A stretch of DNA of 64,000 bases from Microbacterium sp. (GTDB lineage: Bacteria > Actinomycetota > Actinomycetes > Actinomycetales > Microbacteriaceae). The stretch lies in NCBI RefSeq assembly GCF_017305435.1, contig NZ_JAFKIP010000008.1, forward strand, positions 1 to 64,000, in the 5' to 3' direction. Made by a program: the position numbers and the translations under genes. Positions 1 to 64,000 of the stretch are shown here, in pieces (position 1 is the stretch's first letter; each line of letters opens with the position of its first letter). The notes under the pieces were generated by a model, which saw only the letters and a list, made by a program, of their open reading frames with translations, was not told the DNA's origin and ran no database searches.

Positions 1-19
1 TGTAGGTTCTCGGCGAAGA

Positions 20-137
20 TGGCGGATTCTTAGATGAAGTGGCGGACAAGTGGCGGATCCGAAAGATTGGTGAGAACGATGCGTGTAAGTGCCGTGTCGG
101 TTCCTATCCGAAATGACAGATTCCGCGGGTAGTTGGC
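20..137. repeat. Left-end repeats of the metal/envelope island
   Basis: TGGCGGATTCTTA lies at 20-32 and is followed by an 11-bp tandem, AAGTGGCGGAC then AAGTGGCGGAT (37-58). GATTCCGCGGGTAGTTGGC lies at 119-137. The first motif recurs as a perfect reverse complement at 22523-22535, and the last recurs twice as imperfect reverse complements at 22532-22549 and 22567-22584. Inverted short repeats at both ends suggest recombinase-binding ends of an integrated element; that function is inference. Bases 1-224 contain no other feature I can support. Confidence 0.6.
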
Positions 138-208
138 ATGCACCTAGCAGTCCTGCCATTGGCTGGGGGTGAAGGGTTACTCGCTCACTCGATTAGGGGC
201 GAACCGGC

Positions 209-214
209 TACATT
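209..214 (+). promoter_or_regulatory. Possible -10 box (TACATT) before the ACR3-like gene
   Basis: TACATT fits the actinobacterial TANNNT -10 pattern and lies 10 bases before the GTG at 225. No clear -35 is visible. It favours 225 over the longer ATG start at 138, whose upstream sequence lacks a ribosome binding site and lies within the end repeats. Confidence 0.35.
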
Positions 215-224
215 CGACAGGCTT

Positions 225-1214
225 GTGCTCGTGTGCACAGCTGTGGAGTGGTGGGAGCGGCATCAGGTAGTGCTCTACCTCGCAGCGATCGCCGTGGGTG
301 CGGTGGTCGGTCTACTCGTGCCGGCGGTGGCGGATCCGCTCGAGTCGGCGATCAATCCCGTGCTCGGGTTGTTGCTGTACGCGACGTTCCTGGGGGTGCC
401 GTTCACGGCGATCGGCCGGGCCTTCACGGATTGGCGGTTCCTGGGCGTCGTGCTCGTCCTGAACTTCGTCGTCGTGCCGGTGGTCGTGTTCGGGTTGAGT
501 CGCGCCGTGGCGGCTGATCAGGCGGTGCTCGTTGGGGTGTTGTTCGTGCTGCTGACGCCGTGTGTGGATTACGTGATTGTGTTCACTGGCCTGGCTGGCG
601 GTGCACGTGCGCGGCTGCTTGCTGCCACGCCCCTGCTGATGCTTCTGCAGATCGTGTTGCTGCCGGTGTACCTGTGGCTGATGGCCGGCGCCGAGGTGGT
701 GGGTGCGTTCGACCCGCATCCGTTCGTGGAGGCATTTCTGTTGTTGATCGTGCTGCCGCTCGTTCTCGCCGCCGCCACGCAGCTGCTGGCGAAACGGTTC
801 CGTGCCGGCCGCGCGATCGAGGGCGTGGTGCTGGCGGCAATGGTGCCGCTGATGATGCTGACTCTCGCCGTGGTGATCGGCTCGCAGGTCTTCGGCGTGA
901 GCAGCGCTCTCGGCCAGCTGCTAATCGCGGTTCCCGTGTTCGTCGTGTTCGTCCTAATCGTGGCACCACTCGGTGCGCTCCTCGGGAGCGCGGCACGCTT
1001 GGATGTTCCCAGCCGCCGGGCGGCCACGTTCAGCGGGGTCACCCGCAACTCGCTGGTCGTGCTCCCGCTCGCTCTCGCGCTGCCGGCATCTTTCGCTCTG
1101 ACGCCGTTGGTTGTAGTGACTCAGACCTTGGTGGAGCTCGTCGCAATGGTGGTCATGGTCGCCGGGGTACCGCGACTCATCCGCCCTCGCATTAGTACAG
1201 CGGAGAATGTATAG
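225..1214 (+). CDS. ACR3-like arsenite/metal efflux permease (bile acid:Na symporter superfamily)
   Basis: The product is a hydrophobic protein of about 329 residues with roughly ten membrane segments. It matches the arsenic-resistance permease family by the NPVLGLLLYATF stretch in the third helix, a TPC motif (Cys near residue 113) in the fourth or fifth helix, and ATFSGVTRNS followed by LVVLPLALALP near the C-terminus. Family members export arsenite or related oxyanions by antiport. The start is uncertain: ATG at 138 gives 358 aa, but family-like sequence begins at VEWWERHQ, so GTG 225 (or 231, 243) is more likely. The gene ends 8 bases before the CmtR start, which suggests one operon. The substrate is not determined from sequence. 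Confidence 0.8.
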   Translation: MLVCTAVEWWERHQVVLYLAAIAVGAVVGLLVPAVADPLESAINPVLGLLLYATFLGVPFTAIGRAFTDWRFLGVVLVLNFVVVPVVVFGLSRAVAADQAVLVGVLFVLLTPCVDYVIVFTGLAGGARARLLAATPLLMLLQIVLLPVYLWLMAGAEVVGAFDPHPFVEAFLLLIVLPLVLAAATQLLAKRFRAGRAIEGVVLAAMVPLMMLTLAVVIGSQVFGVSSALGQLLIAVPVFVVFVLIVAPLGALLGSAARLDVPSRRAATFSGVTRNSLVVLPLALALPASFALTPLVVVTQTLVELVAMVVMVAGVPRLIRPRISTAENV

Positions 1215-1221
1215 TCAGCCT

Positions 1222-1557
1222 GTGCTGACTCTTACTTCTCGCCTCGATGTGATGAACCGGCTGGGTCGGGCGATGGCCGACCCGACCCGTTCCCGGATCC
1301 TCCTCACACTGCTGGACGCTCCCGGCTACCCGGCTGAGCTGGCACGAGATCTCGAGCTGACCCGCACGAACGTCTCGAATCATCTGACGTGCCTGCGGGG
1401 CTGCGGGTTGATCGTCGCCACACCGGAAGGTCGGCGCACCCGGTATGAGATCGCCGACCCGCATCTGACCCAGGGGTTGCGACAGCTGCTCGAGGCGGTC
1501 GTCGCCGTCGACGAGGGCGCCCCGTGCATGGACGATCAGTGCGAGTGCTGCGCATGA
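1222..1557 (+). CDS. cmtR: CmtR-type Cd(II)/Pb(II)-sensing ArsR-family repressor
   Basis: This is a winged-helix metalloregulator of 111 aa. From GTG 1222 (MLTLTSRLD...) the ligand cysteines fall at residues 57, 61 and 102, the same numbers as in Mycobacterium tuberculosis CmtR; Cys57 and Cys61 lie in the recognition helix (TCLRGCG). This exact register is why I prefer 1222 to the in-frame ATG at 1207. The tail adds further cysteines (QCECCA). CmtR proteins bind DNA as dimers and release it on Cd or Pb binding. It is the first gene of an overlapping set with the CC-containing protein and the P-type ATPase, and so presumably controls them. Confidence 0.9.
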   Translation: MLTLTSRLDVMNRLGRAMADPTRSRILLTLLDAPGYPAELARDLELTRTNVSNHLTCLRGCGLIVATPEGRRTRYEIADPHLTQGLRQLLEAVVAVDEGAPCMDDQCECCA

Positions 1558-1898
1558 GCCTCATCGACCGTGACCTGCTGCCGGTGGCCTGCACGCTGAC
1601 GCCCGGCGCTGGTGCTGCACAGCTAGCCGCGTGGCAGGAATTCAACGACGACTACCTCCTCGACATCGACAGGACGGCCGCCCAGATCACCGTCCACTAC
1701 CCAAAGATCGACGACGCGACCGCCCGGCTGACGGAGCTGGTCCGCACCGAGCAGTCCTGCTGCGCGTTCGCGACTTGGGCGATCGACACGACCCACCCCG
1801 ACCTGCGCCTTTCCGTTACCGGCACCGATGACGCACTGGCCGCGCTCACGTTCCTAGAGCAGACGCCCGCCCCCGCAACGAAGGAGAGCGTGCAGTGA
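1554..1898 (+). CDS. Small cysteine-pair protein between cmtR and the ATPase gene
   Basis: The product is a soluble protein of 114 aa. ATG 1554 overlaps the cmtR stop (ATGA), which points to translational coupling. It has no signal peptide or membrane segment. The central EQSCCAF motif resembles small proteins I know from actinobacterial mercury and arsenic operons, which carry an E-x-x-CC-x-F core, so a metal-binding or metal-delivery role is plausible. In M. tuberculosis the slot between cmtR and ctpG holds Rv1993c (PacL2), a membrane protein. This protein lacks the PacL membrane helix and is not that family. Exact function unknown. Confidence 0.75.
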   Translation: MSLIDRDLLPVACTLTPGAGAAQLAAWQEFNDDYLLDIDRTAAQITVHYPKIDDATARLTELVRTEQSCCAFATWAIDTTHPDLRLSVTGTDDALAALTFLEQTPAPATKESVQ

Positions 1899-4000
1899 GC
1901 GAAGAGTGTTGCGGCCCCAACGAGCCGCGCAAGCCCGGTACGGTCCGGCGCATCGAACTGTCCCGGCCGCTCTCGACCGGTGACGCCTGCTGCGCCGCGG
2001 AACCCTCCTCCAAGACCGCGGCGCCAAGCGCGGTGCACGATGCGGGCGATGCCTGCTGCGGCCCCGACCTCGCCACCACCCCCACCGAGGCGGACGAGGA
2101 GCCGGAGGTCCGCCCGCCCTGGTGGCGCGACTTCGCGTTGCTTCCCTCCGCGCTGTCCGGGCTGTTCCTCCTCGCCGGATACACGTTCGAGTGGACTGGT
2201 CTGCACATCCCGGCGCTGGTGCTGCAGTGGGCGGCGCTGCTCGCCGGCGCCTACACCTTCGTCCCCGGCGCGATCCGCCGCCTCATCCGCGGTCGCCTCG
2301 GGGTCGGGCTGCTGATGACCATCGCCGCGATCGGCGCGGTCCTGCTCGGCCACGTTGGCGAGGCCGCGACCCTGGCGTTCCTGTTCTCCCTGGCCGAGGC
2401 GCTTGAAGACCGGGCGATGGACCGCGCCAAGGAAGGCTTGCGCGCCCTTCTGTCCCTCATCCCCGACACTGTCCGCGTCTCCCGCCTAACCAGCGACGTC
2501 ACGATCCCCGCCGCGGACGTGCGTGAGCTGGACATCCTCGTCATCGGTGCCGGCGATCGCATCGCCACAGACGGCGTGGTCGTGGAGGGTAGGTCGAGCC
2601 TGGACACGTCGGCGATCACGGGCGAGTCGATCCCGGTCGAGGTCGGCCCCGGCGATCCGGTCGCCGCCGGTTCGGTCAACGGGGCGGCGACGTTGCGGAT
2701 CGAGGCAACTGCGGACGGCCGCGACAACTCCCTCACCCAGATCGTCGCCCTCGTGGAGCAGGCCCACGCCCGCAAGGGCAACCGGGCACGCCTCGCCGAC
2801 CGGATCGCGAAGCCGCTCGTTCCCGTCGTCCTGATCGCCGCTGCCGTGGTCGCCCTGTTCGGGCTGCTGGTCGGCGACCCGTGGACCTGGATCGAACGCG
2901 CCCTCGTCGTCCTGGTTGCGGCATCCCCGTGCGCGCTGGCCATCGCGGTGCCCGTGACGGTGATCAGCGCGATCGGAGCGGCGTCAAAGTTCGGCGTCGT
3001 CATCAAGTCAGGTGAAGCGTTCGAGCAGCTCGGCACGATCCGCGCCGTCGCCCTCGACAAGACCGGCACCCTCACCCGCAACGAGCCCACCGTCGTCGAC
3101 GTCCAGCCCGCACCCGGTATCACCCGCGACGACCTGCTCGCCTGGGCCGCCGCCGTGGAGGCCACCAGCACCCACCCCCTCGCCGCGGCCATCATCGCGG
3201 CCGCACCCGTCGCCAGCCCCGCAACGGAGGTGGTCGAGGAGGCCGGGCATGGCATCACCGGGACCGTCGACGGCCGGGCGATCCGGGTCGGCAATGTCCG
3301 CTGGCTCCATCCCGCCGGCCAGCAGTTGAACGCGGAGGCGATTGCCGCGCAGGGCATGACCGTCGTCGTGGTCGAGGCGGACGGGCAGATCGCCGGCCTG
3401 ATCGGCGTGCGGGACGAGCTGCGCCCGGAGTCGGCCGAGACGGTCCGGATGCTGCAGTCGCAGGGCATTGAGACCATCATGCTCACCGGCGACAACACCC
3501 GCACCGCCCACGCCATCGCCGCCGAGGCGGGCGTAACCGACGTTCGCGCCGAGCAGCTGCCCGCCGACAAGGCCGCCGCGATTGAGGCGCTCGTCACGCA
3601 GCAACCGACCGCGATGGTCGGCGACGGCATCAACGACGCCCCGGCACTGGCGACGGCGACGGTCGGGATCGCGATGGGTGTGAAAGGCTCCGCGGCGGCG
3701 ATCGAGTCCGCCGACGTCGCCTTCATCGGCCACGACCTCCGCCTCATCCCCGGCGCCCTCGCCCACGCCCGCCGCGGCCGACGCATCATGACCGCCAACA
3801 TCGGTCTGGCTCTGGCGATCATCGTCGCGCTGTTCCCGCTCGCCCTGTTCGGCATCCTCGGGCTCGCCGGCGTCGTGCTGGTGCATGAGATCGCCGAGGT
3901 CGTCGTCATCCTCAATGGCGTCCGCGCCGCCCGTCGCCCCGCTGCGCTACGGCAACTCGCCACGGTGCCCGCTCGCCAGCCCGAACCCGCCCACGCCTGA
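1895..4000 (+). CDS. ctpG: P1B-type heavy metal exporting ATPase, CtpG-like
   Basis: The product is a membrane ATPase of 701 aa that exports soft divalent metals. Hallmarks are the TGES loop, SPC in the metal-site helix (residues 344-346, where CPC is more usual), the phosphorylation site DKTGTLT (Asp near 388), the HP motif (STHPLA), MLTGDN, and the GDGIND hinge. The last helix carries HEIAEVVVILNG, as in CtpG-like pumps. The first 60 residues have no folded HMA domain but contain three Cys pairs (EECC, DACC, DACC), likely metal-binding. GTG 1895 has AAGGAG about 10 bases upstream and overlaps the previous stop. Linkage to cmtR suggests Cd/Pb (possibly Zn) export. It lies in an operon induced through CmtR (inference). 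Confidence 0.92.
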   Translation: MSEECCGPNEPRKPGTVRRIELSRPLSTGDACCAAEPSSKTAAPSAVHDAGDACCGPDLATTPTEADEEPEVRPPWWRDFALLPSALSGLFLLAGYTFEWTGLHIPALVLQWAALLAGAYTFVPGAIRRLIRGRLGVGLLMTIAAIGAVLLGHVGEAATLAFLFSLAEALEDRAMDRAKEGLRALLSLIPDTVRVSRLTSDVTIPAADVRELDILVIGAGDRIATDGVVVEGRSSLDTSAITGESIPVEVGPGDPVAAGSVNGAATLRIEATADGRDNSLTQIVALVEQAHARKGNRARLADRIAKPLVPVVLIAAAVVALFGLLVGDPWTWIERALVVLVAASPCALAIAVPVTVISAIGAASKFGVVIKSGEAFEQLGTIRAVALDKTGTLTRNEPTVVDVQPAPGITRDDLLAWAAAVEATSTHPLAAAIIAAAPVASPATEVVEEAGHGITGTVDGRAIRVGNVRWLHPAGQQLNAEAIAAQGMTVVVVEADGQIAGLIGVRDELRPESAETVRMLQSQGIETIMLTGDNTRTAHAIAAEAGVTDVRAEQLPADKAAAIEALVTQQPTAMVGDGINDAPALATATVGIAMGVKGSAAAIESADVAFIGHDLRLIPGALAHARRGRRIMTANIGLALAIIVALFPLALFGILGLAGVVLVHEIAEVVVILNGVRAARRPAALRQLATVPARQPEPAHA

Positions 4001-4056
4001 CCACCGACCCCTCGCCCCGCGGTGGCAGAACACCGCCCGACTTGGAACCGGCCCTT

Positions 4057-4170
4057 GTGAAGACCCCCATCAAAGCCACCTTCGCCACCGTTGCCGTCGT
4101 CATCGTCCTGGTTGACCGGCTAGCCGCGCCGGACCCGGCCGGCGCTGCCGGCGCTCCCGTGCTCGGGTGA
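4057..4170 (+). pseudogene. Truncated N-terminal copy of the DsbA-like gene
   Basis: This 37-codon reading frame starts VKTPIKATFATVAVVIVLV and then becomes an unrelated Ala/Pro/Gly tail. Its first 19 residues match the N-terminus of the DsbA-like protein at 4760 (MKTPVKATLVTIAVVVVMV) at 12 of 19 positions. It encodes only the start of a membrane anchor and no thioredoxin domain. The simplest reading is a duplicated and decayed paralogue. It lies 57 bases after the ATPase stop. Confidence 0.55.
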
Positions 4171-4202
4171 ACCGGGCTCCGAATGGGTTTAGGTGCGCAC
4201 GG

Positions 4203-4208
4203 TAGGCT
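4203..4208 (+). promoter_or_regulatory. -10 box TAGGCT, leaderless start of the DUF6153-like gene
   Basis: TAGGCT ends 7 bases before ATG 4216. The same TANNNT-to-start spacing is seen at several other genes in this window, and it supports a separate promoter inside the island and the 4216 start. Confidence 0.5.
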
Positions 4209-4215
4209 GTGGGCG

Positions 4216-4668
4216 ATGGTCTCTTCGGCCCGGACTCCGCGCTCCACGACGCTGAATGAGCAATTGTTGATAATGAGGCTCATTACCAGCGTCGGTTTGG
4301 CGCTGCTGCTGATGTTGGGTCTGGCAGCGACGGGTCACACAGAGGCGGACGGTTCGACTCCTGTTCCGCTGGTGATTTCTGGGTTCATGGACCCCCACGT
4401 CGAGCCCGTGGCAGACGCCCCAGTCGAGCATGAGGCGGTCGCCGGTGGCGTCGTTTCTGGGCCGAACGCGTTGGTGGGCGCTGCGCTGTGCATGTTGGGC
4501 GTGTTGTGCGGGCTGACGTTCATGGTGGTGCTGCGGGGGTTGTGGCGTCGGCGGATGCCTCCGGTTCTCGGTGACGGGCCACGGATGCCTTCGCTGCTTC
4601 CGGCGCCGGCTGCCCGTGCTCACCCGATTGTCTTTTCGTTGACGCAGTTGGGTCTTTCCCGAACCTGA
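4216..4668 (+). CDS. Small membrane protein, DUF6153-like
   Basis: The product is 150 aa with an N-terminal hydrophobic helix after about 20 residues, a short His/Glu/Asp-containing extracytoplasmic stretch, and a second helix (LCMLGVLCGLTFMVVL) followed by an Arg-rich cytoplasmic tail. This two-helix layout with a Cys at the second helix resembles DUF6153 proteins that accompany copper and metal genes in Actinobacteria; the family match is from memory and only moderate. ATG 4216 is chosen because a -10 box precedes it at leaderless spacing. No enzymatic motif is visible. It may handle metal at the membrane surface. Confidence 0.6.
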   Translation: MVSSARTPRSTTLNEQLLIMRLITSVGLALLLMLGLAATGHTEADGSTPVPLVISGFMDPHVEPVADAPVEHEAVAGGVVSGPNALVGAALCMLGVLCGLTFMVVLRGLWRRRMPPVLGDGPRMPSLLPAPAARAHPIVFSLTQLGLSRT

Positions 4669-4759
4669 CATTTGGCACGCCACCCTTTCCGGGTGGCGCT
4701 TCGTCCCGGGCTGCGTGCCCGGGTTCTGTCCTGTGCCGTGTCTTGGTTTGGAGTACCCG

Positions 4760-5428
4760 ATGAAAACCCCTGTGAAGGCGACGCTCGTCACCATTGCCGT
4801 TGTGGTGGTGATGGTGATCGCCGCGTTGATCTATGTCCTTGTCAATCAGAGCCAGTCCGCTCCACCTTCATCTGGGGGCGGTGACGCATCCCCGCAGGTG
4901 GTGCGGGAGAGCTCGCATGTCCTCGACGACGGCGGGGAGGGCGCTGTCACCCTGGTGGAGTTCCTCGACTTCGAGTGCGAGGCGTGTGGCGCGTTCTTCC
5001 CGATCGTGGAGGATATGCGGGAGCAGTTCGCTGGGGAGATCACGTATGTGGTCCGCTACTTCCCGCTGCCCGGTCACTTCAATTCGAAGAACGCGGCGGT
5101 CGCGGCGGAAGCGGCCGCGCAGCAGGACCGGTTCGAGGACATGTATGTCCGGTTGTTCGAGACGCAGGCGGAGTGGGGTGAGGCGCAGGAGTCTCGCGCC
5201 GACCTGTTCCGTGGCTTCGCGGAGGAGATCGGTCTGGACATGGCCGCCTATGACGCCGCCGTGGCGGACCCGGCTACGGCGGAGCGGGTGGAGCTGGATT
5301 TCGAGGAGGGCCAGGCGCTCGGGGTGAGCAGCACGCCGACGTTCTTCCTCGACGGTGAGCTGCTCGAGCTGCAGGAGTGGGACGACCTCGAGAACGCCAT
5401 CCAGGCTGCGGTGAACGGTGGCCGGTGA
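4760..5428 (+). CDS. Membrane-anchored DsbA-family thiol oxidoreductase
   Basis: The product is a 222-aa protein with one N-terminal membrane anchor (residues 10-29), a Ser/Gly-rich linker and a thioredoxin-fold DsbA domain. The active site is CEAC (73-76) in DFECEACGAFF, and the cis-proline loop is SSTPTFF near the C-terminus. It should form or reshuffle disulfides in extracytoplasmic proteins. ATG 4760 was chosen over upstream starts because it begins the membrane anchor. The stop overlaps the next gene (TGATG), so the two are coupled. A decayed copy of its N-terminus lies at 4057-4170. Confidence 0.88.
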   Translation: MKTPVKATLVTIAVVVVMVIAALIYVLVNQSQSAPPSSGGGDASPQVVRESSHVLDDGGEGAVTLVEFLDFECEACGAFFPIVEDMREQFAGEITYVVRYFPLPGHFNSKNAAVAAEAAAQQDRFEDMYVRLFETQAEWGEAQESRADLFRGFAEEIGLDMAAYDAAVADPATAERVELDFEEGQALGVSSTPTFFLDGELLELQEWDDLENAIQAAVNGGR

Positions 5429-6447
5429 TGCGGGCGGGTTTGACGCATCGGCGGGCGATCATCGTCGGCGCCGGGCAGTCTGGGCTCGCGGTTGCCGCGG
5501 CTCTGGCCGCGGAAGGGCTGCGGCCGCAGCACGAGTTTGTGGTGATCGACGCCGCCAGCACGGGGCAGCGTTCCTGGTCCTCACGGTGGCATTCGATGGA
5601 GCTTCTCAGCGACGCCCGGCATAGCGCGCTGTCTCCGCGGCGGCTGCTGGGTGACCAGCGCCGGCATCCGCGAGTGGACGAGATGGCGGACTACCTCACC
5701 TTCGTGGAAGCCGGGCTGGGCGTGGAGACGGTCTGGGGCATCCAGGCGACCGGGGTGGAGCATCGCGGGAACGGCTCGACTCTGCTGCTGTCGACGACGG
5801 CAGGGGAGGTGCAGACCCGCAACGTGATCTGCGCGACGGGCGCGGCCGCGCACCCGCGGATTCCGGAGTGGGCGTCTCTGCTGACGATGCCCGGGGTGGT
5901 GCTGCACAGCAGCGAGTACCTGTACCCGAAGCAGATCCCCGTCGGCGACGTGCTCATCGTGGGCGGCGGGAACAGCGGTGTGCAGCTGGCCCGCGAACTG
6001 TCCGCGTCGCACACCGTGACGCTGTCCGTGCGAACCCGGCGGCAGCATCGCCCCGCGATGAGCTATCCCGCCGCGGCGGGGGAGAGGGTGCCGCTGTTCT
6101 CGCGGGAGCGTCGCCCCGAGCCGATCTTCGGCGACAGCTATGAGCAGCTGCGCCGCGTCGGGGTCACGATCGCAGCTGCGGTGCAGGACGCGGCCGGCGC
6201 CGGGGTGACCTTCGCCGATGGCACGCAGGCATCCCCCCGCTCGGTGATCCTCGCCACCGGCTACACCCCTGGCGACGACTGGCTCCCGGAACCGGCCCGC
6301 GTCGACCGGCCGCGGCGCACCCTGACCGGCCTGCCCGGGCTGTTCGTGGCGGGGATGCCGCAGTACGGCGGCCGCGGCTCCGACACCCTCGCCGGGGTCT
6401 GGAAAGACGCGACGACGATCGCCCAGCACATCATCAACCGGCCCTGA
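5428..6447 (+). CDS. FAD-dependent flavoprotein monooxygenase (ArsO/FMO-like)
   Basis: The product is a 339-aa two-dinucleotide-binding flavoprotein. The FAD site is IIVGAGQSGLA (GxGxxG at about 14-19), a second Rossmann motif for NAD(P)H is LIVGGGNSGVQLA, and the ATG motif is ILATGYTP. It resembles short flavin monooxygenases found in actinobacterial arsenic and metal operons and labelled ArsO-like. The substrate cannot be read from sequence. The start overlaps the DsbA-like stop. It lies in the + strand operon of the island, between thiol oxidation and copper genes, where it could act on a redox-active metal species or small thiol (inference). Confidence 0.8.
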   Translation: MRAGLTHRRAIIVGAGQSGLAVAAALAAEGLRPQHEFVVIDAASTGQRSWSSRWHSMELLSDARHSALSPRRLLGDQRRHPRVDEMADYLTFVEAGLGVETVWGIQATGVEHRGNGSTLLLSTTAGEVQTRNVICATGAAAHPRIPEWASLLTMPGVVLHSSEYLYPKQIPVGDVLIVGGGNSGVQLARELSASHTVTLSVRTRRQHRPAMSYPAAAGERVPLFSRERRPEPIFGDSYEQLRRVGVTIAAAVQDAAGAGVTFADGTQASPRSVILATGYTPGDDWLPEPARVDRPRRTLTGLPGLFVAGMPQYGGRGSDTLAGVWKDATTIAQHIINRP

Positions 6448-6460
6448 AAGGACCACCGCC

Positions 6461-7177
6461 TTGACCACCGTCACCGACCACGAACACCCGCACCGATCCG
6501 GCTCACGGAGACGCATCCTCCTCCTGTCCACTCTGACGACGCTGCTGCTGGCCGCCGGGCTCCTGTTCGCCACCGCGGCGCCCGCAGCCGCGCACGATGA
6601 GATCGTCTCCTCCTCCCCGGAAGCCGGATCCACGGTCAGCGTGGTCCCGGAGGAGATTTCGCTGACGTTCAGCGGCGAGATCCTCACCGATTTCAGCGCC
6701 GTGATCATTGAGGTGGTCGCCCCGGACGGGCAGAACATCGCATCGGGGGATCCGGTCATCGACGGGACCACGGTCACCCAGGCGGTGACGCCTGGTCAGG
6801 CGGGCGTGTACACGGTGCGGTGGCGGGTCGTGTCCAGCGACGGGCACCCGATCAGCAACGAGTACCAGTACACCGTCGAAGCGGTCACCGTCCCCACCAG
6901 CGCCCCTACCCCCGAAGCGACCGAGGAGCAGACACCCGACCCGTCTCCCACATCTGCCGCCAATACGTCCGGAGAGGTTCACAACGGGCCATCCGGAGGT
7001 GGGGAACTCCTCCCCGTCCTTGCGGTCCTGAGTGGCGTAATCGTGCTGGGCGGCGCGCTGGTGGTCGTGCTCATGGTGGCCAGAGAGCGTCGTCGCCGCG
7101 ACCGAGCAGCCGCGGCCGCGGCCGCCGCGGATGGTGGAACCGCCGACGACCAGCAACAGAAGGAGAACCCCTCATGA
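6461..7177 (+). CDS. copC: CopC-domain copper-binding membrane protein
   Basis: The product has 238 aa. A signal peptide probably ends at AAA-His45, so mature protein starts with His, the N-terminal ligand of CopC Cu(II) sites. The second part of the site is the D-x-H in SSDGHPI near residue 127. A Pro/Thr/Ser-rich linker and a C-terminal membrane helix with an Arg-rich tail anchor the domain outside the membrane. The start is TTG 6461 with a GAAAGGA site upstream. The stop overlaps the zinc-ribbon gene (ATGA). CopC domains usually work with CopD, and a CopD domain is encoded 10 kb downstream in the same gene string. Confidence 0.88.
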   Translation: MTTVTDHEHPHRSGSRRRILLLSTLTTLLLAAGLLFATAAPAAAHDEIVSSSPEAGSTVSVVPEEISLTFSGEILTDFSAVIIEVVAPDGQNIASGDPVIDGTTVTQAVTPGQAGVYTVRWRVVSSDGHPISNEYQYTVEAVTVPTSAPTPEATEEQTPDPSPTSAANTSGEVHNGPSGGGELLPVLAVLSGVIVLGGALVVVLMVARERRRRDRAAAAAAAADGGTADDQQQKENPS

Positions 7178-7449
7178 AATGTCCGGTCGACGGGACCGCC
7201 CTGCTGATCACGGAACGCTCCGGGGTCGAGATCGACTACTGCCCGCAGTGCCGGGGCGTCTGGCTGGACCGTGGCGAGCTCGACAAGATCATCGACCGCG
7301 CCGCCGACCTTGCCGGCGGCGGCCGGCAAACCAGCACCGCCCCCTATCCGCGCGAGGGCGACCACCGTTCTGACCGCGACAGGGATCATCACGGTCGCTC
7401 CGGGCGTCGGCGGAAGGAAGGGTTCCTCGGTGACCTCTTCGACTTCTGA
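7174..7449 (+). CDS. TFIIB-type zinc-ribbon small protein
   Basis: The product is a 91-aa protein starting MKCPVDG and carrying a second knuckle YCPQCRGVWLDRGEL, the zf-TFIIB family pattern of two C-x-x-C/D pairs followed by a WLD-GEL helix. The rest is Arg/Asp/His-rich and ends GFLGDLFDF, a hydrophobic tail common in this family. The role of the family is unknown; zinc binding is likely. Its start overlaps the CopC stop by 4 bases. Confidence 0.8.
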   Translation: MKCPVDGTALLITERSGVEIDYCPQCRGVWLDRGELDKIIDRAADLAGGGRQTSTAPYPREGDHRSDRDRDHHGRSGRRRKEGFLGDLFDF

Positions 7450-7465
7450 CACCAAAAACCTCTTC

Positions 7466-7496
7466 CTGATAGCCGGTCTGATGACCGGGTTATCAG
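7466..7496 (+). terminator. Hairpin between the zinc-ribbon gene and lspA
   Basis: CTGATAGCCGGTC pairs with GACCGGGTTATCAG around a three-base loop, with one bulge. No T-tract follows. It lies in the only gap over 40 bases in this part of the island, so it may attenuate read-through or process the mRNA rather than terminate fully. Confidence 0.4.
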
Positions 7497-7526
7497 CGGC
7501 CCTCGCGAACGCAGGAGGAGCCGCTG

Positions 7527-8060
7527 ATGGTTCGTGAGCAGACCCGGCGGTTCGCGGTCGCGTGCCTGGCCGCCGCTGTGGTGGTCCTGGTCGACCAGGC
7601 GACGAAGGCGGCCGCACTGGGAGGGTTGAGTCAGGAGGAGCGGATCCCGCTGCTGGGGGATCTGCTTGGGCTGCAGCTCGCGTTCAACCCCGGCGCGATC
7701 CTCTCCCTCGGAGCCGGGGTCACCGGGCTGCTCACTCTCCTCGGGGTCGGTGCCGTGGTGCTGCTGGTCGTCGCCGCCGCGCGGGCGCGGACCGGATGGT
7801 GGGCGATGGGGATCGGCCTGATCCTCGGGGGCGCGATCGGGAACCTGATCGACCGGCTGTTCTCCCCCCCTGGGTTCGGGGTCGGGCACGTCACCGACTT
7901 CCTCGCCTACGGGAACCTGTTCATCGGCAACCTCGCCGACGTCGCCCTCGGTGCCGGCGTCATCGTCCTCGGCCTGAGCCTGTGGACCCGACACCGCCGC
8001 TCCCGCGTCAGCGCGGACAGCGCGGCGCCTGCGACGGGCTCCGTGGTGAGCGGGTCATGA
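7527..8060 (+). CDS. lspA: Prolipoprotein signal peptidase (signal peptidase II)
   Basis: The product is a 177-aa membrane aspartyl protease that cleaves prolipoprotein signal peptides before the lipidated Cys. Motifs are VDQATK in the first helix, FNPGAILS, GGAIGNLIDRL (first catalytic Asp) and GNLFIGNLADVAL (second catalytic Asp). Four membrane segments and the length fit the family. AGGAGG-like sequence precedes ATG 7527. As an island-borne lspA it would be additional to a chromosomal copy (inference). It sits immediately before a lipoprotein-type TlpA gene that needs this processing. Confidence 0.93.
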   Translation: MVREQTRRFAVACLAAAVVVLVDQATKAAALGGLSQEERIPLLGDLLGLQLAFNPGAILSLGAGVTGLLTLLGVGAVVLLVVAAARARTGWWAMGIGLILGGAIGNLIDRLFSPPGFGVGHVTDFLAYGNLFIGNLADVALGAGVIVLGLSLWTRHRRSRVSADSAAPATGSVVSGS

Positions 8061-8392
8061 TGGCGAAGCAGCGGACCTCGTCCGTATACCAGCGCAACGC
8101 GTTCGCGCCGGGGCTGCTCGCGGCGGCGGTGTTGTTCCTCGCGCCGGTACTGATGGGCGGGGACTGGTTCACCGTTGTGCTGTTCGTCGCCGCGATCTTC
8201 GCGGTCATCGTGGGGTGGTTCGCGATCCAGGCGCGGCAGTGGTGGTGGTTGCCTGTGTTCGTCGTGATCGCCGTGATTTGGAACCCGGTGTTCCCGTTCC
8301 CGTTCACCGGCCCGGTGTGGACTGCGGCGCAGCCGGTCGCCGCGGTCGTGTTCCTGGTCGCCGGCGCCCTGATCAAGGTCAAGCGCGCATGA
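8057..8392 (+). CDS. Small membrane protein, DUF6804-like
   Basis: The product is a 111-aa protein with three or four membrane helices and the motif WNPVFPFPF before the last helix, typical of small proteins grouped in DUF6804. No catalytic residues are evident. The start ATGATG overlaps the lspA stop, and its own stop overlaps the TlpA-like start, so it is co-translated with both neighbours. Function unknown. Confidence 0.7.
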   Translation: MMAKQRTSSVYQRNAFAPGLLAAAVLFLAPVLMGGDWFTVVLFVAAIFAVIVGWFAIQARQWWWLPVFVVIAVIWNPVFPFPFTGPVWTAAQPVAAVVFLVAGALIKVKRA

Positions 8393-8988
8393 TCCGCCGC
8401 CGCGTCCTTGCCGCCATGACGCTGGTCGCGGCGCTGCTGCTGGCCGGGTGCACGTCCAGCGACTCGCTCGCGCAGCAGTACCGGGACGGAAGCGAGAAGG
8501 GCTACATCGCCGGTGACTTCCAGATCGTCGAGATCCCGGATGCCGACCGCGGGGAGCCGGTGGTGTTCGAGGGCGTCACCGAGACCGGGGAGACGGTGTC
8601 CAGTGACGACTACCGCGGCGGGGTGCTGGTGGTGAACTTCTGGTACGCCGCGTGCGGGCCGTGCATCGTCGAAGCCCCGATGCTCGAGGAGGTCTGGCAG
8701 GAGTATCAGGACCAGGGCGTCGCGTTCCTCGGGGTGAACACCTACGACCAGCCAGCCACCGCACTGTCGTTCGCCCGTGACAACAACGTCACCTACCCGA
8801 GCGTGATCGACGTGAACGACGGACGGGTCAAGCTCGCGTTCGCGCAGGTCACTCCGATCCAGGCCACCCCCACCACCTTGGTCATCGACCAGGAGGGGCG
8901 GGTCGCGGCGCGGATCATCGGGCAGTTGGCCAGCGCGTCGATCCTGTCCACCCTGGTCGCCGACACCCTCGCCGAGGACACCTCATGA
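8389..8988 (+). CDS. TlpA/ResA-like thiol-disulfide lipoprotein
   Basis: The product has 199 aa. The signal peptide ends in lipobox LLAGC (Cys21), so it is a lipoprotein. A thioredoxin-fold TlpA/AhpC-type domain has the active site WYAACGPC (Cys89, Cys92) and cis-Pro loop ATPTTLV. In system II cytochrome c maturation such proteins, fed by CcdA, reduce the apocytochrome CXXCH cysteines. The ccdA gene follows with a 4-base overlap, and resB and ccsB lie downstream, so this is the expected thiol arm. LspA two genes upstream could process it. Confidence 0.9.
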   Translation: MIRRRVLAAMTLVAALLLAGCTSSDSLAQQYRDGSEKGYIAGDFQIVEIPDADRGEPVVFEGVTETGETVSSDDYRGGVLVVNFWYAACGPCIVEAPMLEEVWQEYQDQGVAFLGVNTYDQPATALSFARDNNVTYPSVIDVNDGRVKLAFAQVTPIQATPTTLVIDQEGRVAARIIGQLASASILSTLVADTLAEDTS

Positions 8989-9752
8989 ATCCGGGAGCGG
9001 TGATCGTCGACGGCGCCCTGTGGGTCGCGATCCCGGTCGCGATCCTCGCCGGGCTGGTGTCGTTCGTGTCCCCGTGCGTGCTGCCGCTGGTGCCTGGCTA
9101 CCTCGGCTACCTCGGCAGCACCACCACGACGACCGCGGCCCCCACGCTGGACGGGGGGCGCACGGTGACGGCGGAGCGCGCGCGGCTGCTGCTGGGCGTG
9201 ACATTGTTCATCGCCGGGTTCACCGTGGTGTTCGTCGCCGTCACGATCCTCGGCGGCACCTTCGGGTACCTGCTGCTGCAATACGCCAATGTGCTCACTC
9301 GCGTCTTCGGGGTCGTCATCATCGCCCTCGGCCTGGTGTTCCTCGGCTTCTTCGGCATTGCCCAGCGCACCCTCCGCCCTCGCGCCCAGGGTAGGACCGG
9401 GCTGATCGGGGCGCCGCTTCTCGGGTTCGCGCTCGGCGTCGGCTGGACCCCCTGTATCGGCCCGACGCTCGCAGCGATCATCTCTATGTCGTGGAACCTC
9501 GGTGACCCCGCCCGCGCGGGCCTGCTCGGGCTCGCGTACTCGCTGGGCCTGGGCATCCCGTTCCTGATCCTCGCGGCCGGATGGGGGTGGGCGTCCCGAT
9601 CGGTGACGTTCCTGCGCCGCCACATCCGCGCCCTGAACATCATCGGCGGGGCCATGCTCATCGCCCTCGGCCTGCTGATGGTGACCGGGCTGTGGACGGC
9701 ACTGATGTCGCAGCTGCAACAGGTGGTGATCAATGTCCCCCTCCCGCTCTGA
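8985..9752 (+). CDS. ccdA: CcdA/DsbD-like transmembrane thiol-electron carrier
   Basis: The product is a 255-aa protein with six membrane helices. The two redox cysteines lie in FVSPCVLPLVPGYLGYL (helix 1) and GWTPCIGPTL (helix 4), the CcdA pattern. It moves reducing equivalents from cytoplasmic thioredoxin to the external TlpA-like protein for cytochrome c maturation or metal-protein reduction. It overlaps tlpA by 4 bases and resB by 20 bases. Confidence 0.92.
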   Translation: MNPGAVIVDGALWVAIPVAILAGLVSFVSPCVLPLVPGYLGYLGSTTTTTAAPTLDGGRTVTAERARLLLGVTLFIAGFTVVFVAVTILGGTFGYLLLQYANVLTRVFGVVIIALGLVFLGFFGIAQRTLRPRAQGRTGLIGAPLLGFALGVGWTPCIGPTLAAIISMSWNLGDPARAGLLGLAYSLGLGIPFLILAAGWGWASRSVTFLRRHIRALNIIGGAMLIALGLLMVTGLWTALMSQLQQVVINVPLPL

Positions 9753-11421
9753 CACCGGCATCGACGTCACCGCCGACCCGCTACGCCCCGGCGACCACGC
9801 CGACAGCGAATCCGCGACGGAGATCACCCAGCCGGCGCTGGGCATCACCGGGTGGTTGCGGTGGGCATGGCGGCAGCTGACCAGCATGCGCACCGCATTG
9901 GTCCTGCTGCTGTTCCTCGCGATCGCCGCCGTCCCCGGGTCCCTGTTCCCGCAGCGCAGCGCCGACCCCAACGGTGTCATCCAGTGGGAGCGGGACAACC
10001 CTGACGTGTTCCCCCTCGCCGATGCGGTCGGCCTGTTCGACGTGTACCTGTCGCCGTGGTTCTCCGCGATCTATCTGCTGCTGTTCACCTCCCTGATCGG
10101 CTGCGTGATCCCGCGCGCCAAGCACCACTACAAGGCGCTCCGCTCCCGCCCCCCTCGCACCCCGGCCCGGCTGTCGCGGCTCTCGGAGTACCGGGAACTG
10201 ACCTTGCCGAGAGAGGAAGGGAGGACCGACCCGGCCGCGCACGCGATCGACGTCGCGGCAGAGCAGCTGCGCAAGGCCGGATACCGGGTGGAGCGATACG
10301 ACGCCCGCGGAGCCGCGTCGGTGTCGGCCGAGCGCGGCTACCTGCGCGAGACCGGCAACCTGATCTTCCACGTCGCCCTCGTCGGCGTGCTGGTCTCGGT
10401 CGCGATCGGCGGGTCGTTCGCGTATACCGGGCAGCGGGTGGTGGTGGAGGGCACCACGTTCGTGAACGCGCTCAGCGACTACTCCTCGTTCAACCCCGGC
10501 CGTTTCGTCGACGGCACGGGCCTTGCCCCCTACTCGCTCACCCTCGACGACTTCCAGGTCTCCTACCGGCTGCCCGGCACCCCCGGCGCAGGCCAGGCCG
10601 GAGACTTCTCCGCCGACATCACCATCCGCCAACCCGGGCAGGACGATCGGGCGCAGAGCGTGATCGTGAACTACCCGATCACCGTCGACGGCGATCGCAT
10701 CTACCTGCTCGGCAACGGCTACGCCCCCACCCTCACGATCCGCGACGCCGCCGGCGAGGTGGTGTACAGCGAGTCGCAGCCGTTCCTGCCGCAGGACTCC
10801 AACATGACCTCGCTGGGCATCATCAAGATCCCGGACGGGCTGCCCGAACAGGTCGGGCTGGTCGGGTTCTTCTACCCCACCCAGGGGGTGTTGCCCTCCG
10901 GCGCGTTCACCTCCGTCTACCCGGACGTGGTCAATCCGGTGCTGACTCTCAACGTGTTCAGCGGGGATCTCGGCATCGACGACGGCACTCCGAGGTCGGT
11001 GTACACGCTCGAGGTCGACGGGCTCACCCAGCACACCGGCGGCGACACCGCCGCCGACTCCCTTGAGCTCACCCCCGGCGCCACCGTCGACCTGCCGAAC
11101 GGGTGGGGCACGATCACCTGGGAGGAGGTCACGGCGGAGGAGCCGGTGAAGCGGTTCGCGTCGCTGCAGATCCAACGCGACCCCAGCAGCGGCTGGGTGC
11201 TCGCGTTCTCCGTGCTCGCCACCCTCGGCCTGTTCGCCGGCCTGTTCGTGCCCCGCCGCCGGCTCTGGGTGAAAGCCCGCACCACCCCGGATGGTGTGCA
11301 CGTCGAGTACGCGGGACTGGCCCGCGGCGAAGACCCCGCTTTGGCGCGCGCCGTCGACGAGTTCGCGACCCGCCACGCGCACGCCCTCGGCGTAGACCAG
11401 CCTGCGAAGGACACACCGTGA
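9733..11421 (+). CDS. resB: ResB-like cytochrome c synthase subunit
   Basis: The product is a 562-aa ResB-family protein with three N-terminal membrane helices (the first in MRTALVLLLFLAIAAVPGS), a large extracytoplasmic domain of about 300 residues and a final helix before a cytoplasmic tail. SLFPQRS after helix 1 and the RGYLRETGNLIFH stretch before helix 3 are ResB hallmarks. With CcsB/ResC it forms the system II heme lyase that attaches heme to apocytochrome c. ATG 9733 begins inside ccdA. No cytochrome c gene is visible in the window, so the client is elsewhere. Confidence 0.92.
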   Translation: MSPSRSDTGIDVTADPLRPGDHADSESATEITQPALGITGWLRWAWRQLTSMRTALVLLLFLAIAAVPGSLFPQRSADPNGVIQWERDNPDVFPLADAVGLFDVYLSPWFSAIYLLLFTSLIGCVIPRAKHHYKALRSRPPRTPARLSRLSEYRELTLPREEGRTDPAAHAIDVAAEQLRKAGYRVERYDARGAASVSAERGYLRETGNLIFHVALVGVLVSVAIGGSFAYTGQRVVVEGTTFVNALSDYSSFNPGRFVDGTGLAPYSLTLDDFQVSYRLPGTPGAGQAGDFSADITIRQPGQDDRAQSVIVNYPITVDGDRIYLLGNGYAPTLTIRDAAGEVVYSESQPFLPQDSNMTSLGIIKIPDGLPEQVGLVGFFYPTQGVLPSGAFTSVYPDVVNPVLTLNVFSGDLGIDDGTPRSVYTLEVDGLTQHTGGDTAADSLELTPGATVDLPNGWGTITWEEVTAEEPVKRFASLQIQRDPSSGWVLAFSVLATLGLFAGLFVPRRRLWVKARTTPDGVHVEYAGLARGEDPALARAVDEFATRHAHALGVDQPAKDTP

Positions 11422-12359
11422 CGACCGTGTGGATCCCGGACGCCCCGCCGACCCTCGGCGGGTTCCTCACCCCGGCCCCGCTTCCGGCTCCGGTGCTACC
11501 GCTCCTCGCGGGACTCCTCGCGGTCGCCTACCTGGCCGGTGCGATCCGGATGTGGGTCCGCGGCCGCGGCTGGCCGGTGTGGCGGACGGTCAGCTTCCTG
11601 CTCGGCTGCGTCGCCCTCGCCGCGGTCACCGGCCTGGCGGTGGAGAACTTCGGGTACGCCCTGTTCTCGGTGTTCATGTTCCAGCAGCTCACCCTGATGA
11701 TGGCGATCCCGCCGCTGCTGGTCCTCGGCTCTCCCGGCACCCTGCTGCTGCGCGCCACCCCGCACCACGGCCCAGGTCTCCTGGTGCTCCGCGCCGCGCA
11801 CGCCGGGCTACGCAGTCGCACCGCACGGTGGCTGCTCAGCCCGTGGCTGGCGGTGCCGCTATACCTGGCCGCGTTTTACGGTCTGTACCTGGCGAACTTC
11901 GCCGATCCGATCCTGTCCACCGTCACCGGCCATACCCTCCTCGAGGTCGGGTTCCTGGTCGCCGGGATGCTGTTCACCATCCCGATCCTGTCGTCGGACC
12001 CGCTGCCGGTGCGGATGAGCCACGGCGGCCGCGCCCTGGACGTGTTCGCCGAGGCCGCCCTGCACGCCTTCTTCGGCGTCTTCCTGATGATGGCCACCAC
12101 TACCCTCATCGACGGGTTCGCCGGCCCGACGAGCGCGCTGGGCATCGACCCGATCGAAGACCAGCGCCTCGCCGGCGGGCTGGCCTGGTCCTACGGCGAG
12201 GCCCCCACCTTGCTGATGCTCATCTACGTCATGCACCGCTGGTTCCGCGACGACACCGCCCAAGCGGTCGCCGCCGACCGTCGCGCCGACGCACACGGCG
12301 ACCCTGAGCTCGACGCGTACAACGACTACCTCACCCGACTCCACCAGAAAGACACCTGA
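11418..12359 (+). CDS. ctaG: CtaG-like cytochrome c oxidase assembly protein (caa3_CtaG family)
   Basis: The product is a 313-aa protein with about seven membrane helices. Family signs are FQQLTLMMAIPPLLVLGSP, the EAALHAFFGVFLM helix with conserved His, and the ending LDAYNDYLTRL that follows a short Asp/Arg-rich tail. Family members insert or deliver copper for aa3/caa3 oxidase. GTG 11418 overlaps the resB stop (GTGA). A related CtaG domain is fused to CopD at 17509, so the island carries two. Confidence 0.85.
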   Translation: MTTVWIPDAPPTLGGFLTPAPLPAPVLPLLAGLLAVAYLAGAIRMWVRGRGWPVWRTVSFLLGCVALAAVTGLAVENFGYALFSVFMFQQLTLMMAIPPLLVLGSPGTLLLRATPHHGPGLLVLRAAHAGLRSRTARWLLSPWLAVPLYLAAFYGLYLANFADPILSTVTGHTLLEVGFLVAGMLFTIPILSSDPLPVRMSHGGRALDVFAEAALHAFFGVFLMMATTTLIDGFAGPTSALGIDPIEDQRLAGGLAWSYGEAPTLLMLIYVMHRWFRDDTAQAVAADRRADAHGDPELDAYNDYLTRLHQKDT

Positions 12360-12362
12360 CCG

Positions 12363-13982
12363 ATGCGCACGCCTTTGCCGACACCCGCCCCGGCCGCCGC
12401 GCCGGAGCAGGAGACGCCGCGCCGCACCGTGGCGGCATGGTCGCTGCCGGTGTGGGCGGCGGTGCTGGCATCCGCGGCCGCCGGCCTGCTGCTGGATCTC
12501 GCCTCCGCACCGGTGGGGTGGTGGCCGTTGACGTTCGTGAGTGTCACGGTCGCCCTGGTGGCCCTGATCGGCCGCAGCATCGGCGGGGCGCTGCTGGTCG
12601 GCACTGTGTTCGGCGCCGTGTTCTACACGACCCATCTGGTGTGGGTGGGGGAGTTCCTCGGCCCGGTGCCGTGGCTTGCCCTCGCCGGGCTGGAAGCGGT
12701 CCTGTTCGGCGCGGGCGCGGTGCCGATCGCGCTCGCCTACCGGTGGACCGCCCGCTATCCGGCCCGCGGCCTCGTGCAGCTGCTCGCGGTACCGCCGCTG
12801 ATCGGGGTTCTGTGGACGGCCCGTGAGGTGGTGATGGGTGCGTGGCCGTACTCCGGGTTCCCGTGGGCGCGCCTCGGGATGACCCAGGTGGGCGGCCCGC
12901 TCGCGGAGGCCGTGTCGTGGACGAGCGTGACCGGCCTGTCCCTGCTGATCGTCATTCTGTGCGCCTCTGTGGTGCAGTGGATCCGCGCCGGCGGCATCCG
13001 CTTCATGCTCGGGTTGCACCCTGCTGTGAGCGTCGCCGCTCTCCTGGTGATAGCGCCGCAGTTCCCCACCGCGCCGGCCGGGGAGTTCCGCGTGGGATGG
13101 GTGCAGGGCAACGGCCCCACCGGGTACTTCGACGACAAGGTGCCCGGCGACGTCCTGGCCGCGCAGACCGCCGCCACGGTGCCGCTGTACGGGCAGCCGA
13201 TGGATCTGCTGGCCTGGCCGGAGGGCGGCGTCGACGCCGACCCGCTCAGTGATCCCGCCGCCGCCGAGGCGTTGGACCGGGTCGTGCGCTCGGCCGGGGC
13301 GCCGTTGCTGATGAACGCCGCCACCACCCGCGGCGACGATGTCTTCAACACGTCCCTGCTGTGGACCGCGGATCCCACGGGCCGGCAGTGGCACGACAAG
13401 GTCAACCCGGTCCCGTTCGGCGAGTACGTGCCGGACCGGTGGTTCTACGAGCTGATCGTCCCCGACCTGGTGGGCTTGATCCAACGCGAATACACCCCCG
13501 GCAGCAGCCCGCCGCTCGTGCAGGTCGGCGACGTCGGGGTGGGGTTGGCGATCTGCTTCGACGTGATCTACGACGCCGTGATCTGGGACGGTGCCCGCGC
13601 CGGCGCAGAGGTGTTCGTGTTCCAGACCAACAACGCCGACTTCCGCGGCACCGACGAGAACCTGCAGCAGCTCGCGTTCGCCCGGATGCGCGCCATCGAA
13701 ACCGGCCGCGCGGTCGTCAACGTCTCCACGGTGGGCACCAGCCAGGTCATCACCCCGGACGGCACCACCGTCGACAGCATCGGCGTCGACACCGTTGACG
13801 CGTCGATCACCACCGTCCCGCTGCGCACCGGACTCACCCCGGCGGTGATCCTCGGTCCCTGGCTCACCGCTCTCATCGTCCTCGCTGCCGCCGGCGCTCT
13901 CACCGCGGCGGGGTTCTCCCACCGTGCCCGCACGCGTGCGGCCGCCGCAGATCGTTCGACTGATCCGGGGAGGCACCCATGA
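12363..13982 (+). CDS. lnt: Apolipoprotein N-acyltransferase
   Basis: The product is a 539-aa Lnt. About six N-terminal membrane helices precede a carbon-nitrogen hydrolase domain with the Glu-Lys-Cys triad: Glu in LAWPEGG, Lys in HDKVNPVPFGEYVP, Cys in AICFDVIYD; a final helix follows. Lnt N-acylates the lipidated Cys of lipoproteins. Together with lspA and the TlpA-type lipoprotein in the same gene string this suggests dedicated lipoprotein maturation, although no lgt is present. The start lies 3 bases after ctaG and the stop overlaps the next gene. Confidence 0.92.
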   Translation: MRTPLPTPAPAAAPEQETPRRTVAAWSLPVWAAVLASAAAGLLLDLASAPVGWWPLTFVSVTVALVALIGRSIGGALLVGTVFGAVFYTTHLVWVGEFLGPVPWLALAGLEAVLFGAGAVPIALAYRWTARYPARGLVQLLAVPPLIGVLWTAREVVMGAWPYSGFPWARLGMTQVGGPLAEAVSWTSVTGLSLLIVILCASVVQWIRAGGIRFMLGLHPAVSVAALLVIAPQFPTAPAGEFRVGWVQGNGPTGYFDDKVPGDVLAAQTAATVPLYGQPMDLLAWPEGGVDADPLSDPAAAEALDRVVRSAGAPLLMNAATTRGDDVFNTSLLWTADPTGRQWHDKVNPVPFGEYVPDRWFYELIVPDLVGLIQREYTPGSSPPLVQVGDVGVGLAICFDVIYDAVIWDGARAGAEVFVFQTNNADFRGTDENLQQLAFARMRAIETGRAVVNVSTVGTSQVITPDGTTVDSIGVDTVDASITTVPLRTGLTPAVILGPWLTALIVLAAAGALTAAGFSHRARTRAAAADRSTDPGRHP

Positions 13983-15385
13983 ACACGCCACGGATGAGGC
14001 CTGCCGGAGGTCGACTGGCCTGGTCGCTGCGAACGCTGGCGACGGGCAGCGATCTCACCCTTCCTGGTGACCTGACGGCGGAGGAGTGTGGGTGCGCGCC
14101 CACGCCCGCGGAGAGCCGCGCATTCCGGGCCGGGGTGAGCCGGCGCACTCTGCTGACGGCGGGAACATTGAGCGCGGCAGCCGTCCTGGTCGCCGGCCCG
14201 CTGTTGCCGGCAGCGTTCGCGGCGACCTATCCGTCCTGGGAGGACGTGCAGGCCGCGAAAGCGAACGAGGCCACCAAAGCTGCCGAGGTGCAGCGGATCC
14301 AGGGCCTCATCCAAAGCCTGACCGGCGAGGTGGCGCGCACCCGCACCGCCGCCGAGCAGGCCGCCGGCGCGTTCTACACCGCCCAGCAGGAGTACTTCGA
14401 CGCATCCATCCGCGCCGACACGTTGCAGTCCCAAGCCGACCTGGAAGCGCAGAACGCGACCGACGCGGCGAACAAGGCCGGCCGCATCGCCGCGCAGCTG
14501 TACCGCGACGGGGGCGACACCACCTCCCTCGAGCTGTTCCTCTCCGGGTCGGCCGCGACCGCGGACGATCTCCTGTCCCGGCTGGGCGTGATGGACAAGC
14601 TGCTGGAACGCAACCAGGCCGTCTACGCTGCGGCGCTCACCGCCCGCGATGCCGCGCAGAGCCTGACCGATCAGGCGGTGGTGGCCCGGGATGAGCGCGA
14701 CCGGCTGCAGCAGGTCGCCGAGCAGAAGATGCTCGAGTCGCAGCAGGCCGCCGATGCTGCGCAGGCCGCGCTGGACGCGCAGACCCTCCACCTCGGCGAG
14801 CTGCAGGCCCAGCTCGCCGCCCTCGAGGACACCACCGCGAAGACCATCGCCGACTATCAGGCCGGGGTGGAGGCTGCCCGCATCGCCGAGGAGCAGCGGC
14901 GAGCGGCGGAGCGCGCCGAAGCGGAACGGCTCGCCGCCTCGGGAGGTGCTGGTGGGGGTGTGGTCAGCTCCGGGTGGGCACGGCCGACCTCCGGGCACCG
15001 CACCTCGGGGTTCGGGCCGCGCAGCTCCCAGTGTGGCAACGGGTACTGCTCGACCAGCTACCACTACGGCGTCGACCTCAGCGGCGGATGCGGCGCGGGG
15101 ATCTACGCCGCCGCGGCCGGCACCATCGTCTACGCCGGGTACAACGGCGGCTACGGCAACTACATCAAGATCGACCACGGCGGCGGGATCGGCACCGGAT
15201 ACGCCCACATCCGCCCCGGCGGCTTCTACGTCGGATACGGCCAACGCGTGAACGCCGGCGACCTGATCGGCAGCGAAGGCAACACCGGCAACGCGTTCGG
15301 CTGCAACCTGCACTTCGAGGCCTACGTGAACGGCTCCCCGGTCAACCCCATCCCCTTCCTCGCCGACCGCGGCGTGTCCATCTGA
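13979..15385 (+). CDS. Tat-exported coiled-coil M23-family peptidase (altered active site)
   Basis: The product has 468 aa. A twin-arginine signal (SRRTLLTAG then a hydrophobic stretch ending AAFA) starts near residue 54 after an unusual 50-residue leader. Long Ala/Glu/Gln-rich coiled coils fill about 85-310, and the C-terminal domain is LytM/M23. Zn ligands HYGVD and YAHI are present, but the usual H-x-H-F-E reads NLHFE, so one catalytic His is Asn. Extra cysteines may form disulfides. It could be a regulator or weak endopeptidase, as in EnvC/NlpD-type proteins. It overlaps lnt by 4 bases. Confidence 0.85.
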   Translation: MNTPRMRPAGGRLAWSLRTLATGSDLTLPGDLTAEECGCAPTPAESRAFRAGVSRRTLLTAGTLSAAAVLVAGPLLPAAFAATYPSWEDVQAAKANEATKAAEVQRIQGLIQSLTGEVARTRTAAEQAAGAFYTAQQEYFDASIRADTLQSQADLEAQNATDAANKAGRIAAQLYRDGGDTTSLELFLSGSAATADDLLSRLGVMDKLLERNQAVYAAALTARDAAQSLTDQAVVARDERDRLQQVAEQKMLESQQAADAAQAALDAQTLHLGELQAQLAALEDTTAKTIADYQAGVEAARIAEEQRRAAERAEAERLAASGGAGGGVVSSGWARPTSGHRTSGFGPRSSQCGNGYCSTSYHYGVDLSGGCGAGIYAAAAGTIVYAGYNGGYGNYIKIDHGGGIGTGYAHIRPGGFYVGYGQRVNAGDLIGSEGNTGNAFGCNLHFEAYVNGSPVNPIPFLADRGVSI

Positions 15386-15406
15386 TCCGAAACGAACCAG
15401 GACATC

Positions 15407-16285
15407 ATGACTGACCAGACCACCCCACCCGGCGGCGGCGACCAGCCCCAGACGCCCCCCACGCGCCGCAGCCTCCGCCGCGCCGCAACCCCGCCAGTCA
15501 CCAGCATCACCACCCGCCCCCCACGGCGCCCGCCCGCAGAAACGTCCGCCCGTGGTCGGGTAATCGCGCTGCGCCCAGTGCGCTCCCTGGCGGTCCTGAC
15601 GGTGGTCACCGGCCTGATCGCCACCTTCGCCCTCCCCGCGTATGCCGCCTGGCAGCCGGCGGACCTCGAGATCCCGACACTGCAGCAAGTCGCGTCCGAG
15701 GACGCGCAATCCTTGATCGTCGCCTCCGACGCGACTGGGACGCAGCTCACACGGGAGAGCTACTCGGCCACCACCCAGGCGGAGATCGACCAGAAGAAGG
15801 CGGCAGAAGCAGCCGCAGAACGTGCCCGCGCCTCCGCACAAGTCGCCTCGGTGCCCTTCGACTACAGCATCGTGCCCCAAGGCAGTGGAGCCGTGCGGTG
15901 GCCGGTGGGCGGTCCGTTCACCGTGACCGACCGCTTCGGTGCTCGAGGCGGCGCGCATATGGGCACCGACATGGTCGCTGCCGGCGGAACCCCCGTCTAC
16001 GCGTCCGTCGACGGCGTCGTGCGGATCTCGCAGGACAGCTACGGCGGATACGGGGTGACCGTGGTGGTGGAGTCCGTGCTGAACGGGCAACAGGTGAGCA
16101 CGGTGTACCCGCACATGCAGACCGGAAGCCGGCAGGTCGCCGCCGGGCAGACCGTCACGGCCGGGCAGCTGGTCGGACTCGTCGGCAGCACGGGACGCTC
16201 CACCGCGAACCATCTGCACTTCGAGGTCTACCTCGACGGAACCGCCGTGGACTCGCTGGCCTGGCTGGAAGCGAACGCGGGCTGA
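15407..16285 (+). CDS. M23-family peptidoglycan endopeptidase
   Basis: The product is a 292-aa protein with a Pro/Thr-rich N-terminus, one membrane helix near 60-80 that may be a signal anchor, a short coiled coil, and a C-terminal LytM domain. The zinc and catalytic motifs are intact: HMGTD, YPHM and HLHFE. It should cleave peptide cross-bridges in the cell wall. It follows the altered M23 gene after 21 bases; the pair may act as enzyme and partner, perhaps opening the wall for large membrane complexes (inference). Confidence 0.88.
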   Translation: MTDQTTPPGGGDQPQTPPTRRSLRRAATPPVTSITTRPPRRPPAETSARGRVIALRPVRSLAVLTVVTGLIATFALPAYAAWQPADLEIPTLQQVASEDAQSLIVASDATGTQLTRESYSATTQAEIDQKKAAEAAAERARASAQVASVPFDYSIVPQGSGAVRWPVGGPFTVTDRFGARGGAHMGTDMVAAGGTPVYASVDGVVRISQDSYGGYGVTVVVESVLNGQQVSTVYPHMQTGSRQVAAGQTVTAGQLVGLVGSTGRSTANHLHFEVYLDGTAVDSLAWLEANAG

Positions 16286-16362
16286 CCGATGTGCACGGAT
16301 CTACCGCGCCACCCCGCTCGCGGGCACCCCCTGACCGCAACGACGAAGAGGACGACCCTGCC

Positions 16363-17379
16363 ATGACCGGAACCGACGCGCTCTCCCTCGACGGCATCTC
16401 ACTGCTGCTGGTGTGGACGGCGATCGCCACCTACCTGCTCGCGTTCATCGCGTACACCATCGACCTGGCCGGGCGCTCCGTCCCCGCCAGCGTCCCGCAG
16501 CGGGAGCCGGTCCTGGCCGGCGCTACCGCACGGGCGGGCCAGCAGACGGACAACGCCCAGAGTGGGTCGGTGGACAGTGTTCGCACGCCGCCCGCGCAGC
16601 GTCAACGGCTGCTGTGGGCGCGGATCGGGACGTCGCTGACGGTCCTCGCGTTCCTGTTCCACCTGGCCGGCACCATCCTGCGCGGCATCGCCGCGGAGCG
16701 GGTGCCGTGGGCGAACATGTACGAGTTCGCGCTGACCGGCACGGTCTTGATCGTGGCCGTCTACCTGCTGGTGCTGCGCCGCTACGACCTCCGCTTCCTC
16801 GGTGCGTTCCTGATCGGCATGGTGGTGCTGCTGCTGGGTGGCGCGACGGTCTCGTTCTACGTCGAGGTCGTTCCGCTGATGGATCCGCTCAAGAGCGTGT
16901 GGCTGGTCATCCACGTCTTCGTCGCGTCCCTGGCCACCGCCCTGTTCGCGATCGCCTGCGGCATCTCCATCACCCAGCTCCTGCAGGCCCGCCGGGAGCG
17001 CCGCACCCGAGCATCCTCGGACACTGCCCGCGCCGACGGTCTTGGGTTTCTGCGCACTCTGCCCGCCGCCGACGTGCTCGAGTCCCTCGCGTACCGGTTC
17101 GCGATCGTGGGGTTCGTGTTCTGGACGTTCACCCTGATCGCCGGCGCGATCTGGGCCAACGACTCCTGGGGTCGCTACTGGGGCTTCGATGTCAAGGAGG
17201 TGTGGACGTTCGTGATCTGGGTGCTCTACGCCGGCTACATCCACGCCCGCGCGACCCGCGGCTGGCGCGGCACCCGCTCCGCCTGGCTGTCCATCATCGG
17301 GTTCGTCGCGGTGCTGTTCAACTTCACGATCGTGAACATGTTCTTCCAGGGCCTCCACTCCTACTCCGGGCTCACATGA
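16363..17379 (+). CDS. ccsB: CcsB/ResC cytochrome c biogenesis protein
   Basis: The product is a 338-aa protein with eight membrane segments. The heme-handling WWD-like region reads WANDSWGRYWGFDVKE with conserved Trp/Asp/Lys-Glu, and external histidines lie in VIHVF and GLHSYSG. Partner of ResB in the system II heme lyase. ATG 16363 begins where family similarity starts. The M23 gene separates it from resB, an unusual order. Confidence 0.92.
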   Translation: MTGTDALSLDGISLLLVWTAIATYLLAFIAYTIDLAGRSVPASVPQREPVLAGATARAGQQTDNAQSGSVDSVRTPPAQRQRLLWARIGTSLTVLAFLFHLAGTILRGIAAERVPWANMYEFALTGTVLIVAVYLLVLRRYDLRFLGAFLIGMVVLLLGGATVSFYVEVVPLMDPLKSVWLVIHVFVASLATALFAIACGISITQLLQARRERRTRASSDTARADGLGFLRTLPAADVLESLAYRFAIVGFVFWTFTLIAGAIWANDSWGRYWGFDVKEVWTFVIWVLYAGYIHARATRGWRGTRSAWLSIIGFVAVLFNFTIVNMFFQGLHSYSGLT

Positions 17380-17425
17380 CCCCGCACCCCTGCCCCGCCC
17401 TCTTGCCCGAGCCGAAAGCACGCAC

Positions 17426-17512
17426 ATGACCCCGATACTCTCGATTCCCGCCACCACGGGTGCGGATGCCACTGAACGCGGACAGCGGTCACTCCGACCG
17501 CGACAGGAATGA
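17426..17512 (+). CDS. Possible 28-codon leader ORF before the CopD-CtaG gene
   Basis: ATG 17426 opens a 28-codon frame (MTPILSIPATTG...) whose TGA overlaps the ATG of the next gene at 17509. Overlap of this kind usually couples translation. There is no similarity to a known leader and no clear ribosome binding site, so it may be chance. Confidence 0.25.
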   Translation: MTPILSIPATTGADATERGQRSLRPRQE

Positions 17513-19488
17513 CTCCTCGCGTCTTGCGGGTCGCAGGGCCTGCGATCCTCGGCGGGGTCGCACTCATCGCCTTGGTCGGGGCGTTGTGGTTCGGTGGGGG
17601 TGCTGCGCAGATCCCACTCGGCGACGCCGGCCCTGTTGTGCGCTGGGGGCTTCCGGTCACGAAACTGGTCGTGAATCTCGCCGCCGCGGGCATGGCCGGT
17701 GTGCTCGTGACCGCCTTGTTCACGCTGCGGGCCGGTGAGCGCGAGTTCGACGTCGCCCTCGATACCGCGTCGATCTCTGCAGCCCTGTTCACCGTGGCCG
17801 CGGGCGCGACCGGGTTCCTCACGCTTCTCAGCGTGTTCAACCCGGCCATCGACGCAGGCCCCCAGTTCGGTGCCCAGCTCGGCCGGTTCCTCGTCGAGCT
17901 CGAGGTCGGCAGGACATGGCTGATCACGACGGTCGCCGGCGCCGCCCTCACCGTCCTGACATTCGCCGTGCGGTCCTGGGTCGGGACGCTTCTGGTCGCC
18001 CTGGTGGCGGTGGCCTCGCTCGTGCCGATGGGCACGCAGGGGCACTCCGGCGATGACGCCTTCCACCACGAGGCGATGATGGCGCTCATCCTGCACATCA
18101 TCGGCGCCGCGGTGTGGCTCGGCGGGCTCCTGCTGCTCATCGCCGTCCGTCCAGCCCTCGACCGTCGCCGCATCCCCGATCTCGTCGCCCGCTACTCGAG
18201 CATCGCTCTGGCCGCGTTCGTGCTCGTCGCCGTGTCCGGCACGGTGCGCGCCGCCATCGGCCTGCAGGAGTGGTCCGATCTGCTCTCGCCCTATGGCGCG
18301 ATCTTGGGCATCAAGGTCGTCGCGCTCGTCGGCCTCGGCCTCTTCGGGGCGTGGTACCGCACCCGCCTGATCGGCAGGATGCGCAGCTCCGACGCGGCAT
18401 CCCGCCCTTTCTGGATGCTCATCGCGTTCGAGCTGGCACTGATGGGTGTGGCCAGCGGCGCCGCCGCAGCGCTGGCCCGCACTCCGCCACCGAACCCGGC
18501 CCCGCTTCCCGAGATCCCCTCGCCGGCAGAACGCCTCACCGGTGCCCCGCTGCCCCCGGAGCTCACGATCGAACGGTGGGTCACCGCGTGGAACGTGGAC
18601 ATGTTGTGGGCGGTGCTCGCCGGGTTCGCGATCTTCTTCTATCTCGCCGGGGTGTGGCGGCTGCGCCGGCGCGGCGACGCGTGGCCTGTGTATCGCACGA
18701 TCATGTGGGTCGCCGGCATGGTGCTGCTGGTCTGGGTCACCGGCGGCGTCGTCAACGTCTACCAGGACTACCTGTTCAGCATGCACATGGTGGGGCACAT
18801 GCTGCTCACGATGGCGATCCCGGTGCTGCTGGTCGCCGGCGCCCCGGTGACCCTCGCCGCCCGGGCGATCCGCAAACGCGACGACGGCACCCGCGGCGGG
18901 CGGGAGTGGATCCTGTGGGCGGTGCATTCGCCCGTCGCCCGCATCCTGACGAACCCGTTCGTCGCGGCCGCCCTGTTCATCGGCTCACTGTGGGTGTTCT
19001 ATTACACCGACCTGTTCCGCTGGTCGCTGTACGACCACCTCGGCCACCAGTGGATGATCGCGCACTTCCTCATCACCGGCTACCTGTTCGCGCTCTCCCT
19101 GATCGGCATCGACCCGGTGCCGTGGCGGCTTCCCTACGCCGGCAGGCTGCTGCTGCTCATCGGTGTGATGGCGATGCACGCGTTCTTCGGCATCGCCATC
19201 ATGATGCAGTCGGGGCTGATGGTCGCCGACTGGTTCGGGTCGATGGGTCGCACCTGGGGTGTCACACCGCTCGAGGATCAGTACACCGGCGGCGGTATCG
19301 CGTGGTCGATCGGTGAGATCCCCACCCTGATCCTCGCGATCACGGTCGCGATTCAGTGGAGTCGCAGCGACGACCGCGAGACCAAGCGGCGAGACCGGCA
19401 CGCCGACCGCACCGGCGAAGCCGAGCTCGAGGCCTACAACGCACGCCTCACCGAGCTCGCCGACCGCGATGCTCGCAGCCGCAGATAG
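17509..19488 (+). CDS. CopD-CtaG fusion: copper transport and oxidase assembly membrane protein
   Basis: The product is a 659-aa protein with about fourteen membrane helices. Residues about 1-330 are a CopD-like copper-import domain (TQGHSGDDAFHHEAMMALILH with several His, then AAVWLGGL). Residues about 360-640 are a caa3_CtaG domain (MHMVGHMLLTMAIPVLL, MAMHAFFGIAIMM, tail ELEAYNARLTEL). The fusion is known in Actinobacteria. With CopC encoded in the same string it would bring Cu across the membrane and hand it to oxidase assembly. The start overlaps a possible leader ORF. Confidence 0.88.
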   Translation: MTPRVLRVAGPAILGGVALIALVGALWFGGGAAQIPLGDAGPVVRWGLPVTKLVVNLAAAGMAGVLVTALFTLRAGEREFDVALDTASISAALFTVAAGATGFLTLLSVFNPAIDAGPQFGAQLGRFLVELEVGRTWLITTVAGAALTVLTFAVRSWVGTLLVALVAVASLVPMGTQGHSGDDAFHHEAMMALILHIIGAAVWLGGLLLLIAVRPALDRRRIPDLVARYSSIALAAFVLVAVSGTVRAAIGLQEWSDLLSPYGAILGIKVVALVGLGLFGAWYRTRLIGRMRSSDAASRPFWMLIAFELALMGVASGAAAALARTPPPNPAPLPEIPSPAERLTGAPLPPELTIERWVTAWNVDMLWAVLAGFAIFFYLAGVWRLRRRGDAWPVYRTIMWVAGMVLLVWVTGGVVNVYQDYLFSMHMVGHMLLTMAIPVLLVAGAPVTLAARAIRKRDDGTRGGREWILWAVHSPVARILTNPFVAAALFIGSLWVFYYTDLFRWSLYDHLGHQWMIAHFLITGYLFALSLIGIDPVPWRLPYAGRLLLLIGVMAMHAFFGIAIMMQSGLMVADWFGSMGRTWGVTPLEDQYTGGGIAWSIGEIPTLILAITVAIQWSRSDDRETKRRDRHADRTGEAELEAYNARLTELADRDARSRR

Positions 19489-19498
19489 GGCGCACTAC

Positions 19499-19894
19499 GT
19501 GACGACGAAAGAGGAGCTCGCCGACCGCTACGGTCGGGGACCGCGGCCCATCCGCCGCCGCGTGTTCTGGGTCACCGTCGCGACGGCGGCAATCCTGTCT
19601 GTCGCCGGGCTTTCGTGGCTGACTGTCTCGAACTCGCTCGACGACGTCGGATTCGACGAGACCGGATACGAGCTGGTCGATGCGCGCACCGTGACCGTAT
19701 CCTTCCAAGCCACGCCACCCGCTGGGACGTCGTTCGCATGCGCGGTGCAGGCATTGGATGAGGACTTCGGCATCGTCGGTTGGCGGGTCATCGAGTACCC
19801 CGCGTCCGAGGAGATCACACGAGCACTCGTGGAGACCATCCCGACCGTCGCGCAGGCAACGACCGGCACCGTGCAATCCTGCTGGGCCACATAG
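19499..19894 (+). CDS. DUF4307 membrane protein
   Basis: The product has 131 aa: short cytoplasmic N-terminus with the typical ELADRYGR motif, one membrane helix and an extracytoplasmic beta-rich domain with two cysteines (FACAVQALDEDFG, SCWAT at the end). This matches DUF4307, an actinobacterial family of unknown function. GTG 19499 starts the family-like sequence 10 bases after the CopD-CtaG stop. Confidence 0.85.
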   Translation: MTTKEELADRYGRGPRPIRRRVFWVTVATAAILSVAGLSWLTVSNSLDDVGFDETGYELVDARTVTVSFQATPPAGTSFACAVQALDEDFGIVGWRVIEYPASEEITRALVETIPTVAQATTGTVQSCWAT

Positions 19895-19933
19895 CCGCGC
19901 AAGGGAGGCCGTCGCCTGCGCCGGCTGAGTCTC

Positions 19934-21970
19934 TCAAGCGGTGGGCCTGTCTTCGTGGTCGATGCCGTGGTGCTCTTTGCCGCGCTCGAAGTTGAGCAGG
20001 CGGAGTGCGTTGCCGACGACGATCAGGGTGGAGCCTTCGTGGATGAGTACGACCGCGCCGATGTTCAGGCCGAGGAAGGTGGCGAGGATGAGGAACGCGA
20101 CGATCGCGAGGCTGGCGATGAGGTTCTGCCGGATGATGCGGCTGGTGGCGCGGCTGAGCCGCACGGCGAACGGGACGCGGCCGAGGTCGTCGCTCATCAG
20201 CGCGATGTCGCAGGTTTCCAACGCGACGGTGGAGCCGGCGGCGCCCATCGCGATGCCGACGTCGGCGCGGGCCATCGCGGGGGCGTCGTTGACGCCGTCG
20301 CCGACCATCGCGATCGGTCGGTGGGTTTCGGCGAGGCGGGTGATCTGAGCGACTTTGTCCTCGGGGAGCAGTTCGCCGATCGCGGTGTCGACGCCGACTT
20401 CCCGGCCGACCGCGTCGGCGACGCGCTGGTTGTCGCCGGAGATCATCACGAGCTGCCCCACGTTCGCGCCCCGGAGCGCGCTGAGCACCTGGGCGGACTC
20501 CGCGCGGGACGCATCCATCACGCCGACGATGCCGAGGAACCGGTCGCCACGGCGGATGATCATCAGCGTCTGCCCGGAGTCCCGCGCCTGCGTGTACGCG
20601 TCGGCGAGCGTGCCGGTCAGCGCGAGTTGCTGCTCGTCGAACATGCGCAGGTTGCCGACGTCGACCCGCTCGCCGTCGATCGTCGCCGTGACGCCACGCC
20701 CGACGACCGCGTTCAGGTCTGTCGCGGTGAGGCGCTCGGCCTGGGGGACGCGGGGCTCGAGGTCGCGGACGATCGCCTCGGCCAGCGGGTGATCGCTGAG
20801 CGCTTCGACAGCGACCAGAGTGCGGATCAGCTCGGACTCGGGCACGTCGGCGGCGGGGGTGACGGACGTCACCCGGGGGGCACCCCAGGTCAGGGTGCCG
20901 GTCTTGTCGAACGCCATCGCCTTGACCCGCCCGAGCGTCTCGAGCGGGGCGCCGCCCTTGACGAGCACCCCGGCACGCGCAGCACGGGCGACCCCTGCCA
21001 GCACCGCGGCCGGGGTTGCGATCGCGAGCGCGCAGGGGCTGGCGGCGACGAGCACGGTCATGGCGAGGTAGAACGCGTCGGGGAACGGTTGCGCGAACGC
21101 GAGCCAGGAGATCAGGAGGGTGACGGCGACCCCGAGGATCACGGCGGGCACGTACCAACGCTGGAACCGGTCGATGAACTGCTGTGTGGGGGAGGCGGCC
21201 TGGTCGGCGGAGCGGACGAGCTCGACGACCTTGCTGAGCGTCGAGTCCGCGGAGGTCGCGGTGACCTCGACCTCGAGCACGCCGGACCCGTTCACGGTGC
21301 CGGCGAACACACGGTTGGCGGCGGGCAGGGTGTCGACGGTGCGCATCGCCCGCTCCGGGTCGGCCACCGGCTCCTTCTCCACCGGAATCGACTCCCCGGT
21401 GACCGCGGACTGATCCACCGCGGACACCCCGGAGATCACGAACCCGTCTGAGGGAATGCGGGAGTTCGGGCGGATGACGACGATGTCCCCGACGACGATC
21501 TCCTCCACCGGCACCTCCACCGGCTCGTCCCCGCCGCGGCGCACCAGGGCGCTGCGGGGAGCGAGCTCGGCCAGGGACTCGATGGACTTGCTGGCACGGC
21601 TGAGGGCGTATTCCTCGAGCGCGTGGCCGAGGCTGAACAGGAACAGCAGCACCGCCCCTTCCGCCCACCGGCCGATGAGGGCGGCGCCGATCGCGGCCAC
21701 CAGCATGAGGAAGTCGACCTCGAACTTCCCTCGCATCGTCGAGGCGATCGCGGTGCGGAACGTGAAGAACCCACCGAAGAAGTAGGTGGCGAGGAAGAAC
21801 ACCAACGGCCACCCGACCATCGGCAGCCCCAACGCGAACTCGGCGATCATCCCGCCGGCGTAGGTCACGCCCGCGGCGATCGCGAACCACAGCTCCCACC
21901 GGGCCGAACCGTGGGAATGGTCGTGCGTCTCCGCAGCGGGCGCGGTAGTCGTCGGGGAAGAAGCAGTCAT
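19934..21970 (-). CDS. P1B-4-type heavy metal ATPase (Zn/Co/Cd exporter)
   Basis: The product is a membrane ATPase of 678 aa. It lacks an N-terminal HMA domain but has a short His-rich start (THDHSHG). Motifs are TGES, ASPCALAIATP (SPC), DKTGTLT, SDHPLA, MISGDN, GDGVND and, in the last helices, HEGSTLIVVGNALRLL. The SPC plus HEGxT pair defines the P1B-4 group (CoaT/CtpD-like), which exports Co, Zn or Fe. It is divergent from a SmtB/CzrA-like regulator across a palindromic operator, which supports Zn/Co-responsive control. Confidence 0.92.
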   Translation of the reverse strand: MTASSPTTTAPAAETHDHSHGSARWELWFAIAAGVTYAGGMIAEFALGLPMVGWPLVFFLATYFFGGFFTFRTAIASTMRGKFEVDFLMLVAAIGAALIGRWAEGAVLLFLFSLGHALEEYALSRASKSIESLAELAPRSALVRRGGDEPVEVPVEEIVVGDIVVIRPNSRIPSDGFVISGVSAVDQSAVTGESIPVEKEPVADPERAMRTVDTLPAANRVFAGTVNGSGVLEVEVTATSADSTLSKVVELVRSADQAASPTQQFIDRFQRWYVPAVILGVAVTLLISWLAFAQPFPDAFYLAMTVLVAASPCALAIATPAAVLAGVARAARAGVLVKGGAPLETLGRVKAMAFDKTGTLTWGAPRVTSVTPAADVPESELIRTLVAVEALSDHPLAEAIVRDLEPRVPQAERLTATDLNAVVGRGVTATIDGERVDVGNLRMFDEQQLALTGTLADAYTQARDSGQTLMIIRRGDRFLGIVGVMDASRAESAQVLSALRGANVGQLVMISGDNQRVADAVGREVGVDTAIGELLPEDKVAQITRLAETHRPIAMVGDGVNDAPAMARADVGIAMGAAGSTVALETCDIALMSDDLGRVPFAVRLSRATSRIIRQNLIASLAIVAFLILATFLGLNIGAVVLIHEGSTLIVVGNALRLLNFERGKEHHGIDHEDRPTA

Positions 21971-21990
21971 GCGACCAGGATACATCACAA

Positions 21991-22029
21991 GATCATGATA
22001 TATTGTAGTTGTGAATGATTATCGTGATC
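21991..22029. promoter_or_regulatory. Operator palindrome between the P1B-4 ATPase and its regulator
   Basis: GATCATGATA (21991-22000) and TATCGTGATC (22020-22029) are inverted repeats matching at 9 of 10 bases and separated by 19 AT-rich bases with TATATT and TATTGT -10-like words. The position, in a 69-base divergent gap in otherwise GC-rich DNA, fits an ArsR/SmtB operator covering both promoters. Confidence 0.6.
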
Positions 22030-22039
22030 GGAGGGCACA

Positions 22040-22381
22040 ATGGTGAGCATGGCCGGTACTGAGACGCGTCGGGAAGCAGGCACCCTGTCCGTAGCGGATG
22101 CTGAGCGTCTCGCCGAGATCATGCAGGCACTGGCGTCACCTGTGCGGCTGCGCATTCTGAGCGCGCTGAGTGTTCAGCCGAGCACCGTGACCGACCTCAG
22201 CGAACAGCTGCACATCGGACAGACGACCACATCGAACCATTTGCGGCTGCTGCGGCATCTGAGCCTGGTCCTTGGCACGCGCGACGGCCGGCACATCCAC
22301 TACTCGCTCTTCGACGACCACGTCTCCGAACTGCTCGAGGAGGCCATCGGGCACCTCGAGCATCTGCCCGGCGGAGGATGA
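22040..22381 (+). CDS. ArsR/SmtB-family Zn(II)/Co(II)-responsive repressor
   Basis: The product is a 113-aa winged-helix repressor. The alpha5 site ligands are complete: Asp92-x-His94 and His105-x-x-His108 fall in exact register with CzrA Asp84, His86, His97, His100, so Zn or Co sensing is expected. The recognition helix has TTTSNHLRLLRHLSLV and, unlike CmtR, has no cysteines. GGAGG lies just before ATG 22040. It is divergent from the P1B-4 ATPase, its likely target. Confidence 0.9.
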   Translation: MVSMAGTETRREAGTLSVADAERLAEIMQALASPVRLRILSALSVQPSTVTDLSEQLHIGQTTTSNHLRLLRHLSLVLGTRDGRHIHYSLFDDHVSELLEEAIGHLEHLPGGG

Positions 22382-22685
22382 CGCCTGCCGGAGCTCCCCG
22401 ATTGACGAGAGTATTCCCGTTCACGTCGGGGGGCGCTGCTGCGGCCGGGGAGAGCGCGTCGCTGCCGGTTCGGACACGCTGCATGGTGTGTAGCCGATCG
22501 CCGCGACGGCCATGAGCTCTTGTAAGAATCCGCCACTACTCGCGGAATCCTGAACCCGAAACCCCAGCCAACTACCGTGGAATCGCGGCATTCCTCGCCA
22601 TCTCGAGCGGGAACCTACACACCCCGCCCTCGTCCCCGTCCGCGGACGGGGGACGGCGGGCGGGGGCGGCGGGCGGGACGTGAGA
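22382..22685. other. Gap containing the right island boundary
   Basis: No gene is supported between the regulator stop and the livF terminator. The stretch holds the right-end repeats at 22523-22584, and its GC-rich second half (from about 22600) has the composition of the core. Nothing recognisable is seen at 22382-22520. Confidence 0.5.
22523..22584. repeat. Right-end repeats of the metal/envelope island
   Basis: TAAGAATCCGCCA (22523-22535) is the exact reverse complement of the left-end motif at 20-32. GCCACTACTCGCGGAATC (22532-22549) and GCCAACTACCGTGGAATC (22567-22584) are inverted relatives of 119-137, each differing by one indel and one to a few substitutions. Two tandem related sites beside a core-like end resemble recombinase arm sites. 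They place the island edge at about 22.5-22.6 kb. Confidence 0.6.
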
Positions 22686-22717
22686 GAGGGGGTGGATGCC
22701 GTGGCATCCACCCCCTC
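22686..22717 (-). terminator. Strong hairpin after livF
   Basis: A perfect 15-bp stem (22686-22700 with 22703-22717) contains GGATGCC/GGCATCC and has a two-base loop before closing-pair fraying. It lies 21 bases past the livF stop and probably terminates the liv operon. No T-tract is present, as is common in high-GC Actinobacteria. Confidence 0.65.
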
Positions 22718-22737
22718 GTGCGTGACGCGCGTGCGGG

Positions 22738-23475
22738 TCAGGCGGCGTCGTCGACGCCGAGCGTGCCCAGGTACAGGCCGATGACCTGCGGGTCGTTCAG
22801 GAGCTCCCGGCCGGTGCCCTCGTGGGCGTCACGGCCCTGGTCGAGGACGTAGCCGCGGTCGCAGATCTGCAGGCACCGGCGGGCGTTCTGCTCGACCATG
22901 ATCGTCGTGACGCCGGCCTTGTTGATGTCGGAGACGCGGATGAAGGCGTCGTCCTGACGGACGGGGGAGAGCCCGGCGGACGGCTCGTCGAGCAGCAGCA
23001 CCGACGGGTCCATCATGAGGGCGCGGCTCATCGCGACCATCTGACGCTCACCGCCCGAGAGCGATCCGGCGCGCTGCTTGAGGCGCTTGCCCAGCTCCGC
23101 GAAGATCCCGGTGACGAACTCGAGCCGCTCGGCGTAGATCTTGGGGTTCTGGAAGAGCCCCATCTGCAGGTTCTCCTCGATCGAGAGCGACGGGAAGACG
23201 TTGTTCGTCTGCGGGACGAACGCGACCCCGCGCTGGACGAGCTTGTCGGCCTTCAGGCCCACGATCGACTCGCCGTTCACCGTGATGTCGCCGCCCCGCA
23301 CCTTCACGAGACCGAAGATCGACTTCAGCAGCGTCGACTTGCCGGCGCCGTTGGGCCCGATGATGCCGATCAGCTCGCCTTTGCGTGCAACGAGGTTGGC
23401 GGAGTTGATGATGTTGATCCCGGGAAGGTAGCCCGCGGTGAGGTCCTTGACCTCGACGACGATCTCGTCGCTCAC
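22738..23475 (-). CDS. livF: Branched-chain amino acid ABC transporter ATPase LivF
   Basis: The product is a 245-aa ABC ATPase: Walker A GPNGAGKST, Q-loop FVPQTNN, signature LSGGERQ, Walker B VLLLDEPSAGLSP, H-loop replaced by TTIMVEQN as in LivF proteins. It energises uptake of leucine, isoleucine and valine (or related amides) with LivG, LivH and LivM. GTG 23475 overlaps the livG stop. Last gene of the operon. Confidence 0.93.
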   Translation of the reverse strand: MSDEIVVEVKDLTAGYLPGINIINSANLVARKGELIGIIGPNGAGKSTLLKSIFGLVKVRGGDITVNGESIVGLKADKLVQRGVAFVPQTNNVFPSLSIEENLQMGLFQNPKIYAERLEFVTGIFAELGKRLKQRAGSLSGGERQMVAMSRALMMDPSVLLLDEPSAGLSPVRQDDAFIRVSDINKAGVTTIMVEQNARRCLQICDRGYVLDQGRDAHEGTGRELLNDPQVIGLYLGTLGVDDAA

Positions 23476-24473
23476 TTGTTCTCCTCCTCGGCCTCGGCGA
23501 CGGCGGCCGCCTCGTCTTCCTTGATCTCCTCGAGCAGCGCGATCGCGGAGGTGTCGAGCTCGCCCGCGACCCGGCCCGTCACGACGCCGAGGTCGACGTC
23601 CTGGTGGCTGCCGAGGTAGGCGTCGATGACGGCCTTGTCCTCCATGACGGTGTCCGGCGGGCCCTCCGCGACGACCTTGCCCTCGGCCATGACCACGACC
23701 CAGTCGGCGATGTGGCGCACCATGTGCATGTCGTGCTCGACGAACAGCACCGTCACGCCGAGATCCTTGAGGTCGAGGATGTGGTCGAGGAGCGACTGCG
23801 TGAGGGCCGGGTTGACACCGGCCATGGGCTCGTCGAGCATGACGAGGTTCGGGTCGCTCATGAGGGCGCGCGCCATCTCGAGGAGCTTGCGCTGACCGCC
23901 CGAGAGCGACGCGGCGAAGTCCTTCTCCTTGGCATCCAGCTTGAAGCGCGCGAGCAGGCCACGGGCCTTCTCCTCGTTCGCCTCCTCCTGACCTCGCCAC
24001 ATGGAGGGGATGAAGGACGCCCAGAACTTCTCGCCCTTCTGCCGGGGAGCGCCGAGCTTCATGTTCTCGAGGACCGTCAGGAGGGAGAGGGCCTTCGTGA
24101 GCTGGAACGTGCGCACCTGCCCCATCCGCGCGACCTTGAAGGCGGGGATGCCGGCGAGGCTCTTGCCGTCGTAGGACCACGTGCCCGAGTTGGGCTTGTC
24201 GAAGCCGCACAGCAGGTTGAACAGGGTCGTCTTGCCGGCGCCGTTCGGGCCGATGAGGGCCGTGATGGCGTTCCGCGGGATCTCGAGGTGCTCGACATCC
24301 ACCGCGGTGAGGCCCCCGAAACGGCGCGTGACGCCGTCGATCACCATGATCGGGTCGTTCTTGGCGACGCCGGGCGTGGGATCGCCCTTCGCGAGGCCCT
24401 GCGCCTTGGGACGGCGGATCGAGCCCGTCGCGGTGGTCACCGGGACGGCATCCGGGTTCTGGTCACTTGACAA
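23472..24473 (-). CDS. livG: Branched-chain amino acid ABC transporter ATPase LivG
   Basis: The product has 333 aa with Walker A GPNGAGKTT, signature LSGGQRK, Walker B LVMLDEPMAGVNP and VLFVEHDM. It is longer than typical LivG (about 255) through a 40-residue N-terminal extension and an acidic C-terminal tail (EEIKEDEAAAVAEAEEENK) of unknown role. TTG 24473 overlaps the livM end by 11 bases; an internal GTG start is possible, which would shorten the extension. Confidence 0.9.
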   Translation of the reverse strand: MSSDQNPDAVPVTTATGSIRRPKAQGLAKGDPTPGVAKNDPIMVIDGVTRRFGGLTAVDVEHLEIPRNAITALIGPNGAGKTTLFNLLCGFDKPNSGTWSYDGKSLAGIPAFKVARMGQVRTFQLTKALSLLTVLENMKLGAPRQKGEKFWASFIPSMWRGQEEANEEKARGLLARFKLDAKEKDFAASLSGGQRKLLEMARALMSDPNLVMLDEPMAGVNPALTQSLLDHILDLKDLGVTVLFVEHDMHMVRHIADWVVVMAEGKVVAEGPPDTVMEDKAVIDAYLGSHQDVDLGVVTGRVAGELDTSAIALLEEIKEDEAAAVAEAEEENK

Positions 24474-25457
24474 AGGTCATCTCCCTCTTGTCGCCGAGGA
24501 TGCCCTGCGGCCTGAAGATCACGAGGAGCATGAGCGAGACGCCCACGAGGATGTAGCGGAGCGTTCCCGCCTGGATGTCGGTCATCGGCAGCCACCCGGC
24601 CTTGGCCATCTCGGGCAGGAGGTTGCCGAGGAGCGCCATGACCATCCAGAAGAGCACGGCGCCGAGCGACGGCCCGAAGATCGTCGAGGCGCCGCCCAGG
24701 AGCAGGATCGTCCACAGGAAGAAGGTCAGTGCCGTCGTGTAGCTCGACGGGATGACCGCCGACGGCAGCACGTAGACGATGCCGCCGAGCGCGCCGATGA
24801 CACCACCGACGACGAGCGCCTGCATCTTGTACGCGAAGACGTTCTTGCCGAGCGAGCGCACGGCGTCCTCGTCCTCGCGGATGCCCTTCAGCACGCGGCC
24901 CCAGGGGCTGCGCATGAGGGACCACACGACGACGACCGACAGCGCCAGCATGATGAGGCCGAAGACGACCACCCACAGCTGCTGCTGGGTGAACTGCCAC
25001 GGGCCGAAGCCGTACCGCTCACCCGTCGGAAGCGCGGGGAACGGGTTCGACGACTGGAAGCTGCCGTTGTAGTTGCCGAGGCCGTCGGCCGAGTTGGTCC
25101 ACTCGTCGAACACCTGCGTCGTGAACAGCAGGCGCACGATCTCGGCGGCCGCGATCGTCACGATGGCGAGATAGTCGGCGCGCAGACGCAGGGTCGGGAT
25201 GCCGAGGATCACGGCGAACACGGCCGCGAGCAGGAGGCCCACCAGCATCGCGAGGTACCACGGCAGCCCGAACGTGAGGATCGAGATGGCGTAGCCGTAG
25301 GCGCCCAGGGCCATGAAGCCCGCCATGCCGAAGTTCAGGAGGCCCGCGTAGCCGAAGTGCACGGCGAGGCCGGTCGCCGCGAGCGCGTAGGCGATCGTGA
25401 CGGGGCTCAGCAGGTAGCTGAGCGTGTTGGAGAGGATGGAACCCCAATCCATGGCGG

Positions 25458-25461
<4 letters not shown>
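24463..25461 (-). CDS. livM: Branched-chain amino acid ABC permease LivM
   Basis: The product is a 332-aa permease with about nine membrane helices and the LivM signatures HFGYAGLLNFGMAGFMALGAY and LRLRADYLAIVTI, with the coupling-loop sequence GRVLKGIREDEDAVRSLGKN. The ending FRPQGILG is also typical. It overlaps livH by 4 bases. Confidence 0.93.
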
Positions 25462-28566
<3,105 letters not shown>

Positions 28567-28620
28567 CCCGCGGGACTCGTGCCGGCGCGGGCTTGCGCTG
28601 GCGCGGGCGTGCGCGCACGG

Positions 28621-28692
28621 ACTCCGCAGATTGTCGCGAACTCCGCGGGGAGACCGGCGTCCCGCTGCGGAGTTCGTCGCATTCTGCGGAGT
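28621..28692. repeat. Four half-site array, upstream side of the DUF559 gene
   Basis: Half-sites ACTCCGCAG (28621), ACTCCGCGG (28640), CTGCGGAGT (28665) and CTGCGGAGT (28684) form a palindromic set with start-to-start spacings 19, 25 and 19. The same geometry recurs in inverted orientation at 29638-29709. It begins 55 bases after the guaB stop. Confidence 0.8.
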
Positions 28693-28787
28693 TCATCGGC
28701 TTCTCCCCAAGCGCGCTTTCGGCGGAACCGTCCACAGATCGCGCGATCTGCGGCATCCGTCGCCGCCGCGCGAGGAGGATGCCGCGC

Positions 28788-29651
28788 ATGCGACTCCTCT
28801 CCGAACGACTGCGCGGTGGAGCCTTCCACCGCGAACAGCTCCATTCCTCGGGATACTCCGATCGCGATCTGCGGGCGCTCGTGCGTGCAGGCGAGCTCGA
28901 AGTCTGCCGACGCTCGTGGTTCGTCACCCGCGACGCGGACGACGAGATACGCGCCGCGGCGCGGCTCGGGGGCAGGCTCACCTGCACGACCCTTGCGCGG
29001 CGACGCGGGTGGTGGATGCCGGACGGTGTCGGCGAGGAGCTCCATCTGCACTATCCACCCGGCAGCAGCGGGCCGCGGGGCGGCGGTGGAGGCCTTGACG
29101 GGGCGAAGCCTGCAGTCGCCCACTGGACGCGTCCGATCGTCCCCGTCGGTCGTGCGCTCATCGCCGGCGTCGAGGATGCCCTCGCGCACATCGCGCACTG
29201 TCATCCACCCGAGACCGCGCTCGTGATCTGGGAGTCGGCGTGCTCGGTGGAGAAGATCGCACCCGAGGCCGTGCGTCGCGTGCAGTGGTCCTCGACAGGG
29301 GCGTTCGCGCTCGCGCACGAGGTGAACGGGCTCGCGGACTCGGGGCTCGAAGTGCTCGTCTGCGCGCCCCTGCGCCGGCTCGGCGTACAGGTGCGTCAGC
29401 AGGTCGTGCTCGCGGGCAAGCCGGTCGACGCGCTCGTGGGGCGCCGACTCGTCCTGCAGATCGACGGGTGGGCGCATCACTCGAGTTCCACGCAGCGATC
29501 CAAGGACATCGCGCACGACGCCGAGCTGCGCCTGCGCGGGTACACGGTGCTGCGGTTCTCGTACGCGCAGGTCGTGCATGACCGTGCGGCTGTGGAGCGC
29601 CTCATCCGGCGCGCGCTCGCGGCGGGGCTCCACACGAACTCCGCAGGATGA
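28788..29651 (+). CDS. DUF559 nuclease-like protein
   Basis: The product is a 287-aa protein. The N-terminal 80 residues resemble the winged-helix AbiEi-type antitoxin domain found ahead of DUF559 (RDLRALVRAGELEVCRRSWFV). The C-terminal domain (about 200-285) carries the DUF559/Vsr-like PD-(D/E)XK core: DALVGRRLVLQIDGWAHH, then KDIAHDAELRLRGYTVLRFSY. Nuclease activity is predicted for the fold but unproven. GAGGAGG about 10 bases upstream supports ATG 28788. Matching half-site arrays flank it, the second overlapping its last codons. Confidence 0.8.
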   Translation: MRLLSERLRGGAFHREQLHSSGYSDRDLRALVRAGELEVCRRSWFVTRDADDEIRAAARLGGRLTCTTLARRRGWWMPDGVGEELHLHYPPGSSGPRGGGGGLDGAKPAVAHWTRPIVPVGRALIAGVEDALAHIAHCHPPETALVIWESACSVEKIAPEAVRRVQWSSTGAFALAHEVNGLADSGLEVLVCAPLRRLGVQVRQQVVLAGKPVDALVGRRLVLQIDGWAHHSSSTQRSKDIAHDAELRLRGYTVLRFSYAQVVHDRAAVERLIRRALAAGLHTNSAG

Positions 29652-29709
29652 CGCGTGCTCTGCAGCGGGAACCGCGTGCGGCTGCGGAACACGTGACAAT
29701 CTGCGGAGT
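29638..29709. repeat. Four half-site array, downstream side of the DUF559 gene
   Basis: Half-sites are ACTCCGCAG (29638), GCTCTGCAG (29657, 7 of 9 bases conserved), CTGCGGAAC (29682, 7 of 9) and CTGCGGAGT (29701). Spacings are 19, 25 and 19, identical to the array at 28621. The linker ACGTGACAAT is nearly the reverse complement of ATTGTCGCGA in the first array, so the two arrays face each other. Confidence 0.75.
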
Positions 29710-29710
29710 A

Positions 29711-29818
29711 CGTGCGCGGGCGGATGCCGTGGCGCGGGCGGATGCCGCAGCGCGGGCGGATGCCGTGGCGCGAGCGGATGCCGCAGCGCGGGCGGATGCC
29801 TCAGCGCAGGCGGAAGGC
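29711..29818. repeat. 18-bp tandem repeat, six units
   Basis: Six head-to-tail units of consensus GYGGCGCGGGCGGATGCC run from 29711 to 29818; the third and fifth units are identical and the last is the most diverged. The repeat runs into the 3' end of the oxidase gene on the minus strand, where the sixth unit encodes the last residues and stop. Confidence 0.8.
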
Positions 29819-30967
29819 GGGCGCGGCGCGTGCCGCGGGGTCGATCACGAGCGCAGCGAGCGTCGCCCCCACCCCGGGCGCGAACTTGAAGCCCTGTCCC
29901 GAGAAGCCCGCACCGACGACAACGGGGCCGACGCGGTCGAGGACGAACGCCTCGTCGGGCGTACTCGTGTAGGTGCACGAGATGGGCACGGCGCTGTCGG
30001 GATCGAGGCCTGGGAACCACTCCCGCACGTACTCGCGCAGCTCGCGCTGTCGCACGGGCAGATGCGGACGGGCATCGGGGTCGACCTCGTCGCCGATGCC
30101 GTGGAACCCGACCTTCACCCCCTCGCCCGGCGTCGGCATGCCGTACACGTTCGCGGGCTGCGTGCCGGGGGCGACGAAGTGGTTGAACGACGGCCAGGGC
30201 CCCGGCATCCTGGTGGCGAAGTGCGCGGGCGTCTCCTCCGTCACGCGCAGGGGCGGCAGAGGGATGCCGAGGTCCCTGCCCGCGCCGAGCACCCCGGCGG
30301 TCCACGCCCCCGCCGTGACGACGGCGACGTCGGCGCGGACCGCACCGGCATCCGTCACGATGTCTACCCCGTCGGCGACGGGGGAGAGCCCGCGCACGCG
30401 CGTGTGCCAGCGCACGTCGCCGCCCGCGGACACGATGCGGCGCTCGAGCTCGCGCAGTGTCGCCGCCGCGCGGGCGACGCCGGCGTCGGGGGAGTGCAGC
30501 ACGACGTCGTCGAACCGCATGCCCGGCCAGCGCCGCGACGCCTCCGCCCCGCTCAGCAGCTCGGCGGGGATGCCGCGCTCCGCCAGCCGCTCTCCGATGG
30601 CGGCCAGCGCGGAGCCGGCGCCGACTCCCGCGCCGACTCCGGGGCCGGCGCCGGCTCCCGGGACGGCGCCGAGCGATGGCCTTGGGTCATGGGATACAGG
30701 GCCGTGCGACACGAGTCCGTGGCGGCGCAGCAGAGGCTCGCCGTCCACGTCGCCGAGCGCGTCCCAGCCCTCGCGGGCGAGAGCGAGCAGGTCGAGATAA
30801 TGCGCGTCGGTGTACGCGTTGTTGTAGTTGCGGGTCTCGCCGTGCGAGGCCCCCTCATGGTGGCCCCGTCCGAAGCGCTCGAGGACGACCGGGCGCTCGC
30901 CGCGCCGGGTCAGCTGCCACGCCGTCGCGAGGCCCATGACGCCACCGCCGATGATCACGATCCGCAT
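29801..30967 (-). CDS. Sarcosine oxidase / N-methyl amino acid oxidase-like flavoenzyme
   Basis: The product is a 388-aa DAO-fold FAD oxidase. The N-terminal dinucleotide site is IVIIGGGVMGLATAWQL, the GASHGETRN motif is typical of monomeric sarcosine oxidase/SolA, and the cysteine that covalently holds FAD is in SCTYTSTPDEAFVLDR. The C-terminal FAD loop is GAGFSGQGFKFAPGVG. It oxidises an N-methyl or secondary amino acid to the aldehyde and H2O2; the substrate is not predictable. An Ala/Gly repeat of about 20 residues near position 105 is an insertion. Confidence 0.87.
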   Translation of the reverse strand: MRIVIIGGGVMGLATAWQLTRRGERPVVLERFGRGHHEGASHGETRNYNNAYTDAHYLDLLALAREGWDALGDVDGEPLLRRHGLVSHGPVSHDPRPSLGAVPGAGAGPGVGAGVGAGSALAAIGERLAERGIPAELLSGAEASRRWPGMRFDDVVLHSPDAGVARAAATLRELERRIVSAGGDVRWHTRVRGLSPVADGVDIVTDAGAVRADVAVVTAGAWTAGVLGAGRDLGIPLPPLRVTEETPAHFATRMPGPWPSFNHFVAPGTQPANVYGMPTPGEGVKVGFHGIGDEVDPDARPHLPVRQRELREYVREWFPGLDPDSAVPISCTYTSTPDEAFVLDRVGPVVVGAGFSGQGFKFAPGVGATLAALVIDPAARAAPAFRLR

Positions 30968-31001
30968 CCCTCCATCCTCCCGCCGCGCGGGCGCCCCGCG
31001 A

Positions 31002-31007
31002 TATTGT
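31002..31007 (+). promoter_or_regulatory. -10 box TATTGT, leaderless TMEM175 gene
   Basis: TATTGT ends six bases before GTG 31014, the same geometry as at guaB3, DUF3817 and others in this window. No ribosome binding site precedes the GTG. Confidence 0.45.
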
Positions 31008-31013
31008 GACGTT

Positions 31014-31721
31014 GTGAGGCGCGCAGACAGTCACGGCACGGGCGGCGAGAACGCCGGCCACGATCCGAGCGTCACACGCACGGAGGCCTACACCGACGCG
31101 GTCTTCGCGATCGCCGCCACCCTCCTCGTCCTCGATCTCACGACGACGTCGCTCGGTGAGGTCGGCTCCGACGGCGAGATGTGGGCGGCGCTCGGGGGAA
31201 TGTGGCCGAACCTGATGGCGTTCGGCATCAGCTTCGTGCTGCTCAGCGGCATGTGGATGATCCACCTTCGGCAGTTCCGGGACATCCGGACGGTGGACTC
31301 GACGCTCCTGTGGCTCAACAACGCGCGGCTGCTGTTCGTCGTCCTGATCCCGTTCACGACGGCTCTCACCTCGGAGTACAACGACTACTACGCCGGTCGC
31401 ATGCTGCTGCCGATCGACTTCTTCCTCGTCGCGCTGTTCGGGCACCTGTCGTGGCGATGGGCGGCCGCGCGCGGCGGCCATCTCATGACCCCGGATGCCT
31501 ACGCGCAGCGTTCTTCGGCCGCCGCGGGGGGCCTCGCCGCCGTCACCTGCGGCGCGATCGCCGTGGCCCTGTCGCCGTGGTTCGGGTCGGCCGCCTTCTT
31601 CGCGTTCCTGCTGAACGGGCCGCTCACGGCGATCCTCCTGCGTGTTGGCCGCAAGGGTCGACGTGGGGACCGTTCGCCCCGCGGGGGCTCCGCGGGCGCG
31701 GCGGGTAGGCTGAACCCGTGA
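31014..31721 (+). CDS. TMEM175-family (DUF1211) potassium channel-like protein
   Basis: The product is a 235-aa membrane protein. It begins with the family signature R-x-E-A-Y-T-D-A-V-F-A-I-A (canonical RxxxFSDxVFAIA) in the pore helix and has five or six membrane segments. Prokaryotic TMEM175 proteins form K+-permeable leak channels as tetramers. GTG 31014 is supported by a -10 box at leaderless spacing. The stop overlaps the guaB3 start, yet guaB3 also has its own -10 box. Confidence 0.85.
   Translation: MRRADSHGTGGENAGHDPSVTRTEAYTDAVFAIAATLLVLDLTTTSLGEVGSDGEMWAALGGMWPNLMAFGISFVLLSGMWMIHLRQFRDIRTVDSTLLWLNNARLLFVVLIPFTTALTSEYNDYYAGRMLLPIDFFLVALFGHLSWRWAAARGGHLMTPDAYAQRSSAAAGGLAAVTCGAIAVALSPWFGSAAFFAFLLNGPLTAILLRVGRKGRRGDRSPRGGSAGAAGRLNP
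31706..31711 (+). promoter_or_regulatory. -10 box TAGGCT for guaB3
   Basis: TAGGCT sits inside the end of the TMEM175 gene, six bases before GTG 31718, giving a probable leaderless guaB3 transcript. Confidence 0.5.
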
Positions 31722-32842
31722 CCATGGAGATCGAGCTCGGCCGCGCCAAGCGCGCCCGCCGGGCGTACGCGTTCGACGACATCGCGGTCGTGCCCTCCCG
31801 GCGCACGCGCAACCCCGAGGATGTCTCGACGGCCTGGTCGATCGACGCCTTCGGCTTCGACATCCCCGTCCTCGGCGCACCGATGGACTCCGTCATGAGC
31901 CCCGCCGCGGCGATCATGCTCGGCCAGCTCGGAGGCCTGGGTGTCCTCGACCTCGAAGGCGTCTGGACGCGGTACGAGAACCCGGCGCCGCTCCTCTCCG
32001 AGATCGCCTCACTGCCGGATGCCGAGGCGACGCGCCGCATGCAGGAGCTCTATGCGGAGCCCATCAAGCCCGAGCTCGTGCGCGACCGCCTCGCCGAGAT
32101 CCGCGCGGGCGGAGTGACGGTCGCGGGCGCCCTGACGCCGCAGCGCACGCAGGAGCTCTATGAGACCGTCGTCGCCGCCGGCGTCGACCTCTTCGTCATC
32201 CGCGGCACGACCGTCTCGGCCGAGCACGTCTCGAGCGACGCCGAGCCGCTCAACCTCAAGAAGTTCATCTACGACCTGGACGTCCCGGTCATCGTCGGCG
32301 GCGCCTCCACCTACACGGCGGCGCTGCACCTCATGCGCACGGGAGCGGCGGGCGTGCTCGTCGGGTTCGGCGGGGGCGCGGCCTCCACGACCCGGGCGAC
32401 CCTCGGCATCCACGCGCCGATGGCGACGGCGGTCGCCGACGTCGCCGGAGCGCGTCGTGACTACCTCGACGAGTCGGGCGGCCGGTACGTGCACGTCATC
32501 GCCGACGGCGGCGTGGGGACGTCGGGCGACATCGTGAAGGCGCTCGCCATGGGGGCGGATGCCGTCATGCTGGGCGTCGCGCTCGCTCGCTCGACCGATG
32601 CGCCTGGCCAGGGCTTCCACTGGGGCCCGGAGGCGCACCACGCGAAGCTGCCGCGCGGCCGGCGCGTCGAGGTGGGCCAGGTCGGCCCGCTCGAGCAGAT
32701 CCTGTACGGCCCGGCGCCTGTCGCCGACGGCACCGCCAACCTCATCGGTGCGCTCCGCAAGTCGATGGCGACGACCGGCTACTCGGACCTCAAGGAGTTC
32801 CAGCGCGTCGAGGTCGTCGTCGCGCCGTACTCCGCGAACTGA
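31718..32842 (+). CDS. guaB3: GuaB3-type IMP dehydrogenase-related protein
   Basis: The product is a 374-aa IMPDH/GMPR-fold barrel without CBS domains. The phosphate-binding and substrate regions are recognisable (LGAPMDSVMSP, IADGGVGTSGDIVKALAMGA). The catalytic-cysteine loop reads GFGGGAASTTR, with no Cys where IMPDH has GSICTTR, as is usual for the actinobacterial GuaB3 clade. It probably acts in guanylate interconversion or regulation rather than as a standard IMPDH. It lies between guaB and guaA. Start GTG 31718 or ATG 31724. The stop overlaps SURF1. Confidence 0.9.
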   Translation: MTMEIELGRAKRARRAYAFDDIAVVPSRRTRNPEDVSTAWSIDAFGFDIPVLGAPMDSVMSPAAAIMLGQLGGLGVLDLEGVWTRYENPAPLLSEIASLPDAEATRRMQELYAEPIKPELVRDRLAEIRAGGVTVAGALTPQRTQELYETVVAAGVDLFVIRGTTVSAEHVSSDAEPLNLKKFIYDLDVPVIVGGASTYTAALHLMRTGAAGVLVGFGGGAASTTRATLGIHAPMATAVADVAGARRDYLDESGGRYVHVIADGGVGTSGDIVKALAMGADAVMLGVALARSTDAPGQGFHWGPEAHHAKLPRGRRVEVGQVGPLEQILYGPAPVADGTANLIGALRKSMATTGYSDLKEFQRVEVVVAPYSAN

Positions 32843-33738
32843 TGGCCGACGCCGTGCCCGACGTCGCGGAGAGCGCACCCACTCCCGACGTCTTCCCGCC
32901 CACTCTGCGCGAGGTCATGCTGCGCCCGTGGTGGATCGGGATGCTCCTGTTCGCGCTCCTCGTCGCGGCCGTGTTCGCATGGCTCGGGCAGTGGCAGCTC
33001 GGCCGCGCGATCGACACGAACCCCCCGCCGCCCGGAGCGACCGAGCAGGTGCAGCCCATCGCCGACGTCACCGCGCCGGGGGAGTACCTGCCGGAACCCC
33101 TCGTCGGGCAGAAGGTCGCGGTCGCGGGAGCGTTCGTCCCGGGCGACTTCCTCATCGTCTCGTCGCGGTTCAACGACGGCCAGGAGGGCTACTGGGTCAC
33201 CGGTCAGCTGCGCGTCGACCCGGCCGCAGCCGGGGGCGTGGAACCCGCGTCGCTCGCGGTCGCGATCGGCTGGGCCGCGACGCGCGAGGCGGCGGATGCC
33301 GCGGCATCCGCCCTCGACGACGCTGCGGGAGCCGACGTCGAGCTCACCGGCCGCCTCATCTCCGACGAGGGTCCCGTCCGGCCCGGCACGGGGGCGCCGG
33401 CGACCGAGATGACCCGGATGTCGCCCGCCGCGCTCCTCGGCCGGTGGCACGACGCAGCCGGGCTCAACGTTTACCGTCCGTACCTCGTCGCGGACGGCCT
33501 CGTCGCGGATGGCCTCGGGGCGGATGAGCTCGTTGCCGACGGGCTCGTCGCGATCGACTCCCCTGCGCCGACCGAGGGCTCGAACGTCAACTGGCTGAAC
33601 ATCTTCTACGCCGTCGAGTGGGCGATCTTCGCCGGCTTCGCGTTCTACATGTGGTACCGCTTGGCCAAGGATGCCTGGGAGAAGGAGGTCGAGGCGCTCG
33701 AGGAGTCCTCGGCCGAGGGCGGAGCGCCCGGCGACTAG
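32842..33738 (+). CDS. SURF1-family cytochrome oxidase assembly protein
   Basis: The product is a 298-aa protein with two membrane helices bracketing an external domain: helix 1 in WWIGMLLFALLVAAVFAWLG followed by QWQLGRA, helix 2 at about 250-270 followed by MWYRLAKDAWEKE. GQW(Q)-type start and the YWVTGQL segment are SURF1 features; family members aid heme insertion into aa3 oxidase. A near-repetitive insert of DGL/ADE units near 213-232 looks like a slippage expansion. Translationally coupled to guaB3 (1-base overlap). Confidence 0.88.
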   Translation: MADAVPDVAESAPTPDVFPPTLREVMLRPWWIGMLLFALLVAAVFAWLGQWQLGRAIDTNPPPPGATEQVQPIADVTAPGEYLPEPLVGQKVAVAGAFVPGDFLIVSSRFNDGQEGYWVTGQLRVDPAAAGGVEPASLAVAIGWAATREAADAAASALDDAAGADVELTGRLISDEGPVRPGTGAPATEMTRMSPAALLGRWHDAAGLNVYRPYLVADGLVADGLGADELVADGLVAIDSPAPTEGSNVNWLNIFYAVEWAIFAGFAFYMWYRLAKDAWEKEVEALEESSAEGGAPGD

Positions 33739-33741
33739 ACT
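33736..33741 (+). promoter_or_regulatory. -10 box TAGACT for the DUF3817 gene
   Basis: TAGACT overlaps the SURF1 stop codon and ends 7 bases before ATG 33749; a leaderless mRNA is expected. Confidence 0.5.
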
Positions 33742-33748
33742 TGGGCGC

Positions 33749-34243
33749 ATGCCTCAGCCCAAGCTCGCCACCTTCCCGGCGATCCGCGGAGCGCTGCGTT
33801 TCTACCAGATCGCGTCGGTGATCACCGGTGTCATGCTGCTGCTGCTGTGCGCCGAGATGATCATCAAGTACGCGCTCGGCTACGAGCTGTTCGCGGGCGG
33901 GTCCGGCGGGCTCCTCTGGTTCGCGCCCGTCGTCGAGACCGCGACGGGGCACGAGTCGACCGGCGACGGGACGAACCTCAGTCTCGGCATCCTCATCGCG
34001 CACGGCTGGTTCTACGTCGTCTACCTCTTCGCGTGCTTCCGCGTGTGGAGCCTCATGCGCTGGGGCTTCGTGCGGTTCGTGACGCTGGCTCTCGGCGGCA
34101 TCGTGCCGCTGCTGTCGTTCTTCATGGAGGCGCGCGTCGGCCGCGAGGTCAAGGCCTACCTCGCCGAGCGCGAGGCCTCTGAGGCATCCATCACTCCGGT
34201 TCCCGCGCCTGCCGAGGGACCCGCCACGGAAGGCATCCGGTGA
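33749..34243 (+). CDS. DUF3817 integral membrane protein
   Basis: The product is a 164-aa protein with three or four membrane helices. Family-like features are [20 protein letters not shown] with the acidic residue in helix 1, [16 protein letters not shown] in the middle, and a cytoplasmic tail with [14 protein letters not shown]. Related proteins often sit beside guaA in Actinobacteria; function unknown. The stop overlaps the guaA start (GTGA). Confidence 0.85.
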
Positions 34244-35823
34244 CCACTCAGACCGAGACCGCTCAGCGTCCCGTCCTCGTCGTCGACTTCGGCGCGCAGT
34301 ACGCCCAGCTCATCGCGCGCCGCGTCCGCGAAGCGGGCGTCTACAGCGAGATCGTGCCGCACACGGCGACGGCCGACGAGGTCGCCGCGAAGGAGCCCGT
34401 CGCGCTCATCCTCTCCGGCGGGCCGTCGTCGGTGTACGAGGACGGCGCGCCGTCCCTCGACCCCGGCATCCTTCAGCTCGGCGTTCCGACGCTCGGCATC
34501 TGCTACGGCTTCCAGGTGATGGCGCAGCAGCTCGGCGGCACGGTCGCCAACACGGGCTTGCGCGAGTACGGTGCGACGGATGCCGCGGTGACGGGCTCCG
34601 GCGGCGTGCTGCTGGAGGGTCAGCCGGCCGAGCAGAACGTCTGGATGAGCCACGGCGATCAGGTGTCGGCGGCTCCCGAGGGCTTCGAGGTGCTCGCTTC
34701 GACGGCGGCGACGCCGGTCGCCGCCTTCGGCAACGCGGAGAAGTGCTTCTACGGCGTGCAGTGGCACCCCGAGGTGAAGCACTCCGACTACGGCCAGCAG
34801 GTCATCGTCAACTTCCTGCACAAGGCGGCGGGGCTGGCATCCGACTGGAACAGCGGCAACGTGATCGCCGAGCAGGTCGCGCGCATCCGCGCGCAGGTCG
34901 GCACGGGCCGCGTGCTGTCGGCACTCTCGGGAGGCGTCGACTCCGCCGTCTCGACCGCGCTCGTGCACGAGGCCGTCGGCGACCAGCTCGTCGCGGTCTT
35001 CATCGACCACGGGCTGCTGCGCAAGGGCGAGCGCGAGCAGGTGGAGAACGACTACGTGGCATCCACCGGCGTCCGCCTCATCACGGTCGACGCGCGCGAG
35101 ACGTTCCTGACCGCGCTCGCCGGCGTCAGCGACCCGGAACAGAAGCGCAAGATCATCGGCCGCGAGTTCATCCGCGCGTTCGAGAAGGTGCAGCAGGAAC
35201 TCATCGCGGAGGCGGCGGCGGAGGGCGACCCGATCCGCTTCCTCGTGCAGGGCACGCTCTACCCCGACGTCGTCGAGTCCGGCGGCGGCACGGGCACGGC
35301 GAACATCAAGAGCCACCACAACGTGGGCGGCCTGCCCGAGGACCTGCAGTTCGAGCTCGTCGAGCCGCTGCGGACGCTCTTCAAGGACGAGGTTCGCGCG
35401 ATCGGTCGCGAGCTGGGACTTCCGGCCGAGATCGTGGGGCGCCAGCCGTTTCCGGGCCCCGGCCTCGGCATCCGGATCGTGGGTGAGGTCACCGCTGACC
35501 GCCTCGAGATCCTGCGTGACGCCGACGCCATCGCTCGTGAGGAGCTGACACGCGCCGGGTTGGACGGTGAGATCTGGCAGTGCCCCGTCGTGCTGCTGGC
35601 CGACGTCCGCTCCGTCGGCGTGCAGGGCGACGGCCGCACCTACGGGCATCCGATCGTGCTGCGTCCCGTGTCGTCTGAGGACGCGATGACCGCCGACTGG
35701 ACGCGCCTGCCCTACGACGTGCTGTCGAAGATCTCGAACCGCATCACCAACGAGGTGCGCGAGGTCAACCGGGTCGTGCTCGACGTCACGTCGAAGCCGC
35801 CGGGGACCATCGAGTGGGAGTGA
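34240..35823 (+). CDS. guaA: GMP synthase (glutamine-hydrolysing)
   Basis: The product is a 527-aa two-domain enzyme that aminates XMP to GMP. The class I amidotransferase domain has [10 protein letters not shown], catalytic Cys in GICYGFQ and the His/Glu pair in QWHPEV. The ATP-pyrophosphatase domain starts with the PP-loop [10 protein letters not shown], and the dimerisation domain has [16 protein letters not shown] and the C-terminal [12 protein letters not shown] 34240 overlaps the upstream stop, with coupling likely. Confidence 0.97.
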
Positions 35824-35871
35824 GTCGCGTGCGGGTCAGTGCTGCGCAGCAGCGTTGACCCGATGGACCGT

Positions 35872-35962
35872 GTCCCACTTGTGGTTGTTTCCGCGCCCGG
35901 AAACCGACCATAAGTGGGACACGGTCTGCTGCAAGTGGGACAACTCCTGCCGTAAGTGGGAC
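35872..35962. repeat. Periodic half-site array (AAGTGGGAC family), copy A
   Basis: One inverted half-site GTCCCACTT (35872) is followed by three direct AAGTGGGAC half-sites at 35912, 35933 and 35954, i.e. offsets +40, +61 and +82, the last two steps being exactly 21 bp. The first two half-sites also form a longer imperfect hairpin with GTTTCC/GGAAAC near the loop. The same layout recurs at 52350-52440. It begins 48 bases after the guaA stop. Confidence 0.85.
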
Positions 35963-35979
35963 GAGGCGCGGGGGATGCG

Positions 35980-36013
35980 GAAGGCCCGCCCGGCGGGTGC
36001 CGAGCGGGCCTTC
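35980..36013. terminator. Bidirectional terminator between guaA and the BAX inhibitor gene
   Basis: GAAGGCCCGC (35980-35989) pairs perfectly with GCGGGCCTTC (36004-36013) around a 14-base loop. It sits between convergent genes, 21 bases past the minus-strand stop at 36035. Confidence 0.65.
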
Positions 36014-36034
36014 TGAGCAGGGGATGCCTTCGGC

Positions 36035-36943
36035 TCAGTTGTTGCCGCGGAGGATCGCGATGAGGCGCAGGATCTCGATGTACAGCCAGACGACCGTCAC
36101 CATGATGCCGAAGGCGCCGAGCCAGCCGTACTGACGGGGGGCGCCGTTGCGGACGCCCTGCTGGATCGAGTCGAAGTCGAGGACGAGCGAGTACGCCGCC
36201 ATGATGACCACGAGCACACCGATGATCACACCGAGCGGGATGCCGGCGATCGAGTAGTTCGACAGCATGCCGAACGGGCCGCCCGAGCCGGCCGGGAACG
36301 CGCCGAACATCATCATGACGACGTTGATGAGCGAGAAGACGAGGTAGCCGACCATCGCGATCATGAAGACCTTGGTCGCCTTCGCCGACGCCCGGATCTT
36401 GCCGCTCGCGAAGAGGGCGAGCGTCACGCCGACGACGGAGAGGGTCGCGAGGGTCGCCTGCACGACGATGCCGGGCCACATGTACTCGAAGAACGCCGAG
36501 ATGCCGCCGATGAAGAGACCCTCGAAGGCCGCGTACGCGAAGATCAGCGCGGGGCGCACCTTCTTGCGCGACGTGAAGCTGATGACCATCGCGAGGACGA
36601 ACCCGCCGAGCGCACCGATCATCCACGGCAGGATGCTGACGTTGCTGGGGCTGTCGGGAGTGACGCCGGCCATCGTCCAGATCCAGCCGACGGCGGCCGT
36701 GACGAGGAGGATCGCGAACAGGCCGACCGTCTTGAGGACAGTGTCCTCGACCGTCATGCGGCCGGTGTCGACGGCGCCCGCGGCGGGGGCGGCGAACGCG
36801 CCCTCCAGCTGTGCCTGCGCGGCGAGGTCGGCGGCCTGGTGCGACGAGGCTCCGAACGAGGTCTGGGCAGCCGGCGGGGTCAGCCCGGGGCGCTGTTCTT
36901 GGAACGCGGGGTTGGCGAATGCGGGGTTGCTGCTCGAGGCCAT
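36035..36943 (-). CDS. BAX inhibitor-1/YccA-family membrane protein
   Basis: The product has 302 aa with a Pro/Ala/Gln-rich N-terminal tail of about 75 residues and seven membrane helices. Family marks are EGLFIGGISAFFEYMWPGIV, the acidic LDFDSIQQGV, and the last helix ending LRLIAIL. Bacterial homologues act as pH-sensitive calcium leak proteins or FtsH modulators. The N-terminal tail type (ANPAFQ repeats) is common in actinobacterial members. Confidence 0.9.
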   Translation of the reverse strand: MASSSNPAFANPAFQEQRPGLTPPAAQTSFGASSHQAADLAAQAQLEGAFAAPAAGAVDTGRMTVEDTVLKTVGLFAILLVTAAVGWIWTMAGVTPDSPSNVSILPWMIGALGGFVLAMVISFTSRKKVRPALIFAYAAFEGLFIGGISAFFEYMWPGIVVQATLATLSVVGVTLALFASGKIRASAKATKVFMIAMVGYLVFSLINVVMMMFGAFPAGSGGPFGMLSNYSIAGIPLGVIIGVLVVIMAAYSLVLDFDSIQQGVRNGAPRQYGWLGAFGIMVTVVWLYIEILRLIAILRGNN

Positions 36944-37087
36944 GGTGGTCTCACTCCAATGCGAAGGTTGCCGCGGGGTTTCCTGCGGTATTACAGCCTA
37001 TCGCGCGGGCCGAGAGGGCGGCAGGGCGGCCGCTGTGAGCACGCTATGAAGGGGTGGCTGCGGTGCGGTCGGAGCTCCCCCGATGGC

Positions 37088-37093
37088 TAGCCT
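37088..37093 (+). promoter_or_regulatory. -10 box TAGCCT for the glycerophosphodiesterase gene
   Basis: TAGCCT ends six bases before ATG 37100. No Shine-Dalgarno sequence is evident, so the transcript is probably leaderless. Confidence 0.5.
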
Positions 37094-37099
37094 GGGGGG

Positions 37100-38107
37100 A
37101 TGCCGCGACGTCGTCCCCTCGTGATCGGTCACCGCGGCGCGCCGGGGTACCGGCCCGAGCACACGCGTTCCTCCTACGACCTCGCGCTCGCCCTCGGCGT
37201 CGATGCGGTCGAGCCCGATGTCGTGTTCTCGCGCGACGGCGTGCTCGTCGTGCGGCACGAGAACGAGATCAGCACGACGACGGATGTCGCCACGCGGCCG
37301 GAGTTCGCCGACCGGCGCACCACGAAGACCGTCGACGGCACCGCACACGAGGGCTGGTTCACCGAGGACTTCACGTGGGACGAGCTGCAGACCCTGCGGT
37401 GCCGGGAGCGGCTGCCTGCGCTCCGGCCGGGCAGCGCGAGCTTCGACGACACCCAGCCGCCGCTGCGGCTGGCCGACGTCCTCGCGCTCGTGCGCGCGGC
37501 ATCCCTCGACCAGGGGCGCGAGATCGGCGTCGTCCTCGAGATCAAGCACGCGACGGCATTCGGCGCGCTCGGTTTCGACGTCGCCGGCGCGATCGCGGCG
37601 GAGCTGCGTGCGGCGGATTGGGCCGACGGTGCGCTGCCGCTCGTCATCGAGTCGTTCGAGTCGACCGTGCTCACCCAGGTGCGCGCGCACGGCATCCGCG
37701 GCTCGTACGTGTACCTGCTCGAGGCGTCCGGGCGGCCGTACGACCTCGTGGCGGAGCGGGGTCATCGGGCTCCGACCTACGCCGAGCAGGCGGCACCCGC
37801 TGGTCTCGACGCGCTCGCGGGCGCCGTGGACGGCATCAGCGTCGACAAACGCATGATCCTCGCGCCCGACCGGCTCGGGCGGGCGACCGGTCCCTCCCGC
37901 GTCGTCGACGACGCCCACTCGCGGGGCCTCCGCGTCTTCACCTGGACCTGCCGCCCGGAGAACGCGTTCCTCACCCCGCAGTTCCGATCCGGCCGCGACA
38001 AGGCCGCGTTCGGCGACTACGCCGCGGAGTGGCAGATCATCGCGGATGCCGGGGTCGACGGCGTCTTCGCCGACCACCCCGACCTCGCCCTCGCCTTCTT
38101 CCGCTGA
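37100..38107 (+). CDS. Glycerophosphodiester phosphodiesterase
   Basis: The product is a 335-aa TIM-barrel GDPD. Active-site motifs are IGHRGAPGYRPEHT (catalytic His and Glu), the metal-binding EPDVVFSRDG with a later RHEN (second His), and LEIKHA (Glu/Lys). The C-terminal half contains FTWTCRPEN and GVDGVFADHPD. It hydrolyses glycerophosphodiesters to glycerol-3-phosphate and an alcohol. There is no signal peptide, so it should act in the cytoplasm. The stop codon TGA forms part of the first repeat unit of the 38105 array. Confidence 0.92.
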   Translation: MPRRRPLVIGHRGAPGYRPEHTRSSYDLALALGVDAVEPDVVFSRDGVLVVRHENEISTTTDVATRPEFADRRTTKTVDGTAHEGWFTEDFTWDELQTLRCRERLPALRPGSASFDDTQPPLRLADVLALVRAASLDQGREIGVVLEIKHATAFGALGFDVAGAIAAELRAADWADGALPLVIESFESTVLTQVRAHGIRGSYVYLLEASGRPYDLVAERGHRAPTYAEQAAPAGLDALAGAVDGISVDKRMILAPDRLGRATGPSRVVDDAHSRGLRVFTWTCRPENAFLTPQFRSGRDKAAFGDYAAEWQIIADAGVDGVFADHPDLALAFFR

Positions 38108-38258
38108 GGGTGCCCTCGTTTCGCCTGAGGGTGTCTTCGTTTGACGTGAGGGTGCTCTCCATCAGTGCACCCTCGGCGGGAACGAGTGCACCTTCGGCGG
38201 GAGCGAGTGCACCTTCGGCGGGAACGAGTGCACCCTCGGCGGGAACGAGTGCACGGGA
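38105..38258. repeat. 21-bp periodic array of GAGGGTG half-sites
   Basis: Three direct TGAGGGTG sites start at 38105, 38126 and 38147. Inverted CACCCTC or CACCTTC sites follow at 38168, 38189, 38210 and 38231, with a decayed one at 38252. Every step within each arm is exactly 21 bp. Each unit also holds TCGTTYC/GRAACGA next to the half-site, so both arms are the same 21-bp unit in opposite orientation. Confidence 0.88.
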
Positions 38259-38290
38259 CAGGTGGATGGGCGGTGCGGGAGGGTGAGCCA

Positions 38291-38296
38291 TAGGGT
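38291..38296 (+). promoter_or_regulatory. -10 box TAGGGT for the ABC exporter operon
   Basis: TAGGGT ends six bases before ATG 38303, the leaderless arrangement seen repeatedly here. Confidence 0.5.
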
Positions 38297-38302
38297 GGGG
38301 CC

Positions 38303-39228
38303 ATGGAGTCCCCCGGAATCGTCGCCTCGGGCGTCCGCCGCTCGTTCGGCGCGGTCCACGCCGTCCGCGATGTGAACCTGGCTGCGCGGGCCGGCGCCGT
38401 CACGGGACTCGTCGGCCCGAACGGCTCGGGCAAGACGACGCTGCTGCTGATGCTGGCATCCCTTCTCGCGCCGGATGCCGGCACCGTGCGCATCGGCGGC
38501 ATCGACCCGGTGGCCGATGCCGCCGGGGTGCGCGCGATCACGGGATGGATGCCCGACGCGCTGGGCGCGTGGCCGTCGCTCACGGCGCGCGAGACCCTCG
38601 TGACCACCGGCCGCCTGTACGGCTTCGACCGCCCGCGCGCCGAGCACGGTGCGGCGCGCCTGCTCGACGAGCTCGGGCTGCGCGAACTCGCCGACACCCC
38701 CGCCCGCGTCTTCTCGCGCGGACAGAAGCAGCGTCTGGGGCTCGCCCGCGCCCTCGTCCACGATCCGCGCGTGCTGCTCCTCGACGAGCCGGCCTCGATC
38801 CGCAGGCGCGGGTCGAGCTGCGCACGCTCCTGCGCCGCCTCGCGGCGGAGGGGCGCACGATCCTCATCTCGAGCCACATCCTGTCCGAGCTCGACGAGGT
38901 CGTCGACGACGCCGTCTTCATCGTCGAGGGGGCCACCGTCTCGTCCGACCGGGTCGCCGCGGCGGCGACGCGCCTGCGCACGTGGCGCATCCGCCTCGCA
39001 GACCGCGACGCCGCGGACGCCGTCGCCCCCGTCGCGCAGGCGCTCGGCCTGGATGCCGCGACCATCCCCGTCGATCGCCGCGATCTGCTCGTGTCGATCG
39101 ACTCGGACGCCTCCGCGGCATCCGCGCTCGCCGCCCTCGTCGGTGCGGGCCTGCCCGTCGCGGAGTTCGCGGCGGCGACCGGCCTGCTCGAGCACACGTT
39201 CCTCGACCTCGAAGGAGGCCGCCCGTGA
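38303..39228 (+). pseudogene. ABC exporter ATPase, frameshifted at the D-loop
   Basis: The first part (38303 to about 38800) encodes a normal ABC ATPase: Walker [10 protein letters not shown], signature [13 protein letters not shown], Walker [10 protein letters not shown]. The expected next residues GLDPQ are out of frame; the D-loop onward ([16 protein letters not shown], then H-loop [12 protein letters not shown]) continues in another frame to 39228. Reinserting a second copy of the 7-base word GGCCTCG at 38791-38797 restores one frame of about 310 codons with ...ASGLDPQ. So a 7-bp tandem repeat has lost one unit, or this is an assembly error. The partner permease follows with a 4-base overlap. 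Confidence 0.85.
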
Positions 39229-40316
39229 ACGTCGCACGGATGTGGACCATCGCCCGCCTGGAGCTCGTCCAGCGGCTGCGCGCCGTCTCGTGGTACGTCC
39301 TGCTGGGCGTGTTCGGGCTGATCCTGCTCGGTGTCACGGCGCTGTCCCTGCTCGCCTTCGGCGGGTGGGCGGGCGGCGGTCCCGGCATCTTCTCGGTCGT
39401 CGTCTGCGTCACGCTCCTGCTGGTGCTGCTCGTCTCGCCGACCCTCAGCGGCAACAGCATCAACGGCGATCGGGATGCCGCGACCCTCGCCCCCGTTCAG
39501 GTGACGCTCGCCACGACGGGAGAGATCCTCATCGGCAAGTTCGTCGCCGCGTGGATCACGGGGCTTGCGTTCGTCGCCGTCGCGGCGCCGTTCCTCCTCG
39601 TCACGATGATCGTGGGCGACACGAATCTCGCCGCGGTGGCGGTCTCGCTCGTCATCGTGGTCGTCGAGATCGGCGTCGTGTCCGCGATCGGGGTCGCGCT
39701 CTCCGGCATCCTCGCGCGCCCCCTCTTCTCCGTCGCCGTGACCTACCTCGTCGTCGCGGCGCTCGCCGTCGGCACGCTCATCGGATTCGGCCTGATCGGA
39801 TCGGCGGTCTCCAGCGAGGCGGTGTCGAAGAGCCGCTCGTTCACCTACGACCTGCGGGGTTACCCCGAGTGCACGGATGGCGGCGACGACTGCGAGGGCG
39901 AGCTCGACCGGATGGCCTGCGGCGAGTGGGAGACCTCGACCTACCGGGTGCCGCGCTTCGATCGGGTGTGGTGGATGCTCTCGTCCAACCCGTTCGTGAT
40001 CCTCGCCGATGCGACGCCCACGACGTTCGACGACAGCGGCAACCCCGACGACGTGTTCGGGTGGATCAAGGCCTCGGTGCGGTCCGCGCAGATCCCGCCC
40101 GACCTGGCGCCGGTCTGGGACGGCTGCGACCCCGCCGTGTACGACGGGGGAGGCTCGGACTACCGCACCCCCGAGGAGACGATCGCGCAGACGGTGCCGA
40201 GCTGGTTCGTCGGCCTCGCCGTCCAGATCGCCTTCGCCGCGCTGCTGCTGTGGTGGGCATGGGCGCGTACGCGCACGCCCTCGCGGACGCTGCCGCCCGG
40301 GACGCGGATCGCCTGA
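39225..40316 (+). CDS. ABC-2 type exporter permease
   Basis: The product is a 363-aa membrane protein with six helices; the fold and [19 protein letters not shown] segment after helix 2 are typical of ABC-2 permeases with an early coupling helix. A large extracytoplasmic loop of about 130 residues before the last helix contains five cysteines ([25 protein letters not shown]) that could form disulfides. GTG 39225 follows AAGGAGG. The cargo is unknown, and activity depends on whether the frameshifted ATPase is functional. Confidence 0.85.
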
Positions 40317-40345
40317 ACCGGCCCCGCCCGCACCTGCCGCGGCTC

Positions 40346-40365
40346 GGATGAGGATCCTCTCATCC
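40346..40365 (+). terminator. Hairpin after the ABC permease
   Basis: GGATGAG pairs with CTCATCC around GATCCT, 30 bases past the permease stop. It is short and has no T-tract. Confidence 0.4.
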
Positions 40366-40402
40366 TGATGCGTGAGGGTTTCGCGGGCATGCAGGGGATG
40401 CA

Positions 40403-40408
40403 TAGCCT
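40403..40408 (+). promoter_or_regulatory. Possible -10 box TAGCCT for the subtilase gene
   Basis: TAGCCT lies 60 bases before the TTG start, leaving room for a leader with an AAAGG ribosome site at about 40456. Only the -10 element is visible. Confidence 0.3.
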
Positions 40409-40468
40409 CCTTTCAGCCACTTCCTACCCCCGGAGTGCGCTCTCCCCTGCACGAAAGGCGGACCCCTC

Positions 40469-43400
40469 TTGCAACGACGCATCCTGGCGGTGATCGGAGC
40501 CACCCTCCTCACCCTCCCCGCATCCGCGGCCCTCGCGGCGACGCCCGACGACGATTCGGGGGCGCGGTTCGCCGCGTCCTCGTCGCGCGGCGCGATCGAC
40601 TCTTCCTTCACGGCGGGCGCGATCGGCCCCGACGGCCACGTCACCGTCGTCATCGAGATGGAGGGCGACCCCGTCGCAGTCGTCGAGGCCGAGAGCGGCC
40701 GCGAGCTCAGCGAGGGCGAGCGCGACGACGTCAAGTCGACGCTCACCGACGCGCAGAGCGAGGTCGTCGAGACGGTGGAGAGCGCGGGCGGCGAGGTCCA
40801 GGCGCAGATGGCGTCGGCGTACAACGGAGTCCAGGCATCCGTTCCGGCGGACCAACTGGATGCCGTGGCCGAGCTCCCCGGCGTCGTCGCCGTGCACCCC
40901 GTGCGCCGCTACTCGATCGACAACGCGGTCTCGGTGCCGTTCCTCGGCGTGCCCGAGGTCTGGCAGAACACCGGCTACACGGGTCAGAACGTCAAGGTCG
41001 GCATCATCGACACGGGCATCGACTACACCCACGCGACGTTCGGCGGCCCCGGCACCCCCGAGGCCTACGAGGCCGCGCACGCGGCGAGCGATCAGCCCGC
41101 CGACCCGGCCCTGTACGGCCCCGACGCCCCGCGGGTGAAGGGCGGCGTCGATCTCGTCGGCGACGACTACAACGCCGACCCCGCGAGCGCGAGCTACCAG
41201 CCCGTGCCGCACCCCGACGCGAACCCGCTCGACTGCCAGGGCCACGGCTCGCACGTCGCCGGGACGGCAGGCGGCTCCGGCGTCCTCGCCGACGGCGCGG
41301 GGTACACGGGTCCGTACGACGCCTCGACACCGTCGAACGCGTTCCGCGTCGGCCCCGGCGTCGCGCCGCAGGCCGACCTGTACGCCATCCGCGTCTTCGG
41401 CTGCGACGGCTCCACCGACGTCGTCGTGCCCGCCCTGGACTGGGCGGTCGACAACGGCATGGACGTCGTGAACCTCTCCCTCGGCTCGTCCTTCGGTCGC
41501 GGAGACGACCCGGATGCCGTCGCGGCGGCCAACGCCGTCGGCGCGGGCGTCGTGGTCGTGGCATCCGCCGGCAACGCCGGGCACAACCCGTACCTGACCG
41601 GGTCGCCCGGGTCGGGCGACGGCGTCATCGCGGTGTCGGCGGTCGACAGCGCCGAGGGCTTTCCCGGGGCGACCGTGACGGTCGACGGTCAGGCGGTCGA
41701 GGCGATCAACGCCAACGGCGCGTCCCTCGAGGGCATCGGCGATCTCGCCATCGTGCGTCTGGTCGACGACCCCGCCACGCCGGAGAACGAGGCCATCGGC
41801 TGCTCGGTGGAGGCGTACACGAAGGCCGGCGTGACCGCGGGCGCGGGCCAGCTGGCCGTCTCCGAGCGCGGTTCCTGTGCGCGCGTCGCGAAGGCGATCT
41901 ACGCGCAGCAGGCGGGGGCTGCCGCCGCACTCATGGTCAACTCGACCGACGACCTGCCCCCGTACGAGGGTCAGATCACCGAGAACGCCGACACGGGCGA
42001 GGCGTATCTCGTCACGATCCCGTTCCTCGGGGTGCGCTCCTCGAACGGCGCGCTGTTCACCACCGGCGCCACCGCGTCGTTCGCGGCGGCGCAGATCGCC
42101 AATCCCGGGTTCCGCGCGTACGCGTCGTTCACCTCGTCCGGACCTCGTTCGGGCGACAGCGCGGTGAGCCCCGACGTCGCGGCGCCGGGCGTCTCCATCT
42201 CGTCGGCCGCGGTCGGCTCGGGGAACGGCGCGGCGATCCTCTCCGGCACGTCGATGGCGTCGCCGCACGTCGCGGGCGTGGCGGCCCTGTCGGCGCAGGC
42301 GCATCCGGAGTGGAGTGCGCCGCAGCTCGCGGCATCCGTCGTCTCCACCGCCGACCCCGACAAGGTCGTCGGCGAGAGCATCACGATCGGCGGGCTCGGA
42401 CTCGTGGACGCCGCGCAGGCCGTCGCGACGACGGTCACCGCGACCGGCGACGCGTTCCGCACCGAGAGCGGCTGGGCGCGCGAGGCCGCGCTGAGCTTCG
42501 GCTTCCAGGAGTCGCCGCTCGGCTTCGGCGGCATCAAGACGGTGACGGTCCGCAACGACGGCCCCGCCCCGGTGACCTACGACGTCTCCACCACGCCGTC
42601 GGCGCAGTCGCTGAAGGCGAGGGTGTTCCTCTCCTCGTCGTCGGTCACCGTCGCGCCGGGAAGCTCCTCGAAGGTCCTCCTCACGGTGGGCGCCGCGGCG
42701 AAGGACGTGCCGAGCTCGGTCGGGGGAGCCGACCAGTTCGCCTACTACGAGATCTCGGGCGACATCACGTTGACGTCGGCCGACTCGACCCTCCGCGTGC
42801 CGTACCTGCTCGTGCCGCGCTCGTCGAGCACGGTCTCGAGCGCGACGTCGGCGCTCTTCACGAAGAAGCAGAAGGTCGCCGACGGGGCGAAGAAGATCTC
42901 GCTGTGGAACCTGTTCGGGGCGCAGCCGAGCGCCGGCGCCGACGTCTACACGTGGGGGCTGTCGGACGACAAGGATGCCTCGGCATCCCTCGCCGATACC
43001 GGCTACGACCTGCGTGCCGCCGGCGTGCAGTCGTTCGGCAGCGGTGATGATGCGCTCGCCGTGTTCGCCCTGAACATGCACAAGCGCTGGTCGAACGCGG
43101 CGAGCAACGAGTACGACGTCGTGATCGACGCCGACCGCGATGGCACGGCGGACTGGATCGTGCTGTCGGCGGACTCGGGCGCGGTGCGGGCGGGAGACAC
43201 GAACGGGCTCGCCGAGGTGTTCGTCGTGAACGCTAAGACGGGCGCGCTCGGCGCGAGCGGCTTCCTCACGCAGGCGCCGACCGACTCGTCGACGATGCTC
43301 CTGCCGGTCCACCTCGCCGATCTCGGCATCACCGGGGCATTCGACTACACCGTGCAGACCTACGGCGTGAACGGCGGAACGGATGCCGCGTCGGGCTGGG

Positions 43401-43591
43401 CCACCTACGACCCGTCCGCTCCGGCGATCTCCAACGGTCAGTACGTCGATGTGGCGCAGCACCGCACTGCATCGGTCGAGGTCGCGGTGAACGCGGCTCA
43501 GGTCGAGGCGCAGAAGCCGCTCGGGTCGATGGTCGTCGTCATGGACAACCCGTCGGGCGCGGGCGAGGCGCTCCTGGTCAAGCTCAAGTAG
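40469..43591 (+). CDS. Secreted subtilisin-like serine protease with PA domain (S8)
   Basis: The product has 1040 aa. A signal peptide ends at ALAA near residue 24. An inhibitor I9-like propeptide spans about 40-145. The catalytic triad is Asp181 (IIDTGID), His259 (GHGSHVAGT) and Ser595 (GTSMASPHVAG). A protease-associated domain is inserted between His and Ser (about 385-540, with Cys pairs). A long beta-rich C-terminal half follows and ends with no cell-wall anchor. The start is TTG 40469 after AAAGG. It probably degrades extracellular protein as a free enzyme. Confidence 0.93.
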   Translation: MQRRILAVIGATLLTLPASAALAATPDDDSGARFAASSSRGAIDSSFTAGAIGPDGHVTVVIEMEGDPVAVVEAESGRELSEGERDDVKSTLTDAQSEVVETVESAGGEVQAQMASAYNGVQASVPADQLDAVAELPGVVAVHPVRRYSIDNAVSVPFLGVPEVWQNTGYTGQNVKVGIIDTGIDYTHATFGGPGTPEAYEAAHAASDQPADPALYGPDAPRVKGGVDLVGDDYNADPASASYQPVPHPDANPLDCQGHGSHVAGTAGGSGVLADGAGYTGPYDASTPSNAFRVGPGVAPQADLYAIRVFGCDGSTDVVVPALDWAVDNGMDVVNLSLGSSFGRGDDPDAVAAANAVGAGVVVVASAGNAGHNPYLTGSPGSGDGVIAVSAVDSAEGFPGATVTVDGQAVEAINANGASLEGIGDLAIVRLVDDPATPENEAIGCSVEAYTKAGVTAGAGQLAVSERGSCARVAKAIYAQQAGAAAALMVNSTDDLPPYEGQITENADTGEAYLVTIPFLGVRSSNGALFTTGATASFAAAQIANPGFRAYASFTSSGPRSGDSAVSPDVAAPGVSISSAAVGSGNGAAILSGTSMASPHVAGVAALSAQAHPEWSAPQLAASVVSTADPDKVVGESITIGGLGLVDAAQAVATTVTATGDAFRTESGWAREAALSFGFQESPLGFGGIKTVTVRNDGPAPVTYDVSTTPSAQSLKARVFLSSSSVTVAPGSSSKVLLTVGAAAKDVPSSVGGADQFAYYEISGDITLTSADSTLRVPYLLVPRSSSTVSSATSALFTKKQKVADGAKKISLWNLFGAQPSAGADVYTWGLSDDKDASASLADTGYDLRAAGVQSFGSGDDALAVFALNMHKRWSNAASNEYDVVIDADRDGTADWIVLSADSGAVRAGDTNGLAEVFVVNAKTGALGASGFLTQAPTDSSTMLLPVHLADLGITGAFDYTVQTYGVNGGTDAASGWATYDPSAPAISNGQYVDVAQHRTASVEVAVNAAQVEAQKPLGSMVVVMDNPSGAGEALLVKLK

Positions 43592-43598
43592 CCCCGGC

Positions 43599-43639
43599 CC
43601 CGCCGGACGCCGACGGCGGCGCCCCCGGCGTCCGGCGGG
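43599..43639. terminator. Terminator between the subtilase and the lipoprotein gene
   Basis: A 13-bp perfect stem (43599-43611 with 43627-43639) lies 8 bases after the subtilase stop and serves convergent genes. Confidence 0.7.
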
Positions 43640-43655
43640 TGCGGCGCCCCCGGGC

Positions 43656-44120
43656 TCAGCGCGTGCAGAGCTTGGGGGCGTCGCCCGATCCGAACCGGTA
43701 ATCGTAGGTCTGTCCACCCGCGGTCACGACGACACGCAGGCCTTCGACGAGGGCCTGCGTGTACGACTGGCCGGGCGACGCGCAGCCGAGCGAGGAGTCG
43801 CTGAAGGTCACGGCCTCGGCGGAGACGAGGGTGGGAGTCTCGGTCACGCCGCGCCCGGCGAGGTCGGCGACGAGGGCGTCCCACTTGGCCGCCGGCACAT
43901 CGGTGGCGGTGCCGGTCGGCGCCGTGGAGCCCACGGGACCCGGCGTCGTCGTCTGGAACGGCGGGCGGGTGCTCGGGGTGGATGTGTCCGGCGTCGATGC
44001 GCCCGGGGTGGATGTGCTCATGGCGCCTCCCGACGGGTTCGTGGACGGCGCGCATGCCGCGAGGGCGAGGCCGGACGCGGCGATCGCGGCGAGAGCCAGC
44101 GGGATCACGCGGGTGCGCAC
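43656..44120 (-). CDS. Small lipoprotein with Thr/Pro-rich linker
   Basis: The product is a 154-aa protein. The signal peptide ends in lipobox LALAAC (Cys near 21), then a Ser/Thr/Pro-rich spacer of about 45 residues, then a compact domain with two cysteines (SSLGCASPG and the final LCTR) that could pair. The layout and the VRVVVTAGGQTYDYRFGSG-like end resemble small secreted inhibitor-like domains, but I cannot name a family. GTG 44120 has GAGGAGG upstream. Convergent with the subtilase gene, so a link to protease control is possible but unproven. Confidence 0.7.
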   Translation of the reverse strand: MRTRVIPLALAAIAASGLALAACAPSTNPSGGAMSTSTPGASTPDTSTPSTRPPFQTTTPGPVGSTAPTGTATDVPAAKWDALVADLAGRGVTETPTLVSAEAVTFSDSSLGCASPGQSYTQALVEGLRVVVTAGGQTYDYRFGSGDAPKLCTR

Positions 44121-44217
44121 GGCGGCCTCCTCGACTCGGATGCCCCGATGGTAGGCGCGCGACCTGCGAAACGGCGGGGAATGAGGGAGAGTATGCGAGA
44201 CAGCGGAGGGGGAGCGG

Positions 44218-44943
44218 ATGCCGAGTGTGATCACGGCCGTCGTGTGCGTCGTGCTTCTGAACGTGGCGGCCGCGACGCTCATCCTGCTGCGCTCGCGGGT
44301 ATACGGCGTGCGTCTCTATCGGCCGATGCTCCTCAACGTCGTGCTGTCGTTCCTGCCCGTGCTCCTTGCGATCATCGGCGTCGCCGGGCTTCTGCTGCTC
44401 GTGCCGGCGATTCAGCTCGCCGGGGCATCCGCGCCGGTCCTCCTCTGGACGTATGTCGGCCTCGCGACGCTCGCGTGGCTGCTCTTCTTCCCGAATTCGG
44501 TGTACCTCATCACGGAGCTGAACCTCAGCCACCGGGAGGACGGGCCGACACCCGTCCCGCTCTGGTACGACATCGTGCAGACCCTGACGCTGACCGTCTC
44601 GGGAATAGCGAACGCGGTCCTCAGCCTCGCGATCGTCCAGACCGTTCTGATCGCCCTCTTCATCGATCCGGCGCGCCCGACGGTGCCCGCGTCGAGCTGG
44701 GTGTTCGCCGCGACCGTCATCGTGCTGGGCGCGGTGGGCGTGTACCTCGGGCGCTACCTGCGGTTCAACAGCTGGGACGTGCGGCATCCGGTCGGCATGC
44801 TCCGCAAGCTCGGAGCGCATTTCCGCGTGCGCGGGAAGGCCCTCGAGGCGTTCGCGTTCGTCCTCACGCACGCGCTCCTGATCACGCTCATCTACGTGCC
44901 GGTGTATGCGCTGGCGGCCGCCGCGCTGTTCCCCGCAGGGTGA
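44218..44943 (+). CDS. DUF1361 membrane protein
   Basis: The product is a 241-aa protein with six or seven membrane helices. DUF1361 signatures are LFFPNSVYLITEL with following LSH, PLWYDIVQ, and GRYLRFNSWDV. Function unknown. ATG 44218 follows a GGAGGGGGAG purine tract. Confidence 0.87.
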   Translation: MPSVITAVVCVVLLNVAAATLILLRSRVYGVRLYRPMLLNVVLSFLPVLLAIIGVAGLLLLVPAIQLAGASAPVLLWTYVGLATLAWLLFFPNSVYLITELNLSHREDGPTPVPLWYDIVQTLTLTVSGIANAVLSLAIVQTVLIALFIDPARPTVPASSWVFAATVIVLGAVGVYLGRYLRFNSWDVRHPVGMLRKLGAHFRVRGKALEAFAFVLTHALLITLIYVPVYALAAAALFPAG

Positions 44944-44967
44944 TCGCCGCGCGCGGCGCGGGCGGAG

Positions 44968-45531
44968 TCAGTCCCAGTCGAGGTAGTCCTCGATGAACCA
45001 TGACGTCTCGCCCGGATGCGTCGCGGGGAAGAGGTGTCCGGCGCCCTCGACCTGCTTGAGGCTCGCGATGGCGGGGGCGGATGCCACGAGCCGCTCGCTC
45101 ACGGAGAGAGGGGTCACCTCGTCGTCGGTGCCGTGGATGACGAGCACCGGGATGTCGTCCACGAGCTCGCCGTCGACGTCTTCGGGGGCCATCAAGAGGA
45201 CACCGTTGACGCGGTCGTGGTGCCCGCGGGCGACGGCGCGGGCGACCGTGCTGCCGAAGCCGTGGCCGCCGATCCACGAGTGGTCGAGGCCCACGGCATC
45301 CATGACGTCGACGACGGTCTGTGCGAGGGCGTCGACGCTGTCGGCCGTGTCGAGCGGGGCGAGGCGCAGGACGCGGAAATCCTCTTCGACGAGGATCGAG
45401 GCGAGCGTGCCGAGGGAGGCGATGTCCTGCCCCGTTTCGGGGATCAGGACGAGGGCGGGCCCGGCGCCCTCATCGATGTAGGCGATGGCGCGGCCATCGG
45501 GCTCGAACGTCGAGATCGTCGCGGTCGTCAT
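44968..45531 (-). CDS. Alpha/beta hydrolase-fold protein lacking the nucleophile
   Basis: The product is a 187-aa compact alpha/beta hydrolase. The nucleophile elbow, normally G-x-S-x-G, reads GGHGFGS, so the catalytic Ser position is Gly. The acidic (GTDDEVTP) and His (GAGHLFP) positions remain. It is shorter than usual (about 260 aa) and lacks a cap. It is probably non-catalytic or uses another mechanism. Overlaps no neighbour; it faces the DUF1361 gene. Confidence 0.78.
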   Translation of the reverse strand: MTTATISTFEPDGRAIAYIDEGAGPALVLIPETGQDIASLGTLASILVEEDFRVLRLAPLDTADSVDALAQTVVDVMDAVGLDHSWIGGHGFGSTVARAVARGHHDRVNGVLLMAPEDVDGELVDDIPVLVIHGTDDEVTPLSVSERLVASAPAIASLKQVEGAGHLFPATHPGETSWFIEDYLDWD

Positions 45532-45589
45532 GGCATCCAGTCTCCCATGCGGCCGCCGGAGCGACGCGACGGCGACTCGTGCGGAGGGG

Positions 45590-46273
45590 TCAGTTGCTGA
45601 GGAAGAGCACGCTGATCAGCATGGCGATGATGAACGTGCTGAAGGCGTAAGCGATGTAGGTCTGGCCCGTGACGACCGAGCGTGCCCGCGTGGTCAGGAT
45701 GTTGACGTCCGAAGAGGAGAACGTCGTCGCGAGCTGCGCGGCGAGGTAGTAGTAGTCGGCGAACACGGGGTGATCGCTCTCCATGCCGGGGAACTCCAGC
45801 GCCTTCTCCTGCGTGTTCAGCCGGGCATAGTGCACCGCGTACGCGGTGACGGTGACCAACCACGCGGTGACGACGACGGCGAAGCTCAGGGCGTTGGCCA
45901 GGGCGCTGTCCAGCAGGCCGGGGAGGATCAGGACCAGGGCGACGGCGAGCACGGCCAGCACCGCCCACTGCGCCGCCATCGCGGGGATCGACAGGCGCCG
46001 GCCCGGTGCGTTCGTCGCGGCCAGCCACGCTCGGAGCGTCTCTGCGTCGGCTCTGCCGAAGGTGGCCTGACTGAGGATGAGAAAGCTCAGCGAGTAGGCG
46101 ATCCAGAAGACGAAGGTCGTGAGCGCGACGGTGTCGGGCGTGAACGGAGCGGGCGCGAGCGAGGCGTAGGTGAGGAGCGCGACGGCGGCCACGACCGCAG
46201 CAATGGCGAGGGAGACGAGATTGCGGGCGCCTTCCCGAGCCAGGCGAGGTGTGGATCGCGCATCCGTCGGCAT
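45590..46273 (-). CDS. DUF1345 membrane protein
   Basis: The product is a 227-aa protein with five membrane helices. The conserved family block FADYYYLAAQLATTFSSSDV followed by N-I-x-T-x-x-x-R lies before the last helix. Function unknown. Its start is 25 bases from the left att-like repeat, so the cassette inserted immediately upstream of this gene. Confidence 0.87.
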   Translation of the reverse strand: MPTDARSTPRLAREGARNLVSLAIAAVVAAVALLTYASLAPAPFTPDTVALTTFVFWIAYSLSFLILSQATFGRADAETLRAWLAATNAPGRRLSIPAMAAQWAVLAVLAVALVLILPGLLDSALANALSFAVVVTAWLVTVTAYAVHYARLNTQEKALEFPGMESDHPVFADYYYLAAQLATTFSSSDVNILTTRARSVVTGQTYIAYAFSTFIIAMLISVLFLSN

Positions 46274-46297
46274 GACCGAATCGTACGACCGGGGTGA

Positions 46298-46332
46298 GCC
46301 GACAGGAGGTGGACGCGACGGCGGGAGTCGAA
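46298..46332. repeat. Left att-like 35-bp direct repeat of a tRNA-targeted cassette
   Basis: These 35 bases are identical to 47648-47682, which contains the T-arm, acceptor 3' strand and CCA end of the tRNA-like gene. Here the match stops inside the T-loop, and the rest of a tRNA is missing. This is what a displaced tRNA 3' fragment left by site-specific integration looks like. Confidence 0.8.
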
Positions 46333-46519
46333 TTCCCGGATGCCCTCAGTGCACCTTTGAGCAGCTCGCTACGTGCATCGTCCGAAGTAGTGGCAGGTGG
46401 TCTGTTCGTGAGCTGACGAGAGCAGCTCGGCATCGGCGTGCTGTGTTGGAGGGGGGTATCGGTGTGCTCTTGTATCTGGCATATTCCTGGGGGCAGGGAT
46501 TCACATACGGAACGGACGA

Positions 46520-47137
46520 ATGATGCGAAACGTAAAGATGCTCGGACTCGCCGCCATGTCGGCGTTTGTCATGATGTTGGCGGTCCCGGCGAGCGCCAGC
46601 GCGGCGCAGGTTGAACCGTCGCCACCGGACGACGTTGCTGCGCAAATCGCGAGTGATCCCGGGCTGCGATACGTCTCCGTGGCAGAAGCGGAAGAACAGT
46701 ATGGTTTCGACACGAACGCTCAAGATGCCGACGAGCCAGCTGCGGCCGAGCCCGCCATAACGCCTCTGTGGTCGTGGTGGGGATGTGACTGGCACGGACA
46801 AGCCGACTACCCGCACGTGACTAACAACGAGGCCTCCGTGCACGGGTACTGGGTCAAGGATGGGGGCGACTGTCCAGAGACAGGAACCGTCACCGTCGAA
46901 CTGCAGGCTCTGGGGTGCAGCAATCTTGGCTGCGCGTGGATCACGCAGGAGACTGACTCCGTCACGGGCGTCAAGCCAGGATCAGGAACGGGGCGATGGG
47001 CGACGCCGCACAAGGCGTGTGCGAACAACAACGCCACTGGTTGGCGCGGCCGTGTTGACACCGCGCTGACAGACTTTTACGACCCGTTTGGCTGGGACGA
47101 TGGACCTGCCATGGACCGGAACTGCTCTCCGGCATGA
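46520..47137 (+). CDS. Secreted cysteine-rich protein of a small cassette
   Basis: The product is a 205-aa protein of no family I recognise. A signal peptide (residues 1 to about 30, ending ASASAA) is followed by an acidic linker (60-80) and a Trp- and Cys-rich domain (WSWWGCDWHGQ, GDCPETG, GCSNLGCAW, KACANNN, final NCSPA). At least six cysteines suggest a disulfide-stabilised extracellular protein. Codon use is less GC-rich than in neighbours. The stop overlaps the next gene's ATG (ATGA), so the two are co-translated. It could be a secreted effector or a surface protein. Confidence 0.75.
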   Translation: MMRNVKMLGLAAMSAFVMMLAVPASASAAQVEPSPPDDVAAQIASDPGLRYVSVAEAEEQYGFDTNAQDADEPAAAEPAITPLWSWWGCDWHGQADYPHVTNNEASVHGYWVKDGGDCPETGTVTVELQALGCSNLGCAWITQETDSVTGVKPGSGTGRWATPHKACANNNATGWRGRVDTALTDFYDPFGWDDGPAMDRNCSPA

Positions 47138-47610
47138 GTGGAGAACACGGGCAGGTGCGGTACGTCGCTCTGCATCCATCCCTTGAGCATCGTGATGATG
47201 TGCAGCGGCGGACCTTCGAACTGTCGGACCTTTCGGTCGCAGGGTTGGTCATTGTCTGCGAGCTTGACGACCCTCTTATCGGCCGCTCCCGCCCCACCAT
47301 GAGCATGAAGATCACGCAGTACTTGCGGATGTCAGATGATTCGATGGTGCGCCTCGACATGGATCGCGGCGTGAGCTCGTTCAAACACGGGCACGTCAGA
47401 CCTGTGAGCTGGAAGCGCGATGCGCAGGACGTCATCAACGAGGTTCTGACTCTCGTTCGGGCAGATGGGATCGGCGGGGACTCCTTTCCTTGGGAGGAGT
47501 ATGTCGAAGCGGGACGACTGCGCGGCATCGAGGTGGACCTGGAAACGATGAAGGGGCTCCCGCACACCGTGCTCATCTCGGACGAATTGACGGAGATCTT
47601 TGAGTTCTGA
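47134..47610 (+). CDS. Cytoplasmic partner protein of the small cassette, unknown family
   Basis: The product is a 158-aa soluble protein with no signal peptide and no motif I recognise. It has a mixed alpha/beta composition, a His/Lys-rich centre (SFKHGHVRPVSWK) and an acidic C-terminus ending ELTEIFEF. Translational coupling to a secreted Cys-rich protein raises the possibility of an immunity or chaperone role; this is inference. It ends 38 bases before the right att-like repeat. Confidence 0.65.
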   Translation: MSGEHGQVRYVALHPSLEHRDDVQRRTFELSDLSVAGLVIVCELDDPLIGRSRPTMSMKITQYLRMSDDSMVRLDMDRGVSSFKHGHVRPVSWKRDAQDVINEVLTLVRADGIGGDSFPWEEYVEAGRLRGIEVDLETMKGLPHTVLISDELTEIFEF

Positions 47611-47647
47611 TCTTTCGCGAAGGAGGATTCCTCGCCTCCAGCGGCGG

Positions 47648-47682
47648 GCCGACAGGAGGTGGACGCGACGGCGGGAGTCGAA
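47648..47682. repeat. Right att-like 35-bp direct repeat, inside the tRNA-like gene
   Basis: Exact copy of 46298-46332. It covers the CCA end, acceptor 3' strand and half of the T-arm of the tRNA-like gene on the minus strand and continues 12 bases beyond its 3' end. The two copies are 1350 bp apart. Confidence 0.8.
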
Positions 47683-47735
47683 CCCGCAACGCAACCGGGT
47701 ATGAACCGGTGCCCGGGACCACCCGGATCGCCGCG
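47660..47735 (-). tRNA. tRNA-Met(CAT)-like gene with an atypical D-arm
   Basis: Read on the minus strand: acceptor CGCGGCG pairs with CGTCGCG (one G-T), anticodon stem ACCGG/CCGGT with loop TTCATAC (anticodon CAT), T-arm GCGGG/CCCGC with loop TTCGACT, discriminator T and encoded CCA. The D-arm is CCGG-GTGGTC-CCGG, with only six loop bases and without the usual A14 and A21, and position 8 is A. So it is clearly tRNA-shaped but may be a degenerate or special tRNA. It is the integration site of the 1.35-kb cassette. Confidence 0.6.
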
Positions 47736-47847
47736 ATGCGTTCCCGCCGGCTCATCCGCGGGGGATGCCGGTGGGGACTCTGCCACGCTAAGCGGCCCCG
47801 CCCACATCCGCCAGGACTGTGTCGGGCCGTTGCGACATGAGACGCCG

Positions 47848-47869
47848 TGTGACGGGGCGGCCCGTCACA
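47848..47869 (-). terminator. Hairpin overlapping the yccF stop
   Basis: TGTGACGGG pairs with CCCGTCACA around GCGG. It lies at the 3' end of the minus-strand yccF gene and includes its stop codon. Confidence 0.5.
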
Positions 47870-48263
47870 GGGTGCGGTCGAAGGCGCCCTGGCGCGTCAA
47901 GACGATGTCCTTGCCGAGCGGCATGAGGGAGATCGGGATCATCTTGAAGTCCGCGATCGCCATCGGGATGCCGATGATCGTGAGGCACAGTGCGATGCCG
48001 CTCGCGAGGTGGCCGAGCGCGAGCCACCAGCCCGCGAGAATCACCCACACGACGTTGCCGAGGAACGAGCCGACGCCGGCCGTCGGCTTCGGCACGATCG
48101 TCCGCCCGAACGGCCAGATGACGTAGCCCGCCGTGCGGAACGATGCGATCGCCCACGGGATCGTGATGATCGGGATGCACAGGACGACCCCCGCGACGAC
48201 GTAGCCGACGAAGAGCCAGAACCCCGCGAAGAGGATCCAGATGATGTTGAGGATCGTGCGCAT
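47865..48263 (-). CDS. YccF-domain membrane protein
   Basis: The product is a 132-aa protein with two YccF repeats, each a pair of membrane helices around G-x-x-L-C/P-I-x-x-I-P: ILNIIWILFAGFWL then VLCIPIITIPWAIASFR, and VVWVILAGWWLALGH then ALCLTIIGIPMAIADFK. YccF proteins are inner-membrane proteins of unknown function. It is the last gene of the minus-strand PspC cluster. Confidence 0.9.
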   Translation of the reverse strand: MRTILNIIWILFAGFWLFVGYVVAGVVLCIPIITIPWAIASFRTAGYVIWPFGRTIVPKPTAGVGSFLGNVVWVILAGWWLALGHLASGIALCLTIIGIPMAIADFKMIPISLMPLGKDIVLTRQGAFDRTL

Positions 48264-48298
48264 GGCATCCATTCTCGCGTGAACAGGTCGCGGCGGAG

Positions 48299-48640
48299 CT
48301 ATGCGGATCGGTGGGCGGCGACTGCGCGCTGCGCGCGGCGCAGCAGGCCGACGAGCCCCGTGACGAGCAGCATGCCGCCCACGGCCAGCACGCCGTAGCC
48401 GATCGCGGTGGCGGGCGTGAGCGCTTGCGCCCAGGCCATGAGCTCGTCGACGCGGTCGGTGCCTGACGCGATCCAGATGCCGGCACCGGCGAGGGCCGCG
48501 AGCACGAGCCCCCACACGATCCCGGCCCAGCGGGTGCGGGGGCGCAGTGCGGGAGCGGCGGGCGTCCCGAGTGGCTCGAGGGTGGTCTCGTCCGCGCCGA
48601 CGAGGTCGTCGAGGGGCAGAGTCTGGTCGTCGTCGGTCAT
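48299..48640 (-). CDS. Small two-helix membrane protein
   Basis: The product has 113 aa: an acidic N-terminus (MTDDDQTLPLDDLVGADE) and two membrane helices (WAGIVWGLVLAALAGAGIW and AIGYGVLAVGGMLLVTGLVGLL) with an Arg-rich tail. It overlaps the PspC gene by 4 bases. Its role is unknown; such proteins often accompany actinobacterial PspC genes. Confidence 0.72.
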   Translation of the reverse strand: MTDDDQTLPLDDLVGADETTLEPLGTPAAPALRPRTRWAGIVWGLVLAALAGAGIWIASGTDRVDELMAWAQALTPATAIGYGVLAVGGMLLVTGLVGLLRRAQRAVAAHRSA

Positions 48641-50235
48641 CGTGCGTCCTCCGCTGTATCCCACCGCATGATCTGGATCCACCCCGACTGCTGATCGAGC
48701 ACAAGGCTCTGGTCGGTGACGGTCTCGCCCTCGCCGACGGAGGCTTGGAGGGTCGCGACGATGCGTCGGCCGCCGTCGGGAGTGGTGCTGCTCACGGCGC
48801 TGGGGAGGTCGATCACGTCCTGCGACTCACCGACGGTCGTGTTCGTGTAGGTCGTCCACGCGGCCCCCCGGATGTCCAGGTGCACCGTGACATCCGGGTC
48901 CAGCCAGATCGTCGTCCCGCCGGAACCCTTCTGGACGTAGATCGCCTCTGTGGGGGCGTCGGCGGCTCTGAGCGTGATGTCGAGGTCGCCCCACGGCTGG
49001 ACGAAGGGCGCGGATGCCGGCCAGCGCTCGGGCCCGGCGTTGGAGATGCCGTAGCTCCCGAGGTGCATCGCGTGCAGCGTCGGTGCCGCGGTCGCCGCGA
49101 CTCCGCCGGCGAGCAGCACGAGGGTCATGAACGCGAGGAAGCCGCTGCGGCGCCGCACGATGCCGGCGACGACCATCCCGAGCGCCACGAGGAGCGCCGC
49201 GACGAACAGGCCCAGCGCCCCGCCGAGCTCCGTTTCCGAGGTCACGGCGACGAGAGCGCCCGCGACCACCGCGATGCCGAGCACCGTTGCGACGTAGGCG
49301 AACGGCGTGCGCGGCGCGGTGAGACGACGGAGGCGGCGGCGCTCCGCGGCCTCCGCCGTGAAGGCCGCGGCGTGGGCGTGCCGCTCGCGGCGCGCCTGGT
49401 CGCGGGCGGCACGTGCGGCATCCTGCTGCTGGCGACGCCAGGCGTCATCCTGCGCCTTCCAGGCGGCGTGCTGCTCACGCCACGCGGCGTACTCGTCGGT
49501 GTCGGGGCCAGGGCCAGGGCCGGGGACGGGAGTGGGAGTGGAGGGGACGGATGCCGCGAAGCCGGCGACATCCGCCCCCTCATCGTCCGCGGGCGCGGCA
49601 TCCGGACCCGAACCGGAAGCGGCGGCGGACGAGTCCGGGGTCGCGGAGTCAGCGGAAGCCGTTCGCTGCTCCGGCGCGACGGCCGGGTCGGTGGCGCGCG
49701 GCGCGGAGCGGGCAGCACGCACGATGAGGAAGACGAGTCCGCCGACCACGGCGAGGCCGACGATGAAGGCGAGTGCCAGCACGGCGGCGAGGCCGCCGTT
49801 GGACCCGGCGACGGTCCACATCGTCGGCAGTCCGAGGAGGAACGGTACCGGCGCCGGGACGAGCCCGAGCACGGCGAACGCCACGATCCCGAGCTGCGCC
49901 GGCAGGAGGACGCCGCGCAGCGCGTATTGCAGCGGGATGTCGCCGTCGAGATCGGGCAGCAGCGCCCACGCGATCGCGTAGAGGAACAGCACGGGGAAGC
50001 CGAACAGCCCGATCACGACCAGGATGCCTCGGACGATCAGCGGGTCGATGCGCAGTCGCGCGGCGATCCCCGCCGCGACGCCGCCGATCCACCCGTCGCC
50101 GCGGACGACGCCGAGCCCTGCCGTCCACTCGAAGAACCGGTCGCCGAACGGAGCGCGTGCCGGGGCGGCGGATGTCGGAGCGGCGGATGCCGGCGGGGCG
50201 GGTGGGGGCCCGGGATCGGCCAGGGGGGTGGTCAT
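48637..50235 (-). CDS. PspC-domain envelope-stress membrane protein
   Basis: The product has 532 aa. The N-terminal PspC domain (about 30-95: GDGWIGGVAAGIAARLRIDPLIVRGILV) is followed by several helices, a charged Gln/Arg-rich coiled coil (about 230-300), four more helices and an extracytoplasmic C-terminal domain of beta type similar to toast-rack/LiaF-like modules (IYVQKGSGGTTIWLDPDV). It is divergent from the histidine kinase, which also has a PspC domain, and probably senses or relays membrane stress to it. Confidence 0.87.
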   Translation of the reverse strand: MTTPLADPGPPPAPPASAAPTSAAPARAPFGDRFFEWTAGLGVVRGDGWIGGVAAGIAARLRIDPLIVRGILVVIGLFGFPVLFLYAIAWALLPDLDGDIPLQYALRGVLLPAQLGIVAFAVLGLVPAPVPFLLGLPTMWTVAGSNGGLAAVLALAFIVGLAVVGGLVFLIVRAARSAPRATDPAVAPEQRTASADSATPDSSAAASGSGPDAAPADDEGADVAGFAASVPSTPTPVPGPGPGPDTDEYAAWREQHAAWKAQDDAWRRQQQDAARAARDQARRERHAHAAAFTAEAAERRRLRRLTAPRTPFAYVATVLGIAVVAGALVAVTSETELGGALGLFVAALLVALGMVVAGIVRRRSGFLAFMTLVLLAGGVAATAAPTLHAMHLGSYGISNAGPERWPASAPFVQPWGDLDITLRAADAPTEAIYVQKGSGGTTIWLDPDVTVHLDIRGAAWTTYTNTTVGESQDVIDLPSAVSSTTPDGGRRIVATLQASVGEGETVTDQSLVLDQQSGWIQIMRWDTAEDAR

Positions 50236-50342
50236 GCATCGATCCTCGCCCGGCCCGCGCGCCGTTCGCCATCGGGTGAACCCCTGAGCGCACCCTGATT
50301 CCTCGTGCCGGGTCTGGGGGTCTGCGCCCCCGGTGTGGTGTG

Positions 50343-51617
50343 ATGGGCGGCATGTCCACCTCCGCCGCGTCGCCGGCCGCGCCGCGGCCCGCCCGCCCTG
50401 CTCGGCCGGCCCGCCCACCCCGCCCGCCGCGCGCGGCACCCGCGGTGCGCCCGGCGCTGCAGCGCGCCCGGGAGTGCGCCGTCTCCGGCGTCTCGGTGGG
50501 AATCGCGCGGCACCTGGGGGCGCCGGTCTGGGCAGTGCGCGCGCTGTTCGTCGTGCTGGCCCCGTTCGGAGGTGCCGGCATCCTGCTCTACCTGTGGTGC
50601 TGGGCGTTCATGCCGGGGGAGGCGGGCGAGAGCGCTCCGACGCGGTCGTGGCCCGTCGCATGGATCCTGCTCGCGGTGGCAGCCGTGGCGTTCGCCGTCG
50701 CGCTGCAGACGCTCGGCGAGCTCGCGAACTGGGGTTCGGCGCCGGCCCTCCGGGCGCGCGTCCTCGGCGCCGTCGTCGTCGCCGCCGCATCCGCGACCGC
50801 CGCGGGGCTGTGGGCGGGGTTCGTCGACCGCGCCGACACGGCGCGCGGCCCGCGTCATGCGGTGTGGACGCGCGCGAGCGCGATCGTGCTCCTGGTCGGC
50901 TGCCTCATCGCCGGGGTCTCGGTGGGAGGCGAACCGCTCGCCACGCTGATCGGCACCCTCGTCCCGACCGCCGGCATCCTTCTCGTGCTCTCGTCGACGC
51001 TCGTGGAGCGGTTCCGCGAGTTGTCCGGCGAACGCGTCAAGCGCATCCGCGAAGAGCAGCGCGCCGAGATGGCCGCGCACCTGCACGACTCCGTGCTGCA
51101 GACGCTCGCCCTCATCCAGAACCGTGCCGGAGCGTCGAGCGAGGCCGCGCGGCTGGCCCGCGCTCAGGAGCGGGAGCTCCGTGCGTGGCTCTACGACGGC
51201 GATCAGCCGGCGGACAGTGACCTGGCCACCGACCTGCGCGACTACGCCGGTGCGCTCGAACTCGACTATCCCGCGCGCATCGACGTCGTCTCGGCAGGGC
51301 TCTCGACCGAGCGCGCGAGCGGCGAGCTCGCCGCCGCCGCCCGTGAGGCGATGCTGAACGCCGCACGCCACGCCGGCGGCGAGGTCTCGGTCTACATCGA
51401 AGGCGGCCCGCAGGGCGTCGACGTGTTCATCCGCGACCGCGGCGCCGGGTTCGACGTCGACGCCGTGCCGGAGGATCGCCTCGGCATCCGCCAGTCCATC
51501 GCGGGACGTATGCGGCGTGTCGGCGGCGCGGCGACCGTCAGCTCGACGCCGGCGGGCACCGAGGTGCACCTCCACTACGCGACCCCCGCACCGAGCTACG
51601 GAGCCGATCGTGGCTGA
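50343..51617 (+). CDS. PspC-domain sensor histidine kinase
   Basis: The product has 424 aa. After a Pro/Arg/Ala-rich tail comes a PspC domain (about 45-100), four to six membrane helices, and a HisKA_3-type dimerisation helix with phospho-acceptor His248 (AAHLHDSVLQTLALIQ). The HATPase domain has EAMLNAARHAGG (N box), FIRDRGAGFD (G1) and DRLGIRQSI (G2). It matches the LiaS/DesK-like class. Start ATG 50343 or 50352; no clear ribosome site. The stop overlaps the regulator start. Confidence 0.88.
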   Translation: MGGMSTSAASPAAPRPARPARPARPPRPPRAAPAVRPALQRARECAVSGVSVGIARHLGAPVWAVRALFVVLAPFGGAGILLYLWCWAFMPGEAGESAPTRSWPVAWILLAVAAVAFAVALQTLGELANWGSAPALRARVLGAVVVAAASATAAGLWAGFVDRADTARGPRHAVWTRASAIVLLVGCLIAGVSVGGEPLATLIGTLVPTAGILLVLSSTLVERFRELSGERVKRIREEQRAEMAAHLHDSVLQTLALIQNRAGASSEAARLARAQERELRAWLYDGDQPADSDLATDLRDYAGALELDYPARIDVVSAGLSTERASGELAAAAREAMLNAARHAGGEVSVYIEGGPQGVDVFIRDRGAGFDVDAVPEDRLGIRQSIAGRMRRVGGAATVSSTPAGTEVHLHYATPAPSYGADRG

Positions 51618-52269
51618 ACCTGTCCGGGTCGTGATCGTCGACGACCACTCGATCTTCCGCTCGGGGCTGCGCAGCGACCTCGATGAGACCGTCGCGGTGG
51701 TCGGCGAAGCCGCCGACGTCCCCGCGGCGGTGGTCGTCATCGCCGAGACCCGGCCCGACGTGGTGCTGCTCGACGTGCATCTGCCGGGCGGCTCCGGCCA
51801 CGACGCGACGGGCGGCGAGGAGGTCATCCGCGCGTCGGCGGGGGTGACGACGCGGTTCCTCGCGCTGAGTGTGTCGGATGCCGCGGAAGACGTCGTCCGC
51901 GTCATCCGCGCGGGCGCCCGCGGCTACATCACGAAGGGGTCATCCGGTATCGAGGTGAGCAGGGCCGTGCACGCGGTCGCCGGCGGTGACGCGGTGTTCT
52001 CTCCGCGTCTCGCGGGATTCGTGCTCGACGCGTTCGGCGCCGTCGCGGGGGAGACGGCGGCGGCCGGAGACGAGCTCGATCGCCTCTCCGCGCGTGAGCA
52101 GGAGGTCATGCGCCTCATCGCGCGCGGCTACGCCTACAAAGAGGTCGCCGCCGCGCTGTTCATCTCGATCAAGACGGTCGAGACGCACGTCTCGGCGGTG
52201 CTGCGAAAGCTCCAGTTGTCGTCGCGGCACGAGCTGACGGCCTGGGCGAGCGAGCGCCGGCTGCTGTAG
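51610..52269 (+). CDS. NarL/LuxR-family response regulator
   Basis: The product has 219 aa: receiver domain with acidic pocket VIVDDH and phospho-acceptor Asp55 (VVLLDVHLP), a slightly expanded loop after it (GGSGHDATGG), and a C-terminal LuxR helix-turn-helix (LSAREQEVMRLIARGYAYKEVAAALFIS then IKTVETHVSAVLRKL). GTG 51610 overlaps the kinase stop by 8 bases. Its likely targets are the divergent PspC/YccF genes and itself. Confidence 0.93.
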   Translation: MAEPVRVVIVDDHSIFRSGLRSDLDETVAVVGEAADVPAAVVVIAETRPDVVLLDVHLPGGSGHDATGGEEVIRASAGVTTRFLALSVSDAAEDVVRVIRAGARGYITKGSSGIEVSRAVHAVAGGDAVFSPRLAGFVLDAFGAVAGETAAAGDELDRLSAREQEVMRLIARGYAYKEVAAALFISIKTVETHVSAVLRKLQLSSRHELTAWASERRLL

Positions 52270-52349
52270 CGCCGGCTGCTGTAGCGCCGCCGGTTGTGAC
52301 CCGCCTGGCGGCATCCGTCTCGCTGGAGTCCGTCGCGCCCACCGGGCAT

Positions 52350-52440
52350 GTCCCACTTATGGCTGTTTCGGCGGCGCTGAGCCAGCCACTTATGGGACAA
52401 CGCCCGCCCCAAGTGGGACGACGCCTGCCCGGAGTGGGAC
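52350..52440. repeat. Periodic half-site array (AAGTGGGAC family), copy B
   Basis: GTCCCACTT (52350) is followed by TTATGGGAC (52390), AAGTGGGAC (52411) and GAGTGGGAC (52432): offsets +40, +61 and +82, identical to copy A at 35872. Linker sequences differ, apart from CACTTATGGCTGTTTC resembling the first arm of copy A. It begins 81 bases after the response regulator stop. Confidence 0.85.
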
Positions 52441-52475
52441 AAGGCCGGCGGGGCGGGGGTGTCGGGGGTCGCGCC

Positions 52476-52481
52476 TAGAAT
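52476..52481 (+). promoter_or_regulatory. -10 box TAGAAT for pcrA
   Basis: TAGAAT ends nine bases before ATG 52491. It is the closest match to the sigma-A -10 consensus among the leaderless starts here. Confidence 0.5.
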
Positions 52482-52490
52482 TGAGGGGCC

Positions 52491-54923
52491 ATGCCTGACC
52501 CCATCACCCCCGTCGTCGTCGGAGCCTCCACCTCGGGTCGACCCGACGACGACCTGCTCGCGGGACTCAACGAGCCGCAGCGCGAAGCCGTCATCTATCG
52601 GGGCCCCGCGCTCCTCATCGTCGCAGGCGCCGGGTCGGGAAAGACGAGCGTCCTCACCCGCCGCATCGCGTCGCTGCTGCGGGGCCGCGAGGCGTGGCCG
52701 AGCCAGATCCTCGCGATCACCTTCACGAACAAGGCCGCGGGCGAGATGCGCGAGCGCGTCCAGGGCCTCATCGGCGACGTCGCGCAGGGCATGTGGATCT
52801 CGACCTTCCACTCCGCGTGCGTGCGCATCCTCCGGCGCGAGGCCGAGCAGTTCGGCTTCACGAAGAACTTCACGATCTACGACTCCGCCGACTCCCGCGC
52901 GCTCATCAAGCGCCTCGTCAAGGAGCACGAGGCCGACGCGTTCGGTCTTACCCCGGCATCCGTGCAGGGTCGCATCTCCAAGCTCAAGAACGAGCTCGCG
53001 GATGCCGAGTCCTTCGCTCGCACGGCGAACCTGAGCGATCCCGCCGAGCGCATCTTCGTGGAGATCTTCGCCGACTACCAGCGCGCTCTGCAGCGTGCGA
53101 ACGCCTTCGACTTCGACGACCTCATCGGGCAGACGGTGTACCTCTTCCGCGCGTTCCCCCACGTCGCCGACGTGTATCGCAAGCGGTTCCGGCACATCCT
53201 CGTCGACGAGTATCAGGACACCAACCACGCCCAGTACGCGCTCATCCACGAGCTCACGCGTGCGCCCGGTTCCGACGGCGCCGCGCACGACTCGGGGATG
53301 ATGATCTTCGACGCGCCGAGCGAGGAACCCGCCTCGCTCACGGTCGTCGGCGACTCGGACCAGTCGATCTATGCCTTCCGAGGCGCGGACATCCGCAACA
53401 TCACCGAGTTCGAGCGCGACTATCCGGGCGCGAAGGTGGTGCTCCTCGAGCAGAACTACCGGTCGACGCAGACGATCCTGGACGCCGCGAACGCCGTCAT
53501 CGGCAACAACTTCGACCGTAAGGACAAGAAGCTGTGGACCGACGTCGGTCTCGGCGATCCCATCATCGGCTTCACCGGGTACTCGCAGCACGACGAGGCG
53601 CAGTTCGTCGCCGACGAGGTCGAGGCGCTCCGCCGCGGCGGCATCGCGTACAGCGAGATGGCCGTCTTCTATCGCACGAACTCGCAGTCGCGTGCGCTGG
53701 AGGAGATCTTCATCCGCTCCGCCGTCCCTTACAAGATCATGGGCGGCACGAAGTTCTACGAGCGCGCTGAGATCAAGGACGCCCTCGCTTACCTCATCGC
53801 GGTCGCGAACCCCGCTGACGAGCTGAGCGTCCGGCGCATCCTGAACCGTCCGCGGCGCGGCATCGGCGACGTCACGGAGACCTCGATCGCCCGCTACGCG
53901 GCGGAGGAGGGCATCACGTTCCGCGACGCGCTCGCGAACGCGTCGGCGTTGGGTGTCGGACCGAAGATCCAGCAGGCCATCGTGCACCTGGATGCCGTGC
54001 TCGCCGAGGCATCCGCCATCATGCTGCCGCCCTCGGGAGAGGTCGCGCCCCCGACCGCGGTGACCGAGGGGCTGCACATCCTGCTGAACAAGTCGGGCTA
54101 CCTCGATGCGCTCCGCCGCTCGAAGGACCCGCAGGACGAGGCCCGCGTCGAGAACCTCGACGAGCTCATCGCGGTCACGCGGGAGTTCGCGCGGAACAAC
54201 CCCGAGGGGACGGTGCTGGACTTCCTCACGGAGGTCGCGCTCGTGTCGGATGCCGATGACCTCGACGACGCGACCGGATCTGTCTCGCTCATGACGATGC
54301 ACACGGCGAAGGGCCTCGAATACGATGCCGTGTTCGTCACGGGCGTCGAAGAAGACCTGATCCCGCACCGGATCTCGGCGGGCGAGCCGGGTGGTCCGCA
54401 GGAGGAGCGGCGCCTCTTCTACGTCGCGCTGACGCGCGCGCGCAAGAAGCTGCACCTCTCGCTCGCGATGACCCGCGCGCAGTTCGGCGAGGTGTCGGCG
54501 GCGATGCCGAGCCGGTTCCTGCAGGAGATCCCGCACGAGCTGATCGACTGGCGCCAGTCTCCTGGTGACGTCAACTCGCGCGGCGGCATGCAGTCGCGGG
54601 CGCTGAACGCACGACCGGGCGCGCGGGGCGGATTCGGCGGCTCCGGGGGAGGGCCCCGCTACGGCGACGACCTCGTGCCGCTGCCGCGACGGGAGCGACC
54701 CGCGGGCGACGTGACGAAGTTCGCCAACCGCATCCCCGCGAAGGTCCGCGACAACGGCGACCTCGAGCTCGCGCCCGGTGACCGCATCCGCCACGACGAC
54801 TTCGGCGAGGGCCGCGTCGACATGGTGACGGGCGACGGCGCGAAGCGCATCGCGCACGTGCGCTTCGACTCCGCCGGCCCGAAGAAGCTCCTCATCAAGA
54901 TCGCGCCGATCGCCAAGCTGTAG
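52491..54923 (+). CDS. pcrA: ATP-dependent DNA helicase PcrA/UvrD
   Basis: The product is an 810-aa superfamily 1A 3'-5' helicase. Motif I AGAGSGKTS near residue 45, motif Ia ITFTNKAAGEM, motif II VDEYQDTN, motif III VVGDSDQSIYAFRGA, motif IV EQNYRST, motif V MTMHTAKGLEYDAVFVTG, motif VI LFYVALTRARKKL. The C-terminal tail ends in a tudor-like RNA-polymerase-interacting fold (GDRIRHDDFGEGRV). It unwinds DNA in repair and replication and clears RecA or stalled polymerase. Confidence 0.96.
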   Translation: MPDPITPVVVGASTSGRPDDDLLAGLNEPQREAVIYRGPALLIVAGAGSGKTSVLTRRIASLLRGREAWPSQILAITFTNKAAGEMRERVQGLIGDVAQGMWISTFHSACVRILRREAEQFGFTKNFTIYDSADSRALIKRLVKEHEADAFGLTPASVQGRISKLKNELADAESFARTANLSDPAERIFVEIFADYQRALQRANAFDFDDLIGQTVYLFRAFPHVADVYRKRFRHILVDEYQDTNHAQYALIHELTRAPGSDGAAHDSGMMIFDAPSEEPASLTVVGDSDQSIYAFRGADIRNITEFERDYPGAKVVLLEQNYRSTQTILDAANAVIGNNFDRKDKKLWTDVGLGDPIIGFTGYSQHDEAQFVADEVEALRRGGIAYSEMAVFYRTNSQSRALEEIFIRSAVPYKIMGGTKFYERAEIKDALAYLIAVANPADELSVRRILNRPRRGIGDVTETSIARYAAEEGITFRDALANASALGVGPKIQQAIVHLDAVLAEASAIMLPPSGEVAPPTAVTEGLHILLNKSGYLDALRRSKDPQDEARVENLDELIAVTREFARNNPEGTVLDFLTEVALVSDADDLDDATGSVSLMTMHTAKGLEYDAVFVTGVEEDLIPHRISAGEPGGPQEERRLFYVALTRARKKLHLSLAMTRAQFGEVSAAMPSRFLQEIPHELIDWRQSPGDVNSRGGMQSRALNARPGARGGFGGSGGGPRYGDDLVPLPRRERPAGDVTKFANRIPAKVRDNGDLELAPGDRIRHDDFGEGRVDMVTGDGAKRIAHVRFDSAGPKKLLIKIAPIAKL

Positions 54924-54949
54924 CGGCCGAGCCGGGCAGCATGGGCGGT

Positions 54950-54955
54950 TACGCT
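54950..54955 (+). promoter_or_regulatory. -10 box TACGCT for the SseB-like gene
   Basis: TACGCT ends six bases before ATG 54962; leaderless arrangement. It supports 54962 over the upstream in-frame ATG at 54941. Confidence 0.45.
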
Positions 54956-54961
54956 CGAGGC

Positions 54962-56002
54962 ATGGCACTGTTCTCGCGTCGCGGCACACGCGGCGATTCC
55001 GCCGCGCCCGTTCCCGTCGCGCCCGTTCCCGCCGTCGCCGATGAGGTCGCCGACGAGGCGAGGGATGCCGAGGCATCCGACGCTCCCGTCGCACCGATCA
55101 CTCCCGAAGCCGTCCCCCAGGTCGGCATCTCGGTCAGCACGTTCGGCAAGGGGCCCGAGAGCGCGCGCCCGGTGACGGACGAGGCGGCGCGGCCCGCGGA
55201 GGCTGCTCCGGCGGCGACGCCGTCGGTCCCGGGCCTGCCCGACAACGCGCTCGTGCAGCAGGCGCTGCGAGCGCTCCCCGAGGACCCGCAGCCGGCGCAC
55301 ATCATGAACGTCATGCGCCAGGTGCTGCAGGGGCAGCTGTACGTGCGGGCGCAGGGCGACGCGAAGGAGCTGCTCGAGGCCGGCCGGGGCCTCAACCTCG
55401 CGATCACGACGCACGAGGACAAGCGCTTCCTCCTCGTCTTCAGCGGGGGCGCGCCGGTGCAGGCGAGCGCGCAGGCTGAGAACGCGGGTCCGACCTCGGC
55501 GCTCGGTCAGGCGGCGTACAACGTCCTGCGGACAGCGATCGACTCGGGCTACGACGGGATCTACCTCGACCACGCGAACCCGGGCGCGCGGCTCGTGCTG
55601 CCGATCGAGCTCATCACGAAGGCGATCGAGGAGGGCGCGCCGGCGCCGTTCGACGTGAAGTCGCTGCTCGCCGGCCCGCGCACCGACGGCACCGCGGCGG
55701 AGGTCGCGGATGCCCTCACACGCGTTCCGGTCTGGGCCGCCGGCCGGAAGGCGGAGGACGGTCGCATCGGTCTCGCCGAGGCACGCGGCACCGACGGCGT
55801 GCGGCGCCTGGAGGTCTATTCGCATCCGCTCGAAGTCATCGCGATGGGTCGCGGCGACGGTCCGCTGCGCCTCGAGCCCGAGCAGCTCGCCCGCGCCGTG
55901 GCATCCGAGCCCGCACTCACCGGTGTCGTCGTCGACCCCGCCGGCCCCTGGATCGAGCTCGACCGCGATCACCTCGCCTCCCTCCTCGCGCTCGCGGGCT
56001 GA
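54962..56002 (+). CDS. SseB-family protein
   Basis: The product has 346 aa. After an Ala/Pro-rich disordered N-terminus of about 85 residues come two SseB-like domains: DNALVQQALRALPEDP with LYVRAQGDAKELLEAG and FLLVFSGGAPVQ, then PVWAAGRKAEDGRIGLAEARG with LEVYSHPLEVIAMG. SseB proteins in other bacteria link to rhodanese/secretion functions, but the actinobacterial role is unknown. Soluble and cytoplasmic. Confidence 0.8.
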   Translation: MALFSRRGTRGDSAAPVPVAPVPAVADEVADEARDAEASDAPVAPITPEAVPQVGISVSTFGKGPESARPVTDEAARPAEAAPAATPSVPGLPDNALVQQALRALPEDPQPAHIMNVMRQVLQGQLYVRAQGDAKELLEAGRGLNLAITTHEDKRFLLVFSGGAPVQASAQAENAGPTSALGQAAYNVLRTAIDSGYDGIYLDHANPGARLVLPIELITKAIEEGAPAPFDVKSLLAGPRTDGTAAEVADALTRVPVWAAGRKAEDGRIGLAEARGTDGVRRLEVYSHPLEVIAMGRGDGPLRLEPEQLARAVASEPALTGVVVDPAGPWIELDRDHLASLLALAG

Positions 56003-56030
56003 CCGCGCGCGGCGCGCGGCGCCCGGCCTG

Positions 56031-56090
56031 CCGAGTGTCCAAGACACGCGGAGGGCCGCGGCCCCGCGTCCGCGTGTCTTGGACACTCGG
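56031..56090. repeat. Long intergenic palindrome
   Basis: The 22-base arm at 56031-56052 is matched by its reverse complement at 56069-56090. Each arm contains GTGTCCAAGACAC, itself a smaller palindrome. It lies 28 bases after the SseB-like stop. It may be a terminator or a two-unit relative of the half-site arrays. Confidence 0.75.
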
Positions 56091-56143
56091 CGGAGCCCCG
56101 CGCGGCGCGCGGAGCGGGGGTGTCGCGCGGTGGGGCGCAGGCC

Positions 56144-56149
56144 TAGGGT
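56144..56149 (+). promoter_or_regulatory. -10 box TAGGGT for the LigD-type polymerase gene
   Basis: TAGGGT ends six bases before ATG 56156; same arrangement as at 38291. Confidence 0.5.
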
Positions 56150-56155
56150 GGGCGC

Positions 56156-57181
56156 ATGGCCTCGGAGCGCATCACCCTGACCGTCGCGGGGCCGGATGGC
56201 GACCGCGACGTGTCGCTGTCGAGCCCGAACCGGGTGATCTGGCCCGAACCGGGCATCACGAAACACGAGCTCGCCGAGTACGTCATCGCCGTCGCCGCGC
56301 CGTTCCTGCGGGCCAACGGGCACCGGCCCGTGTCCCTCGAGCGGTTCCCCGACACGGTCGACGGCGAGAGCTTCTTCTCGAAGAACCCGCCCAAGGGGGC
56401 GCCCGACTACGTGCACGAGGTCATGTGCACGTACAACAGCGGGCGGCGGCATCCCCAGGTCGTCCTCGACGAGGCCGCCGCGATCGTCTGGGCGGTGCAG
56501 ATGAACACGGTCGTCTTCCACCCGTGGGCCTCGCTCGCGGCGGACACCGACAATCCGGTCGAGCTCCGCATCGACCTCGACCCGCAGCCCGGGACCGATT
56601 TCGCGGATGCCGCGGCCGTCGCCCCCGCGCTCCGCGACGTTCTGCGCGAGGCGGGGCTGGAGGCGTGGGTGAAGACGAGTGGGAACCGCGGCATCCACGT
56701 GTTCTGCCCGATCGAACCCAGCCACGAGTTCCTCGACGTGCGGCACGCCGTCATCGCCGCGGGCCGTGAGCTCGAACGGCGGATGCCGGACCGGGTCACC
56801 ACCGCCTGGTGGAAGGAGGAGCGTGGGGAGCGCATCTTCGTCGACTTCAACCAGGCGAACCGCGACCGCACGATGGCGGGCGCCTACAGCCCGCGAGCCC
56901 TCGCACGCGCGAGCGTGGCGACGCCGATCACGTGGGACGAGCTCGCGGGCGGCGTCGACCCGGCATCCTTCACCGTCCGCACGGTCCCGGAGCGGCTCGC
57001 CGCGACGGGCGACCCGTGGGCGGAGTTCGCCGCGCGTCCGGGACGCATCGACACGCTGCTCGAGTGGTGGCAGCGTGACCTCGACGCGGGCCTCGGTGAG
57101 CTGCCGTTCCCGCCGGAGTTCCCGAAGATGCCCGGCGAGCCGCCGCGCGTGCAGCCGAGCCGCGCGAAGAAGACCGACTGA
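56156..57181 (+). CDS. Stand-alone LigD-type polymerase/primase domain
   Basis: The product is a 341-aa AEP-fold polymerase of the LigD PolDom family (eukaryotic-type primase). Motifs are LSSPNRVIWPEPGITKHEL at the N-terminus, ERFPDTVDGESFFSKNPP, catalytic D-x-D in RIDLDPQPGTDF, KTSGNRGIHVF and the third acidic region IFVDFNQANRD. Such proteins add or copy nucleotides during non-homologous end joining, working with Ku and a ligase; neither is adjacent here. No ligase or nuclease domain is fused. Confidence 0.92.
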   Translation: MASERITLTVAGPDGDRDVSLSSPNRVIWPEPGITKHELAEYVIAVAAPFLRANGHRPVSLERFPDTVDGESFFSKNPPKGAPDYVHEVMCTYNSGRRHPQVVLDEAAAIVWAVQMNTVVFHPWASLAADTDNPVELRIDLDPQPGTDFADAAAVAPALRDVLREAGLEAWVKTSGNRGIHVFCPIEPSHEFLDVRHAVIAAGRELERRMPDRVTTAWWKEERGERIFVDFNQANRDRTMAGAYSPRALARASVATPITWDELAGGVDPASFTVRTVPERLAATGDPWAEFAARPGRIDTLLEWWQRDLDAGLGELPFPPEFPKMPGEPPRVQPSRAKKTD

Positions 57182-57234
57182 GCCGGTTCACCGCCCGGTC
57201 GCTCACCGGCATCCATCGGGACACCCGCACTGCC

Positions 57235-57240
57235 TAGCAT
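57235..57240 (+). promoter_or_regulatory. -10 box TAGCAT for the LAQSG-tailed protein gene
   Basis: TAGCAT lies 38 bases before GTG 57279, so this mRNA would have a short leader containing ACGGAG near the start. Confidence 0.35.
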
Positions 57241-57278
57241 GGGGCGGTGCCGCCGTTGAGCGGCGGACGGAGCAGCGC

Positions 57279-57647
57279 GTGAGCACGAGGGATGCCGTCG
57301 CCAAAGTCCTCGCCGCCCTGGTACTGGCGGTGGCGGTCTCAGCGGGGCCTGCGACGCTCGCGCACGCCCTCGACGACGACGCCTCGTCCCCCGATGACGA
57401 TGCGTCCATGGTGATCGTCGTCGTCGTGCCCCCGCACGACCGGAACGTGTCGCCGACGCCGACGCCGACGCCGACGCTGACGCCGGGCACCCCGGAGCCC
57501 CCGGAGCACGGAGGCTCGTCCGGTTCCCGCGGATCTCTCGCGCAGTCCGGCGACCAGCCGACGGGGATCCTCACCTTCGCCGCCATCGGCGCGCTGCTCC
57601 TCGCCACCGGTGCGGTGCTGCGCGGCCGCGCAGCGCGCAACCGCTGA
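57279..57647 (+). CDS. Small surface protein with LAQSG sorting-like tail
   Basis: The product has 122 aa: signal peptide ending LAHALD (about 30), an acidic patch (DDDASSPDDDAS), a short hydrophobic stretch, repeated Pro-Thr dipeptides, a Gly/Ser-rich stretch, then LAQSG, a membrane helix and RGRAARNR. The tail matches sortase substrates in layout, although LAQSG differs from the class E consensus LAxTG by Ser for Thr. It probably becomes wall-linked or stays membrane-anchored. No sortase gene is nearby. Confidence 0.7.
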   Translation: MSTRDAVAKVLAALVLAVAVSAGPATLAHALDDDASSPDDDASMVIVVVVPPHDRNVSPTPTPTPTLTPGTPEPPEHGGSSGSRGSLAQSGDQPTGILTFAAIGALLLATGAVLRGRAARNR

Positions 57648-57687
57648 AGACCGCCTGGCCCGGACCCCCGGGTATGACCGTGCGCGG

Positions 57688-58845
57688 TCAGTCCGGGACG
57701 GACGTTCGCGCCGGCCCGGAGACACCGGTGGGGGCGACCGGCTCCGGTGCGGGCGAGGCCGACTCGATCGCCGGTCCGTGCGCGTCAGCGAGGGCCGCGG
57801 CGACAGCGACGGCCACGCGCTCGTCCTCCCTGCGTCGCCGCACCGCGGACGCGCGGCGACGCAGCCACACGATGACGAGGGCGAGACCCGCGACGACCAG
57901 CACGATGACGAGCAGCAGCACCGGCACGGCGAGCCCCGTCGCCTGCGCCGTCAGGGGGTCGAGCGCCGTCGTCGAACCCGACGCATCCACGACGATCGGG
58001 GTCGCTGTCACCGAACCGACGAGCGCGAGCATGCCGGCGATTCCGGGGACGGCGATCTGAACATCGCGCGTCTCCCCGGGGAGGATCTGCACCTCGGGCG
58101 GAACATCTCCGGCATCGGTGGCGAACCAGCCGAATGGTCCGGAGATCGACGCGCTCTGCTGCGCGCCCATCGTCGTGTTGCCCGTGTTGTGAAGAGTGAA
58201 GGTGAGGGTCGCGGTACCGGTGCCGAGCGACCAGGCGCCGCCCCACCCGACCTCGGGGTGCTCGATCGCGAGCGACGGGGCGAGCGTGCCCGAGACACGC
58301 AGACCGATGCGGATGCCGAGACGACGGTCGACCGAGATGCCCTGATCGGCGGAAGAGCCGAGTGAAGTGACGATGCCGCCGACGTAGTCGCCGGGAGTCG
58401 CATCGCCGGGCACAGCGAGCACGAAGGGCACCGTCGCTGAATCCCCGGCCGCCACCGTCACTGTCGAGGCGGAAGGCCGCGTCCAGGCGCCGACCCCGAT
58501 CGAGCCCTCGCCGACGGTGAGCAGATCGAGTTGACCGCCCGCGCCCGTGTAGCCGTCGGCCGCGTACACCTCGAGCTGCAGCGGCGCCGTTCCGTGATTG
58601 CTGACCACGAGCGCATCGCTGATGCTCTGGCCGGGATCGACCGCGTAGACGTAGGACGTGCGGTCCTTGCCGAATCCGTTCGACTCGGTGCGCACCGTCC
58701 AGGTGACGTCGTCCGCGCCGGGCGAGGCGTCGTCGGCGTGGACGGAGGCTGCGGGGAGGAGCACGCCGAACAGGGCGGTCGCGGCGAGGACGGCGGCGGA
58801 CAGCCGCACGGCGGACTGAAGGCGGGAGCGGCGGAAGCGGGGCAT
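57688..58845 (-). CDS. DUF916-type surface protein (WxL-interacting family)
   Basis: The product is a 385-aa protein with a signal peptide (ends SVHAD near 38), two beta-sandwich domains (about 45-280), one membrane helix (about 305-330) and a cytoplasmic Arg-rich tail. ISDALVVSNHGTAPLQLEVYAADGYT and VPFVLAVPGDATPGDYVGGIV match DUF916/WxL-interacting proteins, which bind peptidoglycan and hold WxL-domain partners. It lies directly downstream of the phosphatase with a WxL-like C-terminus, its likely partner, separated by a hairpin. Confidence 0.82.
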   Translation of the reverse strand: MPRFRRSRLQSAVRLSAAVLAATALFGVLLPAASVHADDASPGADDVTWTVRTESNGFGKDRTSYVYAVDPGQSISDALVVSNHGTAPLQLEVYAADGYTGAGGQLDLLTVGEGSIGVGAWTRPSASTVTVAAGDSATVPFVLAVPGDATPGDYVGGIVTSLGSSADQGISVDRRLGIRIGLRVSGTLAPSLAIEHPEVGWGGAWSLGTGTATLTFTLHNTGNTTMGAQQSASISGPFGWFATDAGDVPPEVQILPGETRDVQIAVPGIAGMLALVGSVTATPIVVDASGSTTALDPLTAQATGLAVPVLLLVIVLVVAGLALVIVWLRRRASAVRRRREDERVAVAVAAALADAHGPAIESASPAPEPVAPTGVSGPARTSVPD

Positions 58846-58877
58846 GGCGGTCTTTCGGGACGGTGGAACGAGTGCGT

Positions 58878-58918
58878 CCCGGGGCGTGCCGACCGTGGGA
58901 TGGTCGGTACGCCCCGGG
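58878..58918 (-). terminator. Hairpin between the phosphatase and DUF916 genes
   Basis: A 17-bp stem (58878-58894 with 58902-58918; 16 Watson-Crick pairs and one G-T) with a 7-base loop. On the minus strand it follows the phosphatase stop by 35 bases and precedes the DUF916 start by 32. It could terminate or stabilise the phosphatase mRNA and lower expression of the second gene. Confidence 0.6.
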
Positions 58919-58953
58919 CCGCGTGTGGACTGTTCAGTCGTGCTGGCGTGCGA

Positions 58954-60954
58954 TCAGTTGCTGATCGCGGTGAGGGTGAGGGTGCTGCGGTAGCTTCCCT
59001 TGTCGACCTCGACCGGGATCTTCAGATCCAGGTCGGAGCCGAGCGTCGCAGTGCCACGTTCGTGACCCTGCGCCGCGGAGCCGAGCACCCGCGAGTCGGA
59101 CAGCCCGGTGCCGCCGTCGTATCCGGAGCCGACGGCGGCGCCGGCGACCGCGCCGCCGCCGGCGGTCACGACCTTCGGGGCCCAGCCGAGGTGCTTTCCG
59201 GAGAAGGACTTGCTGCCGTCGGTGAAGTCGCCGACCTTGGCCGCGATCGACCAGGGGGCGACGGCACGGCGGGTGTCAGTGACCACGATCGGGTTGATCT
59301 GACCGGTCGCCTCGAAGTAGGTGTCGCCCTTCTGCGTGGCGGTGCCGAGGTCGACGAGACCGTTGTGGCCGTCGATCGTCCAGCCGAACTCACCCGGCGC
59401 GGCCTCGGGGACGTCGACCTGGATGTCCTGGCCGTCACCGTGGTTCGGGTGGATCGTGACCTCGTCCTGCACCGAGCCGACCGGCTGCGCGGCCTGCGTG
59501 CCGTTGGCCGGGCCGCACCAGAGCACCCGCTTGATCTCGACGGCCGCATTGGGGGCGTCGCACGTGCCGGAGCGGATGTTCTGGACGACGAGCGCGTCCT
59601 TCTGCACCTGCACCTTGACGAACGTGCGCACGTGCTCCTGGTTCTCCACCGAGTTGTACCAGTAGTTCGACGGGTTGAGCGCGTCGGCGCCGTTTCCTTC
59701 GTCCGAGGTCTTGTCGCCGGGGACCGGGGTGGTGAGGTCGTAGTACTTCGAGCCCGACGCGGAGTTCGCCGTCACGTACACGACGCCGCCGGGACCTTCG
59801 AACACCTCCTGCTGTCCGGGCTGCTCGCTCGCGTTCGCCTTCTGGCCGTTCTTGATCTCGTACGAGCGCGAGTAGCTGTGGTCGTGACCCTGCAGGACCA
59901 GGTCAACGCCCAGCTTCGAGAACGTCGTCGGGAAGTCGACGCGGCGCACCTTGTTGTCGGCATCCTGTGCGTGGTCGGCCGGGGAGTAGATGGCGTGGTG
60001 GTAGACGAGCACGGTGTACTTCGCCTGGGCGCCGTGGGTGTTGATGACGTCGGTGACGTACTGAATGTGCGCCGCGTCGCCGCCGCCGCCAGTGGAGGTC
60101 TTGTAGCTGTTCGAGTTGAGGTCGATGAACAGCACGTCCTTGTGGATGAACCAGTAGTCGCCGCCCGACGAGTTGGAGCTCGGATTGCCGTTCACGTAGT
60201 ACTGGCCCGAACGGTCGGTGTTCGGCGTGTAGAAGTGCTGCTCGTAGGCCTTGCCGCCGACATCGTGGTTGCCGATCGTCGCGACCCACGGGTAGTTGCG
60301 CAGCTGCGTGGGAGCGAGGAAGCCGTTCCACTGCGCCTCGGTGTTGGCGGCGTCGACCTGGTCGCCGCCCGAGACGAGGAGCTCCGCGTCGGGGTTCGAC
60401 TGCAGGGACACGTTGACCGTGTCGACCCAGCCCGCGGTGTCCTTCGCGACGTCGCCCGACGAGCCGATCTGCGGGTCGCCGTAGAAGAGGAAGTCGTAGT
60501 CGCCCTCGAACGAGCGGGTCTGGAACGTCGTGGTCGTCGACCAGCTGCCCTCGGCGCCCACGCGGTACGAGTACTGCGTGTCCTCCTGCAGACCGGTGAT
60601 GGTCGCGTGCCGGTTGAAGCCGCCGCTGGTGGCGATGTTCGCCGTCCCGGTGGCGGCGAAGGTCACCGCGGATGCCGGGAAGTCGCCGGCCACGAGCGAT
60701 GCCGTGGGAGCGACCTGCACGACCTGGGCGGTGTCGGCGGAGGAGTACCAGCTCACGATGCGCTGGGTCTCATCGGCGCCGACTCCCAGGATGACGCCGG
60801 TGAGCGTCGCCGGGGCATCGGCGAAAGCGGGAGCGGCGACGGCGCCCGCGAAAGCCGTCGCGCACAGCGTGGCGGCGGTGATCCAGGCGATCGACCGACG
60901 CGGGAGGCGCGGCGTTCGCGGTTCGGCGAAGTGCGGCATGTTGTGTCCGTTCAT
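58954..60954 (-). CDS. Secreted purple acid phosphatase-like metallophosphoesterase with WxL-like C-terminal domain
   Basis: The product has 666 aa. A signal peptide ends at APAFAD near 47. The N-terminal fibronectin-like PAP domain (about 48-155) is followed by the metallophosphoesterase domain with FYGDPQ, SGGDQVD, GNHD, LVYHH and GHDHSYSRS, the dinuclear metal ligands. Residues about 490-666 form a separate beta domain ending in DKGSYRSTLTLTAISN, like the end of WxL or related surface domains. It should hydrolyse phosphomonoesters outside the cell. ATG 60954 or 60939 both precede the signal. Confidence 0.87.
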   Translation of the reverse strand: MNGHNMPHFAEPRTPRLPRRSIAWITAATLCATAFAGAVAAPAFADAPATLTGVILGVGADETQRIVSWYSSADTAQVVQVAPTASLVAGDFPASAVTFAATGTANIATSGGFNRHATITGLQEDTQYSYRVGAEGSWSTTTTFQTRSFEGDYDFLFYGDPQIGSSGDVAKDTAGWVDTVNVSLQSNPDAELLVSGGDQVDAANTEAQWNGFLAPTQLRNYPWVATIGNHDVGGKAYEQHFYTPNTDRSGQYYVNGNPSSNSSGGDYWFIHKDVLFIDLNSNSYKTSTGGGGDAAHIQYVTDVINTHGAQAKYTVLVYHHAIYSPADHAQDADNKVRRVDFPTTFSKLGVDLVLQGHDHSYSRSYEIKNGQKANASEQPGQQEVFEGPGGVVYVTANSASGSKYYDLTTPVPGDKTSDEGNGADALNPSNYWYNSVENQEHVRTFVKVQVQKDALVVQNIRSGTCDAPNAAVEIKRVLWCGPANGTQAAQPVGSVQDEVTIHPNHGDGQDIQVDVPEAAPGEFGWTIDGHNGLVDLGTATQKGDTYFEATGQINPIVVTDTRRAVAPWSIAAKVGDFTDGSKSFSGKHLGWAPKVVTAGGGAVAGAAVGSGYDGGTGLSDSRVLGSAAQGHERGTATLGSDLDLKIPVEVDKGSYRSTLTLTAISN

Positions 60955-61067
60955 GGGTTGGGAGATGCGCGGCGAGGTGCCGGTCGCAGGCGCGGCGTTG
61001 GCGTCATCTGGACGATTCGCCTGCGCGGTGACAGGACGGTGAACACTTCGCCCAGGAGCGGTGACGG

Positions 61068-61095
61068 CTGGGCGAAACTCTGAGGATTCGCCCAG
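61068..61095 (-). terminator. Hairpin after the hupE-like gene
   Basis: CTGGGCGAA (61068-61076) pairs with TTCGCCCAG (61087-61095), just past the minus-strand stop at 61103. A further TTCGCCCAG at 61047-61055 allows an alternative pairing. Confidence 0.6.
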
Positions 61096-61102
61096 AGTCG
61101 CC

Positions 61103-62323
61103 TCATTCCCAGCCGAAGACTCGCTGGACGAACCAGATGAGGCCGGCGAGGGTGACGGCGACCGCCAACGCCCCGCTGGCCCACATCGCCACTTTCGGCG
61201 CTCGTCGCCGCAGCAGCACGAGCACGGGGAACACGAGGGCGATGAGACCGATCTGCACCGCCTCGATACCGAGGTTGAACACGAGCAGTGACCACAGGAG
61301 CGTCCACGACCAGGGCTCATCGATGCCGAGCGCCGAGGCGAAGCCCAGACCGTGGATCAGGCCGAAGCAGAAGACGACGAGCAGCCGCAGCCAGCCTGCG
61401 CGGTCGAGGCCGAGAGGTCCGGAGTCGCGCGCCAGCTCCGTTGCGGCCTCGCCCTTGGCCCACAGGCGGAAGAGGTACCAGGCCGCGACGATCGAGATCG
61501 ACAGGGCGATCGCCGGCTCGACGATGCTGCTGGGCAGGCTCACCACTTTGGTCGCGGCGAGGATGAACGTCACGGAGTGCGCGAGGGTGAACACCGTCGC
61601 GGCGAGCACGATCTCGCGGAGTTTGCGTGACCCGGCGATGAGCGCGAGCAGGAACAGGATGTGGTCGATGCCGGTGAGCAGGTGCTCCGCGCCGAGGCGG
61701 AAGAACTCCCAGAATCGCTCCCACGTGCTCTGCGCGGTCGAGAACTCGGGCGTCGCGGCGTCGAGCGCCGCCGAGCCGGTGTGGAGGTCGATGTCGTACG
61801 TGAGGATCGTCTTCGTTCCCGTGACGTAGCCCTCCTCGTCCGGGAACAGAGTGCTGCGGACGACGTGCGCCTCGCCGGGCGGGCAGTCGACCCGCCGGGA
61901 GAGCACGACATAAGGGACGCCTTCCTGCACCGTCATCGCCGCCGGGGCGGGCGCGCCCTGGTCGCAGACGTCGCCCCCGTTCGTGCGGATGGTGAAGCGC
62001 TCGTCGAGGTAGCGGACGACGGTGTCGCGATAGTCGTCGACGGCCGCCGCCATCGCGGCGTCGTCGCGGGCATCGAATGCGGCGGTACCGTCGCGGTAGA
62101 AGGCGTCGTCGCGCTGCGTGTCGGCCGCGGAGACGACGAGCAGGTCGTATTCGAGCTGGAGCGTCGCAACCGTTCGGCCCTCGTCGTCGCGCGACAGATC
62201 GGCGAACGCCACCGAGCTGAATCCGTGTGCGTCGGCGGTGGATGCCGTCAGGAGCGGCGCTCCGACGGCGAGCAGGGTTGCGAGCAGGAGGAAGAGCCTG
62301 AGGGGGAGGCGGCGAAGGGTCAC
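61103..62323 (-). CDS. HupE/UreJ-family membrane protein with extracytoplasmic domain
   Basis: The product has 406 aa. A signal peptide (ends STADAH near 36) and an external domain of about 150 residues with Cys pair (GDVCDQG, VDCPPGE) precede six membrane helices. The HupE_UreJ_2 motifs are GAEHLLTGIDHILFLLAL, TLAHSVTFILA and GLIHGLGFASAL, with conserved His in each, suggesting metal (Ni/Co/Cu) handling. Start GTG 62323. An alternative role as a general surface protein is possible. Confidence 0.82.
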   Translation of the reverse strand: MTLRRLPLRLFLLLATLLAVGAPLLTASTADAHGFSSVAFADLSRDDEGRTVATLQLEYDLLVVSAADTQRDDAFYRDGTAAFDARDDAAMAAAVDDYRDTVVRYLDERFTIRTNGGDVCDQGAPAPAAMTVQEGVPYVVLSRRVDCPPGEAHVVRSTLFPDEEGYVTGTKTILTYDIDLHTGSAALDAATPEFSTAQSTWERFWEFFRLGAEHLLTGIDHILFLLALIAGSRKLREIVLAATVFTLAHSVTFILAATKVVSLPSSIVEPAIALSISIVAAWYLFRLWAKGEAATELARDSGPLGLDRAGWLRLLVVFCFGLIHGLGFASALGIDEPWSWTLLWSLLVFNLGIEAVQIGLIALVFPVLVLLRRRAPKVAMWASGALAVAVTLAGLIWFVQRVFGWE

Positions 62324-62434
62324 GGCGTGAGCGTGCGCCTCGTCGGTGAACGGACGTTGACTCGCGCCCCAATCTTCGACGAACGGCGGCGCGCGGACGT
62401 GACGGCGGCGACGGACGACGGCGATGCTGGAGGC

Positions 62435-63091
62435 GTGCGTCCCGTTTCCTCCTGCATCGCCCTCGCGGTGCTCCTCACCGGCGTGGCGCTCCTGACGGGT
62501 TGCGCGTCGGACTGGAGCGCGCCGCATCCGTCTCCGACCCTGATCGCTGCGGCGCAGCCGGGCTTCCTCCCGGCCACGCCGCTGCCGCCCGCGGCCACGA
62601 TGACGCCGACCGCGGGCTCATGGCAGGATGCGTCTCCCTCGGAGGGGTACCGGGTCGCGCTGTTGACGATGGGTGATGAGCCGGCGACCGTCACGATGAT
62701 CGACGCCGTGCGGACGTGGGCGCGCGACGTCGGCGCCGACCTGCGGGAGGTGCGCGCCGGCGCCGATCCGATCCCCGCGATCTCGGAGGCGATCGGCATG
62801 CGCGCCGACGTCGTGATGTCGGCGGGGGACGGACTCGTCGATCCACTGGCGATCGTCACCGCGAGTCACCTCGATCAGCCTTTCCTCGTGCTGGGCGGTG
62901 AGCTCGCCGAGCCGACCGCGAACGTGCTCGCGGTCGACTGGGCCGGGGCGGGCTTCCGCGGGGAGGACCTCGGGCAGGCCGCGCACCACGATCCCGCCAG
63001 CTTCACCCCGGAGCGTTGCCGCAACGCGGTCTCGGCCGGTGTCGCGGCGCTGCTCAGCGGTCAGAGCGGCGTCGTCGTCTGGCTCCCCTGA
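62435..63091 (+). CDS. Lipoprotein with truncated BMP/periplasmic-binding-like fold
   Basis: The product is a 218-aa lipoprotein (lipobox LLTGC, Cys near 23), then a Pro/Ala-rich spacer and a Rossmann-like half (YRVALLTMGDEPAT, IGMRADVVMSAGDGLVDPL, PFLVLGGEL) resembling one lobe of BMP-type substrate-binding proteins, which are normally about 330 aa. The missing second lobe means it may not bind ligand in the usual way. GTG 62435 follows CTGGAGG. It divides 112 bases from the hupE-like start and abuts the convergent AI-2E gene. Confidence 0.65.
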   Translation: MRPVSSCIALAVLLTGVALLTGCASDWSAPHPSPTLIAAAQPGFLPATPLPPAATMTPTAGSWQDASPSEGYRVALLTMGDEPATVTMIDAVRTWARDVGADLREVRAGADPIPAISEAIGMRADVVMSAGDGLVDPLAIVTASHLDQPFLVLGGELAEPTANVLAVDWAGAGFRGEDLGQAAHHDPASFTPERCRNAVSAGVAALLSGQSGVVVWLP

Positions 63092-64000
63092 TCAGTCGGC
63101 CGGCGCCGCGGTCACGGGTCCGCGCCCGGCGACGAGCGCCCGCTCGTCCGCGCGATGCTTGCGCCGTGCCCAACGGGCGGGCGTCGCCTCACCGTCCCAC
63201 ACCTGGATGATGCCCCACGCCGTCGCCGTGAGCGGAACGGCCAGCACGGCGCCGACGATCCCGCCCAGGACGGTGCCGGCCGTCAGCGCGATCAGGACGA
63301 CGAAGGCGTGCAGCTTCATGGACCGGCCCATGAGCACGGGCTGCAGGAAATTGCCCTCGAGCTGGTTCACGAGCACGACGACGCCGACGACGAGGAGCGC
63401 GACGACCCATCCGTTGGCGACGAGCGCGACGAGCGCGGCGAGGATCCCGGCGAGGGTCGCGCCGACGAACGGGATGAACGCGAGGAGGAACACGAGCACC
63501 GCGAGCGGGACGGCGAGCGGCACCTGGAGGATGAGGAGACCGATGAGGATGCCGAGGGCATCCACCGCCGCGACCGAGGCCGTCCCCCGCACGTACGAGC
63601 CGAAGACGCTGACCGTCTTCGAGCCGATGCGGACGGCGCGGGCGTACTTCTCGCCCTCGAAAGGCCGCAGCACGAACGCCCACATCTGCGGCCCGTCCTT
63701 CAGGAAGAAGAAGAGCACGACGACGAGCAGGATGAACCCCGTCACGAACGAGGCGACGGCGCTCACCCCCGCGAGCGCCCCCGAGCCGAACTGTGCCGAC
63801 GTGAGGAAGTCGGTCGCCGAATCGACCCACTGATCGATCTGCGCCTGGTCGATCGAGAACGGCAGCGTCGAGATCCAGTCCATGAGCTGCTGGAATCCCT
63901 GCTGCGCCTTCGTCGAGAGCTCCTCCCACTGGCCGCGCACCGCTGCGACGATGAGCCAGCCGATCCCGGCGAGGATCGCGACGACGACCAGCAGCACGAG
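63092..64000 (-). CDS. AI-2E-family transporter, N-terminus beyond the window
   Basis: The C-terminal 303 residues are present; the reading frame is open at base 64000, so the start lies outside. The family (PerM/AI-2E exporter) signatures are LFFFLKDGPQMW, RPFEGEKYARA, LLAFIPFVGATLAGI and VNQLEGNFLQPVLMGRSMKLHA. Eight membrane helices are typical, about six of them here. Substrates vary (ions, signals). The stop is directly adjacent to the stop of the convergent lipoprotein gene. Confidence 0.9.
   Translation of the reverse strand, partial: LVLLVVVAILAGIGWLIVAAVRGQWEELSTKAQQGFQQLMDWISTLPFSIDQAQIDQWVDSATDFLTSAQFGSGALAGVSAVASFVTGFILLVVVLFFFLKDGPQMWAFVLRPFEGEKYARAVRIGSKTVSVFGSYVRGTASVAAVDALGILIGLLILQVPLAVPLAVLVFLLAFIPFVGATLAGILAALVALVANGWVVALLVVGVVVLVNQLEGNFLQPVLMGRSMKLHAFVVLIALTAGTVLGGIVGAVLAVPLTATAWGIIQVWDGEATPARWARRKHRADERALVAGRGPVTAAPAD

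What the first reader, a model, noticed from the sequence alone, without database searches (positions are those of the whole stretch)
35872..52440. Two intergenic arrays with identical half-site geometry, 16.5 kb apart
Seen: at 35872 and at 52350 one GTCCCACTT is followed by AAGTGGGAC-like half-sites at exactly +40, +61 and +82. Linkers are largely unrelated and individual half-sites have mutated, yet spacing is kept to the base. Steps of 21 bp equal two helical turns, so a protein binding one DNA face, or a conserved RNA fold, is more likely than chance. Both lie just after the 3' end of a + strand gene (guaA; response regulator).
Basis: partly seen in the sequence, partly recalled or inferred. 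Interest (0 to 1): 0.82.

Follow-up and report, generated by a model that had tools for sequence, protein, structure and literature searches.

The report
Nuclease gene with scattered matching repeats
The two arrays are copies of a scattered family of double-arm DNA sites that also bracket one nuclease gene elsewhere in the genome; related nuclease genes are often bracketed by site families of their own, which looks like an independently evolved counterpart of the known REP repeat and RAYT enzyme partnership.

Summary
Both arrays belong to a family of about 25 dispersed copies in this genome: a 51-bp dyad of two 21-bp arms (TGTCCCA-n5-GG-YY-G...) plus further units at 21-bp steps. Arms vary independently within a copy (365 of 504 positions match, 363 expected), so this is a DNA-binding dyad rather than an RNA hairpin.

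Following the copies led to one ~300-aa gene bracketed by such dyads on both flanks in the 7 best hits of 7. Its product is modelled as an AbiEi-like DNA-binding half plus a Vsr/DUF559/MTES_1575-type nuclease, putative active-site residues nearly invariant. A second clade has another dyad on both flanks in 6 of 6 loci with both flanks held; that motif occurs 31-138 times in its 7 genomes and 0-2 times in 13 others. Bracketing: 28 of 45 nuclease loci, 3 of 80 control genes; also elsewhere in the class. No RAYT-type transposase in 21 genomes.

Best reading: a REP/RAYT-like nuclease-repeat partnership with an unrelated enzyme. Association is shown, binding well supported, cutting and spreading inferred. 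The window also holds a clade-2 dyad at 56031-56090.

The parts
35871..35921 (+). clade-1 dyad, copy A: two inverted 21-bp arms around a 9-bp centre
   Evidence: (best match of the model, 102 bits; it is also one of the rows the model was built from)
35933..35962 (+). two further outward units of copy A, at 21-bp steps
52349..52399 (+). clade-1 dyad, copy B
52411..52440 (+). two further outward units of copy B (the second has 1 mismatch)
56031..56090 (.). clade-2 dyad (CGAGTGTCCAAGACACGCGGA...TCCGCGTGTCTTGGACACTCG), same type as the repeats that bracket the second nuclease at G000:C4:247848-248726

Best explanation
The arrays are non-autonomous copies of a nuclease-cognate repeat. One nuclease gene in the same genome (contig C5, about 108058-108972, outside the window) is bracketed by two of these elements in inverted orientation, with the extra units pointing outward. 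Its protein has an AbiEi-like DNA-binding half (residues about 4-190) and a Vsr/DUF559-type nuclease half (about 195-300). Proposed mechanism: (1) each DNA-binding half recognises one 21-bp arm, so two monomers sit face to face on the 51-bp dyad, and further monomers line up on one DNA face on the outward units (inferred, well supported); (2) the nuclease nicks or cuts at or near the dyad (inferred from near-invariant putative active-site residues and purifying selection); (3) repair, recombination or template copying at such breaks duplicates, deletes, flips and occasionally relocates elements, mostly into gaps that are not divergent promoters, where they are tolerated (outcomes seen: tandem copy change, presence/absence, gene inversion in place; the causal role of the nuclease is inferred). 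Several clades of the nuclease carry a repeat family of their own, so enzyme and site appear to co-evolve. It works like REP/RAYT, with an unrelated enzyme and a double-stranded dyad instead of a foldback hairpin.
Against: No binding or cutting has been measured. Clade-1-type dyads also occur in G011, G012 and G023 (10, 8 and 13 model rows), which show no close clade-1 gene; they may be relics. The 8th best hit (G015, nearly the E-value of the 7th) has no TGTCCCA dyads but another palindrome on one flank. In the tree the TGTCCCA genes lie in a group of 13 rows that also holds 6 genes with other or no recognised repeats, and the clade-2 group of 7 has only 92/76 support. The clade labels were set after one search was seen. 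The presence/absence case shows no clean target duplication and could be a loss. Orthologous copies are shared by close species, and the clade-1 and clade-2 genes keep the same neighbours in 6 and 7 genomes, so movement is slow. 17 of 45 nuclease loci and 9 of 25 class-wide loci lack a strong shared flank. Genomes and loci in these counts are related, not independent. Copies were found with a motif model, which inflates conservation.
Confidence: 0.6

Rival explanations
1. Domesticated binding sites: the protein binds the dyads for a host function (gene-end insulation, transcription termination, chromosome folding) and no longer moves them.
For: Intergenic, 0 of 24 between divergent genes; long residence of the nuclease at one locus under purifying selection; orthologous copies shared by close species.
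Against: Patchy presence (22 of 58 genomes searched at E<=0.01) and copy turnover between close species argue against an essential structural role; the putative nuclease active site is kept.
Confidence: 0.2
2. Operators of an AbiEi-like autoregulator, the dispersed copies being its regulon.
For: AbiEi and Rv2827c bind inverted repeats in their own promoters (passages); one dyad lies about 95-110 bp upstream of the nuclease start in G000 and G008.
Against: Of 24 copies none lies between divergent genes and 12 lie between convergent genes; a second dyad lies downstream of the nuclease gene; no AbiEii-like toxin was recognised among the neighbours listed (no family scan of neighbours was run).
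Confidence: 0.07
3. RNA hairpins or bidirectional terminators.
For: The two window copies fold well on either strand (z -3.0 to -5.8); many lie at gene 3' ends.
Against: No covariation; columns 13-16 of the stem are unpaired in 7-9 of 15 rows; the direct 21-bp units do not pair with each other; no Rfam match in the window.
Confidence: 0.05
4. Miniature relics of a conventional transposon, the nuclease being a passenger.
For: TG...CA outer ends; inverted bracketing of a gene.
Against: No Y1 transposase in 21 genomes; different nuclease clades carry different repeats, so the nuclease is the constant partner; no target duplication in the one case read. DDE transposases were not surveyed.
Confidence: 0.05

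Closest known systems
REP/REPIN repeats with RAYT (Y1 tyrosine transposases)
   Same: Enzyme gene bracketed by two inverted repeats, cognate dispersed copies, repeat type following enzyme phylogeny (Nunvar 2010, PMC2817692, abstract and passages).
   Different: The enzyme is an AbiEi-like plus Vsr/DUF559-type protein, with no Y1_Tnp match in 21 genomes; the site is a long dyad with independent arms and iterated 21-bp units, not a foldback REP.
AbiEi antitoxins of type IV AbiE systems (S. agalactiae AbiEi, Rv2827c)
   Different: Fused to a nuclease domain; sites dispersed in the genome; no toxin partner recognised.
EDxHD homing endonuclease I-Bth0305I and Vsr
   Different: No intron; the gene keeps its presumed target sites intact on both sides; H248 aligns to W in 3r3p.
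REase_MTES_1575 (PF18741) and DUF559 (PF04480) domains
   Same: Nuclease half matches: 38 and 24 of 45 members at E<=0.01; the MTES_1575 domain was named as a Vsr-type REase in PMC3710099 (passages).
   Different: No repeat association found in the paper searches run (listed under Tried and rejected).

Membership tests
REP/RAYT | Y1 (HUH) tyrosine transposase PF01797 present | tested here: not met
   0 of 21 genomes; the same search rings in 5 of 14 control genomes including E. coli
REP/RAYT | enzyme gene bracketed by two inverted cognate repeats | tested here: met
   clade 1: 7 of 7 best hits; clade 2: 6 of 6 loci with both flanks held
REP/RAYT | palindrome kept by complementary changes (foldback) | tested here: inconclusive
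   within own genome arms are independent; between species the inner arms change yet stay palindromic, seen by eye in a few loci
REP/RAYT | repeat type follows enzyme phylogeny | tested here: met
   two repeat types split by a 100/99 branch, with the limits told in the Against line
AbiE type IV toxin-antitoxin | AbiEi-like fold | tested here: met
AbiE type IV toxin-antitoxin | adjacent AbiEii nucleotidyltransferase toxin | tested here: inconclusive
   neighbouring frames were listed for own, G008, G034 and G031 and read by eye; no family scan of neighbours
EDxHD/Vsr-like endonuclease | catalytic-domain fold | tested here: met
EDxHD/Vsr-like endonuclease | the named E-D-H-D residues | tested here: inconclusive
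   E198, D231, H248, D258 nearly invariant, but H248 aligns to W in 3r3p; correspondence of the others not shown
Homing endonuclease | gene inserted in and destroying its own target | tested here: inconclusive
   dyads intact on both sides of the gene, but the true cleavage target is unknown
Structured RNA or terminator | covarying stem or Rfam match | tested here: not met
MITE or insertion sequence | target-site duplication at an occupied/empty pair | tested here: inconclusive
   one site examined in three genomes, no clean duplication, gap diverged

The most novel reading that the evidence does not exclude
A class-wide, undescribed kind of genome symbiont in these bacteria: vertically inherited AbiEi-fold/Vsr-type nucleases, many clades of which maintain and re-seed a private family of dyad sites in gene-end gaps, a system convergent with REP/RAYT but built on double-stranded recognition and a restriction-type nuclease.
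Probability: 0.45. Interest if true: 0.9.

Novelty: new variant of a known kind. Interest (0 to 1): 0.8.

Why it matters
If right, the repeat-enzyme partnership known from RAYT has arisen again with unrelated chemistry, which makes it testable what such partnerships have in common. It would give a concrete role to a common group of proteins with DUF559 or MTES_1575 nuclease domains (74 of 148 class genomes at E<=1e-30). It also offers natural protein-DNA specificity pairs, because different clades appear to have changed their site.

Tried and rejected
RNA structure: the window copies fold well, but no covariation and no Rfam match at gathering score; rejected.

RAYT: no Y1 transposase in 21 genomes; rejected.

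Plasmid or phage spread of the nuclease: 1 of 72,556 plasmid records at E<=1e-20 (a 754-kb Arthrobacter record, 38% identity) and no phage record at E<=1e-10; not supported.

Clean insertion site: three G016/G019 locus pairs aligned (two copies against one; two copies in G019 where G016 keeps one degenerate copy; one tangled array). One presence/absence site has diverged junctions. For the guaA gap of the window, the match table of 38 genomes shows the two flanking genes matched separately in the relatives; no junction was read.

Wasted: the pattern had the wrong spacing (N34/N12 instead of N37/N13). One search used the only genome-contig scan; its single Streptomyces match is taken as chance and was not followed. 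Alignment A1 (15 rows) holds one dyad twice, read on both strands (L025), so 14 distinct copies trained the model. The 400-bp flank test missed the G006 clade-2 locus (24.3 bits), which one search shows to be bracketed.

Literature (open-access PMC only; listings and starts of abstracts seen, passages of four papers read): searches listed no paper tying DUF559/MTES_1575 nucleases to dispersed repeats; (the half-site letters) gave 215 papers, 20 listed, which look incidental; two searches served for AbiEi and EDxHD. One search matched 1,757 papers and showed 15, one search matched 99 and showed 12, one search matched 60 and showed 15, so those were not exhausted. Subscription papers and most preprints were not searched.

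The name Microbacterium is inferred, not tested: the Pfam domain is named after a M. testaceum gene and the best plasmid match of the window is to M. sediminis. The genome itself is unnamed.

Full report
OBSERVATION. Both arrays are as described. Copy A is exact at all four half-sites. Copy B has 3 mismatches at +40 and 1 at +82. In the whole genome the two half-site patterns occur 4 and 21 times against 0 for the reversed controls, and 20 of the 21 direct steps are exactly 21 bp. A covariance model from 15 rows (14 distinct dyads) finds 51 rows in this genome at E<=0.1. Merging both-strand readings by hand leaves 25 distinct places plus one weak partial one; 150 of 1968 first-look candidates were scored, so this may be a lower bound.

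ANATOMY. The core is a 51-bp dyad: two 21-bp arms TGTCCCAnnnnnGGYYGnTTn facing each other around 9 bp, usually followed on one side (sometimes both) by further units at 21-bp steps. In 24 of the 25 copies (48 arms; the 25th was not fetched) positions 2-6, 14 and 17 are identical in 48 of 48 arms, positions 7 and 13 in 47, while positions 8-12, 15, 16, 18 and 21 are mixed. The search used a motif model, so this is partly ascertainment. The two arms of a copy are no more alike than arms taken from different copies (365 of 504 matches against 363.2, sd 8.6; p = 0.44), and paired columns do not covary. A hairpin needs pairing within a copy; two protein half-sites do not. So the palindrome is read as a DNA-binding dyad.

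PLACEMENT. None of the 24 copies lies inside a frame by a composition-based ORF call: 12 convergent, 12 tandem, 0 divergent.

DISTRIBUTION. With the model, 22 of 58 genomes match at E<=0.01 (stricter filters). Among the 35 genomes of the genus, 11 have 7 or more rows (G000, G006, G008, G009, G011, G012, G016, G019, G023, G032, G034). In several other species the outer TGTCCCACTT stays while the inner arm changes and remains palindromic (by eye).

THE PARTNER. Two inverted elements about 1.1 kb apart bracket one gene in this genome, in G008, in G034 and, between other neighbours, in G031. tblastn with its product finds relatives in 37 of 58 genomes at E<=1e-20. The 7 best hits (G000, G008, G019, G034, G009, G006, G031) have TGTCCCA dyads on both flanks. 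Two more, a partial match (G032) and one at a contig end (G016), have a dyad on one flank. The 8th best hit (G015) has none. Exceptions the other way: G011, G012 and G023 carry such dyads without a close clade-1 gene.

OTHER CLADES, OTHER REPEATS. More distant paralogs are often bracketed by different sequences, for example GAGTGTCCAAGACACGCGGA, GTGTCCGGGTTG and CGCTCAGGTATGAGTTGTGGTCGG. The clade-2 motif GTGTCCANGACACGC (1 mismatch allowed) has 31, 52, 75, 122, 71, 60 and 138 matches in G000, G006, G007, G009, G019, G023 and G026, and 0-2 in the 13 other genomes searched (20 of the 35 genus genomes). Those 7 genomes hold the clade-2 gene. At its 7 loci the motif (up to 2 mismatches) is on both flanks in the 6 with both flanks held and on the one flank held of the 7th (G026); 6 other nuclease loci checked have it on neither flank. 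Not every paralog of the 13 other genomes was placed on the tree; those left out are at most 38% identical to the clade-1 query apart from one short fragment. The third motif has 11 matches in G033 and 0-1 in 21 others. In a tree of 49 proteins the two labelled groups are split by a branch with 100/99 support. The clade-2 rows form a group of exactly 7 (92/76), and the TGTCCCA rows lie in a group of 13 that includes 6 with other or no recognised repeats. Labels were set.

GENERAL TEST. Best shared sequence between left and right 400-bp flanks: at least 30 bits at 28 of 45 nuclease loci (5 of 50 lacked flank), 3 of 80 control genes of 200-450 aa from ten 20-kb stretches, 4 of 150 mismatched nuclease flank pairs; medians 34.2, 20.3 and 20.3 bits, Mann-Whitney p 2.7e-13 for nuclease against control. 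The strongest control reads as an IS3-type transposase gene, a fair positive control (the IS3 name is recalled). The loci are related, so p is nominal. Class-wide, 74 of 148 genomes have the family at E<=1e-30. Of 28 loci tested, 3 lacked flank and 16 of 25 reach 30 bits; one of these (G039) was already in the first set, and several come from one genus.

DYNAMICS. The clade-1 gene shares neighbours in six genomes, but in G034, G009 and G006 it is inverted relative to G000, G008 and G019, as recombination between the bracketing inverted elements would give. In the close pair G016/G019 one locus has two copies against one. In G016 one gap carries an element where G019 and G023 have none, flanks 90-94% identical, without a clean target duplication. 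Other copies are shared at orthologous places by close species. The gene is nearly absent from plasmid and phage records. This points to slow turnover and vertical inheritance rather than a busy transposon.

READING. Shown: family, geometry, site-like arms, bracketing, clade-specific repeats, near-invariant residues, turnover. Inferred: that this protein binds these sites, that it cuts them, and that cutting drives copying. The closest functional parallel is REP/RAYT (abstract and passages of PMC2817692), but the defining enzyme is absent, so it is not filed there.

Noticed in passing
window 56031-56090: A dyad of the second (clade-2) family lies in the same window, about 3.6 kb after copy B; its cognate nuclease is at G000:C4:247848-248726.
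   Followed up: yes
window about 20000-22619: A stretch of 2620 bp is 99.9% identical to a Microbacterium sediminis plasmid (NZ_CP038257.1) where a heavy-metal P-type ATPase and an ArsR-type regulator are annotated, suggesting recent transfer.
   Followed up: no
L035, L040, L042, L051, just before the dyad: The short motif GGCATCC stands directly before several dyads; GGCATCC/GGATGCC occurs 122 times in the window (no shuffle control). Meaning unknown.
   Followed up: no
G033:C1:144605-145898: A second interval of about 1.3 kb is bracketed by the G033 repeat family but does not hold either of the two nuclease hits.
   Followed up: no
L068 2150-4305 (G008:C1 about 86149-88304): Clade-1 elements in inverted orientation bracket a 552-aa reading frame that does not look like the nuclease.
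   Followed up: no
L117 about 1113-1455: A 74-bp tandem array (units about 91-96% alike) lies beside a nuclease gene in G011.
   Followed up: no
L204, L205, L206, L208, L210, L213 flanks: Nuclease flanks in other families of the class share a core GATCATG (or its reverse complement) inside otherwise different dyads.
   Followed up: partly
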